Origin: Pseudoselenomonas ruminantium
Lineage (GTDB): Bacteria > Bacillota > Negativicutes > Selenomonadales > Selenomonadaceae
Assembly (NCBI GenBank): GCA_902781305.1
Contig: CACZIV010000002.1
Span: 1 to 64,000 of the forward strand
Direction: 5' to 3'
Length of the DNA: 64,000 bases
Shown: piece after piece, positions 1 through 64,000 of the stretch
Numbering within the stretch: position 1 is the first letter of the stretch
Layout of the letters: each line of letters begins with the position of its first letter
Notes under the pieces: generated by a model
The model's input: only the letters and a program-made list of their open reading frames with translations
Databases searched by the model: none
What the model was told of the DNA's origin: nothing
Made by a program: the position numbers and the translations under genes

Positions 1-282
1 AAAGAGGAATTGGGCGACCTGCTGCTGCAGGTCGTCTTTCATGCCCGGCTGGCAGAAGAAGCAGGACTGTTTAATCTGGATGATGTAGCTAAGACCGTCA
101 GCGATAAGATGGAACGGCGGCACCCGCATGTGTTTGCGGGGGCGGCAGTGGAATCTGTTGACTGGGAGGCGATTAAAAAGAGCGAGAAAGCTGGACGCGA
201 GTGGGAGGAAGAGTACCTGCCCGGAGCGTTTCGACAGGCAGAAGCATTGATTGCAAAGGCTAGGGAACGCAAGGGAATATAG
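1..282 (+). CDS. mazG: MazG nucleoside triphosphate pyrophosphohydrolase, C-terminal part
   Basis: This is the 3' end of a gene entering from the left edge; the reading frame is open from base 1. The first residues contain the EELGDLLLQ helix typical of the second MazG domain, where acidic residues bind Mg2+. It is followed by the family's RRHPHVF segment and a basic C-terminus. MazG hydrolyses (d)NTPs to NMPs plus pyrophosphate and is thought to clean up aberrant or alarmone nucleotides in the cytoplasm. Only about 93 residues are visible, so the first domain and the start are outside the window. A nested-palindrome element begins 28 bases after the stop. Family assignment is confident; the exact substrate is not visible. 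Confidence 0.9.
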
Positions 283-310
283 TTTTTGGTTTACATCTAT
301 ATGTAAAGAC

Positions 311-390
311 GCCCGGCGGCTGATCATACTTTTCCTTCGCCATAGACAGGCTTGTCAAAAGCTGCGGAAAAGCATAATCAGCCGCCGGGC
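311..390. repeat. Short nested-palindrome element, copy 1
   Basis: A perfect 14-bp outer stem (311-324 with 377-390, GCCCGGCGGCTGAT and its complement) encloses an inner TTTTCC/GGAAAA stem (330-335 with 366-371). At the centre lies the near-palindrome GACAGGCTTGTC (345-356). It sits just downstream of mazG. There is no clear T-run after the right arm, so it is not a canonical terminator. The inner core is shared with copies near 434, 2006, 2110, 34018 and 34114; the outer stem sequence is private to this copy. Confidence 0.85.
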
Positions 391-433
391 TGCTTTCGTA
401 GTATATATTTTGGTTTACATCTATGCGGTAAGA

Positions 434-517
434 CGCCGTGGGGGGCAGATAATATTTTTCCTTTGCTTAGACAGGCTTGTCAAACGCGCCGGAAAAACAT
501 CATCTGCCCCCACGGCT
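434..517. repeat. Short nested-palindrome element, copy 2
   Basis: It has the same architecture as copy 1: an outer stem CCGTGGGGG..CAGAT (436-450) pairs with 502-515 with one bulged G, an inner TTTTTCC/GGAAAAA stem follows, and GACAGGCTTGTC is central. Copies 1 and 2 share a 5' flank, TTTTGGTTTACATCTAT, at about 284-300 and 407-423. This suggests tandem duplication of a unit larger than the hairpin, followed by replacement of both stem arms. Confidence 0.85.
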
Positions 518-642
518 TTTGTACGTTGTAAGTTGTTGCGGACAGGTCTTACCTTTTGATAGGTATCTGTACGGAGAAATCTAGTCGGTTGCTCCACCAA
601 GGGAACAATTGTCAATGATATCGTAGTGTCAGATTTATGCTA

Positions 643-739
643 AGCCCAAGGAGGGGGAGGGAGGCGATGACTTTCGGCAGCGTTAGGCAAGCCTGCATAA
701 GCAGACGAAAGTTATTGCCTCCCTCCCCCTCCGCCTTGT
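643..739. repeat. Short nested-palindrome element, divergent copy in inverse orientation
   Basis: A perfect 16-bp stem (650-665 GGAGGGGGAGGGAGGC with 717-732) is extended outward by AAGC..AAGG/CCTT..GCTT and inward by ACTTTCG/CGAAAGT. Read on the minus strand, the heart follows the same scheme as copies 1 and 2 (YTTTC, TCTGC, CAGGCTTGCC, GCTGCC, GAAAG). It is therefore probably a diverged, inverted relative with a purine-rich outer stem. Confidence 0.7.
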
Positions 740-819
740 GCTTCGAATAAAAAGTATCTGTATACATTGGTTGTATCTTGTAAAAGTCTGAAAATATATA
801 GTAAAAAATAAACAAACTA

Positions 820-848
820 TTCTCAAACATTAAATATTTCGTTATAAT
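820..848 (+). promoter_or_regulatory. Sigma-A type promoter for a candidate small RNA
   Basis: TTCTCA (820-825) and TATAAT (843-848) are separated by 17 bases. The predicted start at about 855 coincides exactly with the first base of a closing stem (855-859 with 958-962). No ORF with a ribosome site follows within 350 bases. Confidence 0.5.
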
Positions 849-854
849 AAATAT

Positions 855-985
855 AACGAACCTACGAAAACTGTGCCTTAGAAAGGTTTTTGTCAGGAAG
901 ATGGCTGAAACACCGCCCCGCTGATAATGTAAAAGTGCATTAGGCAACGTAGACACCTCGTTCAGCGGCAAAGCCGCCTATTTGA
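855..985 (+). ncRNA. Candidate structured small RNA of unknown family
   Basis: Behind the promoter, AACGA (855-859) pairs with TCGTT (958-962), CTACG (862-866) with CGTAG (948-952), and TGCCT (874-878) with AGGCA (942-946). TCAG/CTGA and GGC/GCC pairings lie inside. A GCGGCAAAGCCGC hairpin (about 965-977), followed by a weak TATTTG tract, could end the transcript. I compared it by eye with 6S, SRP, tmRNA, RNase P and common riboswitch motifs and did not recognise any. The pairing is seen in the sequence; the RNA itself is inferred. Confidence 0.4.
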
Positions 986-1270
986 AAATAGCAAAAACAA
1001 TAGGTATTCCCAAATAGCTAATGCCTATGGGATAGAGGGCGTAGTGCTACGTCCAGTTGTAGTAGTTGCTGCGTAGACCGCTTGCTTGGTGAGGTCTTCC
1101 CACTTACTCGGCTTGTCGAGAGCAGTTAATGAGCAATAAAGTTTATTAAAAACGGTAATATTATTTGTTAAGTTTTGTTATAAACATAGCATGCTATACT
1201 GATAATAACTATCTATACCCTGTTGGGGGCGTTGAAAAGGATTTCGGTTTTGTCACAGGAGGAGATTGTC
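986..1270. other. Unassigned intergenic stretch with small hairpins
   Basis: No ORF with a ribosome site is seen. Local hairpins include ATAGGTATT..AATGCCTAT (about 1001-1029), CGTAGTGCTACG (about 1040-1051) and CTCGGCTTGTCGAG (about 1107-1121). AT-rich sequence with a TATACT box at 1195-1200 leads into the next gene; no well-spaced -35 box is visible. Confidence 0.4.
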
Positions 1271-1984
1271 ATGTCGAATAACATCAGTACGAATTTTGCG
1301 GCCTCGTTTTATCAGAATATGGGCCAGGTGGGGAAGAAAGGACAGAGTGCGCAGAAGAAGGAGCAGGCACAGGAGCCGTTTTCTCCGTATATGCCGGAGA
1401 CGCAGGTGGAGTTGTCGGCGGATGGACTGGCGTTAGCTGGGCAGCAGAAGGCCGGCGGTACGCAGCTTTCGCAGAAGGCGCAGGATTTGTTTGCCAAACT
1501 GCAGGAGAAGTATGGGGATTATGATTTTTTCGTGGCCGAAAATCAGGAGGACATGAAGAATTATATGGATAAGGGCACCAAGCAGTATTCGGTGGTCTTT
1601 ACCAAAGAAGAATTGGAGCATATGGCCAGTGATGATGAATATGCAGAAAAGGTTATCGGTCAGATGGAATCGGCCATTGATATGACCAAGCGCCTTGAAG
1701 ACAGTGGCAAACTCGGTGAAGGCGTGCATTTTAAGCAGGTGGCGATTACCTTTGACGATGAAGGCAATATGAAGCTCTTTGCCCAGTTGGAAAAGATGAA
1801 TGCTGAGCAGCAGGAACGGCTGGAAGAAGCAAAAGAAAAGAAGGCTGAGGAAAAGGAGAAAGCCGCCAAAGAAGCAGTGGAGAAGGAAAAGGAACAGGCG
1901 AAGCTGCCGCCGCGTAATATTGTGGAGATTGAGGCGAGCTCGGAGGAGGAATTGCTGGAGAAGATATTGGGGATTAAGTGGTAG
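1271..1984 (+). CDS. DUF6033-like hypothetical protein, highly charged
   Basis: A 237-residue protein. ATG 1271 is chosen because AGGAGG lies 8 bases upstream at 1257; an upstream in-frame start at 1223 lacks a ribosome site. There is no signal peptide or membrane segment. The N-terminus is Gln/Lys-rich and disordered. The middle carries a YDFFVAENQEDMKNYMDKG-like segment reminiscent of DUF6033 family proteins of Firmicutes. Residues about 175-215 form a long Glu/Lys/Ala helix, probably a coiled coil. The gene stands alone between nested-palindrome elements. Function is unknown; the DUF assignment is from memory of the motif and only moderately certain. Confidence 0.7.
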   Translation: MSNNISTNFAASFYQNMGQVGKKGQSAQKKEQAQEPFSPYMPETQVELSADGLALAGQQKAGGTQLSQKAQDLFAKLQEKYGDYDFFVAENQEDMKNYMDKGTKQYSVVFTKEELEHMASDDEYAEKVIGQMESAIDMTKRLEDSGKLGEGVHFKQVAITFDDEGNMKLFAQLEKMNAEQQERLEEAKEKKAEEKEKAAKEAVEKEKEQAKLPPRNIVEIEASSEEELLEKILGIKW

Positions 1985-2005
1985 TTAACATATGCACATT
2001 AAGAC

Positions 2006-2087
2006 GCCCGCCGGACCGGTAATATTTTTCCTTCGCCATAGACAAGCTTGTCAAAAGCTACGGAAAAACATCACCGGTCCGGCGGGC
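2006..2087. repeat. Short nested-palindrome element, copy 4
   Basis: A perfect 15-bp outer stem (2006-2020 GCCCGCCGGACCGGT with 2073-2087) surrounds an inner TTTTTCC/GGAAAAA stem and a perfect 12-bp palindrome GACAAGCTTGTC at 2041-2052. It starts 22 bases after the stop of the preceding gene. Confidence 0.85.
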
Positions 2088-2107
2088 TTTGTTCATGTTG
2101 TATGAGT

Positions 2108-2175
2108 AATAGCTTCCCTTCGTTGAGACAGGCTTGTCAAACGCTGCGGAAAACCATCACCCGCAGGGCGGGCTT
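2108..2175. repeat. Short nested-palindrome element, left arm missing
   Basis: The core (TTCGTTGAGACAGGCTTGTC) and the right arm (CACCCGCAGGGCGGGC, about 2159-2174) are present. The expected left outer arm is absent and the sequence runs directly from the previous copy's flank. Extra GGCTTTGTT units at about 2083, 2171 and 2188 suggest rearrangement by recombination between copies. Confidence 0.7.
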
Positions 2176-2258
2176 TGTTTGTAGCAGGCTTTGTTCGTAT
2201 TAGCGGGCTTGGCATATATTGGAGGAAAATGATTTAATTTTATGTTAAGGAAACTTCA

Positions 2259-2287
2259 TTGACTAGCGGGAGTCGGTGTAGTATTAT
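2259..2287 (+). promoter_or_regulatory. Sigma-A promoter of the glycosylation operon
   Basis: TTGACT (2259-2264) and TATTAT (2282-2287) are spaced by exactly 17 bases. The predicted transcript starts about 37 bases before the TTG start of the GtrA-family gene. Confidence 0.7.
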
Positions 2288-2330
2288 GGTTTGGTGGTGA
2301 CCTTTAAATAACGTTTATGGAGGGACGTTT

Positions 2331-2753
2331 TTGGCCGATATGATTTTACGTAAGGTTCGTGAAGAACTTTTTGATTGGCGATTTATAAAATTTGTGCTGG
2401 TGGGGATAATTAATACATTTTCCTGCTCATTCTTTGCGTGGCTGTGTCTGGATATCGTTTTGGATGCCAACATCGCTTTTGTGATTGGGTATTTTGCCAG
2501 TAATGTGATGGCCTATATCATGAATGGTGTATGGATTTTTCCAAGTCCGCTGACATGGAAGGGTTATGGCAAGTTTGCGTTGTCTTATGTGCCCAATTTT
2601 ATCTGTGAAAATTTGGTGGTGGGGCTTTGCTACAATCTGTTGGGGATGCCTCCAGTGGTCAGCTATTTGTTGGCGGCTGTATTGGCGGTGCCTATCACTT
2701 ATGTATTGGTGAAGTATTTTGCTTTTGGAGGCGCAAAGAAGAATGTTAAATGA
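2331..2753 (+). CDS. GtrA family membrane protein (lipid-linked sugar flippase type)
   Basis: A 140-residue protein with four predicted membrane helices and the GtrA-type opening F-x-K-F-x-L-V-G-x-x-N near residues 17-28. GtrA proteins are thought to help move polyprenyl-phosphate-linked sugars across the cytoplasmic membrane. TTG 2331 is preferred because GGAGGG lies 6 bases upstream; the ATG at 2340 is too far from it. It is the first gene of a four-gene operon and overlaps the next gene by 11 bases. With the GT39 and GT2 genes behind it, it probably serves modification of a cell-surface glycan or lipid. The sugar is not evident from sequence. Confidence 0.85.
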   Translation: MADMILRKVREELFDWRFIKFVLVGIINTFSCSFFAWLCLDIVLDANIAFVIGYFASNVMAYIMNGVWIFPSPLTWKGYGKFALSYVPNFICENLVVGLCYNLLGMPPVVSYLLAAVLAVPITYVLVKYFAFGGAKKNVK

Positions 2754-4182
2754 GAAAAAGCATCTTTGGATATTGGGAGGTCTGTGGCTTCTGCTTTATA
2801 TAGTGGGGAATCATCTGTTGACCATAACGGACCCTGTGGAATGCAACTATGCAGAAACAGCCCGGGAAATGCTGCTCTATGATGATTATTTTTCTCCGCG
2901 TATCTTTGGGAATTATTGGTTTGATAAACCGATTTTTTTCTATTGGGAATTAGCGGCAGCATTTAATCTTTTTGGGTTTACCAATTTTGCTGCGCGTTTG
3001 GCACCGGCGTTGACGGTACTGGCCTCGATAGCCTTGCTTTACTGGTGGGGGAAAAGGCTGTATAATGCCAAAATTGCCTTTGCGGCGTCGCTGCTTTTTG
3101 CGACTTCCCTGGAAACCTGGTATGTGGGCCATGCGGTCGTTACAGATATGACCTTGCTGCTGACGGTGTCTTTGACCTTGATTGCCTTTTATTGTGGTTA
3201 TCAGCAGAAAAATTATAACTGGTATTATCTGGCCTTTGCTTCTGCAGGAGTGGCGGTATTAGATAAAGGCCCGATTGGTTTGGTTCTGCCGGGGCTTATC
3301 ATCGTGCTCTTTTTGCTGTGGCAGAGGGATTTCAAGGCGCTGTTGGTAAAACAGCTGCTGGGCGGCTTTGTCTTGTTCGGGTTGGTCGCAGGCATTTGGT
3401 ATGTGCCCATGTATATGAAGCATGGACAGGATTTTATTGATATTTTCCTGGGGGTTCATAATGTGATGCGGGCAACTGTGTCCGAACACCCTCGTGATGA
3501 TGTCTGGTATTACTACATTGGCATCTTTTTAGCGGGTTTCTTTCCGTGGGCATGGGCAGCCATTCCTGCTTTTATCAAAAGATGGCGCAGAGGTTGGCGC
3601 CTGAAACTGGATACGAATACACGTTTCCTGCTGGTGTGGGCGGTAACGGTGTTTGCGCTCTTTCAGTGTTTCGCTACAAAATATGTTACCTATACTTTTC
3701 CGTATATGTTCCCTGTGGTTCTTTTGATGGCGCGCCACTTCTGCAACTGGGGAAAGAAACTGCTTTATGGTGTGGCTGTGATGGCGGTGGTTTATTGGGG
3801 ACTGCTTTTTGGGGTAGCAGTTCCGCAGATGGAGCGTCATTCGTCCTATGGCATGGCTATGGCGGCAAAGCCTTATCTGGAGCAGGGCGTGGAGCCATAT
3901 AGCTTTGGGCGGAGCGATGGCGTGGTGGCGTTCACTTATTACAGTGGGCACTTTATCAAGGACCTTGTATCGCAGGAAGAGTTGGATGAGGAGCGTAAGC
4001 TGGATTGGAGTGTAACGAATATACTTCCTAAGTTCAGTTTTGAGGCAGTGGAAAGAGATAAGCCGATGCTCGTGATTGTGGGAGAAAAAAGTTTCGAAGA
4101 TTTACAGAAAAAGCTGCCGGGCAAATGGACGTTACTGGAGAAGGGACGCAGAAATAGTTTGTACTATCGAGCAGCTGACTAG
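2743..4182 (+). CDS. Glycosyltransferase family 39 (ArnT/PMT-like) membrane protein
   Basis: A 479-residue multispanning membrane protein. The N-terminal helix is followed by a periplasmic loop with TDPVECNYAETAREM (about 29-44) and later DKPIFFYW, the acidic and aromatic motifs of GT39/PMT_2 enzymes such as ArnT. These use polyprenyl-phosphate sugars as donors on the outer face of the inner membrane. ATG 2743 is chosen over TTG 2719 because GGAGG sits 11 bases upstream. It overlaps the GtrA gene and is 14 bases from the GT2 gene, so donor synthesis (GT2), flipping (GtrA) and transfer (this protein) form a natural three-step route. The acceptor, whether lipid A, teichoic-like polymer or protein, is unknown. 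Confidence 0.85.
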   Translation: MLNEKKHLWILGGLWLLLYIVGNHLLTITDPVECNYAETAREMLLYDDYFSPRIFGNYWFDKPIFFYWELAAAFNLFGFTNFAARLAPALTVLASIALLYWWGKRLYNAKIAFAASLLFATSLETWYVGHAVVTDMTLLLTVSLTLIAFYCGYQQKNYNWYYLAFASAGVAVLDKGPIGLVLPGLIIVLFLLWQRDFKALLVKQLLGGFVLFGLVAGIWYVPMYMKHGQDFIDIFLGVHNVMRATVSEHPRDDVWYYYIGIFLAGFFPWAWAAIPAFIKRWRRGWRLKLDTNTRFLLVWAVTVFALFQCFATKYVTYTFPYMFPVVLLMARHFCNWGKKLLYGVAVMAVVYWGLLFGVAVPQMERHSSYGMAMAAKPYLEQGVEPYSFGRSDGVVAFTYYSGHFIKDLVSQEELDEERKLDWSVTNILPKFSFEAVERDKPMLVIVGEKSFEDLQKKLPGKWTLLEKGRRNSLYYRAAD

Positions 4183-4196
4183 GGGGAAGACAAACA

Positions 4197-5123
4197 TTGA
4201 AAAGTGTATCGATTGTTGTGCCAGTCTATAACGAAGGGGAGAATATCCTGCATTTCACTAATGCAGTTAAGGAGGTTATGGACAAGCAGCCGTATAAATG
4301 GGACTTGTTATTTGTAGATGACGGCTCAAGGGATAACAGTCTGGAACTATTGGAGGGCCTGCAGGCACAGTATGAGAATATCAAGGTGCTGGCATTATCC
4401 CGCAATAGAGGACATCAGATTGCGTTGACCTGTGGTCTTGACCATGCCAAAGGAGATGCAGTCATCTCCATGGATGGCGATATGCAGCACCCGCCTGCAC
4501 TTATTCCAACTTTGTTGGCTAAGTGGGAGGAAGGCTACGAAATTGTTCAGACCATTCGTCAGGATACGCAGGGGGTTTCCTGGCTAAAGAAGAAAACCTC
4601 GAAAATGTATTATCAGCTCATCAACAATTTGTCCAATGTGCATATCCGTCCCGGCGGGTCGGATTTCCGCCTGCTCGACAGGCGGGCCGTGGATGCTATG
4701 AATCAGTATCGGGAGCATGACCGTTTCCTGCGGGGCATTGTTACGCTGTTGGGCTTTAACTTTGCCGAAGTTCCCTTTGTGGCGCCGCCACGTTTTGCCG
4801 GCGAGTCCAAGTACTCGCTGAAAAAGATGGTGAAGCTGGCTGTCGATGGCATTGTGGGGTATTCGGTACTGCCTTTGCGAACGGCTTTTATCATGGGCAT
4901 TTTTCTGGCCTTTCTCAGTGTTTGCTTTACTGTGCATGCTCTTTATGTATATATCAACGGCGAGGCCGTATCCGGCTGGACGACCATCATGGTGTGCATG
5001 TCTCTGTTCGGCGGTGCACAGCTGATTATTTTGGGCATTATGGGGGAATATCTGGGCCGTATTTATACGGAGGTTAAGAATCGTCCCTTGTATCTGATTA
5101 AGAATCAAGAGGTAGAAAAGTGA
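4197..5123 (+). CDS. Glycosyltransferase family 2, polyprenyl-phosphate sugar synthase type (GtrB/ArnC-like)
   Basis: A 308-residue protein with an N-terminal GT-A domain: VPVYNEGENI near residue 8, FVDDGSRDNS at about 39-48 and MDGDMQHP at about 91-98 for nucleotide-sugar and metal binding. Two C-terminal membrane helices follow (about 225-250 and 262-285). This is the layout of DPMS/GtrB/ArnC enzymes that load a sugar onto undecaprenyl phosphate at the cytoplasmic face. TTG 4197 is used, with AGGGGGAAG 7 bases before it. Its last four bases overlap the start of the YdjC-type gene. The sugar cannot be read from sequence. Confidence 0.88.
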   Translation: MKSVSIVVPVYNEGENILHFTNAVKEVMDKQPYKWDLLFVDDGSRDNSLELLEGLQAQYENIKVLALSRNRGHQIALTCGLDHAKGDAVISMDGDMQHPPALIPTLLAKWEEGYEIVQTIRQDTQGVSWLKKKTSKMYYQLINNLSNVHIRPGGSDFRLLDRRAVDAMNQYREHDRFLRGIVTLLGFNFAEVPFVAPPRFAGESKYSLKKMVKLAVDGIVGYSVLPLRTAFIMGIFLAFLSVCFTVHALYVYINGEAVSGWTTIMVCMSLFGGAQLIILGIMGEYLGRIYTEVKNRPLYLIKNQEVEK

Positions 5124-5968
5124 AAAAGCTGATTGTCAATGCCGATGATTTTGGCCGTCAGCCGCTAATCAATCAGGCGGTGGCAGAGGCCGTGGATAAA
5201 AAGGGCTTATTGTCAACTAGTCTGATGGCTGGTGAGCCGTATTTTGCGGAAGCCGTTGAGATTGCGAAAAAACGCCCACAGTTAGGTGTGGGCGTGCATT
5301 TGACATTGGTGGACGGCAAGCCAGTGCTCCCCGCCGCAGAAATACCGACATTAGCTGTTAATGATGGCTGTTTTTTGCCTGACCATGGTGCCTTTGTAAA
5401 GCATTATGTGCAGGGCAAAATTGCCCATGAAGATATCGAGCGGGAATTGGCGGCACAGCTGGATAAGGTGCTGCAGGCAGGTATTACGCCGACCCATGTG
5501 GATAGCCATCAGCATATGCATATGCTGCCGGGGATATTTCCGCTGGCCTTGAAACTCGCGGCAGAGCGTGGGATTAAACGTGTGCGGATTTCCCGAGGGA
5601 TTTATGGCAATCCTTTTACCCCGTGGCCGGGCCTTGGCGATTTGGTCGGGAAATTTGGCTTGGAAACCTTGTCCTGTATTGACCGGCGGCAGGCAAAAGC
5701 GCAGGGCTTTGCCTGCCCGGATAATTTTGTTGGGCAAGTGGCCGGCGGCGCAGTGACGGCTGACTTCATGAAAGAGTTGGCCGAAAACTTCACGGATGGT
5801 TCTGTGGAAGTGATGCTGCATCCGGGGCTGGAGAATGCGCCCTTGATTAAGGTAACCGGCTGGCAGCATGATTATGAAGCCGAGTTCCATGCGGTATGTA
5901 ACGAGGAGGTCCAGGAACTCTTAGCCCATAAAGGCATAAAACTGGCCAATTTTGGTGATTTATCATAA
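5120..5968 (+). CDS. ChbG/HpnK (YdjC) family carbohydrate deacetylase
   Basis: A 282-residue protein. The N-terminal VNADDFG (about 5-11) and the HVDSHQHMHM segment (about 126-135) supply the metal-binding Asp and His residues of the YdjC fold. Family members remove an acetyl group from N-acetylated sugars: ChbG from chitobiose, HpnK from hopanoid-linked GlcNAc. GTG 5120 overlaps the preceding stop (GTGA), indicating translational coupling. In this operon it most likely trims an N-acetyl sugar already attached to the lipid carrier, which is inference. A strong hairpin terminator follows directly. Confidence 0.85.
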   Translation: MKKLIVNADDFGRQPLINQAVAEAVDKKGLLSTSLMAGEPYFAEAVEIAKKRPQLGVGVHLTLVDGKPVLPAAEIPTLAVNDGCFLPDHGAFVKHYVQGKIAHEDIERELAAQLDKVLQAGITPTHVDSHQHMHMLPGIFPLALKLAAERGIKRVRISRGIYGNPFTPWPGLGDLVGKFGLETLSCIDRRQAKAQGFACPDNFVGQVAGGAVTADFMKELAENFTDGSVEVMLHPGLENAPLIKVTGWQHDYEAEFHAVCNEEVQELLAHKGIKLANFGDLS

Positions 5969-5970
5969 TC

Positions 5971-6014
5971 AAAAACCCCGTCAGTAACGTGTAATAACGT
6001 TCTGACGGGGTTTT
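5971..6014. terminator. Bidirectional terminator
   Basis: AAAACCCCGTCAG (5972-5984) pairs with CTGACGGGGTTTT (6002-6014). It ends the glycosylation operon on the plus strand and the small minus-strand gene facing it. Confidence 0.85.
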
Positions 6015-6017
6015 GTG

Positions 6018-6317
6018 TCATAGACTGTTCAGTTCAACTTTGAAAGCATCTTGCGCATAAATGGATAATTCCTGCTGCTTGCTTTTGAAATCCACAACAA
6101 AAGCAGGCTGAGGCGGTTCCTGACTGAAGGTTTCCAATTCCTTTAGTCCCTGTACAGCGTCCAAACGGGCCATTAGCGAATGCAGCGGCGGTAGACTGGA
6201 GGCTTCATCTTCTTTCGCGGTTTTTGCCATCGCGATAACACTCAAAAGATGGTTTTGCTGATTCTTTATCTCCTCCATGTGGTTGTGGGGGAGCATAGGC
6301 ATAACTTTCACATCCAT
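6018..6317 (-). CDS. Small soluble hypothetical protein
   Basis: A 99-residue protein of unknown function. ATG 6317 is chosen because an excellent AAAAGGAGGAAGC ribosome site lies just upstream; a longer in-frame version from 6458 would overlap the neighbouring gene and lacks a site. The sequence is mostly helical and charged, with an MDVKVMPMLPHNHMEEI start and a Pro-rich turn (QEPPQPAF) two-thirds along. There is no signal peptide, membrane segment or cysteine pair. It is transcribed alone toward the shared terminator. I do not recognise the family. Confidence 0.7.
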   Translation of the reverse strand: MDVKVMPMLPHNHMEEIKNQQNHLLSVIAMAKTAKEDEASSLPPLHSLMARLDAVQGLKELETFSQEPPQPAFVVDFKSKQQELSIYAQDAFKVELNSL

Positions 6318-6385
6318 GTTGCTTCCTCCTTTTAATTCCACGGATAATAACCCTACTCTAATGATAGCAGGAATTGCAACATCTG

Positions 6386-6874
6386 TCAATGCAATGTCTG
6401 AATTTTTAATATTTTTATAGACAGCCAGCCGATGCAAAGTCCGGTAATGAGGCCGCAAGGGCCTAAGATAGGGAGGTAACGGAAGATGTTCAGGGTATCT
6501 GCGGCGAGGGCAGCCAGAAAGAGCTGGCCAAGGTGATGGCTGAAACCGCCGGCTGCGCTGATGCCCCAGATGGAGAAGCGGCTGGTATTTTTTAAGGCGG
6601 CCATTAGGGAAAGACTGATGAGGCCGCCTGCCAGGCTATAGAGAAAGACCGTAGGCCCTCCGCCGAAAAAGGAAGCCAGTCCGGTGCGCAGGAGGACGAT
6701 GAAGAAACTGGCGCGAAAGCCTAACGTATAGAGGGCGCAGACGGTGACGATGTTGGCCAGTCCTAACTTGGCGCCGGGAGCGATAAACGGCAGGGGAATT
6801 AGCCCTTCCACGAGAAAAAGCACCAGTGAAATAGCCGTCAAGAGGGCGATATATAGATAGTTTTTCAGTTCCAT
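6386..6874 (-). CDS. Gx transporter family / heptaprenyl diphosphate synthase component I-like membrane protein
   Basis: A 162-residue hydrophobic protein with about five membrane helices. It carries the family's PGAKLGLANIVTVCALY segment and an LRTGLASFFGGGPTVFLYSLAGG motif. The family (Hpre_diP_synt_I) resembles ECF-type substrate-binding subunits; despite the name, most members are probably transporters. It lies 3 bases downstream of the NusG-II domain gene, a pairing common in Firmicutes genomes and often linked to quinone or redox functions. No catalytic motif is visible and the substrate is unknown. Confidence 0.85.
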   Translation of the reverse strand: MELKNYLYIALLTAISLVLFLVEGLIPLPFIAPGAKLGLANIVTVCALYTLGFRASFFIVLLRTGLASFFGGGPTVFLYSLAGGLISLSLMAALKNTSRFSIWGISAAGGFSHHLGQLFLAALAADTLNIFRYLPILGPCGLITGLCIGWLSIKILKIQTLH

Positions 6875-6877
6875 GGG

Positions 6878-7240
6878 TTATTCACTCTTGATTTCAATAA
6901 TTAATTGGTGGGGCAGGCAGGCGATGATTTCTCCGGCGTGGGAGATGGCCCCTGTCTGTATACAGATTTTGTCGGGACAGTCAGCAGCTGTCACCGCAAT
7001 GTACTCGTTTTCTATGCGGATATGATTGTGTTTTTCCTGTCCGTCTGTTTTGTAGGTGGTTGTAAGTTCCGTAACACCTGTATGACCCGTCAGCTGGATG
7101 CGTTCGATGACCTTGCCCGCCTGCCGGATTTCGGCATAACAGGCGGGTTCCGGCTGGCCAAATTTGACGAGCGGCAGCAGGGAGAGGGCAAAGAGCAGGA
7201 CAATTAGCACAATATCCGCTTTTTTTAGCATTTTACTCAT
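6878..7240 (-). CDS. NusG domain II-containing protein
   Basis: A 120-residue protein with one N-terminal membrane anchor (about 9-26) and an extracytoplasmic domain. That domain contains ADCPDKICIQTGAISHAGEI and ends CLPHQLIIEI, the signature of NusG domain II (DUF1312) proteins. It is the first gene of a two-gene operon with the Gx transporter-like protein. It is probably an accessory exported protein; the conserved Cys pair hints at redox or metal handling, which is inference. It is divergent from alr across 76 bases. Confidence 0.85.
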   Translation of the reverse strand: MSKMLKKADIVLIVLLFALSLLPLVKFGQPEPACYAEIRQAGKVIERIQLTGHTGVTELTTTYKTDGQEKHNHIRIENEYIAVTAADCPDKICIQTGAISHAGEIIACLPHQLIIEIKSE

Positions 7241-7251
7241 AACTATTATTA

Positions 7252-7280
7252 TAGACTTAACTATACCATTTTGCTATACT
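7252..7280 (+). promoter_or_regulatory. Promoter of alr
   Basis: TAGACT (7252-7257) and TATACT (7275-7280) are spaced by 17 bases, giving a start about 30 bases before the alr ATG. It lies in the short divergent region with the NusG-II operon. Confidence 0.55.
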
Positions 7281-7316
7281 TAGTAATGAAATTTGCGTAA
7301 AAGGAGTGTGGGGGTA

Positions 7317-8423
7317 ATGCCAAATCGTCCGGTCTGGGCCGAAGTCAATCTGCAGGCGTTACGTCATAATTATAGAGAAATCAAAAAACAGCTGGCGGCA
7401 GGGGTGAAACTCTGTGCGGTGGTCAAGGCAAATGCCTATGGTCATGGTGCTGTGGCGGCGGCCAGAGTGGCTGTTGAGGAAGGGGCAGAATATCTGGCTG
7501 TGGCAACCCTGTCCGAAGGTATAGAACTGCGGCAGGCAGGTTTTACTACGCCGATTTTGGTGCTCGGGTTGGTTATGCCGGAAGATGCCAAGGATGTTGT
7601 GGATTATGATTTGACACAGGTAGTATGTGAATTATCCTTGGCTAAGGCGCTATCTGAGGAGGCACAGCGCCAGCAGAAAAAAGCCCGCATCCATCTGAAA
7701 GTGGACACGGGCATGGGGCGTATCGGTGTGCGTCCGGAGGAAATCGGCGAGCTGGCCACAAGGATTGCCGAGCTGCCGGGGCTGGTAATCGAGGGCATGT
7801 TCTCTCATTTTGCCACGGCCGACAGCAAGGATAAGACGTATACGAAGCAGCAGCTGGCGGCGTTTAAGGATGCAATTGCGGCTGTGGAAAGCCGTGGGAT
7901 AAAACTTTCAATCAAGCATATTGCAGAATCGGCGGCGATTTTGGAAATCCCTGAAGCACATTTTGATATGGTGCGGGCGGGCGTTATCCAGTACGGCATG
8001 TGGCCGTCTGAGGAAGTTACCCATCCGATTGACTTGCAGCCGGTGATGAGCCTAAAAGCCAAAGTGGTCTGGGTTAAGACCCTGCATCCAGGCGAAAGCA
8101 TTGGCTATGGGCGGCAGTTCACCGCGAAGCGCGAAAGCCGCATTGCTACCCTGCCGATTGGCTATGCCGATGGCTATATCCGTGCCTATGGACAAGAGGG
8201 CTTTGTGGAGATTCATGGCAAGAAAGCGCCGCTTGCCGGGCGCGTGTGCATGGACCAGGTGATGGTGGATGTGACGGACATTCCCCATGTGCAGATTGGG
8301 GACGAGATTACATTGTTTGGCAGCGACAGTCTGACCATTGATGAGGTGGCGCGCTGGGGCAATACCATTAATTACGAGGTGCCGTGTTTGCTTAGTGCGC
8401 GGGTGCCGAGGATATACCGTTAA
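7317..8423 (+). CDS. alr: Alanine racemase
   Basis: A 368-residue PLP enzyme interconverting L- and D-alanine for peptidoglycan. The PLP lysine lies in VVKANAYGHG (Lys about 37). The second catalytic base is the Tyr of SIGYGRQ (about 264), and the C-terminal domain has the VCMDQVMVDVT motif. ATG 7317 is chosen behind AAGGAG; an in-frame TTG at 7293 would overlap the ribosome site. The gene stands alone, divergent from the NusG-II operon, and is followed by two very long palindromes. Length and motifs are normal for the family, and the assignment is firm. Confidence 0.96.
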   Translation: MPNRPVWAEVNLQALRHNYREIKKQLAAGVKLCAVVKANAYGHGAVAAARVAVEEGAEYLAVATLSEGIELRQAGFTTPILVLGLVMPEDAKDVVDYDLTQVVCELSLAKALSEEAQRQQKKARIHLKVDTGMGRIGVRPEEIGELATRIAELPGLVIEGMFSHFATADSKDKTYTKQQLAAFKDAIAAVESRGIKLSIKHIAESAAILEIPEAHFDMVRAGVIQYGMWPSEEVTHPIDLQPVMSLKAKVVWVKTLHPGESIGYGRQFTAKRESRIATLPIGYADGYIRAYGQEGFVEIHGKKAPLAGRVCMDQVMVDVTDIPHVQIGDEITLFGSDSLTIDEVARWGNTINYEVPCLLSARVPRIYR

Positions 8424-8451
8424 GCCCTTTTAAGTGCGAAGTACGAAGTAC

Positions 8452-8654
8452 GCCGCCAGCGGTGCTGCTTGCCACGCGGTGCTCGGCGGCTCGCTAAAAA
8501 ATCTCCTTTGCCTTTAATTAAGCATGGCTAAAAGTCAAAACTCGCTACGCTCAAACAGTAGACTTTTAACCATGATATTAAGGTGGGCAAAGGAGATTTT
8601 TCTTTACGCTCACTCGCCTGACGCTCCGCTTAGGCAAGCATCACCGCTGGCGGC
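8452..8654. repeat. Long nested-palindrome element 1 (about 200 bp)
   Basis: The outer arms are GCCGCCAGCGGTG..TGCTTGCC (8452-8473) and its near-complement at 8633-8654. Inside are AAAAATCTCCTTTGCC (ending 8512) with 8586-8601, then AAAAGTC (8530-8536) with GACTTTT (8561-8567). The loop on the minus strand reads GTTTGAGCGTAGCGAGTTT. The stacked stems would form a very long interrupted hairpin. It begins 28 bases after alr. Confidence 0.85.
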
Positions 8655-8773
8655 TAGTTGGTAGGTTGCTGATTAGAGGTTCATCTCATCCAGGGCATTG
8701 GCACTTAACTCCACTAGAGGAGAAGGCTTTTGGGAGATTTGTGGTTTTGTAATACAGCATGCAAAAACACGGA

Positions 8774-8974
8774 GGCGGGGGCGGGCAGCTATTTGCCCCA
8801 GCGAAGCGTTGGGCGGCAGGCGTGAAGAACAGATTTTTGCCCACCTTAATATTAGCGGGAAAAGGCTTTTGTTTGAACGAAGTGAGTTTAAGCCGTTCCC
8901 GCTAAATCAAGGCAAAAAATCTGTTTAGCCTGCCGTCTAAGCGCAGTCGGGGTAAATAGCTGCCCGCCCCCGCC
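8774..8974. repeat. Long nested-palindrome element 2 (about 200 bp)
   Basis: A 26-bp outer stem with one mismatch (8774-8799 with 8949-8974) encloses GGCGGCAGGC/GCCTGCCG, ACAGATTTTTGCC (8829-8841) with 8911-8924, and AGCGGGAA/TTCCCGCT. The loop is GTTTGAACGAAGTGAGTTT on the plus strand. It shares the loop and a CCCACCTTAATAT block with element 1 in opposite orientation, while the outer arms are unrelated. A short ORF through it (8698-8928) is an artefact of the repeat. Confidence 0.85.
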
Positions 8975-8996
8975 GGACTATCTTCCTATAACGAAT

Positions 8997-9467
8997 TTAC
9001 TGAACTTGTCGCTTCCAATACTCTAAATCTGGCTCATTCAGCGGCAAATCAATTGTCTGTCCATTATCGTAGTAGAAGCGGAACCGTACGGTTTCCGCTT
9101 TTTTGATTGCGGGCAGGCTGGAGCGGGGCAGTTCGACGAACAGTTTGTTTTCATTCTGCCAGGCATGGTCGCGGCTGTCGTGGGGCGGCGGGGTCTGCTT
9201 GGTGGCGGCCTTCATTTCCCAGGCGTCACCATCGGTATAGAGGATGGCTTCGTTTTTGAGTTTGGCACTGTCATAGCGCCAGTCCCAAATGGTGAGCACC
9301 GCGCCTTCGAGCTTGCCCTGTGCGGTATGGGAGGTTTGGAAATCGATGCGGCAGTAGGCGGATAGACTCTCGGCTGTACGATGGTCGATATGCCAGGTGT
9401 AGGACAGGCCGAAGATGCCGGTAATCATCAGCAGCAGGCCGATGGCGATGAAAATTTTTTTTATCAT
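8997..9467 (-). CDS. Membrane-anchored or secreted hypothetical protein
   Basis: A 156-residue protein beginning MIKKIFIAIGLLLMITGIFGLSY, a signal anchor with no obvious cleavage site or lipobox. The remaining about 130 residues form a soluble, aromatic-rich domain predicted outside the cytoplasmic membrane, containing FRFYYDNGQTIDLPLNEPDLEYW near the end. The ATG at 9467 has AGAGGGG about 10 bases upstream. It is transcribed alone, divergent from the Cof-type phosphatase. I do not recognise the family and assign no function. Confidence 0.7.
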   Translation of the reverse strand: MIKKIFIAIGLLLMITGIFGLSYTWHIDHRTAESLSAYCRIDFQTSHTAQGKLEGAVLTIWDWRYDSAKLKNEAILYTDGDAWEMKAATKQTPPPHDSRDHAWQNENKLFVELPRSSLPAIKKAETVRFRFYYDNGQTIDLPLNEPDLEYWKRQVQ

Positions 9468-9617
9468 TGGATTAAATCCCCTCTGTTCGTGAATTTTACG
9501 AATTTACATCAACAGTATAACATATTCGACTTTTCCCTTGCAATTTCAGCGGGATGTGAGAAAATAGAAGTACTGATTATATTAGGAAAAATAAAAATAC
9601 CACAAGGGGGCATTTTT

Positions 9618-10424
9618 ATGAAGATAAAACTGTTGGCTACGGATTTGGATGGCACTTTGCTGCGTGGCGGCAAGCCGGTTTCGGCAGGCAATATTGCCGC
9701 AGCTCAGGCAGCGGCGAAAGCCGGTACCATTGTGACCGTTGCTACGGGGCGCATGTATCGGGCGGCTTTGCCGGTTGCCGAAGCCTTGGGGCTGGATGTG
9801 CCCATTATCACCTATAATGGCGCGCTCATTAAGTCCACGTCCGGCAAGGTTTATTATGAGCAATATCTAGATGAAGAACTTTGCCGTCGGATTACGGATT
9901 TTGCGGCAGCGCGGGGCTGGTACCTGCAGACCTATAGCGGTGACGGGCTTTACTACTCGGATTATGGTGAATTTTCCAGACGCTATGAGCACAGTCAGAA
10001 GGTAATCGGTGAAGATATCGGTTATGAGGGCATGCGCAATAAAGTCAGCCAAATGTACAAGATGTTGATTATCACGCCTGACCCGGCTGTGACCCAGGAC
10101 TGGATGGCCCAGCTTAACGCTGAATTCGGCGATAGCGTAACCTTAACGCAGTCTTCGGCGGATTTCATTGAGATTAGCAGTCCTGGCGTGTCCAAGGCGT
10201 CAGCTCTCGTGAAATTGGCGGAATTTCTGGATATAGACATTAGCGAAACAATGGCGATTGGCGATGCCAACAATGACCTGCCCATGTTAAAGGCGGCAGG
10301 GTTCAGCGTGGCGATGGGCAATGCCACGGATGATGTTAAGGCTATAGCGGATGCCGTAACCGGGAATTGTGATGATGATGGCTGGGCACAGGCTATCTAC
10401 AAATATGTTTTGAAGCAGGACTGA
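9618..10424 (+). CDS. Cof-type HAD-IIB family sugar-phosphate/nucleotide phosphatase
   Basis: A 268-residue HAD hydrolase. Motif I is DLDGTLL (nucleophile Asp about 9), motif II is the Thr of VTVATGR, motif III is the Lys in SKASALVKL (about 191), and motif IV is GDANNDLPML (about 214). A type IIB cap lies between motifs II and III. Such enzymes dephosphorylate sugar phosphates, FMN or HMP-PP; specificity is not predictable. ATG 9618 follows AAGGGGG; the longer reading frame from 9381 overlaps the divergent gene and its promoter region. It lies 15 bases upstream of rapZ and may be cotranscribed. Confidence 0.9.
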   Translation: MKIKLLATDLDGTLLRGGKPVSAGNIAAAQAAAKAGTIVTVATGRMYRAALPVAEALGLDVPIITYNGALIKSTSGKVYYEQYLDEELCRRITDFAAARGWYLQTYSGDGLYYSDYGEFSRRYEHSQKVIGEDIGYEGMRNKVSQMYKMLIITPDPAVTQDWMAQLNAEFGDSVTLTQSSADFIEISSPGVSKASALVKLAEFLDIDISETMAIGDANNDLPMLKAAGFSVAMGNATDDVKAIADAVTGNCDDDGWAQAIYKYVLKQD

Positions 10425-10439
10425 AGGCAGGTGAGCGTA

Positions 10440-11372
10440 ATGGAAAAAGAAACAACAGAAGTTTTGGAACAGCCCAAAGAAGATAAATTTCGCTTGGTTA
10501 TAGTTACGGGCATGAGCGGCGGCGGCAAGACGCAGGCCTGCCGCTATATGGAAGATTTGGGGTACTTTGTGGTGGATAATCTGCCGCCGGTATTTATTCC
10601 CAAGTTTGTGGAACTTTGCAAGCATGCCGGCGACCATGTAGGAAAAGTAGTGTTGGTGGTCGATACCCGCAGCCGGGAATTCTTTGACACCTTTATTCAT
10701 GTGCTCGATGATATGGATAAGGATGATGTACCTTATGAAATGCTCTTTATGGATGCATCTGATCCGGTGATTATCCGCCGTTACAAGGAAACCCGCCGCC
10801 GTCATCCGATGGCACCGTCCTCCCGTATTTCAGACGGTATTGCCAAGGAGCGGGAACGCTTGTCTCCGGCAAGGGCGAAGGCGACTTATATCATTGACAC
10901 CTCGGAACTCAAGAAGGTGGAATTGCGGGATAAAATTCATCGCATCTTCGGCAACAGTGACGGGGAGCAGATGAGCATCAACGTGCTTTCCTTCGGCTTT
11001 AAGTTTGGAATGCCGCTGGATGCCGATATGGTGTTGGATGTACGCTTCCTGCCGAATCCCTTTTATATCGAATCCATGCGCCATAAGAGCGGTGCGGTGC
11101 CGGAGGTAGCCGAGTACATTGCCAAATGGCCGGTAACGCAGCAGTTCACCGAGCATCTGGACAATATGGTCGATTTCCTGGTGCCCCAGTATGTGAAGGA
11201 AGGCAAGAGTCAGTTTGTTATCGCTGTGGGCTGTACCGGTGGTATGCATCGCAGCGTCTTTATCGCCAAACATATCTTTGACCGCTTAAAGGATAAGGGC
11301 CTGCCCGTAAAACTGGAGCACCGGGATTTGATGAAAAACGATGTGTGGGAACACGTGCGTGAGGAGTGCTAA
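10440..11372 (+). CDS. rapZ: RapZ/YvcJ family RNase adapter and nucleotide-binding protein
   Basis: A 310-residue protein. Walker A GMSGGGKT lies at about 24-31, with VVDTRSREFFD and the C-terminal CTGGMHRS motif (about 264-271), which in RapZ forms the glucosamine-6-phosphate site. Residues 1-15 are a non-conserved extension. RapZ tunes GlcN6P synthase via sRNA decay in enterobacteria; the Firmicute homologue YvcJ hydrolyses GTP and affects competence, so the role here is inferred. ATG 10440 fits AGGTGA better than the upstream GTG 10431. It is followed by yvcK 3 bases later and then whiA, the conserved Firmicute trio. Confidence 0.94.
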   Translation: MEKETTEVLEQPKEDKFRLVIVTGMSGGGKTQACRYMEDLGYFVVDNLPPVFIPKFVELCKHAGDHVGKVVLVVDTRSREFFDTFIHVLDDMDKDDVPYEMLFMDASDPVIIRRYKETRRRHPMAPSSRISDGIAKERERLSPARAKATYIIDTSELKKVELRDKIHRIFGNSDGEQMSINVLSFGFKFGMPLDADMVLDVRFLPNPFYIESMRHKSGAVPEVAEYIAKWPVTQQFTEHLDNMVDFLVPQYVKEGKSQFVIAVGCTGGMHRSVFIAKHIFDRLKDKGLPVKLEHRDLMKNDVWEHVREEC

Positions 11373-11375
11373 GAT

Positions 11376-12692
11376 ATGCATTTGTTAAAATGGCTGTATC
11401 CGGGCATGAAATTCAAGCGCTGGTTCCTGTTGTTTGCCGCCGGCGTTATGCTGGTGAGTCTGGGGCTGGCCTTAGTATTTAACTATAAATATCTGGATGC
11501 CATTGAAGAAGCAATCTTTCAGGCGGTATACCTCTGGAAGGGGACTTACGATTATTCCATCACCACCTTTATCGGGATATTGGTGGTCATTTTGGGGATT
11601 GTGCTGATGTTGGCGGCTACCCGTTATACCATTCGCTCGGTTATCATGGTGCTGCTGCCGGATAATTCTGAGCGGCTGGTGGATATTATCTACGAAAAGC
11701 GCCGTTTGGGCAAAGGGCCGAATGTTGCTGTGGTGGGCGGCGGCCACGGGTTGTCTGTCCTGTTGCGCGGCATAAAAGAGGCCACCAGTAATGTCACGGC
11801 CGTGGTGACGGTGGCCGATGATGGCGGTTCGTCCGGGCGTCTGCGGGAGGAATTTGGCATTATCCCTCCTGGGGATTTGCGCAACTGTCTGGTCGCTCTG
11901 GCCGATACGGAACCCTTGATGGAAAAACTATTCCAATACCGCTTCAAGGGCAAATCGGAATTGGCCGGCCATAGCTTTGGCAATCTCTTTATCGCGGCCA
12001 TGAATGAAGTGACGGGCGATATGGAACAGGCCTTGCAGGAATCGTCCAAGGTTCTTGCCGTAAAGGGGCAGGTACTGCCGGCCTCGAAAGACCATGTGCG
12101 GCTGGATGCCATTATGGAAGACGGCACCGTGGTTGAAGGGGAATCGCAGATTCCGGAAGTCCATAAGAAAATTCATCGGGTGCGTCTGTTCCCGGAACAT
12201 GTGCAGCCGGTACAGTCGGCACTGGATGCCTTAAAAAATGCCGACGCCATTATCTTAGGGCCGGGCAGCCTTTACACCAGCATCATGCCGAATCTGTTGG
12301 TGGATGGGGTGGCCGAGGCTATCCGCAAGAGCAAGGCCGTCAAGATTTATATTTGCAATGTGATGAGTCAGCCCGGGGAAACCGATGGCTATACGGCTTC
12401 CATGCATGCCAAGGCCATTATCGACCATGGCGGCAAGGGCATCATTGACTACATGCTGGTCAACGATTCGCCCATTTCGCCGGAGATGCAGGATTACTAT
12501 GCCAAGAAGGGCGCTTATCCGGTAGAAGTGGATGAAGCGGCCATCAATGCCTTGGGCGTGGGCTTTGTCAAGGCGGATATCATCAATGAACAGGAACTTA
12601 TCCGCCATGACCCCGATAAGCTCAGCAAGGCTGTGATGAACATGGTTTATCACCTGCAGCCCAGTGCCTTGAAAAAGTATGAAATCAAGTAA
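11376..12692 (+). CDS. yvcK: YvcK/GlmR family (CofD-like) UDP-GlcNAc-binding gluconeogenesis factor
   Basis: A 438-residue protein with two N-terminal membrane helices (about 18-38 and 62-84) preceding a CofD-like domain. That domain starts at VAVVGGGHGLSVLLRG (about 117-132) and includes VADDGGSSGRLR (about 147-158) and PGDLRNCL (about 166-173). In Bacillus this protein binds UDP-GlcNAc and steers carbon into cell-wall precursors; it is not an enzyme of F420 synthesis. The membrane-anchored N-terminus is longer than the B. subtilis protein, a form found in several Firmicutes. It is coupled to rapZ upstream and whiA 27 bases downstream. Confidence 0.92.
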   Translation: MHLLKWLYPGMKFKRWFLLFAAGVMLVSLGLALVFNYKYLDAIEEAIFQAVYLWKGTYDYSITTFIGILVVILGIVLMLAATRYTIRSVIMVLLPDNSERLVDIIYEKRRLGKGPNVAVVGGGHGLSVLLRGIKEATSNVTAVVTVADDGGSSGRLREEFGIIPPGDLRNCLVALADTEPLMEKLFQYRFKGKSELAGHSFGNLFIAAMNEVTGDMEQALQESSKVLAVKGQVLPASKDHVRLDAIMEDGTVVEGESQIPEVHKKIHRVRLFPEHVQPVQSALDALKNADAIILGPGSLYTSIMPNLLVDGVAEAIRKSKAVKIYICNVMSQPGETDGYTASMHAKAIIDHGGKGIIDYMLVNDSPISPEMQDYYAKKGAYPVEVDEAAINALGVGFVKADIINEQELIRHDPDKLSKAVMNMVYHLQPSALKKYEIK

Positions 12693-12719
12693 ATGTAAGT
12701 TTGGAAAAGGAGGAGCCTT

Positions 12720-13649
12720 ATGCCATCCTTTGCCACGGAAGTAAAAAATGAGCTGGCAAGGCTTTATTATGAGGATACTTGCTGCCGTGAGGCGGAATTG
12801 GCGGCGCTTTTGCGTATGGGGGCAACCTTGACGATTGGTGCTGGTCATACCTTTGGCCTTAATTTTACCTCCAAAAATGCGGCTGTAGCCCGTAAGGTGC
12901 TGCAGCTATTAAAGAGCGAAGGGGAAAATCTGCGGACGGAGATTACCGTGCGTCGTTCCCGTCAGCTCAACAAGAACAACAGCTACACCGTGCGGGCGGT
13001 GCCTTCCATGAAGGTAAATGAATTGTTCACGCGGATTGGCTTTCTCCATGAGGAAAGCCTCAATATGGAAAATGACCGCGGCATTCTCAAGAAGCAATGC
13101 TGCCGCATTGCCTACCTGCGAGGAGCCTTTCAGGGGGGCGGCAGTGTGAACCGGCCTGAGGCCGCTTACCATTTGGAATTGGTAAGCGGGAATTTTGAAC
13201 TGGGGAACCTGCTCTATGATTTGCTTAGGCGAATGGGCTTTCCCGCAGGTTTTGTGGACCGCAAGGATTCGTACATTGTCTATCTCAAAGAGGGCGATGC
13301 GGTGATTGACTTTTTGGGGATGATGGAGGCTGACGAGGCTGTGGAAAGCTTTGAAGTAGCCCGCAATGTAAAAGAAGTCCGGGAGCAGGTCAATCGTCTG
13401 GTGAACTGTGAAACCGCTAATCTGCAAAAGGCTGTGGATGCTGCCGGTCGTCAGTTGGCTATCATCCGCAGCCTGGAGGCAGCCGGGCAGTTCAAGAATC
13501 TGCCGCCCAAGGTGCGGGCGGCGGCGAAAGCACGGCTGGATAATCCGGATGCTACCTTGCAGGAACTGGCAGAAATGCTGGGCATCAGCAAGTCCGGTAT
13601 GAACCATCGGATGCGTAAATTGAAGGAATTAGCGGCAACGCTAGGATAG
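12720..13649 (+). CDS. whiA: DNA-binding protein WhiA
   Basis: A 309-residue protein with an N-terminal LAGLIDADG homing-endonuclease-like fold, beginning FATEVKNELARL and passing through YLRGAFQGGGSVNRPEAAYHLE (about 135-156). A C-terminal helix-turn-helix follows at about 255-305 (LQELAEMLGISKSGMNHRMRKL). It binds DNA as a regulator of division or sporulation-related genes; catalytic residues of the nuclease ancestors are not expected. ATG 12720 has AGGAGG 7 bases upstream. It is the third gene of rapZ-yvcK-whiA, and the assignment is firm. Confidence 0.95.
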   Translation: MPSFATEVKNELARLYYEDTCCREAELAALLRMGATLTIGAGHTFGLNFTSKNAAVARKVLQLLKSEGENLRTEITVRRSRQLNKNNSYTVRAVPSMKVNELFTRIGFLHEESLNMENDRGILKKQCCRIAYLRGAFQGGGSVNRPEAAYHLELVSGNFELGNLLYDLLRRMGFPAGFVDRKDSYIVYLKEGDAVIDFLGMMEADEAVESFEVARNVKEVREQVNRLVNCETANLQKAVDAAGRQLAIIRSLEAAGQFKNLPPKVRAAAKARLDNPDATLQELAEMLGISKSGMNHRMRKLKELAATLG

Positions 13650-13663
13650 AGAGGGATTTTAGA

Positions 13664-14461
13664 TTGCGTTATGTGAAATATGGGCTGGGGCTATTGGCCT
13701 TTGCCCTGTTGGTATTTATTTCCTGGCTGACGCTGACACCGGCGCCACAGGGGGTACTGGTGCTTGAATATCATCATGTCAATGATGATGTGGGCAATGA
13801 TGGCTGGGCTTATACCGTGCCTGTAGCCGATTTTGCCGAACAGCTGGATTATCTGCAGGCAGAAGGCTATACCACCATCACCATGCAGGATTTTATGCGG
13901 GCGAAAAAAGGCAAGCAGGAACTTCCGGCAAAGCCTGTAGTACTGACTTTTGATGATGGCTATGAGGATAATTACACCACGCTGCTGCCCATGTTGGAGG
14001 AGCGTCATATGACTGCTGTGGTTTACATGGTGACCAACAGCATTGGCCGCAAGGATTATTTAAGCTGGAATCAGCTGAGGGATATGCAGGCCCGGGGAAT
14101 TGAAATTGGCAGTCATACGGCAAACCATCAGCCATTGACCAGCCTTGACCGGGAAAAACAGGCTGAGGAAATGAAGCTTTCAAAACTTCTGATGGAGTGG
14201 AACGGGCTTAAAACCATTTACAGTTTCTCTTATCCGAATGGTGCTTATGATGAGGGAATGCCAGACTTGTTGCGTGAGAATGAGTACCTTAATGCGGTGA
14301 CCGGCGATGGCGGTTTGAATACCCTTAAAACCAACCCCTATCTTTTGCAGCGTACGAATATTCCCCACCCGCGTTTGGGCCTGCTGGAGTTTAAGCTGCG
14401 TTTGTTCAAGGGTGAAGTTATGACCCGTTTGGGAATTCATCAGCATATTGTTAATGAGTAA
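13664..14461 (+). CDS. Polysaccharide deacetylase (NodB-like, CE4) membrane-anchored protein
   Basis: A 265-residue protein with an N-terminal signal anchor (about 5-24) and a NodB domain. The catalytic Asp and metal Asp lie in TFDDGYEDN (about 95-103), the metal histidines in IGSHTANH (about 147-154), and YSFSYPNGAYDE forms the groove. It removes N-acetyl groups from an extracellular glycan such as peptidoglycan or exopolysaccharide. TTG 13664 follows GAGAGGGA. It lies 14 bases after whiA and 15 before a secreted protein, so the three may share a transcript. Confidence 0.9.
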   Translation: MRYVKYGLGLLAFALLVFISWLTLTPAPQGVLVLEYHHVNDDVGNDGWAYTVPVADFAEQLDYLQAEGYTTITMQDFMRAKKGKQELPAKPVVLTFDDGYEDNYTTLLPMLEERHMTAVVYMVTNSIGRKDYLSWNQLRDMQARGIEIGSHTANHQPLTSLDREKQAEEMKLSKLLMEWNGLKTIYSFSYPNGAYDEGMPDLLRENEYLNAVTGDGGLNTLKTNPYLLQRTNIPHPRLGLLEFKLRLFKGEVMTRLGIHQHIVNE

Positions 14462-14476
14462 GGATGTTTTTATTTC

Positions 14477-15751
14477 ATGAAAGGTAAAAAGAAAATTTTT
14501 GCGCTGCTGGCGGCAGGTCTGGTTTGTTTGTCCGCTCCAGTACAGGCGCGTCATGCCGCAGTGAGCGGAGCAGTAACAATTGTACACCCCGACAGGGAAT
14601 TGCAAAAGCAACAGGTAAAGGAGGGGGGAGAAACGAAACTTTTAGACCGGATAAAAAATATTTTGCAGAATGAAAAAAAACAGCAGAGTTCTGCCACAGC
14701 CAAGGTGGAGGCTCCGGAACAAACGAAGAACGGCCTTGCGCGTTGGGACATGGTTAGCCGGGATGAGGGCGGTACCCTGCTCTTTTCCGACAGTCCTGAA
14801 TATGTGGAGCAAAATGGCATTCTCTATCAGGATTCCGTTCAGGGTGATGCCCGCGTGCTCTTTTATCATTTGAACAACAGCAGTGAGCCGAAAAAATTGG
14901 CGGTTGTGCTGAAAAATGAATACAATGGACGCAATGAAGTATTGGTCACGCGTGGCGGCAGCGGCCGTCCCAGCAGTGATTATCTGAAGGTGGGCAAAGC
15001 TACCCAGCTCGAATACTTCAGTGGTGAGAAAAATCAAAAGATAAACTTATCCGCAGGCATGTCAAAGCTTTTGCAGGAGAATATGAATATGACCATTCTC
15101 CAGCCGGGAGAACTGACCTACGGTGTATTTGACTTCCATGCGGAACACAGTGTGCTGGTCTCGGTTATCATGCTGGATGCCTATGGCGACCCCGTGACGG
15201 CCGTGGAAAATCTGCCTGTACTGCCCAAGGATGAAATGCGTCTGCGCGGTACGTTTAAGGGCATGAACCGCGTGCTGTCCGCCAAGAAGGTCTATAATCC
15301 CGGTGAGGACGGCGGCGTTTATTTCATGTTGGCGGATGATAAGTCGGATAAATACCGTACAGGAATTGATGCTACCGATGGCAGCAGTGTGACGAACTAC
15401 GGCAACTATGGCATCAATTACCGCATTGAACTGCCGGTGCAGAGCGGCAAAGTGGATTATTATCTGAGTCCGTTGGGCGGAACCTATGCCGGCGCTATGC
15501 GCAGCTTCAAGGCAACGAAGAGCTATACGCTGTTCCCCACGCCGGGCGAGCGCGCGTACTTCGGTGACCGGACAGCTCCGGAAAGCGATACCGTGCAGGC
15601 AAAGCGGGAAGCTGGTACCTGGCAGCTGGCGCAGAATACAGAGCTGGCGCCGTTGGGTGAAAGCGTGGGCAAAAGCGAAACCGTCTTTGAATTTTCCCCG
15701 CCGGGCGCATCCAATCTGCCCGTAGCAGTGGTTATGCTGCCGAAGAAATAA
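14477..15751 (+). CDS. Secreted protein of unknown function
   Basis: A 424-residue protein with a classical signal peptide (KGKKK followed by about 15 hydrophobic residues, probable cleavage after VQA at about 25). A Lys/Gln-rich linker (about 40-80) is followed by a beta-rich domain of about 330 residues with repeated YxxGxxxxGVYF-like stretches and the pattern GNYGINYRIELP. There are no catalytic motifs, cysteines or S-layer repeats that I recognise. It probably resides in the periplasm or outer envelope. It lies between the polysaccharide deacetylase and metG, separated from metG by 23 bases. A role in envelope polysaccharide is only positional inference. Confidence 0.75.
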   Translation: MKGKKKIFALLAAGLVCLSAPVQARHAAVSGAVTIVHPDRELQKQQVKEGGETKLLDRIKNILQNEKKQQSSATAKVEAPEQTKNGLARWDMVSRDEGGTLLFSDSPEYVEQNGILYQDSVQGDARVLFYHLNNSSEPKKLAVVLKNEYNGRNEVLVTRGGSGRPSSDYLKVGKATQLEYFSGEKNQKINLSAGMSKLLQENMNMTILQPGELTYGVFDFHAEHSVLVSVIMLDAYGDPVTAVENLPVLPKDEMRLRGTFKGMNRVLSAKKVYNPGEDGGVYFMLADDKSDKYRTGIDATDGSSVTNYGNYGINYRIELPVQSGKVDYYLSPLGGTYAGAMRSFKATKSYTLFPTPGERAYFGDRTAPESDTVQAKREAGTWQLAQNTELAPLGESVGKSETVFEFSPPGASNLPVAVVMLPKK

Positions 15752-15774
15752 AGAATAAAGGAGAATCATTTTCC

Positions 15775-17724
15775 ATGTCTGAAAAGAAACCATTTTACAT
15801 TACAACGCCGATTTACTATCCCAGTGCCAAGCTGCACATTGGTCATGCTTACTGCACGACCATTGCGGACTCCATTGCCCGCTACCACCGCCTGGCCGGG
15901 GATGATGTATTTTTCCTGACCGGTTCGGACGAACACGGCCAGAAGATTCAGCAGAAGGCCGAAGAAGCCGGTATTAAGCCTATTGAGTACACGGATAAAA
16001 TCGTGGCGGGCTTCCAGAACCTTTGGCAGAAACTCAACATCAGCAATGATGACTTCATCCGTACCACGGAAAAACGCCATGAAAAGGTTGTGCAGGAGAT
16101 TTTCCGCCGCATCTATGCCAAGGGTGATATCTACAAGGGCTCCTATAAGGGCCTCTATTGCACGCCCTGCGAAAGCTACTGGACGGAACATCAGCTCGAT
16201 GAAAACGGCTGCTGCCCGGACTGTGGCCGTCCTGTACAGGAAGTATCCGAAGAAGCTTACTTCTTCAAGATGAGCAACTATCAGGATAAGATTCTCGCCT
16301 ATATCGAGGAACATCCGGATTTCATTCAGCCGGTGTCCCGCCGCAATGAGATGATTAACTTTATCAAGCAGGGATTGGAAGATTTGTGCATTTCCCGTAC
16401 GTCCTTTGACTGGGGCATTCCGGTGCCCATTGATGAAAAGCACGTTATCTATGTGTGGTTCGATGCGCTGACCAACTACCTGACGCCGATTGGCTTCCTC
16501 GATGACCAGGAAAAATTCAACAAGTACTGGCCGGCTGATTTGCACCTCGTGGGCAAGGAAATCGTGCGCTTCCATACCATCATCTGGCCTTGCATCCTCA
16601 TGGCCCTCGACCTGCCGCTGCCGAAAAAGGTTTACGGCCATGGCTGGCTGATTGTCGATGGTGACAAGATGAGTAAGTCCAAGGGCAATGTGATTGACCC
16701 CATTGGCCTGATTGACGAATTCGGTGCCGATGCTATCCGCTACTTCCTGCTCCGCGAAATCAACCTCGGTCAGGATGGCAACTTCAGCCGTGATGCCCTG
16801 ATTGGCCGCATCAACAGCGATTTGGCCAACGACCTCGGCAACCTCCTGCACCGCACCCTCAACATGGTGGGCAAGTTCCAGGATGGCGTGCTTATCGCTC
16901 CGCAGGGCGAAAGCGAAGTGGATAAGAGCCTCAAGGCTGACGCCGCTGAAACGGTTGCTTACTTTGCCGAAAACATGGAGAAGATGGAACTGTCACTATC
17001 CATCAAGAAGGTCTGGGCATTTATCAGCCGTGCCAACAAATACATTGATGAAACGGCTCCCTGGGCACTGGCGAAGGATGAGAGCAAGAAACAGGAACTG
17101 GCTAACGTTATGTACAATCTGGCCGAATCCCTGCGCCATATCAGCGTGCTGATCAGCCCGTTTATGCCGATTACGGCAGAACGCATTTGGCAGCAGCTCA
17201 ACCTGTCGGGCGATTTCGCTGATGTTCAGCTTGAGGATATCAAGACCTGGGGCGGCATCGAAGGCGGCCACAAGGTGGGCACGCCGGAACAGCTCTTCCC
17301 GCGCATCGAAGTGGAGAAGGAAGAAGCCCCTGCCAAGCAGGAAAAACCGGCGAAGAAAAACAAGCAGGAAAAGAAAGCCGACAAAAAAGAACAGGCTGAC
17401 GAAAATGCCGAAATCAGCATTGACGATTTTGCCAAGATTCACCTGCGGGTGGTCAAGGTTCTCGCAGCTGAACCTGTGCCCAAGACGGAAAAACTCCTGA
17501 AACTCACGGTGGATTTGGGCGATGAACAGCGTGAAATTGTGTCCGGCATTGCCAAGCATTATGAGCCGGCTGACCTTATCGGCAAGAACGTGGTCATGGT
17601 CATCAACCTGAAGCCGGCCAAGATTCGCGGCATTGTGTCCCATGGCATGGTGCTCGCGGCTTCGCAGGGGGATGATTTGAAGGTTCTGTCGGTGGATATG
17701 CCGGTAGGCTCCACGGTGCGCTAA
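15775..17724 (+). CDS. metG: Methionyl-tRNA synthetase
   Basis: A 649-residue class I synthetase charging tRNA-Met in the cytoplasm. The HIGH motif is in KLHIGHAY (about 21-28) and KMSKSKGN at about 299-306. A zinc knuckle is seen as CTPCESYW (about 130) and CPDCGRP (about 147). A Lys/Glu-rich linker (about 520-545) joins the catalytic and anticodon parts to a C-terminal EMAPII/Trbp111-type tRNA-binding domain (about 545-649). No T-box leader is seen upstream. tatD starts one base after its stop, a common synteny. The assignment is firm. Confidence 0.97.
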   Translation: MSEKKPFYITTPIYYPSAKLHIGHAYCTTIADSIARYHRLAGDDVFFLTGSDEHGQKIQQKAEEAGIKPIEYTDKIVAGFQNLWQKLNISNDDFIRTTEKRHEKVVQEIFRRIYAKGDIYKGSYKGLYCTPCESYWTEHQLDENGCCPDCGRPVQEVSEEAYFFKMSNYQDKILAYIEEHPDFIQPVSRRNEMINFIKQGLEDLCISRTSFDWGIPVPIDEKHVIYVWFDALTNYLTPIGFLDDQEKFNKYWPADLHLVGKEIVRFHTIIWPCILMALDLPLPKKVYGHGWLIVDGDKMSKSKGNVIDPIGLIDEFGADAIRYFLLREINLGQDGNFSRDALIGRINSDLANDLGNLLHRTLNMVGKFQDGVLIAPQGESEVDKSLKADAAETVAYFAENMEKMELSLSIKKVWAFISRANKYIDETAPWALAKDESKKQELANVMYNLAESLRHISVLISPFMPITAERIWQQLNLSGDFADVQLEDIKTWGGIEGGHKVGTPEQLFPRIEVEKEEAPAKQEKPAKKNKQEKKADKKEQADENAEISIDDFAKIHLRVVKVLAAEPVPKTEKLLKLTVDLGDEQREIVSGIAKHYEPADLIGKNVVMVINLKPAKIRGIVSHGMVLAASQGDDLKVLSVDMPVGSTVR

Positions 17725-17725
17725 A

Positions 17726-18505
17726 ATGGCAGATTTTACGCTGGTGGATACCCATACCCACCTCAATGACAGTAAATTTGCCGGCAGTGAAGCCGAAGTG
17801 ATTGCCCGTGCCAATGCGGCTGGTGTTACCCGTCTGATTAATATGGGCGATACCCTGCAATCCTCCGCCAAGGCGGTGGAGCTGGCAGCGGCTTATGATG
17901 GCGTATATGCCGGTGTGGGCATTCACCCGGAGGAAATCTATGAGCTGGGCAAGGCTGATGATGAACAGCTGACTGCCTGGACGAGAGAAAAGCGGGTGGT
18001 GGCCATTGGTGAAATCGGCCTTGACTATTACTGGGAAAAGGACGAGGAGAAGCGTGCACTGCAGCGGCGCATGTTCATCCATCAACTGGATTTGGCCCGG
18101 CAGCTGCATCTGCCGGTCTGCATCCATGACCGGGAGGCGCATGGCGACACCATGGCGATTCTGAAAAAGGAAGGCAAAGGCCTGAAAGGTGTCCTGCATT
18201 GCTTCTCCGGCAGCTACGAAATGGCGCAGGAAATTTACAAAATGGGCTGGTATATCGGCGTCGATGGGCCCTTGACCTATAAGAATGCCGCGAAACTTCC
18301 TGAGATTGTGGAAAAATTTCCCTTAGAGCGCATTTTGGTGGAAACAGATGCCCCATATCTGGCACCTGTACCCATGCGCGGCAAGCAAAATGAGCCGGCT
18401 TTTGTCCGCTATGTGGCGGAGAAAGTCGCCGAAATCAAGGGGATTTCGGTGGAAAACGTGGCAAAACAAACCTCAACCAATGCTGAGGAACTATACGGCA
18501 TCTAA
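17726..18505 (+). CDS. tatD: TatD family metal-dependent hydrolase
   Basis: A 259-residue TIM-barrel hydrolase. Metal ligands are visible in DTHTHLND (N-terminus), IGEIGLDYYW (about 92-101), CIHDREA (about 132), VLHCFSG (about 155-161) and VETDAPYL (about 205-212). TatD proteins are 3'-5' exonucleases or DNases involved in DNA repair. ATG 17726 is placed directly after the metG stop, so the two are translationally coupled. Length is typical, and a stem-loop terminator with a T-run follows at 18535-18576. Confidence 0.93.
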   Translation: MADFTLVDTHTHLNDSKFAGSEAEVIARANAAGVTRLINMGDTLQSSAKAVELAAAYDGVYAGVGIHPEEIYELGKADDEQLTAWTREKRVVAIGEIGLDYYWEKDEEKRALQRRMFIHQLDLARQLHLPVCIHDREAHGDTMAILKKEGKGLKGVLHCFSGSYEMAQEIYKMGWYIGVDGPLTYKNAAKLPEIVEKFPLERILVETDAPYLAPVPMRGKQNEPAFVRYVAEKVAEIKGISVENVAKQTSTNAEELYGI

Positions 18506-18534
18506 AACGGGAATATGCCTGTTTTTGGCTGAAA

Positions 18535-18576
18535 GTGGTGGATACACTATGGAAAATCGTGTCCACCGCTTTTTTA
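18535..18576 (+). terminator. Terminator of metG-tatD
   Basis: GTGGTGGATACAC (18535-18547) pairs imperfectly with GTGTCCACCGC (18559-18569) and is followed by TTTTTT. Confidence 0.75.
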
Positions 18577-18630
18577 TTCCCATTTTTCATGTGTTTTTCA
18601 GCTAAATGTGGGAGAATAGGAGCATGGGAT

Positions 18631-18660
18631 TTGACAAGGTATTAAATCCCATGTTATACT
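18631..18660 (+). promoter_or_regulatory. Promoter of the 3D-domain protein gene
   Basis: TTGACA (18631-18636) and TATACT (18655-18660) are spaced by 18 bases, about 40 bases before the start codon. Confidence 0.7.
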
Positions 18661-18699
18661 ACGCGAAGTTCTTCACCAAAATTTTGAAGGGGGCTTTCA

Positions 18700-19515
18700 A
18701 TGAGTTTAACGAAACTATTAGCATTCAATCATAAAGAAAAAAAACTCGTAATGTGCATGGTGCTGGCCATTATGATGATGATGACAACGGGGTTTACCAA
18801 TACCTCGCTGCCGGACGATTGGCACCAGGTAACGATTGTGGCTGATGGCAAAACCATTAAGACCACAACCAATCATACGAATCCAGCATTTATCTTAGGA
18901 AAAAATGGCGTGAAACTTAGAGCCAACGACGAATACCATCTGGAAAAGGATGGCAAGAACACGAAAATCACCGTTTACCGCGCGGTCCCGGTAACGGTAA
19001 CGTACAATGGTCAGGCAAAACAGATCGTGACCAGCAAGCAGACTGTAGGCGACGCCCTGATCGAGTTGGGCTACAATCTGGAGGATGTGGAAACACCTCT
19101 GGGACTGGATGCGAAAATTCAGGCAAACTTAGACATAGTAGTAACGGACAGTGCCAAAAAACGCGAGGCACTGCAGCGTATGCGTGAAGAACAAATGCGG
19201 CCCATGGTGCAGACGGAAATGGGTAATCTGCATTACACCGGTGTTTACACCATGGAAGCAACGGCTTACCTGCCTACGGATGGCAGCGGCTCCGGCATTA
19301 CGGCGACAGGCATTCCTGCCCGCCGCGGTGTAGTGGCCGTGGACCCTGGCGTTATTCCTTTGGGCTCCAGAGTTTACATTCCGGGCTATGGTGTGGCCAT
19401 TGCCGCTGATACCGGCGGCGCTATCCGTGGACAGAAAGTAGACCTGTGCATGGAAACTTACGGCGAGTGCATGAACTTCGGTCGGAGAAACATCGAGGTT
19501 TATGTGCTGGCATAA
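18700..19515 (+). CDS. 3D-domain cell-wall protein with DUF348-type domain
   Basis: A 271-residue protein. A basic N-terminus and hydrophobic segment (about 15-32) act as signal peptide. A DUF348/YabE-like region follows (about 45-150, VTIVADGKTIKTTTN.. and QTVGDALIELG). The C-terminal 3D domain (about 185-271) has the conserved acidic residues in AVDPGVIPLG, AADTGGAI and KVDLCM. Such proteins are lytic transglycosylase-like wall hydrolases related to Sps/Rpf factors. ATG 18700 follows AAGGGGG. It is transcribed alone from its own sigma-A promoter to a strong terminator. Confidence 0.88.
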   Translation: MSLTKLLAFNHKEKKLVMCMVLAIMMMMTTGFTNTSLPDDWHQVTIVADGKTIKTTTNHTNPAFILGKNGVKLRANDEYHLEKDGKNTKITVYRAVPVTVTYNGQAKQIVTSKQTVGDALIELGYNLEDVETPLGLDAKIQANLDIVVTDSAKKREALQRMREEQMRPMVQTEMGNLHYTGVYTMEATAYLPTDGSGSGITATGIPARRGVVAVDPGVIPLGSRVYIPGYGVAIAADTGGAIRGQKVDLCMETYGECMNFGRRNIEVYVLA

Positions 19516-19521
19516 TGCAAG

Positions 19522-19558
19522 AAAAAAATCCGCAAGCAAAATGCTTGCGGATTTTTTT
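19522..19558. terminator. Bidirectional terminator
   Basis: AAAAAAATCCGCAAGC and GCTTGCGGATTTTTTT form a perfect stem with a 4-base loop between two convergent genes. Confidence 0.9.
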
Positions 19559-19868
19559 ACTGTTCAATTTCGACACCGTTTTTCCTGCATTCGTTAAAGA
19601 AGAAGACGGCGTTGGTGTCTTTGGGATTTTCACTCCAAAATTTGATGAGCTTTTGAGCCATTTCATATTTTTCCTGCATGAAGGGCAGGAGGTTTTCGGC
19701 GGTGACAGGGCCGCCGACGGTCATAAACACATCAATATTATGTCCGAGGGTTTCGAGCATTTCCTCTGTACATTCATTCTTTGCCAAAGCCTCGGCAAAG
19801 CGTACGCCTTGTTCAACATCATCGGCATAGCCGCGTTTTAACAGCCAGACAGCAATTAGCTTTTCCAT
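19557..19868 (-). CDS. Small soluble hypothetical protein
   Basis: A 103-residue helical protein beginning MEKLIAVWLLKRGYADDVEQG, with no signal peptide or membrane segment. ATG 19868 is chosen because GGAGGGAATTCC precedes it; a longer frame from 19901 has no ribosome site. It contains one Cys near the middle and one near the end (FFFNECRKNG). It is encoded alone between the 3D protein and the DeoR regulator. I do not recognise a family. Confidence 0.7.
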   Translation of the reverse strand: MEKLIAVWLLKRGYADDVEQGVRFAEALAKNECTEEMLETLGHNIDVFMTVGGPVTAENLLPFMQEKYEMAQKLIKFWSENPKDTNAVFFFNECRKNGVEIEQ

Positions 19869-19948
19869 GGAATTCCCTCCTTTTTTCGCTGTGTGCTTCA
19901 TTTATTCTATGCAGCAGGAGGGAATTCCTGCTTGTATAAGGGAGGAAT

Positions 19949-20707
19949 TTAGCAGATAAGTGTTACCAGCTTTTGTACCAGCAGTTTTTGCCACTGGGCA
20001 TCGGGCTGCTGGTCGGTGACGAGCGTATCAATATCCTGTAAATCGCAGGTCTTGACAAAGGCGGTTTTGTCGAATTTGGAGTGGTCGAGGAGCAGCAGGG
20101 ATTTTTTTGCTTGCTGCAGCATGACCTGTTTGACTACGGACTCGTCCTCGTTGGATTCCATCACGCCAAACTGTTGGTGCAGTCCTTTGCAGCTAATGAG
20201 TGCAATGTCGGCGCAGTAGCGTTCGAGTGCATTGCAGGTGGCGGCTCCGGTAAGTGCCAGCGAGTTGGGCCGCAGATTGCCGCCGGTGGAGATGATGCGG
20301 AAGGGGGCCGCCGCAAAGTCATAGGCCAGACGGATGGAGTTGGTGATAATGGTGATGTTTTTGTGCTCTTTTAATTGTTGCAGCAGTGCCAGACAGGTGG
20401 TACTGGAATCCACCATGATGGTATCGCCATCGCTGATGAGTTCACGAGCTTTGCGGGCGATATATTCCTTGTCTTCGCTGTTGATGGTGCTGCGTTTGAG
20501 GAAGGATAAATCCTCACTGGCTTTTTGCTCATTGAGTACAGCCCCGCCGTAGCTGCGGCGCAGGAAATTTTCGCCCTCCAGCTTTTCCAAGTCACGTCTT
20601 ACGGTTTCTTCTGTTACTTGAAAAAGCTGGCTCAGCTCGGAGACATAGACTTTCTTTTCCTGCTGAATCTTATCCATGATTAATTGGCGCCGTTCAATAC
20701 CTAACAT
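19949..20707 (-). CDS. DeoR family transcriptional regulator, probable rhamnose operon regulator
   Basis: A 252-residue protein. The N-terminal DeoR helix-turn-helix (about 5-55, RRQLIMDKIQQEKKVYVSEL and EETVRRDLEKLE) is followed by a C-terminal DeoRC sugar-phosphate sensor domain with VDSSTTCLALLQ and IITNSIRLAYDF. Such regulators usually repress sugar catabolic operons and release DNA on binding a phosphorylated intermediate. It is divergent from rhaBAD with 225 bases between, so control of rhamnose use is the natural inference; several Firmicutes regulate rhamnose with DeoR-type proteins. Confidence 0.9.
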   Translation of the reverse strand: MLGIERRQLIMDKIQQEKKVYVSELSQLFQVTEETVRRDLEKLEGENFLRRSYGGAVLNEQKASEDLSFLKRSTINSEDKEYIARKARELISDGDTIMVDSSTTCLALLQQLKEHKNITIITNSIRLAYDFAAAPFRIISTGGNLRPNSLALTGAATCNALERYCADIALISCKGLHQQFGVMESNEDESVVKQVMLQQAKKSLLLLDHSKFDKTAFVKTCDLQDIDTLVTDQQPDAQWQKLLVQKLVTLIC

Positions 20708-20736
20708 ACAATCACCTCGTCTTGCTTTATGGGTTT

Positions 20737-20765
20737 ATTATAGCGAAAGACAGATGAATACGCAA
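20737..20765 (-). promoter_or_regulatory. Promoter of the deoR-type gene
   Basis: On the minus strand TTGCGT (20765-20760) and TATAAT (20742-20737) are spaced by 17 bases, upstream of the regulator's GAGGTGAT ribosome site. Confidence 0.6.
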
Positions 20766-20815
20766 GGAAACAAAAGTAAAAACAGAAAAAACCACAAAAA
20801 TATCTGTATTTACTA

Positions 20816-20844
20816 TTGATTTTTCTGTTATTGTGTTGTATTAT
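20816..20844 (+). promoter_or_regulatory. Promoter of rhaBAD
   Basis: TTGATT (20816-20821) and TATTAT (20839-20844) are spaced by 17 bases. Downstream, at 20850-20890, several AAACAAA/AAACAAC direct repeats could be operator half-sites for the divergent DeoR protein; that part is inference. Confidence 0.6.
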
Positions 20845-20932
20845 TGGGTTGTAAACAAAAATAAGTCCAAACAAAACAAATAAAAACAACATTGTTGGAT
20901 TAAAGATGAGTTTGGCGCGAGGAGTTGAGAAA

Positions 20933-22354
20933 GTGGCACAGCGTAAATATTATCTGGCCATTGATATCGGTGCCTCCAGCGGGCGGCATATTTTGGGCTG
21001 GCTGGAAAACGGCAAGATACGCATTGAAGAAATCTATCGCTTTGAAAATAAGCTGGTCAAGAAAAATGGCCATCTTTGCTGGGATATTGAACATCTATTC
21101 AATGAGGTAAAGGCTGGAATCAAGGAGTGCGGGAAGTTAAACCGCATTCCGGCAAGCCTTTCCATTGATACCTGGGGCGTTGATTTCGTCTTGTTGGATA
21201 AGGAGGGAAAACTGCTCGGCGATACCGTCGCTTATCGTGACAGCCGGACCCGTGGTATGGATGAGGAAGTCTACCGGGTAATTGGCGAGAGCGAGCTGTA
21301 TAGCCGCAATGGTATTCAAAAGCAGCTATTTAACTCCATCTATCAGCTCATGGCGATAAAAAAGACACAGCCGGAGCTTTTGGCACAGGCAGAACATTTC
21401 CTGATGATTCCGGAGTACTTGCATTATCTGCTGACTGGGCAGATGGTCAATGAATATACCAATGCGACAACCACGCAGCTGGTCAATGCTGAGACGCAGG
21501 ATTGGGATTTTGAACTGCTGGAAAAATTGGGCCTGCCGACCAAAATCTTTGGCAGGCTGCATATGCCGAAAGATGTGGTAGGAAGCTTAAATGATGAGCT
21601 GGCAGCCGAGGTCGGTTTCCAGACGGAAGTGGTGCTGCCGGCTACGCACGATACCGGTGCGGCAGTTATGGCGGTGCCGACCAGTGCCGAAGATGCGATT
21701 TTCCTGAGTTCCGGCACCTGGTCGCTGATGGGCATTGAACGACTGATTCCCGATTGTACGGAAAAGAGCCGGGAGCATAATTTTACCAACGAAGGCGGCT
21801 ATCATTACCGCTACCGCTATCTGAAAAACATCATGGGCATGTGGATGATGCAGTCCCTGCGGCGTGAATTCAAGCATAAGTACACCTTTGAAGAACTTTA
21901 TCAGCTGGCCTATATCGGCAGGTACTTCACTTCAGTGGTCAATGTGAATGATGACCGTTTCCTGGCACCGGAAAGCATGATTGGCGCGATAAAGGATTAT
22001 TGTCGGGAACATGGTCAGGAAGTGCCGGAAACGGAAGGCGAAATCCTGTATTGCGTATATATGAGTCTGGCCAGATGTTATGCGCAGACCGTGGCAGAGA
22101 TTGAAGAACTCACGGGCAAAACATATTCCCGGATTCATGTGGTGGGCGGCGGCTGCCAGGATAAGTTCCTGAATGCTCTGCTGGCAACGGAAACGGGCAA
22201 AGAGGTCTATGCCGGCCCCATAGAGGCGACGGCTGTCGGCAATTTAATGGCACAGATGCTTAAAGACAACTGCTTTGCCGACTTGCATGAAGCCCGGCAG
22301 GTGGTGGCAAAATCCTTTGCGGTTTCGCCTGTGGAAGGAAAATTATCGTTTTAA
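20933..22354 (+). CDS. rhaB: Rhamnulokinase
   Basis: A 473-residue FGGY-family kinase phosphorylating L-rhamnulose with ATP. The N-terminal IDIGASSGRH binds phosphate, SIDTWGVDFVLLD precedes the catalytic Asp region, LPATHDTGAAVMAVP and FLSSGTWSLMG are FGGY-type motifs, and VVGGGCQDKFLNAL binds adenosine. GTG 20933 is chosen because GCGAGGAG lies 8 bases upstream; ATG 20906 lacks a ribosome site. It is the first gene of rhaB-rhaA-rhaD. No rhamnose transporter or mutarotase is adjacent. Confidence 0.93.
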   Translation: MAQRKYYLAIDIGASSGRHILGWLENGKIRIEEIYRFENKLVKKNGHLCWDIEHLFNEVKAGIKECGKLNRIPASLSIDTWGVDFVLLDKEGKLLGDTVAYRDSRTRGMDEEVYRVIGESELYSRNGIQKQLFNSIYQLMAIKKTQPELLAQAEHFLMIPEYLHYLLTGQMVNEYTNATTTQLVNAETQDWDFELLEKLGLPTKIFGRLHMPKDVVGSLNDELAAEVGFQTEVVLPATHDTGAAVMAVPTSAEDAIFLSSGTWSLMGIERLIPDCTEKSREHNFTNEGGYHYRYRYLKNIMGMWMMQSLRREFKHKYTFEELYQLAYIGRYFTSVVNVNDDRFLAPESMIGAIKDYCREHGQEVPETEGEILYCVYMSLARCYAQTVAEIEELTGKTYSRIHVVGGGCQDKFLNALLATETGKEVYAGPIEATAVGNLMAQMLKDNCFADLHEARQVVAKSFAVSPVEGKLSF

Positions 22355-22368
22355 CTGGAGGTAAGAAG

Positions 22369-23628
22369 ATGTCTCGTTTTGAAGAAGCTGTGAAAAAATA
22401 TGCTGCCCTGGGCATTGATGTGGAAAAGGTTTTGGAAAAACTCAAAAACGTCAGCATTTCCCTGCACTGCTGGCAGGGGGATGATGTGCGGGGCTTTGAT
22501 ACAGACCCGAATAAACCGCTGACCGGCGGCATTCAGACTACGGGTAATTATCCGGGGCGTGCACGTACGCCGGAAGAACTGATGGCCGATATCGACAAGG
22601 TCATCAGCCTGGTGCCGGGCAAGCCCAAGATGAATCTGCATGCCAGCTATGCTATCTTCGAAAAGGGCGAATGGGTAGACCGGGATAAGCTCGAACCGAA
22701 ACATTTTGCCAAGTGGGTACAGTTCTGCAAGGAAAGAGGCTTGGGCTGCGACTTTAATCCGACGTTCTTCTCCCATCCCAAGTGCGACCCGCTGACCTTG
22801 TCTTCCTCTAATGAAGAAACCCGCAAATTCTGGATTGAGCATGGCAAAGCCTCCATTCGCATCAGCTCATATCTGGCGGAGGAATTGGGACAGCCTTGTG
22901 TTATGAATATCTGGACTGGTGACGGCTTCAAGGATATTCCCGGCGACCGCCTTGGCCCCCGCAAGCGCTATAAGGAAAGCATTGACGCCATTCTTTCTGA
23001 ACCCTTTGATTTTAACAAGGTAAAACCCTGCGTGGAAAGCAAGGTCTTCGGCATTGGCGTGGAATCTTATACCGCCGGCAGCGGCGAGTTCTCGCTGACC
23101 TATGCCGCCATGAACAAGGATAAGTGCATTCCACTGATGGATAACGGTCATTATCATCCCACGGAAGTGGTCAGCGACAAGATTCCGGCCCTGTTGACTT
23201 TCTTTGATGAAATCGCTCTGCATGTAACCCGCCCGGTGCGCTGGGACAGCGACCATGTGGTGCTCTTTGATGATGAAACGAAGGAAATTGCCCGGGAAAT
23301 CGTGCGCTGCGGCGGTCTGGATGGCCGGGTGAAGATGGCTCTGGATTATTTCGATGCTTCCATTAACCGCGTATCGGCCTGGACTGTCGGCTACCGTAAC
23401 TTCCAGAAGGCCCTGCTCTTTGCCATGCTGCAGCCGGTAGAAGAACTCAAATCCCTGCAGGATAAAGGCCAGTTCAGCAAGCTGATGGTGGTGCAGGAAG
23501 AATTAAAGACCTTGCCACTCGGCGATATTTGGGCAGAGTTCTGCAGCCGCAATGGTGCACCGCAGGATGGCGAATGGTTCCGTCAGATTGAAGAATATGA
23601 GGAAAATGTGCAGTTAAAGCGCATTTGA
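22369..23628 (+). CDS. rhaA: L-rhamnose isomerase
   Basis: A 419-residue enzyme converting L-rhamnose to L-rhamnulose. Recognisable family segments are SLHCWQGDDVRGFD (about 25-38), DFNPTFFSHP (about 126), NIWTGDGFKDIP (about 182), the metal-binding MDNGHYHPTEVVSDK (about 259) and VRWDSDHVVLFDDE (about 289-302). It is a TIM barrel using two divalent metals. ATG 22369 follows GGAGGTAAGAAG. It is the second gene of the operon, 14 bases after rhaB. The assignment is firm. Confidence 0.96.
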   Translation: MSRFEEAVKKYAALGIDVEKVLEKLKNVSISLHCWQGDDVRGFDTDPNKPLTGGIQTTGNYPGRARTPEELMADIDKVISLVPGKPKMNLHASYAIFEKGEWVDRDKLEPKHFAKWVQFCKERGLGCDFNPTFFSHPKCDPLTLSSSNEETRKFWIEHGKASIRISSYLAEELGQPCVMNIWTGDGFKDIPGDRLGPRKRYKESIDAILSEPFDFNKVKPCVESKVFGIGVESYTAGSGEFSLTYAAMNKDKCIPLMDNGHYHPTEVVSDKIPALLTFFDEIALHVTRPVRWDSDHVVLFDDETKEIAREIVRCGGLDGRVKMALDYFDASINRVSAWTVGYRNFQKALLFAMLQPVEELKSLQDKGQFSKLMVVQEELKTLPLGDIWAEFCSRNGAPQDGEWFRQIEEYEENVQLKRI

Positions 23629-23644
23629 TAGGAGTTGTAGTTTT

Positions 23645-24463
23645 ATGGATATCAAAGCAGCAAAATTTATGGAAGGCTTTATCCGCCTGACCGCAGATGC
23701 ATTCAAGAAAGGCTGGCATGAACGCAATGGCGGCAATCTGACTTATCGTGTGCCGGCAGGTGAAGTAGAGTCCGTGAAGGACAGCCTGCATGCGGTAGAA
23801 GAATGGCTCCCCATCGGCAACACGGTGCCGGGGCTGGCTGGGGAATACTTCCTCGTCACGGGCAGCGGCAAGTATATGCGCAATGTAGAACTTGCCCCTG
23901 AGGAAAACGTGGCCCTGATTAAAATTGATGAAAAGGGCGAAAATTATGGGATTGTCTGGGGGCTGGTCAAGGGCGGTCGTCCTACCAGCGAATTGCCCAC
24001 CCATTTGGCGAATCATGAGCTCAAAAAGAAATTGACGGATGGCAAAAACCGCATTATCTATCATGCCCATCCGACTAACCTCATTGCCTTGACCTTTGTT
24101 CTGCCGCTGAACGACAAGGAATTCACCCGGGAACTTTGGGAAATGGCGACCGAAGACCCCGTGATTTTCCCGGAAGGCCTGGGCGTTGTTCCCTGGATGG
24201 TGCCCGGCGGCAAGGCAATTGCCGATGCGTCAACAAAACTCATGGAAAAATATCGCGTAGTCGTTTGGGCACATCACGGGCTCTTTGTCTGTGGTGATGA
24301 CTTCGACGAGGCTTTCGGCCTGATGGATACGGTGGAAAAAGCCGCGGAAATCTGTGTGAAAGTCCGTTCCATGGGCGGCAAGAAACAGACCATCACCAAG
24401 GAGAATTTCCTGGATTTGGCCAAAGAGTTTAATATTGACCTGAATACCGATTTGCTGGATTAG
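23645..24463 (+). CDS. rhaD: Rhamnulose-1-phosphate aldolase
   Basis: A 272-residue class II aldolase splitting L-rhamnulose-1-phosphate into DHAP and L-lactaldehyde. Zinc ligands are in YHAHPTN (about 139-145) and WAHHGLF (about 209-215); ERNGGNLTYR (about 26-35) binds phosphate. GGAG precedes the ATG. It is the third gene of rhaBAD and is followed by a strong terminator. L-lactaldehyde reductase (fucO-like) and aldehyde dehydrogenase genes are not in this neighbourhood. Confidence 0.95.
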   Translation: MDIKAAKFMEGFIRLTADAFKKGWHERNGGNLTYRVPAGEVESVKDSLHAVEEWLPIGNTVPGLAGEYFLVTGSGKYMRNVELAPEENVALIKIDEKGENYGIVWGLVKGGRPTSELPTHLANHELKKKLTDGKNRIIYHAHPTNLIALTFVLPLNDKEFTRELWEMATEDPVIFPEGLGVVPWMVPGGKAIADASTKLMEKYRVVVWAHHGLFVCGDDFDEAFGLMDTVEKAAEICVKVRSMGGKKQTITKENFLDLAKEFNIDLNTDLLD

Positions 24464-24499
24464 TTTAAGCTTGCAGCAGGCATTTTATCAGGCATAAAG

Positions 24500-24543
24500 A
24501 AAAGGACTATGGCAAACGAAGGATTTGTCATAGTCCTTTTTTA
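24500..24543. terminator. Terminator of rhaBAD (bidirectional)
   Basis: AAAAGGACTATG..CAAA pairs with TTTG.CATAGTCCTTTTTT across a short loop, between convergent genes. Confidence 0.85.
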
Positions 24544-24560
24544 TTGTGGCGTCTGTTGCT

Positions 24561-24950
24561 TTAGGAAATGGGACAGGAAGGTGTGTTACTGCCGCCGCGC
24601 TCAGCGGTATGTTTGCCCTCAAAGAGCGCCTGGCTGACCTTGCGCATGAGTTCATCCTGTTCAGCGGCAGCCGAGAATACTACCTGCTTGTTGGGAACAG
24701 CTTTTTCGGGATCAACTTCCGTAATGGCCAGCTGCAGGCGGTGACTTTTGTCCTTGCGGAAGGAATAGCTGCTGCGTGTCGCCAGCCATTCCGTAATCAT
24801 TTCGATATTCTGGAAGGAGGCAACCTTATTATAGTCCTTATAAACTTCAGCAGCCATGGCAGCGGCTTCTTTTTTGCCGGCAGCGGCACCGATAATGGAA
24901 AACTCAGTATTGGTTTCTTCTGTTATAAGACAGGTAACGATGTAGAGCAT
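24561..24950 (-). CDS. Small hypothetical protein
   Basis: A 129-residue protein starting MLYIVTCLITEETNTEFSIIGAAAGKKEAA. The first part alternates strands and helices; an Ala-rich helix follows (about 24-37), and a Gly/Pro/Ser tail ends TAERGGSNTPSCPIS. It has no signal peptide despite the hydrophobic start and no recognised motif. It is transcribed alone toward the rhaBAD terminator, and its upstream region is the long AT-rich space before the peptide transporter. Function is unknown. Confidence 0.6.
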   Translation of the reverse strand: MLYIVTCLITEETNTEFSIIGAAAGKKEAAAMAAEVYKDYNKVASFQNIEMITEWLATRSSYSFRKDKSHRLQLAITEVDPEKAVPNKQVVFSAAAEQDELMRKVSQALFEGKHTAERGGSNTPSCPIS

Positions 24951-25264
24951 GATAAAACCTTTCTTTCTCCGTAGAATAATGGACGGATTGTCCGCTATTA
25001 TTGTAACAAATATCCTTTAAATGTCAATTTATGGGCAGGATGAGTGTATACAAATAGTGGACATTTTAGGGGGATGTAGCATAAAAAATACATATTTACA
25101 CATATGGTAAAATTTTTGTGTTATTTTTATAACATATATTTCTTTTATGGAGGATAAATTAGCCTATTATTAGATTGGTGGTGAATAAAAGGACATATGT
25201 CTTTGAAATAAAGAGGTGAAAAATGTATAGTTGTCTATGTAACAGTTTTTACACTTTTGAGTGG
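24951..25264. other. AT-rich intergenic region
   Basis: No gene is supported. A GTGTTATTTTTATAACAT hairpin lies near 25118-25135. An 18-codon frame with AGAGGTGAA upstream (25223-25279) lies before the predicted transcription start of the next gene and is not called. An AATGGACGGATTGTCCGCTATT inverted repeat at about 24977-24998 may be an operator. Confidence 0.35.
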
Positions 25265-25293
25265 TTTGCAGATACTTAAATTTATGCTATAAT
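25265..25293 (+). promoter_or_regulatory. Promoter of the peptide transporter gene
   Basis: TTTGCA (25265-25270) and TATAAT (25288-25293) are spaced by 17 bases, giving a leader of about 65 bases. Confidence 0.6.
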
Positions 25294-25365
25294 GTCTACT
25301 CGTAACAAACATTGCAGAGATGCGATATTGTGTGTGTAATTTGTAAGAAGTTAGGAGAATGTTTT

Positions 25366-26862
25366 ATGGTTGGAACGCAGCCGGTGAACCGTAAAAAAGC
25401 GTTTAATATGCTTTTCTTCCTGGAATTTTGGGAACGGTTTGGTTTTTATGGCCTGCAGGCCGTGTTGGCAGGGTTCTTCGTTAAGAGCCTGGGCATGGAA
25501 GATGCAGAGTCTTTCGTTGTATTTGGTGCATTCAGCGCTATGGTATATGGTTATGTATCCATTGGCGGCTTTTTAGGCGATAAGGTCCTCGGTACTCAGC
25601 GTACCATTACGTTGGGCGCCGTGGTATTGATGATTGGTTACTTCATGATGGGCATGGCCGGTACCAACAAGGATATGGTTTTCCTGGCACTCGGTGCTAT
25701 TGCCTGCGGTAACGGTATCTTCAAGGCCAATCCGTCTTCACTGCTTTCCAAGCTCTATGAAGGGGCAGAGGAAGAACTGGACAGCGCCTTTACCATGTAC
25801 TACATGGCTGTAAATATCGGTTCGTTCGTTTCCATGTTGCTCGTACCTATCGTAGGTGCGCAGTACGGTCTTGACCTGGGCTTTATGATTTGCGCGATGG
25901 GTCTGGTACTGGCCATCGGCGGTTTCGTAAGCTTCCGTCATCTGGTACGGGGCATTGACTCTCCGGCAGGTGCGGAGAAACTGTCCATGCCGAAACTGTT
26001 GGCAACCATTGCCGGCGTTGTGGCAATGACCTTTGTATCCAGCTGGCTGCTCAGCCATCTGTCCGTAGCGCACTGGCTGCTGCTCGTCATTGGCATTTTG
26101 GTTTATGGCGTATTCATCAAGATGATTTTCCAGTCCTCCGGGGCTACGCGCAGTCACATGATTGCCGCTATGATTCTGATTGTCGAGGCTATCGTGTTTT
26201 TCACGCTGTACAATCAGATGCCGACGTCGCTCAACTTCTTTGCGATTAAGAATGTGGAACACAGCATTATGGGCATAAATATTCCCGATGCACAGGTGTT
26301 CCAGACCCTCAATCCGTTCTGGATTATGCTCGCCAGCCCGGTTCTGGCTTTCCTTTATTCCCGTTTCGGCAGCCAGGGTAAAGACCTTTCTATGCCTGCC
26401 AAGTTTGCGCTGGGCATGCTGCTGACGGCAGGTTCCTTCCTCGTAGTTGGTTTCTCGGCGAACTTCGCCAGCGAAGCCGGTATCGTATCCGCCTGGTGGC
26501 TGGTAGGTTCCTACTTCCTGAGCTCCATCGGCGAACTCTTGATCAGTGGTTTGGGCCTTTCTATGATTTCCAAGCTCGTGCCACAGAAACTCATTGGTTT
26601 CCTGATGGGCGCATGGTTCCTGACCACGGCTATTTCCTCCATTATCGGTGGCTGGGTAGCCAGCCTTACGGCTGTGCCGAAGGACGTTACCGACCCTGTG
26701 CTGACACTGGGCGTTTACTCTGATGTATTCACGCAGATTGGTCTGGTTACGCTGGGCGTAACGGCGGTTATGGCGTTGACGGTTCCCATGCTCAATCGCC
26801 TGATCAACAAACAGGATGATGCTGAAGCGGAAGTGGAAGCAGAAGCTGTTTTGGAAAAATAA
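25366..26862 (+). CDS. POT/PTR family proton-dependent oligopeptide transporter
   Basis: A 498-residue membrane protein with about 14 helices. The family ExxER motif is in LEFWERFGFYGLQAVL (about 14-29). GGFLGDKVLGTQRTITLGA (about 65-83) and MYYMAVNIGSFVS (about 138-150) are PTR2 signatures. It couples di- and tripeptide uptake to protons at the cytoplasmic membrane. ATG 25366 follows AGGAGA 7 bases upstream; a longer frame from 25312 is not supported. The C-terminus is an acidic tail. It is monocistronic and precedes tRNA-Arg. Confidence 0.92.
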   Translation: MVGTQPVNRKKAFNMLFFLEFWERFGFYGLQAVLAGFFVKSLGMEDAESFVVFGAFSAMVYGYVSIGGFLGDKVLGTQRTITLGAVVLMIGYFMMGMAGTNKDMVFLALGAIACGNGIFKANPSSLLSKLYEGAEEELDSAFTMYYMAVNIGSFVSMLLVPIVGAQYGLDLGFMICAMGLVLAIGGFVSFRHLVRGIDSPAGAEKLSMPKLLATIAGVVAMTFVSSWLLSHLSVAHWLLLVIGILVYGVFIKMIFQSSGATRSHMIAAMILIVEAIVFFTLYNQMPTSLNFFAIKNVEHSIMGINIPDAQVFQTLNPFWIMLASPVLAFLYSRFGSQGKDLSMPAKFALGMLLTAGSFLVVGFSANFASEAGIVSAWWLVGSYFLSSIGELLISGLGLSMISKLVPQKLIGFLMGAWFLTTAISSIIGGWVASLTAVPKDVTDPVLTLGVYSDVFTQIGLVTLGVTAVMALTVPMLNRLINKQDDAEAEVEAEAVLEK

Positions 26863-26874
26863 TTAAAAAAAGTA

Positions 26875-26903
26875 TTGACATCTGCTCTCGAAGTCGCTAT
26901 AAT
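26875..26903 (+). promoter_or_regulatory. Perfect consensus promoter of tRNA-Arg
   Basis: TTGACA (26875-26880), exactly 17 bases, TATAAT (26898-26903). All twelve positions match the sigma-A consensus. The box begins 13 bases after the transporter stop codon. Confidence 0.85.
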
Positions 26904-26936
26904 AATTTTTGTTGATTGCGAGAGCGGTTGACCAAT

Positions 26937-27014
26937 GACTCAGTAGCTCAGTTGGATTAGAGTATTTGACTACGAATCAAAGGGTCGGGGGTTCGAGTCC
27001 CTCCTGGGTCACCA
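26937..27014 (+). tRNA. tRNA-Arg (anticodon ACG)
   Basis: The acceptor stem GACTCAG pairs with CTGGGTC and is followed by discriminator A and an encoded CCA. The D arm is GCTC..GAGT. The anticodon stem TTTGA/TCAAA holds the loop CTACGAA with anticodon ACG at 26972-26974. The T arm is GGGGG-TTCGAGT-CCCTC. A34 would be edited to inosine by TadA. A terminator follows 12 bases later, so it is a monocistronic tRNA. No integrated element abuts it. Confidence 0.95.
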
Positions 27015-27026
27015 TATTGAAATGAT

Positions 27027-27062
27027 AAACCTCTATTCTTCTTAGAAGAATAGAGGTTTTTT
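27027..27062 (+). terminator. Terminator of tRNA-Arg
   Basis: AAACCTCTATTCTTC and GAAGAATAGAGGTTTTTT form a perfect long stem with a TTA loop. Confidence 0.9.
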
Positions 27063-27132
27063 GTCAATTGATGCAGAAAAAATAACTAGGGAAATATAGG
27101 GCCGTTTGAGTGAACAAAGGGGCGATTTTGTC

Positions 27133-28101
27133 ATGAAACGTAGAGAGTTTCTGAAATCTGCAGTGGCGTTCTTAGGATGGTTTGCTATAGGCGGTATGTC
27201 TATGGGCTTTGCCAAGGAGAGGGATTATTATCATATTCTGCTTATCAGCGATTTGCATCTGCCTGTGCGGAAGAAAAATTTTCCGGATAAGGACGTGCAG
27301 AAAGACGTTTGGGCGAAAAAACAAAACCTGTTAAAAACAGTGAATGCCTGGGGGGATGTGGATGAAGTCGCTTTGCTGGGAGACTTGGCTGCCCGTTATG
27401 GCAATGAGAAAGAGTTCCGCGTGGTAGATGATTATCTGGGTCAGCTGCAATTTCCTTATTATGCGGTGGCAGGTAATCATGATTACGCATACAAGGATGA
27501 GCCGGTTAAGTCGAAGAAGGGCAAAAAGCACAAAAAGGCAGAAGGGACTTTAGCAGAGAAACGGGCCAAACTGGCAGCTTTTCAAAAGCGGTATCATTTG
27601 CCTGGTGCTTATTATGCCCGTGATGTGGGGCGGTGCCGCCTGCTTTATCTGTCACCGGATGGCTGCCGCAGTTCGGTGGACATTGCGGATGAGCAGCTGG
27701 CCTGGCTGAAGAAGGAGATTGCGGCCCATCGCCATGGGCCGATATTGTTCTTTTTTCATGGCCCGATTAGGGGAACTTTGCGTACCTATAATAAGAAGAT
27801 TAACACCGTGGCGGCCACTGCACAGCCGTCGCAGAAACTGTTGGAAATTTTGGCAGATGTTCCGCCGGGCAGTTTGTGGATATCCGGTCATACGCATACG
27901 CCGCCGACTAATGACAGTTATGCGGATATCCGTGTGAATCGCATCAATGAAAATCTGGTCAATATCCATAATCCGACAATAGATGCGCGGCATTTGTACA
28001 CCAATTCACTTTATATTTACCAAGACCGTATTGTCATTCGTACTTACGATTATGATAATGGCGTTTGGCTGGACGAGTTGGAACGGACATTTCCCTATTG
28101 A
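27133..28101 (+). CDS. Tat-exported calcineurin-like metallophosphoesterase
   Basis: A 322-residue protein with a twin-arginine type start, KRREFLKS, followed by a hydrophobic stretch (about 9-25). The phosphoesterase motifs are ISDLHLP (about 37-43), LLGDLAARYGN (about 76-86), AGNHDYA (about 107-113) and SGHTHTPP (about 248-255), which bind two metals. ATG 27133 is chosen with AAAGGGG about 10 bases upstream; this gives a proper Tat signal, whereas TTG 27106 would bury it. A Lys-rich insert (about 118-135) is unusual. It probably acts as a periplasmic or surface phosphohydrolase; the substrate is unknown. Confidence 0.88.
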   Translation: MKRREFLKSAVAFLGWFAIGGMSMGFAKERDYYHILLISDLHLPVRKKNFPDKDVQKDVWAKKQNLLKTVNAWGDVDEVALLGDLAARYGNEKEFRVVDDYLGQLQFPYYAVAGNHDYAYKDEPVKSKKGKKHKKAEGTLAEKRAKLAAFQKRYHLPGAYYARDVGRCRLLYLSPDGCRSSVDIADEQLAWLKKEIAAHRHGPILFFFHGPIRGTLRTYNKKINTVAATAQPSQKLLEILADVPPGSLWISGHTHTPPTNDSYADIRVNRINENLVNIHNPTIDARHLYTNSLYIYQDRIVIRTYDYDNGVWLDELERTFPY

Positions 28102-28240
28102 TGTGGCGGGGTGAAAACGGTTGGCAGTGCTTGTTTTCAGGCTGCAGAAAACAGGCGTTTTATAGCGAAAAAAACTTGCATAAGGCCTTGTAAATGTGTT
28201 ACTATTTACTGGAGACTGTAATTAAAGGGAGGCTTATCTA

Positions 28241-28468
28241 ATGCTTACCGTTTTGATGATAATTGATGCTTTAGTGGCTATTGGCCTTATCGCATCGGTA
28301 CTGGGACAGGAAGCAAAATCCGCTGGCATGGGCGGCATGGGCGGCGGTGCTGACACCGTCTTCTCCGGCAAGGCACGGGGAATGGATGCCCTGCTGGCGC
28401 GGGTGACGGTGGTACTTGCCATCTTGTTTGCCATTATCACCATGGTGATTGCCAAAATGACAAGCTAA
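28241..28468 (+). CDS. secG: Preprotein translocase subunit SecG
   Basis: A 75-residue membrane protein with two helices (about 1-22 and 50-72) joined by a Gly/Met-rich loop, MGGMGGGADTVFSGKARG, the typical SecG linker ending before the LLARVT helix. It is part of the SecYEG translocon in the cytoplasmic membrane. ATG 28241 has GGGAGG upstream. It opens the conserved secG-esterase-rnr-smpB cluster, followed by a weak hairpin that may act as a partial terminator. Confidence 0.93.
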   Translation: MLTVLMIIDALVAIGLIASVLGQEAKSAGMGGMGGGADTVFSGKARGMDALLARVTVVLAILFAIITMVIAKMTS

Positions 28469-28484
28469 TAGCGCTATAGCGGTC

Positions 28485-28517
28485 AAATCCCTGTTCTCTT
28501 ACGAGCAGGGATATTTT
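28485..28517 (+). terminator. Hairpin after secG, possible attenuating terminator
   Basis: AAATCCCTG (28485-28493) pairs with CAGGGATATTTT (28506-28517). It has a short T-run interrupted by A and lies immediately before the esterase gene, so read-through is plausible. Confidence 0.55.
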
Positions 28518-28536
28518 GAATTTTGGGGGTGGAAAG

Positions 28537-29271
28537 ATGATTTTACCGGGAGCGGAGCCCTTCTTTATGCCTGGTGGGGAAAAGGGTGTGCTTCTGATTC
28601 ATGGGTTCACGGGGCTGCCGGCAGAACTTTTGCTGATGGGACAGCATTTGAATAAGGCGGGCTTTACGGTATTGGGGGTGCGGCTCGCAGGTCATGGCAC
28701 GACGGTAGAGGACATGAGTCATATGACCTGGGAAGACTGGATGGATTCGGTGCGGGATGGCTATGCCCTGCTGTCTGGCTATTGCGAGGAGATTTCCGTT
28801 ATCGGTCATTCGATGGGCGGACTTTTTGCTCTGCTTTTAGCTACGGAAGAAATCGTATTCCATGTGGTGACGCTGGCGGCACCCATCTTTATCCCCGAAG
28901 AACGGGGCCTTGCGGCACTGCCGCCGCGTGAGGCCTGCTATGGCGGTTTTGTGCCCAAGGCGCGCCGCCGGCTGAAAAACGTTCCACCAGCTGCCAACTG
29001 TACCTATCGGAAAATGCCGTTGATTTCCATTCACGAACTGGTGGATGTTATTGAAAAGACCAAGGGAGCTATCGAAGAAGTGACGGCTCCGGTGCTCATC
29101 ATGCACAGCCGTGATGACCATACGGCCGCGCCGGTGAGCGCGGATTACATCCTGTCCCATGTAAAGGGGCAGGCGCGAATCGTCTGGCTTAATGAATCCG
29201 GGCATCTGCTGCCCCTGGCCAGCGAAAGAGAGAGAGTTTTTGAAGAGGCTGCGGCCTTCCTGCAAGCTTAA
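28537..29271 (+). CDS. Carboxylesterase/monoacylglycerol lipase-like alpha/beta hydrolase
   Basis: A 244-residue serine hydrolase. LLIHGFTGLPAEL (about 21-33) forms the oxyanion region, the nucleophile Ser is in VIGHSMGGLFAL (about 87-98), the catalytic Asp in MHSRDDHTA (about 189-197) and the His in NESGHLLPL (about 216-224). It resembles the Est30-type carboxylesterase that accompanies secG and rnr in many Firmicutes. ATG 28537 follows GGGGGTGGAAAG. It lies 33 bases before rnr. The physiological ester is unknown. Confidence 0.9.
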   Translation: MILPGAEPFFMPGGEKGVLLIHGFTGLPAELLLMGQHLNKAGFTVLGVRLAGHGTTVEDMSHMTWEDWMDSVRDGYALLSGYCEEISVIGHSMGGLFALLLATEEIVFHVVTLAAPIFIPEERGLAALPPREACYGGFVPKARRRLKNVPPAANCTYRKMPLISIHELVDVIEKTKGAIEEVTAPVLIMHSRDDHTAAPVSADYILSHVKGQARIVWLNESGHLLPLASERERVFEEAAAFLQA

Positions 29272-29304
29272 CGGCAGGAGAATCGAAATTTGTAAGGAGA
29301 ACAA

Positions 29305-32025
29305 ATGGACTTAAAAGAAAGAATCCTCGCTTATATGCGGGAAAGTGCCTATAAACCCTTAACCGAAGAGGATTTAGGCGAAGCTATGGGGCTGACGGAT
29401 GAGGAGCTGGTGGATTTCCCCGTGGCGCTCGAAGAACTGGAAAGAGAAGGCGCCATTATCAAGAACCGCAGCGACCTGTACGGCGTGCCGAGCCGGATGC
29501 ATCTGGTGGTGGGGCGCATCTCTATGACGGCCAAGGGCTTTGGCTTCATCATTCCCGACGTGCGGGAAACGGAAGAGGAAACGGATGTATTCGTGCCCGC
29601 CAATGCTGTGGGTTCTGCCATGCATGGGGACCGCGTAGTGGCCCGTGTCACGCCGGCGCAGGAGGAAGGTCGTTCCCGCGAGGGAGAAATCATCCGCATT
29701 CTTGAACGGGCCAATGAAAAGATTGTGGGCACGTTTGAGCGCAGCAAGACCTTTGGCTTTGTAACGCCGGATAACGTGAAACTCACGCAGGATATCTTTG
29801 TGGCGAAAAAGTTTTTTAAGGGTGCTAAGACCGGCAGCAAGGTGGTCGTAAAAATCACCAAATGGCCGAATGGCCGCCGCAGCGCGGAAGGCGAGGTCAT
29901 TGAGGTGCTGGGCAAGGTGGGCGACCCCGGTGTGGATGTGCTCTCCGTTATGCGCCAGTATGATTTGTCAGAGACCTTCCCCGAAGATGTGCAGGCAGAA
30001 GCCACGGCTACGGAAACGGAACCGAATCCGGCGGAATACGCAGGACGCCGCGATAGGCGTGATTTGCAGATTGTGACCGTTGACGGTGAGGATTCCAAGG
30101 ATTTGGACGATGGAGTCTATGCCCGCAAGAATCCCGATGGTTCCTTCTTCCTGGGCGTGTATATCGCCGATGTGAGCCATTATGTCCGGGAGCATGCGCC
30201 GCTTGACCGGGAAGCCTATGCCCGCGGGACGAGCGTGTATCTGGTCGATCGGGTTATTCCCATGCTGCCCAAGGAGCTTTCTAACGGCATCTGCAGTCTG
30301 AACGCCGGCGTTGACCGCCTGTCCATGGCCTGCGAAATGCAGATTTCGGCAGATGGTGAGGTAACAAGCTACGAGATTATCCCGACGGTGATTCATGTTT
30401 ACCGCCGTCTGACGTACAATATCGTCAATAAGGTTCTCGTGGACAAGGCAGAGCCGTTCTTGTCCGATAATGAGGATATTCTGCCGATGCTGGAAACGCT
30501 GGCCGAGCTGCGCCATGCCTTAAAGGCCAAGCGCCATCGCCGTGGCTCGATTGATTTTGACCTGCCGGAGGTCAAGGTCAAACTGGATGAAAAAGGTCAT
30601 CCGGTGGCGCTGATTAAGCGCGAAGGCAGCCTGGCCGAATCCATTATCGAAGAATGTATGCTGATTGCTAATGAGACTGTGGCCCGCCATATGGACACGA
30701 AGAATCTGCCCTTTATGTACCGTGTTCACGAGCAGCCGAGCGAAGAAAAAATCGAGCGGCTCAACAATCTGCTGGCAGCCTTTGGGCTGTTCGTCAAGCA
30801 GGATGAGCAGGGGCATATTCAGCCGATGGACGTGCAGAAGGTACTGGAAAAGGTCGAAGGCCGTCCCGAGGAACGGATTATCAGCACGGTATCTTTGCGC
30901 TCCATGCAGCAGGCGCGCTACAGCGAATTGAGTCTGGGCCATTTCGGTCTGGCTGCCCGCTACTATACGCATTTTACTTCGCCGATTCGCCGCTATCCGG
31001 ATTTGATTGTGCACCGTTTACTCAGGGAGACTTTTGCCACGGGCAGCCTGCCGGTAGAGCGTCAGGCCAAGCTCAAGATGGTTCTGCCGGAGATTGCCGA
31101 CCATACTTCCCAAAGGGAGCGCGTGGCCATTGAGGCGGAACGGGAAACCACGGACATGAAGAAAATCGAGTACATGGCACAGTTCGTGGGTGAGGAATTC
31201 ACCGGCGTTATCAGCGGTGTAACCGCCTTTGGCATCTTTGTGGAGCTCGATAACGGCGTGGAAGGTTTGGTTCATGTTTCCACCATGACCAATGACTATT
31301 ACGAATATGTGGAAGAACAATATGCGATGATTGGTGAGCGCACCCGCACGCGGTACCGTCTGGGTGACGAGGTTGAGGTAATCCTGGCGCGCGCCAATGT
31401 GGAGGAACGGAATTTGGATTTTGTGTTAAAAGACAACGGCCAGTATGTGCCGGAGCGCCCTGTACAGAAGGGCCAGAACAGCAATAAGGGCAAAGGGGAA
31501 AGAAAGCCCAAGGCTCCGCGTCCCAAGAAAAAGCCGCTGCTGGAAGATGAACTGATTGCGGAACCCATGCTGACGGAAGAAGAAACCAAGCAGAAGGAAC
31601 AGAAAGAGCATAAACCGCGCAAACACAATGGGCATAAAAAGCGCGGTGCTTCCGGGGAAAAATTGGCCCATACGGATAAGCGCGAGGGCGAAGCCCGCAA
31701 GCCGAAGGCTGACCGCAGCCGCCGTCAGGGCAAGGCAGAGCGCGCCGATAAGGAAAGCCGCATGGGTGCAGGCTCTTTCCGGGGCGAGAACCGCCGCAAT
31801 CGCGAAGAACGCCGCAGCGACAAAGAGGTGGGTTACCATCGCGTTTATGTGACGGGACTCAACAGCGCCGTTTGGCCGGACCCTCCCGGATACCATGAAA
31901 AGAAGGAACGGGAACTGGCAGCCGCCGCTGCTAAAGCCGAAAAGGAAAAGTCCAAGAAATCCCGCGGCTCCCGCCGTCCTCGTCCGCATCGCAAGACCGA
32001 AGGCGGTACAGCTAACAGCAAATAA
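29305..32025 (+). CDS. rnr: Ribonuclease R with long basic C-terminal tail
   Basis: A 906-residue 3'-5' exoribonuclease. N-terminal winged helix (about 1-60), two cold-shock domains (VVGRISMTAKGFGFIIPD about 67; GTFERSKTFGFVTPDN about 143), the RNB domain with DGEDSKDLDDGV (about 260-271), and an S1 domain with GVISGVTAFGIFVELDNGVEG (about 634). From about residue 715 a Lys/Arg/Glu-rich, low-complexity tail of about 190 residues follows, longer than in most homologues, including a conserved-looking island YHRVYVTGLNSAVWPDPPGY (about 844-863). It degrades structured RNA and takes part in trans-translation. smpB lies 12 bases downstream. Confidence 0.95.
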   Translation: MDLKERILAYMRESAYKPLTEEDLGEAMGLTDEELVDFPVALEELEREGAIIKNRSDLYGVPSRMHLVVGRISMTAKGFGFIIPDVRETEEETDVFVPANAVGSAMHGDRVVARVTPAQEEGRSREGEIIRILERANEKIVGTFERSKTFGFVTPDNVKLTQDIFVAKKFFKGAKTGSKVVVKITKWPNGRRSAEGEVIEVLGKVGDPGVDVLSVMRQYDLSETFPEDVQAEATATETEPNPAEYAGRRDRRDLQIVTVDGEDSKDLDDGVYARKNPDGSFFLGVYIADVSHYVREHAPLDREAYARGTSVYLVDRVIPMLPKELSNGICSLNAGVDRLSMACEMQISADGEVTSYEIIPTVIHVYRRLTYNIVNKVLVDKAEPFLSDNEDILPMLETLAELRHALKAKRHRRGSIDFDLPEVKVKLDEKGHPVALIKREGSLAESIIEECMLIANETVARHMDTKNLPFMYRVHEQPSEEKIERLNNLLAAFGLFVKQDEQGHIQPMDVQKVLEKVEGRPEERIISTVSLRSMQQARYSELSLGHFGLAARYYTHFTSPIRRYPDLIVHRLLRETFATGSLPVERQAKLKMVLPEIADHTSQRERVAIEAERETTDMKKIEYMAQFVGEEFTGVISGVTAFGIFVELDNGVEGLVHVSTMTNDYYEYVEEQYAMIGERTRTRYRLGDEVEVILARANVEERNLDFVLKDNGQYVPERPVQKGQNSNKGKGERKPKAPRPKKKPLLEDELIAEPMLTEEETKQKEQKEHKPRKHNGHKKRGASGEKLAHTDKREGEARKPKADRSRRQGKAERADKESRMGAGSFRGENRRNREERRSDKEVGYHRVYVTGLNSAVWPDPPGYHEKKERELAAAAAKAEKEKSKKSRGSRRPRPHRKTEGGTANSK

Positions 32026-32037
32026 TGAGGTGAGCAA

Positions 32038-32511
32038 ATGGGCAAGAAAAATATCGGCATGAAGGTGGTCTGTGAAAACCGCAAGGCGCGCCACGATTAC
32101 TTCATACACGAAACCTTTGAGACGGGGCTTGCCCTCGTGGGGACAGAGGTAAAATCCCTGCGTGCAGGCAAGGCCAACCTCAAGGACAGCTATGCCATGA
32201 TTAAGGATGGGGAAATTTTTGTGGAAAATATGCACGTTTCCCCCTATGACCAGGGCAATATCTTCAACCATGACCCGTTGCGGGCCAGAAAACTTTTGAT
32301 GCACAAGAGCGAGATTGTTAAACTCTTTGCCAAGACCCGCGAAAAAGGGTTCACACTGGTACCGCTTAAAATCTATTTCAAAAACGGCAAGGCCAAGCTG
32401 GAACTGGCACTGGCCTCCGGTAAGCACAACTACGATAAGCGGCAGGATTTACATGAAAAGGCCGCCAAGCGGGAAGTGGAACGGGCGCTCAAAGATAGAC
32501 AGCGCTACTGA
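32038..32511 (+). CDS. smpB: SsrA-binding protein SmpB
   Basis: A 157-residue protein. [20 protein letters not shown] (about 11-30) and [20 protein letters not shown] (about 34-53) are the SmpB core, and the tail [21 protein letters not shown] carries the conserved basic helix. It escorts tmRNA to stalled ribosomes. ATG 32038 has GAGGTG upstream. It is the last gene of secG-est-rnr-smpB. tmRNA itself is not in the following 150 bases, where a branched inverted repeat lies instead. Confidence 0.96.
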
Positions 32512-32524
32512 TTTGTAATATTGT

Positions 32525-32638
32525 AAAGTACCTGCCTTTGATGTTATAACGACATGTTAACATGTCGTTGAAACGCTGCAAGGAAGATTTTGCCGATGGC
32601 AAAATTTGAACAATTGCGTTATAATAGGCAGGTACTTT
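32525..32638 (+). promoter_or_regulatory. Branched inverted-repeat structure between smpB and the permease
   Basis: A perfect 13-bp outer stem (AAAGTACCTGCCT 32525-32537 with 32626-32638) is extended by TTATAACG/CGTTATAA (32544-32551 with 32617-32624). Inside are a perfect 18-base palindrome, CGACATGTTAACATGTCG (32550-32567), and the hairpin ATTTTGCC-GAT-GGCAAAAT (32587-32605). Together they draw a three-way junction. TTTTAATTTT follows, so it may terminate smpB transcription or act as a leader for the permease 23 bases downstream. I do not recognise it as a known riboswitch. Confidence 0.6.
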
Positions 32639-32661
32639 TAATTTTGAAGGGGAATAATTTT

Positions 32662-33999
32662 ATGAATGAGAATGGTAACTTAAAGCGGGGGCTAAAAAAC
32701 CGCCACCTGCAGATGATTGCCCTGGGCGGTGCCATTGGCACGGGCCTGTTCTACGGTTCGGCCTCGACCATTGCACTGGCGGGGCCGGCGGTCATGCTGG
32801 CTTATCTGATTGGCGGCATTATGATTTTTTTCATCATGCGTATGTTGGGGGAAATGGCAGTAGATGAACCGGTGTCCGGCTCGTTCAGCCATTATGCGAC
32901 GAAATATTGGGGCAAGTTTCCCGGCTTTATGTCCGGTTGGAATTATTGGTTTAACTATGTGCTGGTATCCATGGCCGAGCTTACGGCGGTGGGCATTTAC
33001 ATGCAGTTCTGGTTCCCGGATTTGCCGCAGTGGATTGCGGCGCTTATCTGTTTGGTGGCCATTACGGCGCTGAATCTAATCAATGTGCGGTTGTATGGGG
33101 AAACCGAATTTTGGATGGCGCTGATTAAGATTACCGCCATCGTGTTGATGATTGTGCTTGGCGTATATATTCTGTTGGGCAGTCCGCAGCCCTTCCCCGA
33201 CAACCTCAGCAATCTTTGGTCCTATGGCGGCTTTTTGCCCAATGGTGTATGGGGCCTGGCTCTGGCCATTGCGGTGGTCATGTTCTCTTTTGGCGGCATT
33301 GAGCTTATCGGCATCACCGCCGGCGAAGCGGAAAATCCTGATAAGACCATCCCGACGGCTATCAATCAGGTTATCTGGCGTATTCTCATCTTCTATGTGG
33401 GCACGATGGCGGTTCTTATGGCACTTTGGCCCTGGAAGGAAGTCGGCATGGAGGCCAGCCCCTTCGTGCAGATTTTCATGAGCGTGGGCATTCCGGCGGC
33501 AGCCCATATCCTTAATTTCGTGGTGCTGACGGCGGCGGTGTCGGTTTACAACTCGGCCATCTACAGCAACAGCCGTATGCTCTATGGTCTGGCGGCTAAG
33601 AATGAGGCGCCAAAGTTCTTAGGTGAGCTTTCGAGCCGCGGCGTGCCGGTGCGGGGAATTTTCGTTTCCTCGGGCATAACGCTTATCTGCGTGGCGCTGA
33701 ATTACTTTTTCCCGGGGCAGATTTTTATGCTGCTGATGTCCATTGCCACGATAGCCGCGACCATCAGCTGGCTCACGATTGTCATCACCCATCTGAAATT
33801 CCGGGCATATTGCAAGGCACACGGGAAAGAGACAAAGTTCAAGTCTCCGCTCTATCCCTTCATCAACTATCTGTGCATCGCCTTCCTGCTGAGCATCTGG
33901 GGCCTCATGACCCAGATTGAGGGTATGGATTTGGCGGTATATATCCTGCCGGCATGGCTCCTGTGTCTATGGCTCGGCTTTAAGTATCAAAATAAATAA
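32662..33999 (+). CDS. Amino-acid permease (APC superfamily, AAT type)
   Basis: A 445-residue protein with about 12 membrane helices. The N-terminal RGLKNRHLQMIALGGAIGTGLFYGS (about 9-33) is the hallmark of AAT permeases for aromatic, basic or Pro/Ala/Gly uptake. FSFGGIELIGITAGEAENPDKTIP (about 211-234) is the second conserved segment. ATG 32662 follows AAGGGG; the longer frame from 32590 runs back through the inverted repeat. It is monocistronic. The amino acid transported is not evident from sequence. Confidence 0.92.
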   Translation: MNENGNLKRGLKNRHLQMIALGGAIGTGLFYGSASTIALAGPAVMLAYLIGGIMIFFIMRMLGEMAVDEPVSGSFSHYATKYWGKFPGFMSGWNYWFNYVLVSMAELTAVGIYMQFWFPDLPQWIAALICLVAITALNLINVRLYGETEFWMALIKITAIVLMIVLGVYILLGSPQPFPDNLSNLWSYGGFLPNGVWGLALAIAVVMFSFGGIELIGITAGEAENPDKTIPTAINQVIWRILIFYVGTMAVLMALWPWKEVGMEASPFVQIFMSVGIPAAAHILNFVVLTAAVSVYNSAIYSNSRMLYGLAAKNEAPKFLGELSSRGVPVRGIFVSSGITLICVALNYFFPGQIFMLLMSIATIAATISWLTIVITHLKFRAYCKAHGKETKFKSPLYPFINYLCIAFLLSIWGLMTQIEGMDLAVYILPAWLLCLWLGFKYQNK

Positions 34000-34017
34000 C
34001 CGAAATATTAACTTAAA

Positions 34018-34084
34018 AGACCTTGATGCCTTTTTCGCAGCGTTTGACAAGCCTGTCTAAGCGAAGAAAAAGGTATCAAGGTCT
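34018..34084. repeat. Short nested-palindrome element, copy 6 (inverse orientation)
   Basis: AGACCTTGAT.CCTTTTTC (34018-34036) pairs with 34066-34084 with one mismatch; the heart GACAAGCCTGTC is the reverse complement of copies 1 and 2. The right flank CTTTGCGTAG matches the next copy. Confidence 0.85.
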
Positions 34085-34113
34085 TTGCGTAGATACGATA
34101 AGTTTACATAAAG

Positions 34114-34179
34114 ACCGGGAGGCCTTTTTCCGCAGCGTTTGACAAGCTTGTCTAAGCGAAGGAAAATGCTCTCCCCGGC
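34114..34179. repeat. Short nested-palindrome element, copy 7 (inverse orientation)
   Basis: ACCGGGAGGCCTTTTTCC pairs imperfectly with GGAAAATGCTCTCCCCGG around the perfect palindrome GACAAGCTTGTC (34141-34152). It lies 30 bases after copy 6 in the same orientation, between convergent genes. Both end in CTTTGCGTAG. Confidence 0.85.
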
Positions 34180-34208
34180 TTTGCGTAGGACGTTACTTAG
34201 TGGAAAGG

Positions 34209-36209
34209 TTACTTAGGCCGTATATTGACGAATACATCATAAAAGGCTGTTCCCGGCGCTCCATTCACCAGCTCGCCTAAATCCGTGGATAGGCCCTTGT
34301 ACAGATGGTTCAGCCCGCCATTGACGCTGGCTCCCTGCATGCTCAGAATGATATCCGGGGCTAAATCCTCGCGGAAGTGAGCCGTTACCGTGATACTGCC
34401 CTCGTCATTCCAAAGGATGGCCGGGTGTTTATCCTGCAGATGAAGTTTTTCTCCTGCCGCAGGATGGAGGTAAACCTGCGGATATTCCGGCAAATTCTTG
34501 AGCAGGGGATGGCTTTGGCTGTTGATATGTTCCTGCGCATGCGGGGTAAGCAGGTGAAACGGATATTCCTTGGTAGGCTGCAGCTGGTAAAATTTTTTCG
34601 GCAGCGTACAGCAGTGGAATTTGCCGTCAGTCGTGGCAAATTTTCCTTCCTGCCAGGGGGGCGTGGGCGGGCGGTAGCGGACAGGGCCTTGGTAAAGGTC
34701 CTGCCATTTTTTTATCTGCAGCTTTTCGCAGATATCCGGCGTAAACTCTGCACTCAAAAATTCTTCATCACTGAGGTGTGCCGGGAAGGTACTGGTGCCG
34801 GGCGCTAATTCATTCAGCCGCCTGGTCAGCAGGCGGGCGATGTCGATATCGCTTTTGGCCTCGCCGCGCGGGGGAATGGCCGGTTCGTTAATGCCTAAAT
34901 GCTGGACAAAATAACCGCCGGCGACATCTAAATGTTCAAATTCTGTGGTGACGGGCAAGAAGATATCGGCCATCTTTGCTGAATGAGTCATAAATTTATC
35001 GGCGACGACGACGAATTCCAACTGTGACCAAAGCTTGTTTAATTCGGTCAGGTTGGCATCCTGCCGCAGTACATTGCGCCCGGCTATCCAAAGGAACTTT
35101 ATGGGCGGATTTTGCAGCGTTTTCAGGCTATGGGCAAAGTTATTGATGTCGATAAAACGGGTATCGGAGCGCTCCTGCATGAGCTTAAAGTCGATGTTTT
35201 CCAAAAGGCCAATATCGGCATAGTTTACGCCGCCGCCGGCTATGCCGATATTGCCTGTGAGCATGGACAGGGCGTCGATCAGGCGAACGGCGAGCCCGCT
35301 CTCTACATGGCGCTGCAGGCCATAGCCGCACCAGATATGGGCGGGATGATTTTGCGCCAGCAACTCCGTCAGCACGTCGATGGCCTTGGCGGAAAGTCCG
35401 GTGGCTTTTCGCAGTTTGGCGGCTGGGGCTTTTAGGGCTGCAGCAAGGAGCTCTTCTGCACCTGTGACCTGTTGCGGATTGTAGGAAAGCTGCTTATTTT
35501 GTGCGAGCTTTTGCAGCAGCAGGGTCGCTAATGCGGCATCGCTGCCGGGGCGCAGCTCAAAATAATAATCGGCCTTGCGGGCGGTTTCCGTGAACACGGG
35601 GTCGATTACCACAACTTTTGCCCCGCGTTCCTGAGCCGCATAAATCACGGGCATGGTGTGGATGGAGGTCCAGGCGGGATTGGCACCCCAGAGAATAATC
35701 AGGCGAGATTCCCGCAGCTGGCGGATATCGCAGGTGATATTGGCACCGAAATCCAGATTTTGCGCATCAATACCTGAGGAAAAACAAGGGCTGCCGATGG
35801 TCTGCGTGGTCGCACCCAAACCATTAAACATCCCTTCCACAGCAAAGTGCAGCAGGCCGAAATTCCCTGAATACTTATTGAGGCACAAGGGCAGCGTGGA
35901 ATTATAGCGTTCTTTGAGGGAGAGCATTTTCCGGGCAATGGTATCAATGGCTTCTTCCCAGCTGATTCTTTGCCAGTTGCCGGAACCGCGTCCGTGCTGC
36001 TTTTGCGGATAGAGAATCCGTCTGGGGTGGTAAACCGTGGCCAGAATATCTTCCCGCTTGCTGCAAAGGCGTGCAGAGGAGCCGTCGCTTGTGTCGCCGG
36101 ATATGTATTCGATTTTGCCGCCACGGGTGTAGGCGAGAATGGGACAGGCATCATAACAGTTGCGGGGGCAGATATGGCGTGTTACCTGATAATTGCCATG
36201 AAAAAACAT
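34209..36209 (-). CDS. Molybdopterin-dependent oxidoreductase (DMSO reductase family), cytoplasmic type
   Basis: A 666-residue protein. An N-terminal 4Fe-4S motif, CPRNCYDACP with a fourth Cys in ARLCSK (about 15-55), precedes the bis-MGD domains (WEEAIDTI about 82; WGANPAWTSIHTMP about 173; C-terminal dinucleotide-binding domain from about 530). The region normally carrying the Mo ligand reads TIGSPCFSSG (about 138), so Cys or Ser is possible and Sec is not seen. No Tat signal is present, so it should act in the cytoplasm. ATG 36209 follows AAAGGAGG. It lies 24 bases from the upstream ferredoxin-like partner. The substrate is unknown. Confidence 0.88.
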   Translation of the reverse strand: MFFHGNYQVTRHICPRNCYDACPILAYTRGGKIEYISGDTSDGSSARLCSKREDILATVYHPRRILYPQKQHGRGSGNWQRISWEEAIDTIARKMLSLKERYNSTLPLCLNKYSGNFGLLHFAVEGMFNGLGATTQTIGSPCFSSGIDAQNLDFGANITCDIRQLRESRLIILWGANPAWTSIHTMPVIYAAQERGAKVVVIDPVFTETARKADYYFELRPGSDAALATLLLQKLAQNKQLSYNPQQVTGAEELLAAALKAPAAKLRKATGLSAKAIDVLTELLAQNHPAHIWCGYGLQRHVESGLAVRLIDALSMLTGNIGIAGGGVNYADIGLLENIDFKLMQERSDTRFIDINNFAHSLKTLQNPPIKFLWIAGRNVLRQDANLTELNKLWSQLEFVVVADKFMTHSAKMADIFLPVTTEFEHLDVAGGYFVQHLGINEPAIPPRGEAKSDIDIARLLTRRLNELAPGTSTFPAHLSDEEFLSAEFTPDICEKLQIKKWQDLYQGPVRYRPPTPPWQEGKFATTDGKFHCCTLPKKFYQLQPTKEYPFHLLTPHAQEHINSQSHPLLKNLPEYPQVYLHPAAGEKLHLQDKHPAILWNDEGSITVTAHFREDLAPDIILSMQGASVNGGLNHLYKGLSTDLGELVNGAPGTAFYDVFVNIRPK

Positions 36210-36233
36210 GGAGGACCTCCTTTCCAAGTGTGT

Positions 36234-37049
36234 TTATGCGTTATTTTGCAGGGTTAGGGCAGATTGTGGACAGTTGTTGACACAAAGACCACAGGCCGTG
36301 CATTTTAGAGGATTAAAGGTAAGCGCAGGTGCATTGGTTTCCTGGTGGATGGTTAGCGCTTTTTCCGGGCAGAGCATATGACAAAGACCGCAGGCGTTAC
36401 AGTTTTGGGCAAGCGAAAGCTGGGGAAAAAGCACGTTGGGAGTGGTGTTTTGCTTGCCTAACCAGATTACCGGGTCAAAGGAATATTGCCGATTTGTCTG
36501 TGCGGCGGCGATTTCGGCAGCCGTTTCGGAGGCTGCATGGAACAGGGAGCGGAAAAAGGAACGGCGGGCGACCGACTCTTTAGCCGGGGCAGATTCCTTA
36601 ACGTGCACAAGTTTTATCGGTGGTTTATTTGCCGCCTGCAGAGCGGTATTGCAGGCTTCGATTTCAGCAGCAAGCCAATCCGCCACCACAGGCTTGCACT
36701 GCTGGCAGCGGCTGGTGTCGATGGCAAGTTCCCGTTTTTCAGCCAGTGCCCATAGCAGGCGACGGTTTAGCGCACCCAGACAGGGCATGGCCTGCGGGGA
36801 GACTTTTTTGCACATCAGGACCTGCGGCGAAAGGTTTTTGACTGCGGTGAGTGCGGCATCATAATCGGTATCGCTTTGGATGGCTCCCGTGGGACAAACG
36901 GCGGTACACAGACCGCAGTTGTCGCATTTTTCGCGGTCAATTTCGCGGTTGTGGATGGCCTGCTGCGGACAGGTTTCCTGACAACGGCTGCAGGTGATGT
37001 TGGTATAGTGAAAAAGACAGCGGTTTAAATCGACATTGCGCAGGGCCAT
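36234..37049 (-). CDS. Multi-cluster 4Fe-4S ferredoxin-like electron transfer protein
   Basis: A 271-residue protein. Its N-terminal CxxCxxxCP (CSRCQETCP) and CDNCGLCTAVCP, and C-terminal CNACGLCHMLCP and CTACGLCVNNCP, predict four 4Fe-4S clusters. The middle has extra cysteines (MCKKVSPQAMPCLGAL, CQQCKP) that may bind another centre, plus a twin-arginine-like ARRSFFRSL at about 162 inside the protein. ATG 37049 is favoured over GTG 37058 by the AGAGGTGA spacing. It is transcribed ahead of the molybdopterin subunit and probably carries its electrons. Confidence 0.85.
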   Translation of the reverse strand: MALRNVDLNRCLFHYTNITCSRCQETCPQQAIHNREIDREKCDNCGLCTAVCPTGAIQSDTDYDAALTAVKNLSPQVLMCKKVSPQAMPCLGALNRRLLWALAEKRELAIDTSRCQQCKPVVADWLAAEIEACNTALQAANKPPIKLVHVKESAPAKESVARRSFFRSLFHAASETAAEIAAAQTNRQYSFDPVIWLGKQNTTPNVLFPQLSLAQNCNACGLCHMLCPEKALTIHQETNAPALTFNPLKCTACGLCVNNCPQSALTLQNNA

Positions 37050-37078
37050 GGGCGTCACCTCTAAAACGGATTTTCTTC

Positions 37079-37108
37079 ATTATACCGCTAGTGAAGAGGA
37101 TTTGACAA
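37079..37108 (-). promoter_or_regulatory. Promoter of the molybdoenzyme operon
   Basis: On the minus strand TTGTCA (37108-37103) and TATAAT (37084-37079) are spaced by 18 bases, about 30 bases before the ferredoxin-like gene. Confidence 0.6.
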
Positions 37109-37192
37109 ATGAAAGGCGTATAATTAACAGTGAGATAGGCGTAGGATATAGGAAAAAATGCGGGAACAGGATTTTTTAGTCTTGAAGGAGAA

Positions 37193-37276
37193 ATGTCTAT
37201 CAATATCGTGTGGGAACTGGAGCAGCCCATTCCGGCAAAATTCCTGAAAAAGACCAATAAACTAGCGGTAGGCTGA
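37193..37276 (+). CDS. Candidate 27-residue small protein
   Basis: The frame MSINIVWELEQPIPAKFLKK continues for seven residues to a stop. It has an excellent ribosome site (GAAGGAGAA, 5 bases before ATG) and is followed 15 bases later by a strong stem-loop terminator. A TATAAT box lies at 37119-37124 but its -35 box is poorly spaced. It may be a genuine small protein or the remnant of a longer gene. No family is recognised. Confidence 0.3.
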   Translation: MSINIVWELEQPIPAKFLKKTNKLAVG

Positions 37277-37290
37277 TATATTTTTATGAT

Positions 37291-37327
37291 AAAAAAGCTG
37301 TTGCACATTTTCGCGCAACAGCTTTTT
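37291..37327. terminator. Bidirectional terminator
   Basis: AAAAAAGCTGTTGC pairs with GCAACAGCTTTTT. It ends the minus-strand BASS transporter gene and any plus-strand transcript of the 27-codon frame. Confidence 0.85.
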
Positions 37328-37336
37328 CCTGTTCGA

Positions 37337-38296
37337 TTATTTTGCGGTCTGCACTTCCGGCAGTTCTTCCTTGTTCATTTTACTGGACAGGTAGTTGGCG
37401 GCCAAAGAGCCGGATATGTTGTGCCAAACGCTGAAGATAGCGCCAGGAATGGCAGCGGCAGGGCCGAAGTGGAGCATGGCCAGGCTGGTTGCCAGACCGG
37501 AGTTCTGCATGCCGACTTCAATGGAGATAGCTTTTGCTTTGGCAATATCCATATGAAAGGCCTTGGCCAGCAAAAAGCCGGTGCCGTAGCCCAAAAGGTT
37601 ATGGCACATAACAACCGCCATAATCAAGAGACCTGTTTCCATGATTTTCTGAGAGCTTACGGCAACTACGCCGCCGACAATTAGCACAATGGCGATAACG
37701 GAAACCAGTGGCAGGACTTTGACGACTTTCTGTACTTGCGCCTCAAAGAAGGAATTGATGATAAGCCCTGCGACAATGGGCAGAATGACCACCTGCACAA
37801 TGGACATCATCATGGCTGCCAGGGAGATTTCCACCCAGGCACCAGCCAGCCACCAGGTCAGGAGCGGGGTAACAATCGGAGCCAGTACGGTGGTGGTCAT
37901 CGTCATGGATACCGACAGCGCCACATCCCCGCGGGCCAGGTACGTCATGACATTAGAGGAGGTGCCTCCGGGGCAGGTGCCGACGAGGATTACACCAGCG
38001 GCCAGCTCAGGTGGCAGGCCGAAAGCTGTGGCCAGAAAATAAGCCAGCAGAGGCATAATGGTGAACTGGGCTAGCGCGCCGATGAATACATCCCGGGGGC
38101 GTTGGAACACCAGCTTGAAATCCGCAAGTTTTAAGGTCATGCCCATGCCGAACATGACGATGCCCAGCAGCATGGTGATGTTCGGGGCTGCCCATTTGAA
38201 GCTCATGGGTTCAATCAGGGCAATGGCCGCGATGGCGATAACCAGTACCGCCATGTACTTGGAGATAAGAGCACTTAGTTTTTCCAGATAATACAT
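37337..38296 (-). CDS. Bile acid:sodium symporter (BASS) family transporter
   Basis: A 319-residue protein with about 10 membrane helices. The sodium-binding core shows GTCPGGTSSNVMTYLARGD (about 105-123) and IEVGMQNSGLATSLA (about 255-269), both diagnostic of BASS proteins. Bacterial members often import pantoate, pyruvate or other organic anions rather than bile acids. It is transcribed alone, divergent from the ECF S-component gene. The substrate is unknown. Confidence 0.93.
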   Translation of the reverse strand: MYYLEKLSALISKYMAVLVIAIAAIALIEPMSFKWAAPNITMLLGIVMFGMGMTLKLADFKLVFQRPRDVFIGALAQFTIMPLLAYFLATAFGLPPELAAGVILVGTCPGGTSSNVMTYLARGDVALSVSMTMTTTVLAPIVTPLLTWWLAGAWVEISLAAMMMSIVQVVILPIVAGLIINSFFEAQVQKVVKVLPLVSVIAIVLIVGGVVAVSSQKIMETGLLIMAVVMCHNLLGYGTGFLLAKAFHMDIAKAKAISIEVGMQNSGLATSLAMLHFGPAAAIPGAIFSVWHNISGSLAANYLSSKMNKEELPEVQTAK

Positions 38297-38328
38297 AAGA
38301 CCAAATCCTTTCCTTTATGATGTTTACA

Positions 38329-38357
38329 ATGTTACAAGTGGATATAAGAAAAGTCAA
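38329..38357 (-). promoter_or_regulatory. Promoter of the BASS transporter gene
   Basis: On the minus strand TTGACT (38357-38352) and TAACAT (38334-38329) are spaced by 17 bases. Confidence 0.55.
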
Positions 38358-38409
38358 GGATAAAAATGGATAATTGTTTCTATATAACGGAAAAATATTA
38401 CACCTAGTA

Positions 38410-38438
38410 TTGAACTGGGTGAGGAAAAGTGCTACAAT
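38410..38438 (+). promoter_or_regulatory. Promoter of the ECF S-component gene
   Basis: TTGAAC (38410-38415) and TACAAT (38433-38438) are spaced by 17 bases. The leader is only about 25 bases, so no riboswitch fits between promoter and start. Confidence 0.6.
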
Positions 38439-38468
38439 GTGTCCATATTGAGCAAAAGGAGGAGTTTT

Positions 38469-38996
38469 ATGCATACTTTGAATGTAGAAAAAAGCCGCTG
38501 GACGGCGCGAGAGATTAGTCTTACGGCGGCCATGACGGCTGTGGTGTTCTTATTGACGTTTGTGCCCAAGATTCCCATCCCTTTGGGCTATGCCCATTTG
38601 GGAGATGCGGCCATCTTTGTGATGGTCTGTCTGGCAGGGCGGCGGGAAGCCTTGGTGGCCGCCTGTGCCGGTTCCATGCTGGCGGATTTTATGGGAGGAT
38701 TTCCCCTGTGGATAGGGCCGACCCTCATCATCAAATGGGCCATGGCTGAAACCTTCCTGCACGTATCGGACATGTCCAATAAGGATTTTATAAAATCTCC
38801 CCGCACGCTGTTGGCGCTCGTGCTGGCCTGCCTGGTGATGGCGGCCGGGTATACGGCCTTCGGAGCGGTGCTCTATGACAGTCTGGCCGCAGGACTCGCT
38901 TCAGCCCCAGGACTTTTGGCTGAAGGTGCCGTGAATATTCTGGCCTTCTATGGTGCTATCAAGCCGTTGGAAAAACTGTTTCAAAGCCGTTTGTAA
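38469..38996 (+). CDS. ECF transporter S component
   Basis: A 175-residue protein with five or six membrane helices. The N-terminal AREISLTAAMTAVVFLLTFVP and PLGYAHLGDAAIFV (about 47-60) are characteristic of energy-coupling-factor substrate-binding subunits, and AACAGSMLADFMGGFPLW (about 74-91) follows. It would work with a shared EcfAAT module encoded elsewhere to import a vitamin or cofactor precursor. ATG 38469 follows AAGGAGGAG. The ligand cannot be assigned from sequence. Confidence 0.88.
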   Translation: MHTLNVEKSRWTAREISLTAAMTAVVFLLTFVPKIPIPLGYAHLGDAAIFVMVCLAGRREALVAACAGSMLADFMGGFPLWIGPTLIIKWAMAETFLHVSDMSNKDFIKSPRTLLALVLACLVMAAGYTAFGAVLYDSLAAGLASAPGLLAEGAVNILAFYGAIKPLEKLFQSRL

Positions 38997-39009
38997 TTGT
39001 ATAAGTCAT

Positions 39010-39040
39010 GAAAGGCTGCTAACAAAAAGCAGTCTTTTTT
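39010..39040 (+). terminator. Terminator of the ECF S-component gene
   Basis: AAAGGCTGCT pairs with AGCAGTCTTTTTT (one G-T pair) across an ACAAAAA loop. Confidence 0.8.
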
Positions 39041-39095
39041 ACATCTTACAATGATATAGAAATAACAAAAATAATATGTGATATTGTTTTTATCC

Positions 39096-39124
39096 TTGCA
39101 AATAACAGGAGGGCATGTTATAAT
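39096..39124 (+). promoter_or_regulatory. Promoter of the gluconate operon
   Basis: TTGCAA (39096-39101) and TATAAT (39119-39124) are spaced by 17 bases. It precedes the gluconate kinase-gnd-gntP genes. Confidence 0.7.
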
Positions 39125-39173
39125 GACTTTGTAAATGAAAGATATATAACATTTTATATAAGGAGTGATGATA

Positions 39174-40724
39174 GTGAATATTCAATATCGTCAGGAATCC
39201 GTTTGGATTGGCATTGATGTGGGAACCACCGGGGTTCGTGCTATTGCCTATGATATTACCGGCAGAAAGGTAGCGGCAGCAGAAGCCTTTTATCCGTTGC
39301 TTACGCCGCACCCGAATTGGGCTGAGGAAAATCCGGCGCAGATTTTTTCAGCAGTGCAGGAGGTAGTTGGCAAGGCCGCAGCTGACTTGAGATACAAGAG
39401 CCGTCAGCTGGCAGGTATTTCGTTGAGTACGGTCATGCATAGTTTTGCTGGCTTGGACGCGAACTATCAGCCGCTGATGGATATGCAGACCTGGGCAGAC
39501 AGCCGCAGTGCGGAAATCGTGCGGGAGATGAAAAAAGACGAAGCGTTGTGCTGTCGTTTTTATGAAAAAACCGGCTGTCCAATCCATGCCTCCTATCCGC
39601 TTGCTAAAGTGCTCTGGCTGCGCAAGAATCATCCGGATTTGTTTCATCAGATGCGTTATGTGGGTTCGTTGAAGGATTATCTCTTCTATGGGCTGACAGG
39701 CAAATGGCTCATTGATCACTCGGCGGCCAGTACCAGTGGCTTATACAACGAAGTGAAGATGGATTGGGATGATGAAATACTTGACTATGCGGGCCTAAAA
39801 AAGGCACAGCTTCCGCCAGTGGTTTCCACGATACATATGGAGAAATTGCAGGACGATGCAGCTCAAGCTATGGGGCTGCCTGCAGGCCTGCCAGTGGTTA
39901 TTGGTGCAACAGACGGCGTGTTGGTCAATGTGGGCATTGGGGCTGTACAGCCGGGGCAGCTCAGTGCAACAATCGGCACTAGTGGTGCGCTGCGAATGCT
40001 GACGGAAAAACCGCTGACGGATAAGAAGATGCGGACATGGTGCTATAATCTCGTGGACGATATGTGGGTAGCCGGTGGTGCTATCAATAATGGCGGTATG
40101 ATTCTGCGTTGGGTGCGGGATAAGGTTTGCCACTATACGCCTCATCATCTGGAAAATCTCGATGTAGATGGTTATGATCTCATGACCATGAAGGCAGCTC
40201 ATGTAGCGGCTGGAGCGGAAGGCCTCATTATGCTGCCGAGCTTTACCGGAGAACGCGCGCCTTATTGGAATTCGGAGCTTCGAGGGATGTTTTTTGGACT
40301 GTCTCTGAATCACAGCCGTTCCCATATGATTCGTGCCTGTATGGAGGGCATTGCTTATAGCATGAACGCGGTAATGCTGGCCTTGCGGGATTTTGGGGAA
40401 ATCAAGGATATCCGGGTTAGCGGCAGTTTCACTAAGTCAGAACTTTGGCTGCAGATTCTGGCTAATGTTCTCAATGAGGAACTGATTTTACCCGATAACA
40501 GCGAAGGCGCAGCTTTTGGGGCGGCGGTGCTGGGCTTTATTGCCAGTCGTGAACTGGCAGGTATCGGTGCAACTAAAGAATTGGTTAAACCCAAGCGTAT
40601 TATCCGTCCAGATGAGGACGACGTAAAAGTTTATCAGGAACTTTATCGGATTTATGACCAGTTGTATTGGAAATTGCAGCCAGAACTTGCGGCTATCGCA
40701 GCGTTCCAACAGGCGCAGGCATAA
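39174..40724 (+). CDS. gntK: Gluconate kinase, FGGY family
   Basis: A 516-residue FGGY kinase. WIGIDVGTTGVRAIAYD (N-terminus) binds phosphate, ISLSTVMHSF and MQTWADSRS lie in the sugar domain, GATDGVLVNVGIGAV (about 243-257) and ATIGTSGALR are FGGY motifs, and RVSGSFTKSELWLQI (about 418) is near the ATP site. Context with 6-phosphogluconate dehydrogenase and a GntP permease supports gluconate as substrate. GTG 39174 is chosen because AAGGAG lies 8 bases upstream; GTG 39165 and ATG 39168 are too close. It is the first gene of the operon. Confidence 0.9.
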   Translation: MNIQYRQESVWIGIDVGTTGVRAIAYDITGRKVAAAEAFYPLLTPHPNWAEENPAQIFSAVQEVVGKAAADLRYKSRQLAGISLSTVMHSFAGLDANYQPLMDMQTWADSRSAEIVREMKKDEALCCRFYEKTGCPIHASYPLAKVLWLRKNHPDLFHQMRYVGSLKDYLFYGLTGKWLIDHSAASTSGLYNEVKMDWDDEILDYAGLKKAQLPPVVSTIHMEKLQDDAAQAMGLPAGLPVVIGATDGVLVNVGIGAVQPGQLSATIGTSGALRMLTEKPLTDKKMRTWCYNLVDDMWVAGGAINNGGMILRWVRDKVCHYTPHHLENLDVDGYDLMTMKAAHVAAGAEGLIMLPSFTGERAPYWNSELRGMFFGLSLNHSRSHMIRACMEGIAYSMNAVMLALRDFGEIKDIRVSGSFTKSELWLQILANVLNEELILPDNSEGAAFGAAVLGFIASRELAGIGATKELVKPKRIIRPDEDDVKVYQELYRIYDQLYWKLQPELAAIAAFQQAQA

Positions 40725-40736
40725 GGAGGCAGGATA

Positions 40737-42146
40737 ATGGAAAAGAAAATGGATATCGGCATGGTGGGGATGGCCGTGATGGGCAGTAACCTGGCCCTCA
40801 ACATGGCTGACCACGGTTTTGATGTAGCTTGTTACAATTACACGCCGGATTTGACAGAAAAAGTGTTGCGAGAGCATCCACATAAGCATATGCATGGTTT
40901 TTTCAATCTGCAGGAGTTTGTGGATTCACTGCAGAAACCTCGCCGCATTATGCTGTTGATTATGGCAGGGGAACCGGTGGATTCCATGATTGAGCAGCTC
41001 ACGCCGCTTTTGGAGCCGGGGGATATTATTCTCGATGGAGGTAATTCTTACTTTGGGGATACTCGGCGGCGGCAGACAAAGCTACAACAGGCCGGTATCC
41101 ATTATTTTGGGGTGGGAATTTCCGGCGGGGAAAATGGCGCCCGCAGAGGCCCATGTATCATGCCTGGGGGAGATAAGGAAGCTTATGAATTTGTGCGGCC
41201 GGTTTATGAGGCTGTAGCGGCTAAGGCAGACGGACAGCCCTGCTGCAGTTATATCGGCCCGGATGGCGCTGGGCATTATGTGAAGATGGTGCATAACGGC
41301 ATTGAATACGCAGATATGCAGTTGATTGCCGAAGCTTATCTGCTATTGAAATATGCTGGGGGCTATAGCAACAGGCAAATTGCCGAAATCGTTCATCAGT
41401 GGAATCAGGGAGAACTCAGGAGTTTCCTGATTGGCATTACGGCAGATATCTTTGCTGAAGATGACGATGCTGGCGGGCAGTTGCTGGATAAGATTGTGGA
41501 CAGTGCCGGGCAGAAAGGCACAGGCCGCTGGACCAGTATTGAGGCCTTGCGGCAGGGCGTGAATATATCTCTAATTACGGCGGCCTGCAATGCACGGGTG
41601 ATGTCTAACCTTTTGTCGGAGCGGCAGGAACTGGGCAGAATCATTCAGCCTGCCTGTGCAGAGACTAAGATAGATGGTGATTTTGTGGAAATGGTGCGGC
41701 AGAGTCTGTACTTGGGCAAGATTGCTGCTTATGCACAAGGGTTTGCTCTTTACCGTTCCGCAGATGTGCATTATGGATGGCAGTTGGATTTGGGGCAGAT
41801 TGCCGCGATTTTCCGGGCAGGTTGCATCATTCAGGCAGACTTCCTGAATCGAATCACCGCAGCCTTTACCGCGAGTCCGCAGCTGGATAATCTGTTGCAG
41901 GATACGTTCTTTGCAGGTAAGGTCAATGAAAATCTCGCGGCTCTGCGCCAGACGGTGGCCAGTGCTGTACAACTGGGGATTCCGGTGCCGGCACTGGCTT
42001 GTGCGGTGGAATATATTGATGCCCTGCGTGGTACGCCGTTAGGGGCTAATCTGATTCAGGCACAGCGGGATTATTTTGGAGCACACACCTTTAAGCGTAT
42101 CGATAAAGAAGGCTCGTTCCACCATGAATGGCAGAAAAATTTCTAA
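40737..42146 (+). CDS. gnd: 6-phosphogluconate dehydrogenase, decarboxylating
   Basis: A 469-residue enzyme oxidising 6-phosphogluconate to ribulose-5-phosphate plus CO2. The dinucleotide-binding start IGMVGMAVMGSNLALNMADHG (about 7-27), GISGGENGARRGPCIMPGG (about 126-144), and GHYVKMVHNGIEYADMQ (about 180-196) with the catalytic Lys are visible; IxKxxHHEW-like residues close the C-terminus. Full length for the family. AAGGAGG precedes the ATG. With the kinase and permease it forms a complete gluconate-to-pentose-phosphate route. Confidence 0.96.
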   Translation: MEKKMDIGMVGMAVMGSNLALNMADHGFDVACYNYTPDLTEKVLREHPHKHMHGFFNLQEFVDSLQKPRRIMLLIMAGEPVDSMIEQLTPLLEPGDIILDGGNSYFGDTRRRQTKLQQAGIHYFGVGISGGENGARRGPCIMPGGDKEAYEFVRPVYEAVAAKADGQPCCSYIGPDGAGHYVKMVHNGIEYADMQLIAEAYLLLKYAGGYSNRQIAEIVHQWNQGELRSFLIGITADIFAEDDDAGGQLLDKIVDSAGQKGTGRWTSIEALRQGVNISLITAACNARVMSNLLSERQELGRIIQPACAETKIDGDFVEMVRQSLYLGKIAAYAQGFALYRSADVHYGWQLDLGQIAAIFRAGCIIQADFLNRITAAFTASPQLDNLLQDTFFAGKVNENLAALRQTVASAVQLGIPVPALACAVEYIDALRGTPLGANLIQAQRDYFGAHTFKRIDKEGSFHHEWQKNF

Positions 42147-42177
42147 AATTCGCATTCAATTTTGACAAGAGAGGTCT

Positions 42178-43500
42178 ATGATTATGCCGCTTATTATTTT
42201 GGCAGTTGGTATTCTCTTTTTGTTTTTCCTGATTGTGAAGGTAAGGCTTAACAGTTTTTTGGCCTTGCTGCTGGTTGCTGGTCTGGTCGGGTATGCCGAG
42301 GGACTGCCCGAGGGCCAGATTATCCCCGTGATTGAAAAAGGTCTGGGGGGAACCTTGGGGGGCTTGGCTATTGTTGTTTCTTTCGGCGCCATGCTGGGCA
42401 AGCTCATGGCAGAAAGCGGCGGTGCTCAGCGCATTGCCACCACGCTGATTGATGTGTTTGGCCGCCGTTGGGTCAAATGGGCTGTAGCTTTGACCGGTTT
42501 CATTGTCGGCATAGCGTTGTTCTATGAAATCGGCTTTGTGTTGCTGATTCCTCTGGTCTTTACCATTGCCACGGCAGCGAAAATTCCCTTGCTGGAAGTG
42601 GGCATTCCGATGGCAGCAGCTTTGTCCGTAACCCACGGCTTTTTACCTCCGCATCCCGGTCCTACGGCCATTTCCATCATTTACAATGCCGACATTGGCT
42701 TGACACTGCTCTATGGTGCCATCATTGCCATCCCTACGGCCATCGTGGCCGGCCCAGTCTTTGCCAATACCACGAAGCATATTCAGCCGGAAGTGCCTGA
42801 GGGCATGCAGAGCAGCAAAGTGTTTGCTGATAATGAAATGCCGGGCTTTGGCATTTCGGTGTTTACAGCTATGGTTCCCGTGGTCTTGATGGCAGCTTCG
42901 GCTATTGCCAAGTTGACATTGGCTCCCGCTTCGTCGTTCTATCAGTGGCTGACATTTTTAGGCACGCCAGATATGGCGTTGACCATTGCAGTGGCTACGG
43001 CTATTTACACCTTTGGCCTGCGGCAGGGCAAGTCCATTCCTGAAATCATGAAAATATGTGAAAGTGCTGTACTGACCATTGCCATGATTCTCTTGATTGT
43101 GGGCGGCGGTGGTGCGCTGAAACAGATTCTTATCGACAGTGGCGTAGGCAATTATATCGGTGAGATTGCCGCCAAGTCGCAGTTATCTCCCCTGTTGCTG
43201 GCGTGGACGGTGGCAGCAGTAATTCGTACGGCTTGCGGCAGTGCAACGGTAGCTGCCCTGACTGCAGGGGGCATCGCCGCACCGGTGGTGGCCGTGACCG
43301 GTGTGAATCCCGAACTTATGGTGCTGGCTACAGGTGCTGGCAGCCTGATTTTCAGTCCCCCGAATGATCCAGGGTTTTGGCTCTTTAAGGAATTCTTCGG
43401 CTTGACGGTCAAGCAGACCGTGCGTACCTGGTGCGTGCTGGAGACAATCATCTCCGTGATGGGGCTGGCCGGGGTTCTGGTTCTCGAAGCGATAATCTGA
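42178..43500 (+). CDS. gntP: GntP family gluconate:H+ symporter
   Basis: A 440-residue protein with 12 or more membrane helices. SFGAMLGKLMAESGGAQRIA (about 69-88), HGFLPPHPGPTAI (about 151-163) and the C-terminal PPNDPGFWLFKEFFGLT (about 393-409) are GntP signatures. It imports gluconate or related aldonates with protons. ATG 42178 follows AAGAGAGG. It is the last gene of the operon and is ended by a strong terminator. Confidence 0.94.
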   Translation: MIMPLIILAVGILFLFFLIVKVRLNSFLALLLVAGLVGYAEGLPEGQIIPVIEKGLGGTLGGLAIVVSFGAMLGKLMAESGGAQRIATTLIDVFGRRWVKWAVALTGFIVGIALFYEIGFVLLIPLVFTIATAAKIPLLEVGIPMAAALSVTHGFLPPHPGPTAISIIYNADIGLTLLYGAIIAIPTAIVAGPVFANTTKHIQPEVPEGMQSSKVFADNEMPGFGISVFTAMVPVVLMAASAIAKLTLAPASSFYQWLTFLGTPDMALTIAVATAIYTFGLRQGKSIPEIMKICESAVLTIAMILLIVGGGGALKQILIDSGVGNYIGEIAAKSQLSPLLLAWTVAAVIRTACGSATVAALTAGGIAAPVVAVTGVNPELMVLATGAGSLIFSPPNDPGFWLFKEFFGLTVKQTVRTWCVLETIISVMGLAGVLVLEAII

Positions 43501-43508
43501 CATTATAC

Positions 43509-43541
43509 AAAAAGCCTTCCGTTTCATTGGGAAGGCTTTTT
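43509..43541 (+). terminator. Terminator of the gluconate operon
   Basis: AAAAAGCCTTCC pairs with GGAAGGCTTTTT across a short loop. Confidence 0.9.
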
Positions 43542-43598
43542 ACATAGGGAAAAATCATGTATAATATCCCTGAAGGATGTTAGAAAAGAGGAACCAAT

Positions 43599-44444
43599 AT
43601 GAAGGATCAGGTCTTACCGATTTTACGCAGTGCTTATGAGGATTTGACAAAATCGGAAAAAAAAATAGCCGATTATATAACCGGCCATAAGGATGAGATT
43701 ATGGGGCAGACAGTGGCGGAAATTGCCAAAAACACCGCCAACTCGGAAATTACGATTTCCCGCTTTTGTAAGAAGTTGGGATTCAGCGGTCTGCAGGGAT
43801 TGAAGATTGCATTGGCCACGGAACTATCGGCGGCTGGTGAACAGTCCTATCAGGATATTCACAAGACGGATGATGAGGCAGCTGTGGCGGGGAAGATTTT
43901 CCGTAATATCACAGACGGTCTGCAAGATACATTGAAGATTTTGGATTTTTCCCTGATTGCAGCAGCGGTGGATCTTTTACAGTCAGCCCGCCGGGTGGCC
44001 ATCTATGGTTTTGGTAATTCAGCCACGGTCTGTCAGGACATGGAAACGCGCCTTTTGCGTTTTGGCATGGCCGTACAGGCTTTCAATGATGTGCATATGC
44101 AGGTGACTTCAGCCGCGTTGCTGGATGCCCGCGATGTGGTGATTGCCGTATCCCATACGGGTGCTAATAAGGATATTTTGGAATCCTTGCGCATAGCTCG
44201 CCAAAATGGGGTGAAAATCATTGCTATAACCAGCTATGCGCAATCCGAGCTGGCCCGCAGTGCGGACATAGCTCTGGTGGGCATGGGCCGGGAGGTCCAT
44301 TACCGTTCGGAAGCGGCTGCCTCACGGCTGGTGCATATGGCTATTGGCGATATCCTTTATACCTGTCTGGCTATGAAAATGCCAGAGCAGTACCATACCA
44401 ATCTGCAGAAGATGAGAGAGGTCATTGCGGCCCGCCGCTTGTAA
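43599..44444 (+). CDS. MurR/RpiR family transcriptional regulator, probable gluconate regulator
   Basis: A 281-residue protein. The N-terminal RpiR helix-turn-helix (about 1-77; EKKIADYITGHKDEI, ANSEITISRFCKKLGFSG) is joined to a C-terminal SIS domain (about 125-260; YGFGNSATVCQDMETRLLRFG, VIAVSHTGANKDILESL) that senses a sugar phosphate. Position immediately after the gluconate operon suggests it regulates those genes with 6-phosphogluconate or a relative as effector; that is inference. It has its own AT-rich promoter region with TATAAT at 43560-43565. Its last 23 bases overlap the convergent phosphatase gene. Confidence 0.9.
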   Translation: MKDQVLPILRSAYEDLTKSEKKIADYITGHKDEIMGQTVAEIAKNTANSEITISRFCKKLGFSGLQGLKIALATELSAAGEQSYQDIHKTDDEAAVAGKIFRNITDGLQDTLKILDFSLIAAAVDLLQSARRVAIYGFGNSATVCQDMETRLLRFGMAVQAFNDVHMQVTSAALLDARDVVIAVSHTGANKDILESLRIARQNGVKIIAITSYAQSELARSADIALVGMGREVHYRSEAAASRLVHMAIGDILYTCLAMKMPEQYHTNLQKMREVIAARRL

Positions 44445-44886
44445 GCTGCTTCAGCAGTGCGTGGCAGCCTTTGTCGACATCTCGATAGGTGACTTCAAAG
44501 TTACCTGTATACCAAGGGTCAGCAACTTCCCGATTTTCGCCGGCAAAGGTCAGGAGCAGATGGCATTTGCCCTGCGGGTCACCACCGGTCAGACGGTGCA
44601 AATCGCGCATATTTTCCTCATCCATGGCGATGATATAGTCAAAAGCATCATAATCAGCCCGCTGAATCTGGCGGGCTTTTCGTTTGGCAAAGGGAATGTT
44701 GTGAGCCTGCAGGGCTGCTTTTGTTCCGGGATGCGTGTCACTGCCGATTTCATCGGTGCGGCAGGCTTTTGATTCGATGAGAATATCCTGTTCCTTCCCT
44801 GCCTGGCGAACAAGTTCCTTCATCACAAATTCAGCCATTGTTGACCTGCAAATATTGCCATGGCATACAAATAAGATTTTTTTCAT
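44422..44886 (-). CDS. Low molecular weight protein-tyrosine phosphatase
   Basis: A 154-residue enzyme. The P-loop CHGNICRS (about 8-15) supplies the nucleophilic Cys and Arg, and the general-acid Asp is in ADPWYTG (about 122-128). It is cytoplasmic and removes phosphate from protein tyrosines or phosphoarginine-type substrates. AAGGAG precedes the ATG at 44886. It is convergent with and overlaps the RpiR gene by 23 bases with no terminator between. It is the last core-type gene before the integrase of the mobile element. Confidence 0.93.
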   Translation of the reverse strand: MKKILFVCHGNICRSTMAEFVMKELVRQAGKEQDILIESKACRTDEIGSDTHPGTKAALQAHNIPFAKRKARQIQRADYDAFDYIIAMDEENMRDLHRLTGGDPQGKCHLLLTFAGENREVADPWYTGNFEVTYRDVDKGCHALLKQLTSGGPQ

Positions 44887-44990
44887 TGCTTAAAAACTCC
44901 TTGATTCCTTGATATATAAGGCTTCACAGCCATTCTTGATTTTTTAGATGGTGGCATAAATCTGCATAAAATCGCATATTTACGCCGTTA

Positions 44991-45050
44991 AAAGTTGTAG
45001 AAAAGTTGTAAAATAGGGCTTTTTTTGGTGAATTACAACTTGGCTATATT
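44991..45050. repeat. Direct and inverted AGTTGTA repeats next to the integrase, possible Int arm sites
   Basis: AAAAGTTGTA occurs twice about 12 bases apart (about 44991-45000 and 45003-45012), and an inverted TACAACTT lies at the very end of the integrase gene (about 45034-45041). Tn916-type integrases bind short direct repeats near the element end, so these could be arm sites. The attachment core itself is not resolved; a 9-base ATTCTTGAT shared by about 44930 and 49493 is too short to call. Confidence 0.35.
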
Positions 45051-46232
45051 CACTTTTTTTAATTCTTCTTCAGCGACCTCAAAGCTCGTATGAGCATAAG
45101 TGTTAAGGGTTACACTGATATCCGAGTGTCCCATCAAATATTGCAATGTCTTAGGATTCATACCAGAATGAGCCATATTGCTACAATAAGTATGGCGGCA
45201 CACATGGGGGGTAATCAAAGGTAATGGCACGCGGTAGATGGAATTGTACTTCTGTCTAATATGCTTGAAGTAATGTTCCCAGTGCAAGGCCACCATCGGC
45301 TGGCCATTCTTATCTAGATATAGAAAACCAGTTCTGCCATCAATCATCGGCTCTACTTTAAGCTTAGGACGATTGGCAATAATACGCTTGAAGGCATTGC
45401 ATACATCTTCGCTGATAGGGATAACCCTATTGCCAGCTTCTGTCTTAGGTGCTTCAATGACATACTGCATTTTTCTTGTCCGCTGCAGTTGATGGTCAAT
45501 GGTCAGCTTTTTAGCTTTCAAATCTATATCCTCAATGGTAAGACCGACAAACTCAGAGATTCGAAGTCCGGTATAGAAGAGGATATAGATTCCGTCATAG
45601 TATCGTGAGAAATGCTTGTCTTCAGCTACAAACTTTAAGAACTTACGTTGCTCCTCACGGCTGATAGCCTTTCTGGTAACGCTATCATTTACTACTACAG
45701 AAGCCAGTTCAAACTGAAAGGGATTCTTGTTGAGTAGGTCGTCTTCTACAGCCATTTGAAAGGCTGGCCGTACAACGCCTCTAACCGAGTGAATGGTGCT
45801 ATAGCCACGACCATCCCTCTGAAGCTTAATCAGCCACCGCTTGGCATCGGACTGCTTCACACGCCCTATCAGCATAGAACCAAAGGCTTCTTTTTTTAGG
45901 ATGTTGAAAACGAAATTGTAGCCAGTCTGCGTGTTATGACGGACACCTACCTTTTGCTGAAGATAAAGCCTTACCAATTCCAGCACTGTAATCCGGCTGT
46001 CATAGCCTAAGATACCATCTTCGACATTGCGAATTATCTGTTTTTCCATTTCCCGCAGAGACAGCTCTGCATCCTTGCCCACAGGTGGGATATCATATGG
46101 CTCTAACTTCCAGCTGTAAACGAAATGGGTATCACCCTTAGCATCTTGGTACTTGAAGTAGTACCGGCCATCACTACGCTGCCCTTCGCCTTTGCGAAGG
46201 ATACGCTTCTTATTGTCTCTTCTTTTTGGCAT
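45033..46232 (-). CDS. int: Tyrosine recombinase/integrase, Tn916 type
   Basis: A 399-residue protein. The N-terminal arm-binding domain (RYYFKYQDAKGDTHFVYSW) precedes a core-binding helical domain (about 90-180) and the catalytic domain with Arg in YTGLRISEF (about 223-231), HVCRHTY (His/Arg, about 343-349) and the nucleophile Tyr in LNTYAHT (about 378-384). All catalytic residues are intact, so the element may be mobile. ATG 46232 follows GGAGGAG. It lies at the left end of the element and is transcribed outward after the excisionase. Confidence 0.93.
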   Translation of the reverse strand: MPKRRDNKKRILRKGEGQRSDGRYYFKYQDAKGDTHFVYSWKLEPYDIPPVGKDAELSLREMEKQIIRNVEDGILGYDSRITVLELVRLYLQQKVGVRHNTQTGYNFVFNILKKEAFGSMLIGRVKQSDAKRWLIKLQRDGRGYSTIHSVRGVVRPAFQMAVEDDLLNKNPFQFELASVVVNDSVTRKAISREEQRKFLKFVAEDKHFSRYYDGIYILFYTGLRISEFVGLTIEDIDLKAKKLTIDHQLQRTRKMQYVIEAPKTEAGNRVIPISEDVCNAFKRIIANRPKLKVEPMIDGRTGFLYLDKNGQPMVALHWEHYFKHIRQKYNSIYRVPLPLITPHVCRHTYCSNMAHSGMNPKTLQYLMGHSDISVTLNTYAHTSFEVAEEELKKVNIAKL

Positions 46233-46304
46233 TTTTACCGCTCCTCCATGTATAGGAAGAGCCTCAGCACTACCTATATTATAGCATGCTGAGGCCCTCA
46301 AGTT

Positions 46305-46505
46305 CTAGATTGCTGTCACTTTGTCCAGGAAGTTTTCCATTTTCTTCTTCTTGACAAGGCGTTTTACCCCGACCATTAATGTAAGGTCAGTGCCTTCTGG
46401 AGAATCCAGCAGGTAAGTAAGTCGTTTTACACCGACATTGAAGTAAGCTGCGGCCTCATCCAATGTTAGGCAGAACTTGTTCTCGGGGGCTATTGCCACC
46501 TTCAT
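46305..46505 (-). CDS. xis: Excisionase, Tn916 Xis-like
   Basis: A 66-residue basic winged-helix protein. LTLDEAAAYFNVGVKRLTYLL is the DNA-recognition helix region, followed by a basic wing (GVKRLVKKKKMENFLDKVTAI), close to Tn916 Xis in size and layout. It would bind the element ends and turn Int toward excision. ATG 46505 overlaps the previous stop in TGATG, indicating coupling. Confidence 0.85.
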   Translation of the reverse strand: MKVAIAPENKFCLTLDEAAAYFNVGVKRLTYLLDSPEGTDLTLMVGVKRLVKKKKMENFLDKVTAI

Positions 46506-46999
46506 CAGCAATCACCGCCTTTTGCTTGCTGCCGCCAATTAATCTTATGGGCTAAAGGAGTAAGGCTTTCGATGGGGATTTGGTGGTATGCCGCAGCTCC
46601 ATTAGAAGCATAAGCCAGTGCATCCTCGTAGCTGGCGAAAGTTTGGACGTTCAGCGAAGCGGAGTCCCAAAATCTAGCTGAATTGCTAAACTTTCCTTGG
46701 TCATCGTAAACGCCATAGGCGTAGCGGTCGAAAACGCCTAAGTATTCTTTGGCAGGTGCGGAAGAAGGCAGAATAGACAGGGGAGAAGACTGCGTGGGCG
46801 AAGGTAGATTTTGGGGCAGCGCAATGCCGAGTTCGTCTGCTCTAGCTTGTCGTCCCATATAGAAGGCAGATTTCATTCCTTCGTTGTATGCCGCTAGGAC
46901 CTTGGCCAAATCTAAGCAAATGGTTAGATTGCTTATGGGCATACTGTCAGACACCTCATACTGCTGAGTGTTAAAACCATAGTTTTGTAACTGATCCAT
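46505..46999 (-). CDS. Element-encoded hypothetical protein
   Basis: A 164-residue soluble protein, coupled to xis by a TGATG overlap. ATG 46999 has AAAGGATG about 10 bases upstream; the longer frame from 47044 would overlap the relaxase gene. Residues about 15-70 are helical, a Pro/Ser linker follows (SPTQSSPLSILPSSAPA), and the C-terminal third (FASYEDALAYASNGAAAYHQIP) looks like a small alpha/beta domain. The position between relaxase and xis suggests a transfer or maintenance accessory. I do not recognise it. Confidence 0.65.
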   Translation of the reverse strand: MDQLQNYGFNTQQYEVSDSMPISNLTICLDLAKVLAAYNEGMKSAFYMGRQARADELGIALPQNLPSPTQSSPLSILPSSAPAKEYLGVFDRYAYGVYDDQGKFSNSARFWDSASLNVQTFASYEDALAYASNGAAAYHQIPIESLTPLAHKINWRQQAKGGDC

Positions 47000-47006
47000 A
47001 ACTAAA

Positions 47007-47732
47007 TCATCCTTTCGTATAGCCAAGCATATAGAATTCGGCAAAAACTTGTTTAAACTGATTATTCACAACTTCTAGAGGATTATCGATGGGATGCATT
47101 ACGAAGCGCATCGCTTTGTTTGATGGGCTGAATGCCGGAGGAACGTAATGCATTGGTTCCTCCAGTTCATCATTTTCGTCCTCGTTCGTGGATTCAAAAT
47201 AGTCAGCAGGGTTCGCAGAAAAATGGCACTGCAGAGGGGGGGCAGGCGCATCTTTCCAATTCACCTGAGGCAACGAATTTTTGCTGGCAATTGCATTATA
47301 ATGATCCTTGAAGTTACGCAGCTCGTGCGGACTTTGCGAGTATTTATGCCCTGTGTGGACGTTTGTCATGCCTAAAAGAAAGTGGGCATGAATATGCTCG
47401 GGCTTGTTCGTGTGGACTGCGGCTAGCCAAGGATAATAGCTGAAGTACCCCAAGATTTCCTGCGTCAGTCGTAAGGCTTTTTCAGGTGGGAGTTCTTTGC
47501 AAGTCGCACCGAAGGAAAGGATGCCCTGTTTGAACATCCGGCTGCCCTTAGGGTGCCAGCGGTTTTCTATGACGTTCAAGCCGTGTTCACTGTTGTCTTT
47601 ACAGAGATAGTTGGTGGTGACATACTCTGGCGATGTCCGGGGCAGCTGCTTCAGGTAGAAGGACAGTCGCTTGGCTCGGCCAGGGGTGGCGGCGCTGTAA
47701 TTAATGAATTTGATGATTGCATGTTGGTCCAA
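47007..47732 (-). CDS. Small HUH relaxase/mobilization protein
   Basis: A 241-residue protein with the histidine triad HIHAHFLLGM preceded by PWLAAVHTN (about 103-122), typical of MobA/VirD2-type relaxases that nick oriT. An early tyrosine (INYSAATPG about 10-18) could be the nucleophile. It is shorter than most relaxases and lacks a helicase or primase tail, as in small mobilizable elements. TTG 47732 is read behind GGAGG. The gene overlaps the RHH gene by 82 bases in a different frame, which is unusual. Confidence 0.75.
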   Translation of the reverse strand: MDQHAIIKFINYSAATPGRAKRLSFYLKQLPRTSPEYVTTNYLCKDNSEHGLNVIENRWHPKGSRMFKQGILSFGATCKELPPEKALRLTQEILGYFSYYPWLAAVHTNKPEHIHAHFLLGMTNVHTGHKYSQSPHELRNFKDHYNAIASKNSLPQVNWKDAPAPPLQCHFSANPADYFESTNEDENDELEEPMHYVPPAFSPSNKAMRFVMHPIDNPLEVVNNQFKQVFAEFYMLGYTKG

Positions 47733-47980
47733 AGAGATTCAACCTCCTTCTGTATAAGTTCCCAGTCTTTATGAGGGCTCCCATTGAGCGTGAGCATAAA
47801 GAGAAAGTCAATTTTTTCGTTTAGCTCCGGTGGGAGACTTTCATATTGAAGCTGGTCATTAGTAATGTATGTTGTAAGGGCTTGCCGAATGCATTCAGAG
47901 CGGCTAAGCTGTTTTTTCTGACTTATCAAATCGACTCGGGCCAAAAGGCCCTCGTCGATTTTGACCGAAATGGTAGGCAT
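47651..47980 (-). CDS. Ribbon-helix-helix (CopG/MobC-like) accessory protein
   Basis: A 109-residue protein with an N-terminal RHH domain: MPTISVKIDEGLLARVDLI gives the beta strand and first helix, and SRSECIRQALTTYI the second. The C-terminal half is helical, ending in a Pro-rich tail. Upstream of a relaxase, such proteins usually bind oriT and help nicking. The ATG at 47980 overlaps the primase stop (TGATG). Its tail overlaps the relaxase start by 82 bases. Confidence 0.8.
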   Translation of the reverse strand: MPTISVKIDEGLLARVDLISQKKQLSRSECIRQALTTYITNDQLQYESLPPELNEKIDFLFMLTLNGSPHKDWELIQKEVESLWTNMQSSNSLITAPPPLAEPSDCPST

Positions 47981-49362
47981 CATGCATCTCCTTTCGGTAT
48001 GACCGCGTGCGTCGGTTTATCTGGGACACCCTTAGCGCTGCTTTCGCTGATAGCGCCTTGGAAAGTCAGGTCTAGCACACACTGGACGGCATTGGGATAC
48101 CCGGCATCTGTTACGCGCATTCGTTTGCATACATACCCCAGTTGGGTTAGGGCCGCCTTTAACTCCGTTCTTGGGATAGCGGTGCTCATGTTGTCTTTAC
48201 AAAAGTCAACGTATTTTTCATAGAAGGCGGACAGCGGCAAACGATTGTTGGCGGAAGGGCAGCAACAGTCGTTAAGGAACGTTTCTAAGGAAAAGGCGTT
48301 CGACTTAAATTCAGCAAGGAGACGAGCACTTTTGTTATCCTGGCTGAAGGAATATCCTCTTTTTATGAAATCCGGCATAGCATGCACCGCAATGGAAAGG
48401 AATACATCTCTGTCATTCCAAAGATTTGCCGCTAGATTTGGATCTGTGGCGTTGCTCCGTTGGGAAAAGGGGATAATATGCAATCGTTCAGCGAAGCCGC
48501 CACCGACATCGGGTTCCCCTAGGGTGGGCAGATTATTGGTAGCAAAAACAATCTTAGCGCAGGGGCGGTATTTTTTTGCATTGACGCCCTTTCCCTCGAT
48601 GAGAACCGGGTTGCCGCCAATTATTCGCTTGATTACATCAAGCTTACGAAGCGGAGCGTTCGGCATTTCATCGCATGTTAGTAACTGCATTCGCTCCATT
48701 AGGCTCCCCCGGAATCGGGTGCACATATCTGAAAAGCTCATAGGCACCCAAGCTGATTCCCCGACAAGACGTTCCATTACTTCAAGGATAGCGGACTTGC
48801 CACTGTTGGCCGGCCCCAACAGTATGATCATTTTCTTATTGTTGGGTAAACGGCTGAGCGCATAGATAAAGGCCTCAGTGAAGCTTTTCCATTGACCGGT
48901 AGCATCTGCCATTACATCGCCCTTAATCCCCAATGAGGTCTGGCCGAATTTCTGCCAGGCGTTTTCTGGAGGCAAATTGGCCGCATCCTTCGAATATTTG
49001 AAGTCTAGGGCGTTGCGCAGGAAGAACTGCGGGTCATGTTTTAGTAGTTCACCTGTTTCGAGGTTGACTACGCCGTTGTTGACTGCAATAAGCGGCGTAC
49101 AGCCCTCTTCGGCGAGTTTATCCTCAGTGAAGCGGATATCTTCGCAAAGTTCGCTGTACAGAACGTCCAGTTCCCGTACGCGCAGGTCGGGTTTTACAGC
49201 TTGGGTGTCCGTGGCGAGATATCTTCTTCCAGATATCCCATCCTGAGCCAGCCAAACGCCCTGTTCTGGAAAGTATCGGTACAAAATACCTTTTCCGTTA
49301 TTATGGTAATGCCCTGTGGACTTCAAATTTCGAAGTAGCATTTCCAAGGTTTCCTGTTTCAT
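47980..49362 (-). CDS. P4-family primase/SF3 helicase replication protein
   Basis: A 460-residue protein. N-terminal D5_N-like region (about 90-170), then an SF3 helicase with Walker A GPANSGKSAIL (about 183-193), Walker B LLTCDEMPNAP (about 230), and the sensor region KIVFATNNLPTL (about 268-279). It lacks a recognisable primase catalytic site. It probably starts autonomous replication of the excised circle. ATG 49362 has GAGGTGAT upstream. It is first in the minus-strand operon primase-RHH-relaxase-hypothetical-xis-int. Confidence 0.88.
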   Translation of the reverse strand: MKQETLEMLLRNLKSTGHYHNNGKGILYRYFPEQGVWLAQDGISGRRYLATDTQAVKPDLRVRELDVLYSELCEDIRFTEDKLAEEGCTPLIAVNNGVVNLETGELLKHDPQFFLRNALDFKYSKDAANLPPENAWQKFGQTSLGIKGDVMADATGQWKSFTEAFIYALSRLPNNKKMIILLGPANSGKSAILEVMERLVGESAWVPMSFSDMCTRFRGSLMERMQLLTCDEMPNAPLRKLDVIKRIIGGNPVLIEGKGVNAKKYRPCAKIVFATNNLPTLGEPDVGGGFAERLHIIPFSQRSNATDPNLAANLWNDRDVFLSIAVHAMPDFIKRGYSFSQDNKSARLLAEFKSNAFSLETFLNDCCCPSANNRLPLSAFYEKYVDFCKDNMSTAIPRTELKAALTQLGYVCKRMRVTDAGYPNAVQCVLDLTFQGAISESSAKGVPDKPTHAVIPKGDA

Positions 49363-49606
49363 AAAATCATCACCTCAAAAAAATATGCAGAATGTTTGCT
49401 TGCTGATCAGCTTGTTTATACTTTAACACTGACCGAAGCACAAAATGGAGGATATGACTGGGCAATCTTGTAAAATTACATTTTCAGTTAGAATTCTTGA
49501 TGTATATTTAGGGGCTAGGACGTCTATTAGAAGCAGGCGGTAGATTTATATATGGTGGGCACAAAAAAACCACCGATGTATATCGGTGGCTCAGAAATTG
49601 ATTATA
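49363..49606. other. Intergenic region upstream of the primase operon
   Basis: It contains the promoter side of the minus-strand mobilization operon. A 29-codon plus-strand frame (49454-49543) with GGAGGAT starts MTGQSCKITFSVRILDVYLG and may be the truncated N-terminus of a small Firmicute protein, but I do not call it as a gene. Confidence 0.3.
49563..49589 (-). terminator. Minus-strand terminator
   Basis: CCACCGAT (49570-49577) pairs with ATCGGTGG (49582-49589). On the minus strand the stem is followed by TTTTTTT (49569-49563). It would stop transcripts from the transposase remnant or the orphan gene upstream. Confidence 0.75.
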
Positions 49607-50026
49607 TTAATGAAAGAAATGTTTATATGGTTGTACAGAATCTATAAAATTGGTGCTGGTTGAGACACTTTGCTGCGTCAGATGGGGAAAATGTAGGAGA
49701 AGAGCTACAGTGTAGCTGGACAGAGTTGGCGTATGTATCGCTGTTGCTGTCTTACTGGCTGTGTAGCAACAGGTCAGTGCAGGCGATGTGTATATCTGAA
49801 TGGCATGGTTCTGCATACTGGTTCAGGATGCTGGCCTAGAAGTTGGCACTCTCGTTTTCAACTCCCCGCACCTCTGGTACATATTTTTCAAATCAAGTTT
49901 AATGCCAATGGCAATATAGACGATTTCCTTGACAATATGCCCCTCGCTGCGTACATGGCCATGGATAGCTCCCCTAAATACTACCGCATACAGGCTTTCC
50001 GGAGATCTTTGTTGCCATTTTGACAA
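49607..50026 (-). pseudogene. Decayed IS256/mutator family transposase fragment
   Basis: The minus strand reads KWQQRSPESLYAVVF, then GHVRSEGHIVKEIVYIAIGI, matching the segment around the first catalytic Asp of IS256-type transposases (..DAIH.KVR.DG..V.KAVY.AIGI). The Asp is lost, since FRGAIH replaces FLDAIH. After a frameshift near 49870 the frame gives VENESANF-stop-ASILN, the conserved GENESAKFWASILN with Trp changed to a stop. IHIACTD follows, then CxxQHQF. Ends and inverted repeats are not recognisable. It is a non-functional relic. Confidence 0.75.
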
Positions 50027-50193
50027 GGGGATGTATTTTGTAAGTTATGTGGCTGATGGCCGTGTCTGCGACAGAAAGGGCGTAGATGTTCTATTTTACA
50101 TAACGGGAAGTTTAAACAAAATTCAAGACAGACACGTTACAGGGGCAAAAATGGGCTTTTCATGCATTAATTTGGAAAACGTCCGTTTGGCCA

Positions 50194-52389
50194 TCATCTA
50201 GTTGAGTGATTTTTATTATATATATCTGCACAATATTCTCGTAATACATTTGTAATCCTATCGATATCTGCATTTGTAAATAAAATATCATCATCATATG
50301 AACTCTCAGCCTCATCTACAAAATAAGATAAATTCTGCTCTTGGTACAATTTTTTATATCGTCTACTTATCATTTTGATTAGATGAAAGGATTTTTTGAC
50401 ACTGTTATAGAAACCTAAATTACATATAATTTGCCAAGAAACTAGCTCCATTAACATATATCTAGAGACCATCATACATAAATAATTTGATTTATGGTTG
50501 CTGAATGATACAAATTTTCCTTTATCACCTTTATATGAATATTTGTACTCGAATTTCATTTTTCCTTTTCGTAGTAGTTCCTCCACTTGAACTAAAGCTA
50601 CCATTGTACTAAAATCAGCATATGAATCATTGGCTTGCTCCCATTTCTTCTTGGGATATAATTCAAGCAAAGTAGACCATATATCATAGTATCTATCTGC
50701 ATATCGATATATTTCTTGGCTACGTTTATCTATGTCTTTTGCTCCTATCACCATAGCTATATCATTAGCACGCTTGCGAAGATCTTTTTTAAAATCGAAA
50801 TTTTCAATGGAATAATTGCCATCGTCGATTTCTTGCTGCTTATCTAAAAGATACTTCACAGATTTAATGGGGAGTTTTGTGATGCACTTCGCAATGTTGT
50901 TATATATTAATATCGTATCTCTGATTATTCCTTCGTATTCATGCTTTGTTAATTTAAAATAAATGGATTCTAAAGGCCCTATATTTTCATTCGTATTAGT
51001 ATAGGTGTATTTGTTATAAAATTCCATAATCATACTGTGTATTGCATGCCTTTTTTCGTCTAATAAAGAGAATAGTATATCGTTCATATCTTGACTGGAT
51101 TTGAATGTTAATCCATCAAACTTAAAAATGTTCTTTATCCGTTCTATACTTTTTATGTAATTAAGGTATGGTAATGGAATGAGCTCGTCTATTTTTATTA
51201 TGGTGTTATGAATGTTGCTGTTTTGCAAACTGGATTTTAATAGAGCATTTTTGAAGTGAAATATCAATTTGCAATTTTGAGTATTGTTGGCAATTAAACC
51301 ACTGATGCTATTTTCGTAAGATGGATATTCGAGTAGATGGAAAATATTGCTTTTGTTTTTGCCGATAATAAGTCTTGAGTGTTCGTGTAGTATCAATTTT
51401 GCTAATATATAATCCTTTTTATATCGATGATTATTTAGTTCGATTTTGAATGTTTGTTTTGCGTTGAGAGTTGTATTCGCAATCTCTTTTCGCATTTGGT
51501 CTAGCAGCTTTTTTGTGTTTTTACTAATCTTATACTCATTTGCTTCACTAGCACAATAAGCATAAAAATCTTCATATATAGAGTTTTCAGTATCGATGAA
51601 AGTATCTTCGTTGCTATCATTAGGTAAGGATATATTCCCATCTTTATATATATATTTTTCTTCCTTGATGAATTTTCTCACTAGTAATTCCTTAGATAAT
51701 GTTGCATCTGTGTAATCATTAATACGAGGAGCTCTATATCTAGCTGGATTGATTAACGCGAGGAACTCAAATACAGGATTTTTTGCTTTGATGTTCTGTA
51801 ATCTTTGGTAATAATCAACGCTAACAAAACCTTCTGGATATAACAATAATATATGATCGGTAGGAAAATCTTTTTTATTTACTATATCTTTTTCCGTATA
51901 TCGCATATCATCTATGATTTTTGATAATCCTTTTTTTATTATATCGTGATATAGGTATTTAGGTAATACGTGTTCTAATGATTGGAATTTGTTTAAAATG
52001 ATTTCATAATAACTAATAAGAACCGTGATATTTCTTGATTTCCAGTTCTTCATTACAGGGTATATTGTGTTTAATGCGTGTATGGTGTCTTTGGGAGATT
52101 CTTTTAGCTTTAATGTGTTATAATAAATTTGAGTTATTACGTGGTCTTTTAAAGAGTCTTCACCAATTTTTACTAGTAGTTCCTTTATGCTTAAAAACAA
52201 TTTTTCGTTATATGATTCATTATCGACCTCAATACTATCTTTATAGTTTTCTTCAACATTAGATATCGCTTTGCTATAAAAACTTAACTGTTGAAGTTCT
52301 TCGCACATAGCAAAAACTTGTTCCTTAGTAAACATATTAGGAATCATCATTTCACTTGCTACGAGATTTGATGTTATAAACTGTCTCAT
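50194..52389 (-). CDS. Large AT-rich orphan protein, function unknown
   Basis: A 731-residue protein with strong Lys, Asn, Ile and Tyr bias and clearly lower GC than the surrounding element, which suggests separate acquisition. It is soluble and mostly helical. I see no Walker, HEPN, nuclease or protease motif by eye; notable segments are TDHILLLYPEGFVSVDYYQR (about 176) and the aromatic-rich C-terminus (about 600-690). AAGGAGTG lies 9 bases before ATG 52389. It is a single-gene cargo between replication genes and HTH regulators, the kind of position where defence genes sit. No function is claimed. Confidence 0.75.
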   Translation of the reverse strand: MRQFITSNLVASEMMIPNMFTKEQVFAMCEELQQLSFYSKAISNVEENYKDSIEVDNESYNEKLFLSIKELLVKIGEDSLKDHVITQIYYNTLKLKESPKDTIHALNTIYPVMKNWKSRNITVLISYYEIILNKFQSLEHVLPKYLYHDIIKKGLSKIIDDMRYTEKDIVNKKDFPTDHILLLYPEGFVSVDYYQRLQNIKAKNPVFEFLALINPARYRAPRINDYTDATLSKELLVRKFIKEEKYIYKDGNISLPNDSNEDTFIDTENSIYEDFYAYCASEANEYKISKNTKKLLDQMRKEIANTTLNAKQTFKIELNNHRYKKDYILAKLILHEHSRLIIGKNKSNIFHLLEYPSYENSISGLIANNTQNCKLIFHFKNALLKSSLQNSNIHNTIIKIDELIPLPYLNYIKSIERIKNIFKFDGLTFKSSQDMNDILFSLLDEKRHAIHSMIMEFYNKYTYTNTNENIGPLESIYFKLTKHEYEGIIRDTILIYNNIAKCITKLPIKSVKYLLDKQQEIDDGNYSIENFDFKKDLRKRANDIAMVIGAKDIDKRSQEIYRYADRYYDIWSTLLELYPKKKWEQANDSYADFSTMVALVQVEELLRKGKMKFEYKYSYKGDKGKFVSFSNHKSNYLCMMVSRYMLMELVSWQIICNLGFYNSVKKSFHLIKMISRRYKKLYQEQNLSYFVDEAESSYDDDILFTNADIDRITNVLREYCADIYNKNHSTR

Positions 52390-52717
52390 GTGGACACACT
52401 CCTTAATAAAACTGTAATTTTAAAATATATTACTTTATGCAGGATACCAATTGGTAATATCATTATGATTACAGTTGTTTTTCAAACAAATTAATTTTTT
52501 TGACACAGTCAGCACATTTGACACGAAACTATTCCTTATAGGTATTTATCGAACGTTTGAGCACTTATCTTAATAGCAGTCGCATAGAAAGTAAGAAGTG
52601 GCATTATGCCACTTCCTAAACATAGTATTATTATCGTTACAATATAATAGATTATATGCCTATATTTAACTAAGGCAACTGTAATTTCAGTTGATGGAGT
52701 AAACTAATTCGCTGCCT
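52390..52717. other. AT-rich intergenic region of the element
   Basis: It has two TTTGACAC direct repeats about 21 bases apart (near 52498 and 52519) and a GAAGTGGCAT-T-ATGCCACTTC hairpin (about 52595-52614) without a T-run. No ORF with a ribosome site is seen. It may hold operators or the element's replication origin. Confidence 0.35.
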
Positions 52718-52900
52718 TCACAATTTACTTTTATCTTTAATATACTGGCAGATACTTTCACGAGGTATTTTCCAAATCCGGCCTATCCGAAATCCTTTTA
52801 TCTGATTCGAGGCTAGCAAGCTGTATGCAGCATTACGGCCTATCATCAGCTCCTCGCAGAGCTCTTCTACGGTTACTAGGGATTCGCTGGTGTTTTCCAC
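52718..52900 (-). CDS. Excisionase-family helix-turn-helix protein
   Basis: A 60-residue protein with one winged helix-turn-helix: VTVEELCEELMIGRNAAYSLLASN followed by the wing FRIGRIWKIPRESICQYI, as in HTH_17/excisionase-type proteins. GTG 52900 follows GGAGGCGG. Such tiny DNA-binding proteins act as Xis or regulators on mobile elements. This is the second of two similar genes in tandem. Confidence 0.8.
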   Translation of the reverse strand: MENTSESLVTVEELCEELMIGRNAAYSLLASNQIKGFRIGRIWKIPRESICQYIKDKSKL

Positions 52901-52984
52901 GATTTTCCGCCTCCTAAATTTTGTATGATAAGATAATGATTATTGAAGCAAGGTTAATTAAGAAAAGGACTAGGGAAATCAGCA

Positions 52985-53185
52985 TCAATTCAAAGAAACA
53001 GTGTTGCTCATGCGAGTGGCAACATAATCTTTGATGCAGGATTCCGGTATGCGCCAAGGGTGCCCTTTAGCGTCCTTATAGGCCCCAAGAGCGTTGGTGT
53101 GGATTAGATGGTAGATGACATGGGTGCTGCAGGAAAGAACGCAGGCTGCTTCGGACACAGTTAGTATATTTTTTTCGATTTTCAT
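52985..53185 (-). CDS. Excisionase-family helix-turn-helix protein
   Basis: A 66-residue protein with LTVSEAACVLSCSTHVIYHLI as recognition helix and HPWRIPESCIKDYV as wing. It resembles the 52718 protein in layout but only weakly in sequence. ATG 53185 has AGAGGT upstream. It is divergent from the XRE regulator, and the pair probably helps control the element. Confidence 0.75.
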   Translation of the reverse strand: MKIEKNILTVSEAACVLSCSTHVIYHLIHTNALGAYKDAKGHPWRIPESCIKDYVATRMSNTVSLN

Positions 53186-53480
53186 AATAATAAATACCTC
53201 TTTTCATAGTTATTTATTATTATGTTAGTTTTATTAAGCTTAACTTTGATTATTGAGGTTGTAGACCGCATCGCACTGATGCGGTCTTTTGCGTGATGAA
53301 AAAATCTTATTGCTGGTTCATATACTATATATGTGTAAAATAGGGAGTTGTGCATATAAAATAAGTTGACTTAGCTTATTACTTTACCCACGGTAAATAA
53401 ACTAAACCCTGGGTGGCTGGACTTTTGTGTGTATATTTGCCACAATATTCTTAGTAATTGTAAACGGGAGGTGAGACATC
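53186..53480. promoter_or_regulatory. Divergent control region of the element
   Basis: It contains the palindromes ATAAG..CTTAT (53361-53379), TTTACC-CAC-GGTAAA (53383-53397) and ACCCTGGGT (about 53406-53414), close to the XRE gene start. They are candidate operators for that regulator. A TTGACT box at 53366 lacks a convincing -10 box. A plus-strand terminator lies at 53264-53290. Confidence 0.5.
53264..53290 (+). terminator. Isolated terminator in the divergent region
   Basis: GACCGCATC (53264-53272) pairs with GATGCGGTC (53278-53286) followed by TTTT. No plus-strand gene ends here, so it may end an unannotated RNA or insulate the regulator promoter. Confidence 0.6.
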
Positions 53481-53867
53481 TTGCAGGAACTGGAACAGAG
53501 CTATAGGACAATTGGCGATAATGTATATCGATTTCGCGTTTTACAGCACATGACGCAGGAAGAACTGGCAGAATCCTCTAACGTCAGTGGCCCATATATC
53601 AGCCAGATAGAAAGAGCAAATCTACATAAAGGAATTACCTGTACAGCTATGATTAACATTGCCAGAGCATTAGGTGTGCCAGTTTGTGTATTGATGTCAG
53701 AGAATCCTTGTCAGCATTATTTAGACTACCTAAGCAACGCAGCGTTACATAGACCGACGGATAAAAGACTGGAGAAACAGGAAGAGAGCTCTTCTTGTAA
53801 AACAGAATCGGCGGTCGAAAAAATACCTTTTGATAATTTGATTACAAAAGAAGAACCATCATTTTAA
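53481..53867 (+). CDS. XRE family transcriptional regulator
   Basis: A 128-residue protein. The N-terminal helix-turn-helix (about 10-65) reads NVYRFRVLQHMTQEELAES then GPYISQIERANLHKG. The C-terminal 60 residues are polar and probably disordered. It has no peptidase or kinase domain. TTG 53481 follows GGGAGGTGA. It is divergent from the excisionase-like genes and faces the accessory cluster, as expected for an element repressor. A terminator follows. Confidence 0.85.
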   Translation: MQELEQSYRTIGDNVYRFRVLQHMTQEELAESSNVSGPYISQIERANLHKGITCTAMINIARALGVPVCVLMSENPCQHYLDYLSNAALHRPTDKRLEKQEESSSCKTESAVEKIPFDNLITKEEPSF

Positions 53868-53872
53868 AATAT

Positions 53873-53909
53873 GCGATGCTGAGAATTCTGGTATCAACAT
53901 CGCTTTTTT
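53873..53909 (+). terminator. Terminator of the XRE gene
   Basis: GCGATG pairs with CATCGC and is followed by TTTTTT; inner partial pairing GAATTC adds stability. Confidence 0.7.
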
Positions 53910-53956
53910 GTCAAAATTAAATATCAGAAAATAATAAATATTAGGAGGGGCTATTG

Positions 53957-54109
53957 ATGGCAACAAAAAGAATCGAGTACATGTGCAGTCAATGTGGTAA
54001 AAAAGAAATTAGATTTGTATCGATGGGGAAACCACAGCCAGGAAAATGCCCACGGAAAGGAAATGGAAAGCCGCATTCGTGGACAGTAAATCGCAAATTT
54101 GATACGTGA
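53957..54109 (+). CDS. Small zinc-ribbon-like protein
   Basis: A 50-residue protein, MATKRIEYMCSQCGKKEIRF onward. CSQC and a later C in GKCPRKGNGKPHSW, together with His, could form a single zinc site. AGGAGGGG lies 6 bases before ATG 53957. It is followed by a terminator, so it is monocistronic. Such small ribbon proteins are common on mobile elements. Function is unknown. Confidence 0.7.
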   Translation: MATKRIEYMCSQCGKKEIRFVSMGKPQPGKCPRKGNGKPHSWTVNRKFDT

Positions 54110-54140
54110 TGGCGTTATTAAGGAGAAGAGCGCATAGATT

Positions 54141-54174
54141 AAGGCATAACAGGCTTTTGTCCGTTATGCCTTTT
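54141..54174 (+). terminator. Terminator after the small zinc-ribbon gene
   Basis: AAGGCATAAC pairs with GTTATGCC followed by TTTT. Confidence 0.75.
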
Positions 54175-54231
54175 GTGCATAGAGATAATTGCAATGATAT
54201 AAGGTAGTAAATAATTGAGGAGGTTAAGGCT

Positions 54232-55311
54232 ATGAATGTTAATTTAGAAGGTTTTGGTCAGCAAGAAAAAGAGGGTTTATTTTCCTTGACAAAAGATATG
54301 TTGGCATCTTGGTTGTCAAAGCCAGCAGAACAGACTACTGGGGAATGGCTGGTAGATAATATAGGGGAGTTTGTAGAAACAGGCGCTAGTGAAATTGCCA
54401 ATAGTATAATGTCTGACATTACCAGCTTTAATGATAACCTGAGACAAATAGATGAAGTATGTGCTGCAGGAAGGAGCAAGGAAGAATGGTTAAAAACCAG
54501 GTTGAATGAAGTGACAGTAGAGGGGGAACAGGCGCGTGGTGTATATCTTTCTGCAGTCAACGAAGCTTTGGCTATGGGGAATGCTTCGGTACATCAGGGA
54601 TTACATTCTGAAACAGGAACTATCAGTATTCAGGAGACACAAGGAAGAGTTGAAGGGAAAAAGGTCGATTGGAATAAATTTGCGCTAAAAGAATTGATGA
54701 ACAAGCTGGTAGAGCAGGTGGTGTTGGCTGGACTTGGTGGTGGTGCAGTGTCATCAACTATAGAACGGGTGAAAAATGATGGGAAATCGCTGGCAGAACA
54801 TATCAATATTTTTGAGGAAGCAACGGGCTCGGAAATAGATATAGGCTTAAAAGCGGTTGCAGCAGCTGCTTTGAAAGGGGCTTGCAATAAAGGCTGGATT
54901 CCATTTTTGACCAAGAAAACTCCTTTGTGTGTAATTAATACCATTGCCTGCTGGGGAATGGAAAGTGTACGGACGGCAGGCTGGGTTTACACAGGGAAAA
55001 TGAATGTTGCGCAGGCAGTGGAACGCATGGGACGCGTATCATCAGTAGCTATTGGAGATTTGTGTGTAAATGGTGTAGCATCGAAGTTCCTTATGGCTAT
55101 CCCTGTAATTGGCCCAGTGGTAGGTGTGGCAGTGAGTGAATCAATTACTCAGTCAGCTAATCAGAAAGTTAGTCAGATGATACATGAGGGCTTTAAGAAA
55201 ATACAGCCAAGAGTGACTGAATTTGCGGAAAGTGCTTATAATGCAGCTGGAAAAATTATGGAACGGGCCAAAGAGGCACTAAGACAAATGAAGGAAGCAT
55301 TAGCGATCTAA
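54232..55311 (+). CDS. Hydrophobic glycine-rich protein of the AAA+/Sel1 cluster
   Basis: A 359-residue protein of unknown family. Residues 1-150 are polar and helical. Hydrophobic, Gly/Ala-rich segments follow: VVLAGLGGGAVSS (about 163-175), GLKAVAAAALKGACNKG (about 204-220) and FLMAIPVIGPVVGVAVSESI (about 285-304), which could insert in a membrane or form a glycine-zipper-like assembly. The end is an amphipathic Lys/Glu helix. There is no signal peptide. AGGAGG precedes the ATG. It is first in a plus-strand cluster and a plausible effector, but that is inference. Confidence 0.75.
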   Translation: MNVNLEGFGQQEKEGLFSLTKDMLASWLSKPAEQTTGEWLVDNIGEFVETGASEIANSIMSDITSFNDNLRQIDEVCAAGRSKEEWLKTRLNEVTVEGEQARGVYLSAVNEALAMGNASVHQGLHSETGTISIQETQGRVEGKKVDWNKFALKELMNKLVEQVVLAGLGGGAVSSTIERVKNDGKSLAEHINIFEEATGSEIDIGLKAVAAAALKGACNKGWIPFLTKKTPLCVINTIACWGMESVRTAGWVYTGKMNVAQAVERMGRVSSVAIGDLCVNGVASKFLMAIPVIGPVVGVAVSESITQSANQKVSQMIHEGFKKIQPRVTEFAESAYNAAGKIMERAKEALRQMKEALAI

Positions 55312-55332
55312 AAAAGAGAAGGGATGGGACGT

Positions 55333-56472
55333 ATGGCAAGAAAATTTGCTTTGTACCTAAAGGATGGACATGAGGTTCGTAACAATATTGATGAGATAAC
55401 GGTGTATTTTGACTATGGCAAGATTATAGAATACTTTTATGATGGTCAATTGCAAAAATGGTTACGTGATCGTTATTATGAGAAAGAAGCTGAAGCGTTA
55501 GATCAAATTCATTATGATGATAAAAATTTTAAAGAAAAACTATGCGCCGTTTTCCAAGTGGATAGCAACACTGTTGGTCATGCTGCAAATATAAAAGATG
55601 AAAAAGTACAGAGGAAATTAGATTATATAAAGCAATACACTGCTGATGATGTGATATTGGGAAAGGTTGACAGTGTTGCAACTAATCAAGATGAATTAGT
55701 CGCAATGATAAATGAAGGTAAATCTGAAATTTATCTATGTGGCGATAAATTTGTTTTACCAATTATAGCTGAAAATATTAAATATATAGGTGTCGGTGAT
55801 GTTGTAGGCATAATAAAAAGTAATAAGAAGGTAGATTTTTCAGAAAGAAATATTCAGTTTGTAAATGTTCGTTTCGATGAGGAATATATGAAATTATGTA
55901 ATGAGAATATAAGGGAGGAAAAAGGAAATCAAGATGAAGACTTAGCTGATGTTATGGAAATGGCTGAAAATATGTTTTCTAAAGCTAAAGAAGTAAAGGG
56001 TAAAGATACTTTAAAATATCTGACGCTATTAAACGAAGCTGTTAAGTATGGTAGTCCTGAAGCTATGTTCGAGTTTGGTGAGTATTATGAATCAAAAGAA
56101 CATAATTACGTTAAAGCATTAGAATGGTATGAAAAGGCAGCTAAATCTGGTGAAACTACAGGTTTTGTTCGTAGGGGATGCATTTACTGGAAGAATAATA
56201 AGCTTTCAAAAGCTAAAGAATCATTTGTGGCAGCAGCGAATAAAGATAATCCTTCTGGAATGTATTGGTTAGGAAAGTATTTGTATGAAGTAGAATATAA
56301 TATGGAAAGGGCATGCTTTTGGTTTAATAAGGCAGCAGAATACGGTCATAGTGAAGCAAGGCAGGAATATAATAAAATAATAATTACAGGAGCTAAGAAT
56401 GTAGCAGATAATGTATCTAAAATTAATCCTGTTTTGGGAACAGCAGTAAAGGTGTTTTCTTGGTTTAAGTAA
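55333..56472 (+). CDS. Sel1-repeat protein with N-terminal helical domain
   Basis: A 379-residue protein. The N-terminal domain (about 15-65) contains EITVYFDYGKIIEYFYDGQ then LQKWLRDRYYEKEAEAL, a module I associate with diverse Firmicute proteins but cannot name. A beta-rich middle (about 100-180) follows. The C-terminal Sel1-like repeats (about 230-350; SPEAMFEFGEYYESKEHNY, ALEWYEKAAKSGE, ACFWFNKAAEYGHSEA) form a protein-binding solenoid. ATG 55333 is chosen over 55324 for spacing from GAGAAGGG. It is adjacent to the AAA+ gene and so could be its adaptor or substrate. AT-rich. Confidence 0.8.
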   Translation: MARKFALYLKDGHEVRNNIDEITVYFDYGKIIEYFYDGQLQKWLRDRYYEKEAEALDQIHYDDKNFKEKLCAVFQVDSNTVGHAANIKDEKVQRKLDYIKQYTADDVILGKVDSVATNQDELVAMINEGKSEIYLCGDKFVLPIIAENIKYIGVGDVVGIIKSNKKVDFSERNIQFVNVRFDEEYMKLCNENIREEKGNQDEDLADVMEMAENMFSKAKEVKGKDTLKYLTLLNEAVKYGSPEAMFEFGEYYESKEHNYVKALEWYEKAAKSGETTGFVRRGCIYWKNNKLSKAKESFVAAANKDNPSGMYWLGKYLYEVEYNMERACFWFNKAAEYGHSEARQEYNKIIITGAKNVADNVSKINPVLGTAVKVFSWFK

Positions 56473-56549
56473 AATATGAATATCAATGACTAATCGTTCT
56501 ATTATAAATATGAAATTGTATTAAATTGAAATTTGTTGGAGGCGATAGT

Positions 56550-58064
56550 ATGCATGCTCAGGAAGAAATAAAAAAAGAAATATCTCATTATATTGATGCT
56601 TGTATGCCCATAATTTATGTAGATACATTGGAAATTGGTATGTACCGTACGTTGGTAGAGGAAATTGCAAACGAAAAGCGTATGGATTATGCTAGCTGGA
56701 GCTTGTATGGTGGTATGCATATACCGGGGATTTCTATGCCAACGAATATGGGACGAGATTTACTGACAACGCTGGAAAATATCAGAGACGATTTAGAAAA
56801 TAAGTTGTTCATTATAGAAGATATTGGTAGTCAGTTGGAACGGCCGGAGGTTGTTTCGTATTTACGACATATTGCAGAGGATATTGTATCAGAGAAGTTG
56901 AATGACTGTAATATCATTATTCTATCTCCTTTGCAACGTATTCCCCGTGAGTTGGAACTTTATGTAACGCTGGTTAGCAGACATGCGATGGATAACGAGG
57001 GAATAAAAGAATGCATAATGGAATTCTGCAAAAAAAATACAAGACAAAAGCCTGAGGATTTTGTGGATGATTTTATGAAAACATTGGTGACTGCGTTGAG
57101 AGGTCTGACCAAAACAGAAATAGACAGCATACTTTCTTTGGTGGTGTCTAAACATGGTCGTCTGGATATGAGTGGTATGTCAATTATCCGCAAAGAAAAA
57201 CAGCAGATGATAAAAAAATCCGGCATATTGGAAATGATAAATGTCAAAGAAACATTAGATGATATTGGTGGATTGGAGCGTCTTAAAGGCTGGCTGAAAA
57301 AGAAGGCGGCTGTTTATAGCCAATATTATGAGGCAGAACAATGGGGCGTGGATATTCCGAAAGGTGTCCTTATTGCTGGTATGCCGGGATGTGGCAAGTC
57401 TTTGGCTGCCAAGGCGGCATCTGCTACATTTGGTTTGCCGCTCTTGCGTATGGATATGGGAAGACTGATGGGGAAATATGTAGGGGAGTCTGAAGGTAAT
57501 ATGCGGAGAGCGATTGAGCTTACAGAGGCTAGTGCTCCTTGCATTCTTTGGATAGATGAATTGGAGAAAGCTTTTGCCGGTATTCAGTCAGGGGGGAGCG
57601 GCTCAGAAGTAGCAACCCGTCTGTTCGGTAATTTCCTTACATGGATGCAGGAAAAGGATAGTATGGCCTTTGTGGTAGCGACTGCGAATGATATTTCTAA
57701 ACTGCCACCGGAACTTATGCGCAAAGGTCGTTTTGATGAAATCTTTTATGTGGATATGCCGAAAGCTGAAGAACGTAAAAAGATATTGGAAATTCATATT
57801 AAGAAGCGTCGGAAAGATGATTTATCACAAATTGATTTACAGCAGGTGGTACGTGAAACGGATGGCTTCTGTGGTGCTGACATTGAGGGCGTTGTGCGTG
57901 ATGCCATTGAAGAAGCTTTTGTAGCGAAAAAAGACCATTTGGATACGGCAGAACTGCTCGCCGCCATCAAGCGCACGCATCCCATATCAGAAACGATGAA
58001 GGATTCTTTGCAGGCCATGAAAAGCACTTACAAGGACAAGAAGTTTGCTAATGCATCGGCATAG
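56550..58064 (+). CDS. Ycf46-like AAA+ ATPase
   Basis: A 504-residue protein. The N-terminal about 190 residues match Ycf46-type AAA proteins in pattern ([55 protein letters not shown]). The AAA+ core has Walker A GMPGCGKS (about 276-283), Walker [12 protein letters not shown] (about 331-341), sensor 1 VATAND (about 375) and arginine-finger region KGRFDE (about 390). There is no HExxH, so it is not an FtsH protease. ATG 56550 follows TTGGAGG. It probably remodels or disassembles a protein complex, with the flanking Sel1 proteins as likely partners. Confidence 0.85.
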
Positions 58065-58098
58065 GAGGAAAGGAAAATGGGATTTAACATCGCTGGAA

Positions 58099-58533
58099 AT
58101 GAATGATTTTGCGAGCATGCCAGTATTGTGTGCCGGAGAACACATTGAAAAGGATGCTGCTATGGAAGAAGATACTTGTGATAGTTATGGAGATATGATT
58201 ACACAAGCTGAAATAGATGCGTTGTTAGATGGAAGGATTAAGGATGATAGGGAGGTGATTTTCTCAATCGATTATAAAAAATGGCATTGGTTAAAAATGA
58301 TTGTATCATGGATGATAGAAAAAAGAAGCGAAGAGATTGCGGCAAAGCACCTTATCAATTATTCAATAAATAAATCTGCTATATGGTTAGATGATTTAAC
58401 GCGCATTATAAGATGTGATTTTAATGATTTACCAAGTGATATACTGGAAATGATATTGGATAATGGTTATACGCGTGAGGTGTACGATATAATTGTGAAG
58501 GAATATGTAGTTCGTAAATATGTTAGCTTATGA
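58099..58533 (+). CDS. Small protein with FliM/FliY-like EIDALL motif
   Basis: A 144-residue protein from ATG 58099. Residues about 34-44 read MITQAEIDALLDG, close to the N-terminal SQxEIDALL peptide of FliM/FliY that binds phospho-CheY. The rest (WHWLKMIVSWMIEKRSEEIA and FNDLPSDILEMILDNG) is helical. The start is uncertain: the good ribosome site AGGAGGAAAGG serves ATG 58077, which encodes only MGFNIAGNE before a stop at 58106, in another frame and overlapping this gene. Either a leader peptide or a frameshift near the start is possible. Function is unknown. Confidence 0.6.
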   Translation: MNDFASMPVLCAGEHIEKDAAMEEDTCDSYGDMITQAEIDALLDGRIKDDREVIFSIDYKKWHWLKMIVSWMIEKRSEEIAAKHLINYSINKSAIWLDDLTRIIRCDFNDLPSDILEMILDNGYTREVYDIIVKEYVVRKYVSL

Positions 58534-58553
58534 ATTGTAAAGGGGATGGAGAT

Positions 58554-59738
58554 ATGGAGAAAGGTTGTTTGTATAAAGCCGGGATAGCCTATCGGTTGAA
58601 AAATTATGATGTGGTGGTAGATCAACACAGGCCGGAAGTTATATATGAGGATAATTGTGCCAGGACAACGGCTTATGTATATCGTAACAATAAAAGACGT
58701 AAAAATTCTGAATCGGCATTTACACAACTGAAATGGGATCACGGAACCAAGCTGGATATATGTGCGAAGGGAGAAAATGCGGAAAAAGTAATAAAAATTA
58801 TTGCAGAATGGCTCTATAACAAAAAATATATAGAATTTGATGAAGAAGAATTCCTGAGTCAATGTATGCAAAGGTTTGCAGATATTCGTACGGAATATAA
58901 TTTGGATGAAGATGTGTTAAGACGAGCTGAAAATAATCCCTTATTGGAGCGTGAACTGGTTCTGGTGATGAGAGGCTGTAATGAGCAGGGCATTAAAGAC
59001 CTGGAAAAGAGCCTTCCAGAGTGGGAAGAGAAAAATAGAAGAAATTATTATTGGGAAGATGGTACGATCAATGTTTGCTTTACTTCTGAGACTATAAAAG
59101 ATATTACTGCTGATTGGGTAGAGCGGATGTGTATTTATTATCGGGAGAAGTGTGGCTTATTATATGGGAAAATGGAGCAGATACGGCATTATGAGGAAAT
59201 CATAAGGGGTAAAGAACAGCTGGCTGCTAATGGTGATGTGGAGGCGATGTTCTTTCTGGCAGAAGCCTATGAAGTAGGCCGCCTTTGTGTACGTGACAGG
59301 GAAAAGGTACGTGAATATTTCCAAATGGCTAGGCACACATGGGCTGGGGAATTAGCAGAAAAATACAAGGCATGGCTGGATAAGACGGTGCAGGATAGCG
59401 GTTTGGAAATGATAGGCCGTTTGGGGCGCGAGTATATAGAGGGTGCCTTTGCTGAGATGGCAAAAAAGAATCACGATGTTAAACTGAAAAAGGAGATTAG
59501 GTGGCTCAATGAAGCAATAGAAGCCGGTGACGGCTGGGCAGCCTTTACCAAAGGGAATATTTGTTACTACGGCTACGGGCGTTGGGGCGAAAGAAAACAG
59601 GAAGCCTATAACAGCTATAGGAAGGCTGCCAAGTCGAAGGATTCAATATACGCGCTGGAATACGGAGAACTGTGTTTTAGAAATGGCGATTTGAAGAAAG
59701 AGGTCGCAAATGCCTTAGTAAAAGTGCTTAATGAGTGA
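58554..59738 (+). CDS. Sel1-repeat protein with possible degenerate HPr-like N-terminal domain
   Basis: A 394-residue protein. Residues about 36-87 (ARTTAYVYRNNKRRKNSESA, then HGTKLDICAKGENAEKVIKII) align by eye with the second half of HPr, up to its KGxEIxIxAEGxDxxEA strand-helix end, but the phosphorylated His is not in place. The C-terminal half holds Sel1-type units: GDVEAMFFLAEAYEVGRL (about 224), then GDGWAAFTKGNICYYGYG (about 326) and KEAYNSYRKAAKSKDS-like sequence. ATG 58554 follows AAGGGGATGGAG. It is the second Sel1 protein of the cluster and probably a scaffold. The HPr link is tentative. Confidence 0.75.
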   Translation: MEKGCLYKAGIAYRLKNYDVVVDQHRPEVIYEDNCARTTAYVYRNNKRRKNSESAFTQLKWDHGTKLDICAKGENAEKVIKIIAEWLYNKKYIEFDEEEFLSQCMQRFADIRTEYNLDEDVLRRAENNPLLERELVLVMRGCNEQGIKDLEKSLPEWEEKNRRNYYWEDGTINVCFTSETIKDITADWVERMCIYYREKCGLLYGKMEQIRHYEEIIRGKEQLAANGDVEAMFFLAEAYEVGRLCVRDREKVREYFQMARHTWAGELAEKYKAWLDKTVQDSGLEMIGRLGREYIEGAFAEMAKKNHDVKLKKEIRWLNEAIEAGDGWAAFTKGNICYYGYGRWGERKQEAYNSYRKAAKSKDSIYALEYGELCFRNGDLKKEVANALVKVLNE

Positions 59739-59757
59739 TAGCAGGAGGTGGCAGCAG

Positions 59758-60173
59758 TTGAAAGTAATCTTCTTAGATGTGGATGGTGTGCTGAATTCTG
59801 CACAGGATGGCTATTCGATAAGGCTAAGGACAGATTCGCATTTGAAACTTTTGCAGCGCATCGTACAGGAAATAGGGGCTAAACTTGTCCTTTCTTCCTC
59901 GTGGCGGATAGGCTTTACGCCTGCCAGTAAAAATCTGCTGGCACGATTTAGGGAATATGGACTGGAGCTTATGGATTGTACTCCAGAACTGTCCGGTTCA
60001 TGCCGAGGTGATGAAATTCGTCAATGGTTGACTGATAATGCCTATGATTATAATATCGAAAACTTTGTTATCCTTGATGATGAAGCCGATATGGCAAAAA
60101 TCTAGTACAGACAGATACTAATATTGGCTTGCAAAAGCAGAATGCTATTGAATGCATCATGATATTGAAGTAA
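59758..60173 (+). pseudogene. HAD domain protein (HAD_SAK-like) interrupted by a -1 frameshift
   Basis: TTG 59758 follows AGGAGG at 59743 and gives KVIFLDVDGVLNSAQ, a HAD nucleophile motif, followed by LVLSSSWRIGF and NFVILDDEADM, the three motifs of this small HAD family. The frame stops at 60105 right after the third motif. Shifting by -1 at the AAAAA run (60096-60100) restores the usual ending, LVQTDTNIGL then QKQNAIECIMILK, to the stop at 60171. So it is a broken gene, a sequencing error, or a frameshifted product. Functional relatives are predicted phosphatases. Confidence 0.7.
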
Positions 60174-60199
60174 TGCAGGTAAGAAGTGGAGGGTTGGTC

Positions 60200-60382
60200 A
60201 TGGCCATAAAGAAAAAGCATACCAAACATAGTAAGTATAAAAAACAATCTGGAGCTGTGGTTAATGCGGAGCCAGTTAAGTCGCTCAGCCTGTCTGAAGA
60301 GCAAATGATGCTAGCACGCTTGGGGGGGATAATCAGTATGAGTCCACCACCATGGCTAGTCATACCTAATGTGCCAAAATAA
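60200..60382 (+). CDS. Small basic protein
   Basis: A 60-residue protein starting MAIKKKHTKHSKYKKQSG, with a strongly basic first 18 residues, a helical middle (LSEEQMMLARLGGII) and a Pro-rich end (SPPPWLVIPNVPK). ATG 60200 has GGAGGG upstream; longer versions from 60152 have no ribosome site. It is followed by a terminator-like hairpin. No family is recognised. Confidence 0.55.
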   Translation: MAIKKKHTKHSKYKKQSGAVVNAEPVKSLSLSEEQMMLARLGGIISMSPPPWLVIPNVPK

Positions 60383-60416
60383 CAGTTTTCAACTGCATAT
60401 TATATCCATGAAGTCA

Positions 60417-60443
60417 GCACAGGTAATATTGCCTGTGTTTTTT
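60417..60443 (+). terminator. Terminator before the DUF932 operon
   Basis: GCACAGG pairs with CCTGTG followed by TTTTTT. Confidence 0.75.
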
Positions 60444-60473
60444 CTTATGCGGAAAATTGAGGAGGTAATCAAC

Positions 60474-61577
60474 GTGAAAACAGGCAGAACATTACAAGAA
60501 TTAGGGCTGGAACTTCAAAAACAGCGTAGTGTCAGGCAGGATTATGTAGCGGATAGCCGTAGCCTGTCATTCAGAACAGAGGAAGGGGATTCGAAGCTGG
60601 CCTTGAATATGGGCGAAAAAATGCTCGAGTTTGGGGTAAATCCATTAGCTCACCAACAGATTTCTACCCGGCTAGGGATACCGCTGAAATATTATCAGCG
60701 TATGCAAAAAGAAGCACCGGCTTTACTGGATGCCAATGTCAACAACTGGTTGCAGCAGACCAGAGACAGGCGCATGTTGCGCATTATGGATGGTAATGTA
60801 CGGGCTTTTCTGTCAGACAGATATCGGCGTTTGGATAATCTGGAACTTTGCGCCGCAGTGTTGCCGATCATTAAGGATATGAAGGGGGCCGTAATTGAGT
60901 CCTGTGAAATTACGGATGCGCATTTGTACCTGAAGGTCATCAATCGGCGGATGAAAGCAGAGGTGGCTGTCGGTGATGCAGTGCAGGCAGGTTTTGTCAT
61001 TTCCAACAGTGAGGTCGGTTTAGGTCATCTGACAATCGAGCCAATGATTTATCGGCTGGTCTGTAAGAACGGCATGATTTGCAAAGATTTCAGCCAAAAG
61101 AAACGCCATGTGGGCAGGCAGGTAGAAAATTATGATACGGATACGGCCTATGAGCTTTACAGTGATGAAACTTTGGCGCAGGATGATAAGGCTTTCTTCA
61201 TGAAGGTGGCCGATACCGTCCGCTGTGCTGTTGATGAAAGTAAATTTATGCTGACGGTGGGGAAGATGCAGGAAGCGATGAATATTCCGCTGGATCATCA
61301 GCCGATGCAGGAAGTAGAGCTTTTGGCGGATCGATTCAATCTGACCGAAAATGAACAGGGGGATATCTTCCGGCAACTGTTCATCAGTGGTGATAATAGT
61401 CGTTATGGTCTTCTCAATGCAGTTACGGCTGCATCACAAAATGCTGCAGATTATGAGCGCGCAACCGAGTTGGAGCGTATTGGCGGAGAAATCCTTGCCT
61501 TGCCGGTAAAAGGTGCAGCACCGATAGCGCTTCCCGCAGGCAAGGTGACACCGCTTAGAAAGGAGCTGGCATCATGA
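60474..61577 (+). CDS. DUF932 domain protein
   Basis: A 367-residue protein typical of plasmids and phages. DSRSLSFRTEEGDSKLALNMGEK opens the domain, YRRLDNLELCAAVLPIIKDM (about 118) and LVCKNGMICKDFSQKKRHVG (about 197) are recognisable DUF932 positions. The molecular role is unknown; some relatives share remote similarity with single-strand annealing or recombination functions. GTG 60474 follows GGAGG; the longer frame from 60369 lacks a site. It overlaps the next tiny gene by ATGA. Confidence 0.85.
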   Translation: MKTGRTLQELGLELQKQRSVRQDYVADSRSLSFRTEEGDSKLALNMGEKMLEFGVNPLAHQQISTRLGIPLKYYQRMQKEAPALLDANVNNWLQQTRDRRMLRIMDGNVRAFLSDRYRRLDNLELCAAVLPIIKDMKGAVIESCEITDAHLYLKVINRRMKAEVAVGDAVQAGFVISNSEVGLGHLTIEPMIYRLVCKNGMICKDFSQKKRHVGRQVENYDTDTAYELYSDETLAQDDKAFFMKVADTVRCAVDESKFMLTVGKMQEAMNIPLDHQPMQEVELLADRFNLTENEQGDIFRQLFISGDNSRYGLLNAVTAASQNAADYERATELERIGGEILALPVKGAAPIALPAGKVTPLRKELAS

Positions 61578-61681
61578 AAAATAATGATATTCTGTATACT
61601 TTGGGGCTGGAAGCGTTGGGGATTTTGCTTCGTTGGGGAGCAGATAAGCTTTCTGAAAGCGATAAGGAAAAAGATGAATAG
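61574..61681 (+). CDS. Tiny coupled protein, 35 residues
   Basis: The frame MKNNDILYTLGLEALGILLR continues to KLSESDKEKDE. It starts inside the DUF932 stop (ATGA overlap), implying translational coupling. The centre is an amphipathic hydrophobic helix and the end is charged. A terminator follows 12 bases later, closing the two-gene unit. No family is recognised; coupling and length make it plausibly real. Confidence 0.55.
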   Translation: MKNNDILYTLGLEALGILLRWGADKLSESDKEKDE

Positions 61682-61693
61682 AGATTTTGGTTC

Positions 61694-61721
61694 GGGCATG
61701 GCTTAGGTCATGCCCATTTTT
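61694..61721 (+). terminator. Terminator of the DUF932 unit
   Basis: GGGCATG pairs with CATGCCC followed by ATTTTT. Confidence 0.75.
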
Positions 61722-61761
61722 CATGGGACTTTACAACGATACTACAGGAGGATGAAGATAA

Positions 61762-63174
61762 ATGAACATTGAAGAAAAAATTGAGAAAAATAAGCAGAAT
61801 ATATGGCAGGCACTGGATGATTATCGGGCACATACCAGCAGTACAGAGGTTTTGGACGATATTACCGATGATTTTGTGAATAGGCTGGCACGGGATAATG
61901 CCTATGCCAAGATGGAGCTGCGCCAGCTTTTCCGTACATCACCAGTATGGAATGAAGAACTGGATGCCTTGGTTATCAACGGTACCCGTACACATAACCC
62001 GGATTATGAACGTATCAGAAAACTGGCGAGTGATATACTGGCTCCAGCCTATGAAGCTTGTGATAAGGAGAAACGGGGGCTGCTGAATCAGGCTATAAAT
62101 TTCTTTGCCATTCCCAAGGGGGAGAAGGGGGCATATGTAAGGGCTATCCAGACCTTAGCACCAAAAGCCTATGCGTCCCATAAGAAGCGGAGCCGCATTT
62201 TTAGGGCACTTTGTGATGAATTGGGAGTTTCGGATGATACTGCGGGCAGTGACTTTCAGCGGCTTTACGCCCAGTTTGCTGATGAGTTGTCAGCCAAGAA
62301 AATTGACTTCAAGTTCTTTGTCTCACTGAATCCGGCACATTTTCTGACCATGAGCAACCCCAAGGATGATAAACGTGGTTGCACCCTGACAAGTTGTCAT
62401 TCGCTAAATAGCGTAAGCTACTCATATAATAATGGTTGTTCTGGCTATGCGCGGGATAATTACAGCTTTATTGCCTTTGTGGCAGCAGACCCCAGTATTC
62501 CAGAAACGCTGAACAACCGCAAAACCATGCGGCAGATCTTTGCCTATAAGCCAGGAAATGGACTACTATTGCAAAGCCGTCTGTATAAAACGGTTGGTGG
62601 AACTTACGGGGTGCAGACTGAATCGAAGATTTATCGGGATTTGGTGCAGCGGGAAATATCTCAGTTGGAGCAGGTTCCGAATCTTTGGCAGACTTACAAT
62701 TACTTTAATAACACGCACTGCACAATTAGTGCCGGTTCAGGTTTTGGTGGCTATCCGGATTGGATGTATCAAAACTTTGGAGCAAAAATCAGTATTCGGC
62801 AGGACATGGCTGATAGCTACGAACCTTTCTATATTGGTACCTATGGGTTGTGTATTTGCTGTGGCAATGAAATCGGCAACCATCTTTACTGCGAAGATTG
62901 TGGGGACGAGGTTGATGATGACTCATCCCGTTGTGATTCCTGCGATGAGTTCTATGATGATACCTACCCGGTCTATAACAGCGAAGGTATCGAAATATAT
63001 GTTTGTGCAAATTGCCGAGATCGGTATTACGCTTATTGCTCCGAGTGTGGGGAGTATTACCCGAAGGATGAAGTTATTACAGCAGATGATGGAGAGCGGA
63101 TTTGTAACCATTGCCTGGAACGCAGGAAAAATAATGCTACAGAAGATAAGGCAGATAAGGAGATGGTCGCATGA
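61762..63174 (+). CDS. Multi-zinc-ribbon accessory protein
   Basis: A 470-residue protein. The first about 360 residues are alpha/beta, with DDKRGCTLTSCHSLNS (about 203-218) and Gly/Tyr/Asn-rich stretches but no named fold. The last about 100 residues hold CxxC pairs in series: CICCGNE, CEDCGDE, CDSCDEFY, CANCRDR, CSECGEYY and CNHC, predicting about three zinc ribbons. AGGAGG lies 9 bases before ATG 61762. It is coupled to the downstream peptidase-like gene. Together with DUF932 it forms a set typical of large mobile elements. Function is unknown, with nucleic-acid binding possible. Confidence 0.75.
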   Translation: MNIEEKIEKNKQNIWQALDDYRAHTSSTEVLDDITDDFVNRLARDNAYAKMELRQLFRTSPVWNEELDALVINGTRTHNPDYERIRKLASDILAPAYEACDKEKRGLLNQAINFFAIPKGEKGAYVRAIQTLAPKAYASHKKRSRIFRALCDELGVSDDTAGSDFQRLYAQFADELSAKKIDFKFFVSLNPAHFLTMSNPKDDKRGCTLTSCHSLNSVSYSYNNGCSGYARDNYSFIAFVAADPSIPETLNNRKTMRQIFAYKPGNGLLLQSRLYKTVGGTYGVQTESKIYRDLVQREISQLEQVPNLWQTYNYFNNTHCTISAGSGFGGYPDWMYQNFGAKISIRQDMADSYEPFYIGTYGLCICCGNEIGNHLYCEDCGDEVDDDSSRCDSCDEFYDDTYPVYNSEGIEIYVCANCRDRYYAYCSECGEYYPKDEVITADDGERICNHCLERRKNNATEDKADKEMVA

Positions 63175-64000
63175 TGACGCTGGAAGAGATTATCCGGTTA
63201 TCACAAAGGCAGTTATTCTATCACCTGCAAAGGCTTTTCGCCGATAATAATGTTGCCTGTGAAGGGAAATACCTGTTGGTCAAGGGTGAAATGCCGATAT
63301 TGCTCGTGGCCCATCTGGATACAGTGCACCGGGAAAAGGTGAAAAATATCTGCTATAGCGAAGATGGCAATATTTTGATGTCCCCGCAGGGCATAGGCGG
63401 TGATGACAGGTGCGGCGTATATGCCTTGGTTAAGGCATACGAGCAGGCCAATAAAAAGCCATGGATGCTCTTTACCTGTGATGAAGAAACTGGCGCTGGC
63501 GGTGCAAGATCCTTTACGGAAAGTTATGCGAAGAAGAAATTACCACAGGAACTTGGTCAAATTAAGTGCATGGTAGAGCTTGACCGAAAAGGAAGTCGTG
63601 ATGCTGTCTATTATGACTGCGCCAATGAGGCTTTTGAAAATTACATTTCCGGTAAGGGATTTCAAACGGCTATTGGTTCCTTCAGTGATATTTCCGTGCT
63701 GGCTCCAGCGCTGGGCTTGGCTGCTGTTAATCTGTCAGCAGGTTATTATCATGCCCATACCCAGCACGAGTACATTGACCGCAGCCAGTTGGAAACTGTA
63801 ATTGCCAAAGTGGGGGAAATCATCCAAGATGCAGCGGGCGAAGATTTTCCTCGCTATGAATTTATTGGAGAAACGCTGGATGGTTATGTTCCGACTGATG
63901 TTCCAGGGAAATATGCGGAACTATACAATATTCTGCTGGATTATTATTTCCCGGAAGAAATCGAGGAATACCGCATGGCCTACGGTAATGTGATTTTACA
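63171..64000 (+). CDS. M20/M28-like zinc metallopeptidase, 3' end outside window
   Basis: At least 276 residues, open to the window edge. Metal and catalytic positions are visible in order: VAHLDTVH (about 44-51), GIGGDDRCGVYAL (about 79-91), TCDEETGAGG (about 105-114), VELDRKGS (about 138-145) and YHAHTQHEYI (about 194-203). This matches di-zinc M20/M28 peptidases or deacylases. The gene starts at ATG 63171 inside the preceding stop (ATGATGA) behind AAGGAG. A cytoplasmic aminopeptidase or amidohydrolase on a mobile element is uncommon. The substrate is unknown. Confidence 0.8.
   Translation, partial: MMTLEEIIRLSQRQLFYHLQRLFADNNVACEGKYLLVKGEMPILLVAHLDTVHREKVKNICYSEDGNILMSPQGIGGDDRCGVYALVKAYEQANKKPWMLFTCDEETGAGGARSFTESYAKKKLPQELGQIKCMVELDRKGSRDAVYYDCANEAFENYISGKGFQTAIGSFSDISVLAPALGLAAVNLSAGYYHAHTQHEYIDRSQLETVIAKVGEIIQDAAGEDFPRYEFIGETLDGYVPTDVPGKYAELYNILLDYYFPEEIEEYRMAYGNVIL

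Follow-up and report, generated by a model that had tools for sequence, protein, structure and literature searches.

Gene-end palindrome repeats and the Selenomonas hairpins

In the available excerpts of Di Nocera et al. (2013, PMC3733652), the GTAG and CGTC super-families of REP/BIME elements are described as high-copy short palindromes that mostly follow genes and lie in co-directional or convergent gaps, that are often grouped and found in both orientations, and that form subfamilies with alternative complementary stem residues. The CGTC REPs there have stems of 8–9 bp and loops of 4–5, and no dedicated transposase. The hairpin units analyzed here, from rumen Selenomonas, resemble these elements in copy number, placement, grouping, subfamilies, and lack of fit to a REP-type transposase, and one end of many copies shows what may be a similar tag (CGTC in 57 and CGCC in 42 of 127 copies in the window's own genome; another sequence in 7, none found in 21). 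They differ in that the hairpin is nested and has some 25 pairs or more rather than 8–9, in the near-constant length of the shaft that separates the conserved base from the apex, in their conserved wobbles and lineage-specific apex, and in the arrangement of adjacent opposite pairs, which are −+ only and never +−. The association of GTAG REPs with a Y1 tyrosine transposase, as in the RAYT system, is not seen for these units. The excerpts of PMC3733652 contain no mention of Selenomonas or Firmicutes, and a literature search confined to best-ranked entries, with most subscription journals outside its coverage, returned no such family for Selenomonas or Negativicutes.

With high copy number, extragenic placement downstream of genes, and arrays with both orientations, the units have the broad features of REP/BIME-like elements, and have the look of a new, lineage-specific relative of gene-end palindrome repeats already known. 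Our preferred reading, which we hold at a probability of roughly 50%, is that they form a lineage-specific, high-copy REP/BIME-like hairpin family acting at transcript ends, with arms kept matched by selection plus occasional templated copying.

Hairpin copies in the window

The window, i.e., the whole 64-kb stretch of DNA analyzed, holds seven copies that a sequence-only reading had grouped as one family with a common heart, and the grouping stands: in six, GACARGCYTGTC is present without a mismatch (cores at 345, 470, 2041, 2127, 34046, and 34141), and the heart of the seventh (650–732) is divergent. Covariance model R1, trained on 64 copies of the own genome, recovers all but one of the seven, each on its expected strand, with E ≤ 2.1e-14; the exception, at 34113–34179, is absent among its matches. 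Complete main-class units lie on the minus strand at 311–390 (heart core 345–356; 101.6 bits with R1), 435–516 (heart core 470–481; 94.4 bits), and 2006–2087 (heart core 2041–2052; 99.6 bits). The array 311–732 ends with the divergent unit, a plus-strand member of a GGAGG-stem subfamily (arms 650–681/701–732; 86.4 bits) whose orientation is opposite to that of the other units in the array. A truncated minus-strand unit at 2108–2176 (52.1 bits over positions 21–79) has lost one outer arm and folds weakly, retaining heart and inner stem between outer sequences that are non-complementary. Two plus-strand units occupy the gap between an amino acid permease gene (32590–33999, plus) and a convergent molybdopterin oxidoreductase gene (34209–36227, minus), the first a terminator-like unit, AAAGACC...GGTCTTT, at 34016–34086 (80.3 bits), and the second, at 34113–34179 (heart core 34141), with a left arm partly decayed by reference to its orthologue in genome G137. 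The better-folding strand reads TTTGACAAGCYTGTCTA, and therefore four or five of the seven copies are on the minus strand.

A known Rfam family is not supported as the identity of the units, as a search of the window at gathering score matched tRNA alone and no family for the hairpins; a permissive search of 200–2300 gave sub-threshold matches only, chiefly to microRNA models. The expectation of many copies genome-wide was confirmed by 137 heart matches in the own genome at ≤2 mismatches (56 + 81 by strand) vs. 0 + 0 for a reversed-pattern control. At ≤3 mismatches the figures are 94 + 105 vs. 9 + 3, with the palindromic core partly counted on both strands.

Unit architecture and the apical hairpin

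Each unit is a single long hairpin that has a conserved base, a variable shaft, an inner stem, and internal loops, with a small hairpin at its apex, and its conserved part extends to the stem base, AAGCC...GGCGYCTT. The core of the heart is a perfect 12-bp palindrome, and G.T wobbles are conserved in the inner stem. The heart is present in 93 of 106 long nested hairpins, in a DNA sample that was fetched by the heart and is thus biased. In a separate count, shaft length is near-constant (102 of 106), and the shafts have conserved ends and fall into subfamilies with common sequence, so that the earlier description of outer stems with no sequence in common is right about their variability between copies and wrong in its absolute form.

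Nor is the heart, earlier called conserved, invariant. The S. ruminantium group has GACARGCYTGTC as its apex; G129, G126, G087, and G043 have GRCG..CGTC; and GAAGC..GCTTC appears in G104 and G072 at a small number of loci. Different lineages bear different apical hairpins at equivalent orthologous gene-end positions. It is conceivable, though we regard it as rather doubtful, that the apex is read by a co-evolving trans-acting factor and that the stem is a sequence-free spacer, nearly constant in length, between two recognized ends; if so, transcript ends would bear a lineage-wide address that could be exchanged.

Pairing, covariation, and template switching

Over the 27 pairs of the consensus hairpin, with its nested internal loops, two-sided changes occur at 23, 95.3% of cells pair, none of 500 shuffles is as good, and covariation is also far above slid controls. 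The self-complementarity claimed for the outer stems is therefore real, and random decay without complementarity is ruled out by the shuffles; the proposed covariance-model search and examination of stem covariation thus returned high copy number and strong covariation, not few copies or random decay.

Orthologous units keep their own stems, with 3–5% change vs. 14% just outside. By distance, the rates are 1.4% in the core, 1.8% in the next 10 nt, 3.2% at 11–22 nt, 4.9% at 23–34 nt, and 14% outside. Among 138 compared unit pairs (flank identity ≥84%, HSP ≥1000, full window), 87 reach 85% identity or more across 129 nt and were then retained, a filter that favors conserved units; free stem rewriting at every locus is rejected on the basis of these pairs. 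A looser mapping of 235 pairs mixed array neighbors with orthologues and so overstated block changes. Within 1214 shaft pairs of close orthologues, one-sided changes number 77 and two-sided changes 8. Short-term selection for pairing is weak, because 41 of the 77 one-sided changes break the pair, giving AC or another mismatch, and GT exceeds AC by only 35 to 20 (P = 0.058).

Arm matching could in principle be mainly mutational, with template switching during replication copying one arm from the other and little selection needed, a mechanism published for quasi-palindromes (PMC8604942) and, in the excerpts consulted of Monttinen and Loytynoja (2022, PMC8794818), able to create perfect stems or fix pairing. 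Some units change in a way that recalls the multi-base changes matched across both arms in the latter study, which in those excerpts concerns RNA genes rather than a dispersed repeat with few candidate events. At locus D, where the left flank is 97.5% identical to that of the own genome, the G141 unit shows an apparent in-place inversion (compared with the interior of the G137 unit in reverse complement, its interior differs at 1 of 49 positions; compared directly, at 20), together with a 5-bp block altered in both arms; in G143, a 1-nt insertion at locus A is matched in both arms; and in the pair L035/L155 both arms were replaced together between flanks of 97% identity. The G141 and L035/L155 cases might also have arisen by exchange with another copy, the excess of one-sided over two-sided changes points the other way, and conserved wobbles stay wobbles, without correction to Watson–Crick pairs. 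In-place inversion of the heart as a frequent event is rejected, with 0 of 88 mapped cross-genome pairs inverted and the single case at locus D. We therefore consider a mainly mutational origin improbable. The sequence-only reading had offered compensatory selection or arm templating; each receives some support, the former from the two-sided changes in orthologues and the latter from the inversion and the matched insertion, and neither is proved. Under the preferred reading of a selected hairpin family, units with drifting arms would be disfavored over time, so that arms stay complementary, and template switching would correct a stem occasionally, without rewriting stems at each locus. Hundreds of natural hairpins combine a constant tip and base with differing stems, and many of them occupy orthologous sites among related genomes; this makes it testable whether stem pairing is kept by structural selection or by template-switch mutation.

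Spread among genomes and mobility

The family is restricted to one clade within the genus (Selenomonas ruminantium and neighbors), and is missing from nine relatives within the genus and therefore dispensable. The single-contig genome G104 has 106 model matches among the matches listed; such per-genome counts draw on at most 150 candidates for each genome, and both strands of a single unit are sometimes counted. High copy number in some genomes of the genus and zero in others would suit non-autonomous mobile elements that a transposase or recombinase acting in trans moves in single-stranded hairpin form, with strand asymmetry and constant length as recognition features and gene-end placement as insertion tolerance. 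The better folding of one strand is in line with this as well. The Y1 transposase (PF01797), present in 13 of 22 genus genomes, is rejected as the partner, since it is absent from unit-bearing G104, G072, G129, and G135 and present in unit-free G122, G114, and G109, and the suggestion of a REP-associated transposase thus fails. This leaves a REP-like system in Selenomonas without fit to the usual transposase, in which units would have dispersed by a route beyond PF01797-type transposition.

After setting aside 9 comparisons with Ns out of 134 ordered region comparisons, unit number is equal in 68 of 125 and unequal in 57, the latter again as might be expected of mobile units. Three of the 57 have zero units, of which two stem from one ORF-caller artefact and one is genuine, in a sample fetched by the heart and hence biased against empties. 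At this only genuine empty site, a three-unit array of the own genome is missing from the equivalent place in ATCC 12561, and no target duplication is evident by eye. Given the mismatch of PF01797, the lack of an evident target duplication, and the single empty site, we judge mobile elements an unlikely explanation. For the hairpin family that we prefer, copies may turn over as arrays expand or contract and units exchange with one another.

Terminator likeness, gene context, and orientation

Like intrinsic terminators, the units lie just past stops, and a subset with A/T tracts occurs at sites where several relatives bear simple terminators (four loci); unlike them, most lack a T-run, and they have a common apex, base, and orientation rule. 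By a crude test of 127 own-genome copies, 33 have TTTT at a stem end or at both and 94 at neither, in agreement with the earlier observation that T-runs are mostly absent; intrinsic termination is therefore at most conjectural for the units without one. The accompanying statement that these are not ordinary terminators fails for the A/T-tract subset. Those sites could be taken to mean that the heart, as a module, came to sit within terminator loops of the ordinary kind, with the outer stem a pre-existing terminator, as could a heartless terminator of G043 at locus C, whose stem resembles heart-bearing stems there (18/22 when compared with the unit of G087). The G043 stem also scores 18 against a G104 unit at another locus, and neither orthology nor direction is thereby proved; main-class units moreover have base and flanks in common, not the heart alone, and we find a lodged module very hard to credit.

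Pooled over related genomes, 354 units divide into 267 intergenic, 47 within a called ORF, and 40 at locus edges, and the median distance from a gene 3′ end, 72 nt, upholds the downstream placement noted at the outset. Convergent gaps are enriched in units and divergent gaps avoided. The tests of placement gave P = 9e-5 and 4e-6, values that are optimistic, as pooled copies from related genomes are not independent. Units are single or arrayed, mostly at spacings of 111–131 nt on the same strand. Both orientations occur, as had been stated, with 96 same-orientation neighbors and 38 adjacent opposite-orientation pairs, all −+ and 0 +−. The first unit is antisense in 77 of 93 co-directional cases, for which the gene-context labels are crude and orientation counts alone were used, and orientation is conserved in 88 of 88 mapped cross-genome pairs. 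Folded as RNA, the heart strand is better than the opposite strand in 121 of 127 own-genome copies.

This strict gene-relative orientation rule demands an explanation at transcript ends and, together with the conserved wobbles, suggests a strand-specific, transcription-linked role, which tells against the palindrome serving in its DNA form, whether duplex or cruciform, as the site bound by a chromosome-organizing or topology protein, a role proposed for REPs. The perfect palindrome of the core would suit such a site, as would the near balance of GT and AC in the shaft (GT/TG 120 vs. AC/CA 95 over all copies, P = 0.10, so that an RNA-strand bias is not clear), expected if neither RNA strand matters; the hairpin persists while the apex differs between species, and we hold a DNA site to be highly improbable. 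For hairpins acting at transcript ends, we infer that they would stop or hinder read-through by RNA polymerase and/or protect RNA 3′ ends. Since it is RNA transcribed toward the gene preceding the unit that takes the better fold, their main task may be to keep antisense or convergent read-through out.

The mRNA of the upstream gene forms the weaker fold of the unit, the reverse of what would be expected for a simple stabilizer of mRNA 3′ ends.

A genus-restricted family of nested hairpins

Seven nested hairpins lie in the window, at 311-390, 435-516, 650-732, 2006-2087, 2108-2176 (truncated), 34016-34086, and 34113-34179, and the better-folding strand of all seven is the one reading TTTGACAAGCYTGTCTA. 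The sequence-only reading had named a low genome-wide copy number as grounds for refutation, and the copy number proved high: in the source assembly (G000, a draft of 2.79 Mb in 121 contigs, 88.6% complete), the conserved apical part, or heart, gave 56+81 matches at ≤2 mismatches vs. 0+0 with a reversed control. Among 151 genomes of the taxonomic family (comparison genomes carry G-numbers), heart abundance is confined to the genus, with counts of 165 (G016), 125 (G137), 117 (G135), 110 (G141), 58 (G143), 28 (G072), and 26 (G104), and the remaining genomes at control level. In a scan of named genomes, 80/80 loci among the matches listed were Selenomonas ruminantium records. We collected 354 distinct units, 127 of them from the source genome.

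A covariance model built from 64 of these 127 copies matched in 13 of the 22 genus genomes and had no match in the other nine. Its counts, which sometimes include both strands of one unit, were at least 150 in G000 and G016, 147 in both G135 and G137, 145 in G141, 107 in G143, 106 in G104, 102 in G072, 39 in G129, 38 in G126, 30 in G043, 21 in G087, and 1 in G118. The heart is lineage-specific. An apex of the form GTTTGRCG..CGTCTCAGC occurs in G129 (13), G043 (7), G126 (2), G087 (1), and G072 (1), and was not found in G000, G016, G137, G143, G104, G080, or G122. The GAAG..CTTC apex is rare, with three in G104, four in G072, and single occurrences in G129 and G126; other apices must therefore account for most units of G104 and G072.

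Hairpin anatomy and covariation

We aligned 64 of the 127 source-genome copies, taking alternate ones. The units have a conserved base, AAGCC / GGCGYCTT, in which a short stretch is left unpaired. The shaft above it is variable and leads to a conserved inner stem (GATG..TTTTCC / GGAAAA..TATT). Toward the tip, we read an internal loop (3x3), then GC/GC, then an asymmetric loop, and finally the apex, GACA-AGCY-TGTC. Where located, the 3' tag (CGTC in 57 copies, CGCC in 42, other in 7) starts 29-31 nt past a 19-nt core in 102/106 copies; for the 5' AAGCC-type motif, the start is 33-35 nt ahead of the core in 99/115. The two were not located in 21 and 12 of the 127 copies, respectively. The inner stem holds a wobble at columns 33/78 (n = 64; GU 48, AU 9, GC 0), and columns 30/81 read GU 30, AU 20, and GC 7. 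As RNA, the strand carrying the heart forms the more stable fold in 121/127 source-genome copies (means -56.8 vs. -48.3 kcal/mol for the complement), and as DNA it does so in 118/127.

Two-sided changes were seen at 23 of 27 pairs, with 95.3% of cells paired vs. 76.5% in shuffles, 294 two-sided cells vs. 68.8, and 44-52% pairing in slid controls. At several pairs of the shaft, every one of the four Watson-Crick combinations occurs (column 26/85, for example, has UA 28, CG 15, AU 11, GC 6). The self-complementarity that the sequence-only reading ascribed to the outer stems therefore holds, whereas its statement that they have no sequence in common goes too far, as the stems group into subfamilies: AAGCCCG..GGCTGGTGATG, AAGGAGGGGAGGGGCGGCAATG, and a terminator-like one, AAAAGCCCGG..AACTATTTCT.

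Placement at gene ends

Of the 354 copies, 267 are intergenic, 47 lie within an ORF called by a crude caller (≥100 aa), and 40 are at locus edges. A flanking gene's 3' end lies at a median of 72 nt from the unit (n = 160). Gaps holding units were ++ in 47 cases, -- in 33, +- in 40, and -+ in 13. Relative to other gaps of the same loci, and with copies pooled over related genomes, convergent gaps were enriched (P = 9e-5) and divergent gaps avoided (P = 4e-6). Where the flanking genes are co-directional, units antisense to them make up 77/93 of first units, 35/39 of middle units, and 27/61 of last units. Neighboring pairs are -- (61), ++ (35), -+ (38), and never +-. The better-folding strand is thus usually transcribed toward the gene preceding the unit; arrays often end in a unit of the opposite orientation. 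This suggests that the gene end may be defended against RNA from the other side, and we consider blocking or protection at the transcript end the most likely role. A DNA-binding role is a chief alternative.

The family appears to work like REP/BIME repeats (PMC3733652; PMC1590033 and PMC8794818 were also consulted). It differs from strictly defined REPs in stem size and with respect to the transposase, and resembles intrinsic terminators in part.

Orthologous loci and change of the stems

Four orthologous terminator positions (loci A-D) were compared by eye. At locus A (window 34016), a nested hairpin is present in 6/21 genomes shown (G000, G137, G141, G143, G072, G104), most others having a simple hairpin terminator; no terminator was visible in G087, G129, or G114. 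In G016, the unit (L198, after the orthologue of the window gene 32590-33999) retains its left arm and heart start but then gives way to unrelated DNA that has a simple terminator of its own; it has been broken by an insertion or rearrangement. Locus B (L027) holds a nested hairpin in 6/22 genomes (G000, G135, G141, G137, G072, G104), and G016 and G143 have simple terminators there despite being unit-rich. At locus C (L056), 7 of the 11 genomes with a readable left flank carry a terminator-like unit (G000, G137, G135, G016, G104, G129, G087), G072 and G126 a main-class unit alone, G143 a remnant, and G043 a heartless terminator. That terminator loops captured the heart is another chief alternative. 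Locus D (L064) has a unit in 9/16 genomes shown (G000, G135, G141, G137, G143, G104, G072, G129, G126), and its apex varies by lineage at one and the same position. For each of the stems GCCCGGTACGACTATTTTC, GCCCGGTATAACTGTTTCT, and GCCCGGGGTAACTATTTCT at this locus, the other arm is complementary, so an orthologous stem has altered on both sides.

Unit number was equal in 68 of 125 region comparisons (134 less 9 with Ns), and orientation differed in 0/88 mapped cross-genome pairs. Among 87 well-matched orthologous unit pairs (of 138 compared; 1214 shaft pairs), 77 shaft changes were one-sided (GT 35, AC 20, other 22) and 8 two-sided, 6 being Watson-Crick to Watson-Crick. Change rates were 1.4% in the core, 1.8% in the next 10 nt, 3.2% at 11-22 nt, 4.9% at 23-34 nt, and 14% at 35-55 nt. 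Each stem is thus kept in place, with mostly one-sided drift and re-matching over longer times. Mutation as the driver of arm matching is a further chief alternative to the favored transcript-end role.

Few changes point directly to templated copying. In G143, locus A carries a 1-nt insertion matched in both arms. In G141, the unit interior at locus D corresponds to the G137 interior in reverse complement (1/49 differences, vs. 20 when both are read in the same direction), next to a 5-bp change that is matched in the other arm. This interior may instead have come by exchange with another copy. Two locus pairs (L001/L168 and window/L127) hold units seemingly chimeric at the heart, each arm from a different copy, suggesting inter-copy recombination or misassembly in draft assemblies; in L035/L155, both arms of the stem are replaced, with flanks at 97%.

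Candidate transposase partner

Another chief alternative is that the hairpins are mobile via some enzyme. The check for a REP-associated transposase proposed in the sequence-only reading gave no fitting partner in PF01797 (Y1 transposase profile): it matched in 13 of the 22 genus genomes without tracking the units, having no match in unit-bearing G104, G072, G129, and G135 (the last an 86% complete draft) and being present in unit-free G122, G114, and G109. The source-genome matches are a contig-edge fragment and a two-piece copy adjoining undetermined bases. Separately, a Tn916-type tyrosine recombinase is encoded at window 45033-46301 (-), with matches to Phage_integrase (7.4e-30) and to the Tn916 integrase DNA-binding domain (5.6e-26); there may therefore be an integrative element close by.

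Other repeats

Source-genome contig C37 (L054) contains two long nested hairpins, at 2924-2993 and 5940-6001, that are unlike the units above: their apices are TACGCG..CGCGTA-like and their stems have 19-23 pairs. They may represent a second, smaller family of like architecture. Inverted repeats of ~105 nt at window 8497-8601 and L062 2824-2927 share a similar layout, with a TTAATTAA-like stretch adjoining one arm, and are possibly a further dispersed repeat; locus B in G099 and G132 contains TTAATTAAAAGGCAAAAA stretches resembling theirs.
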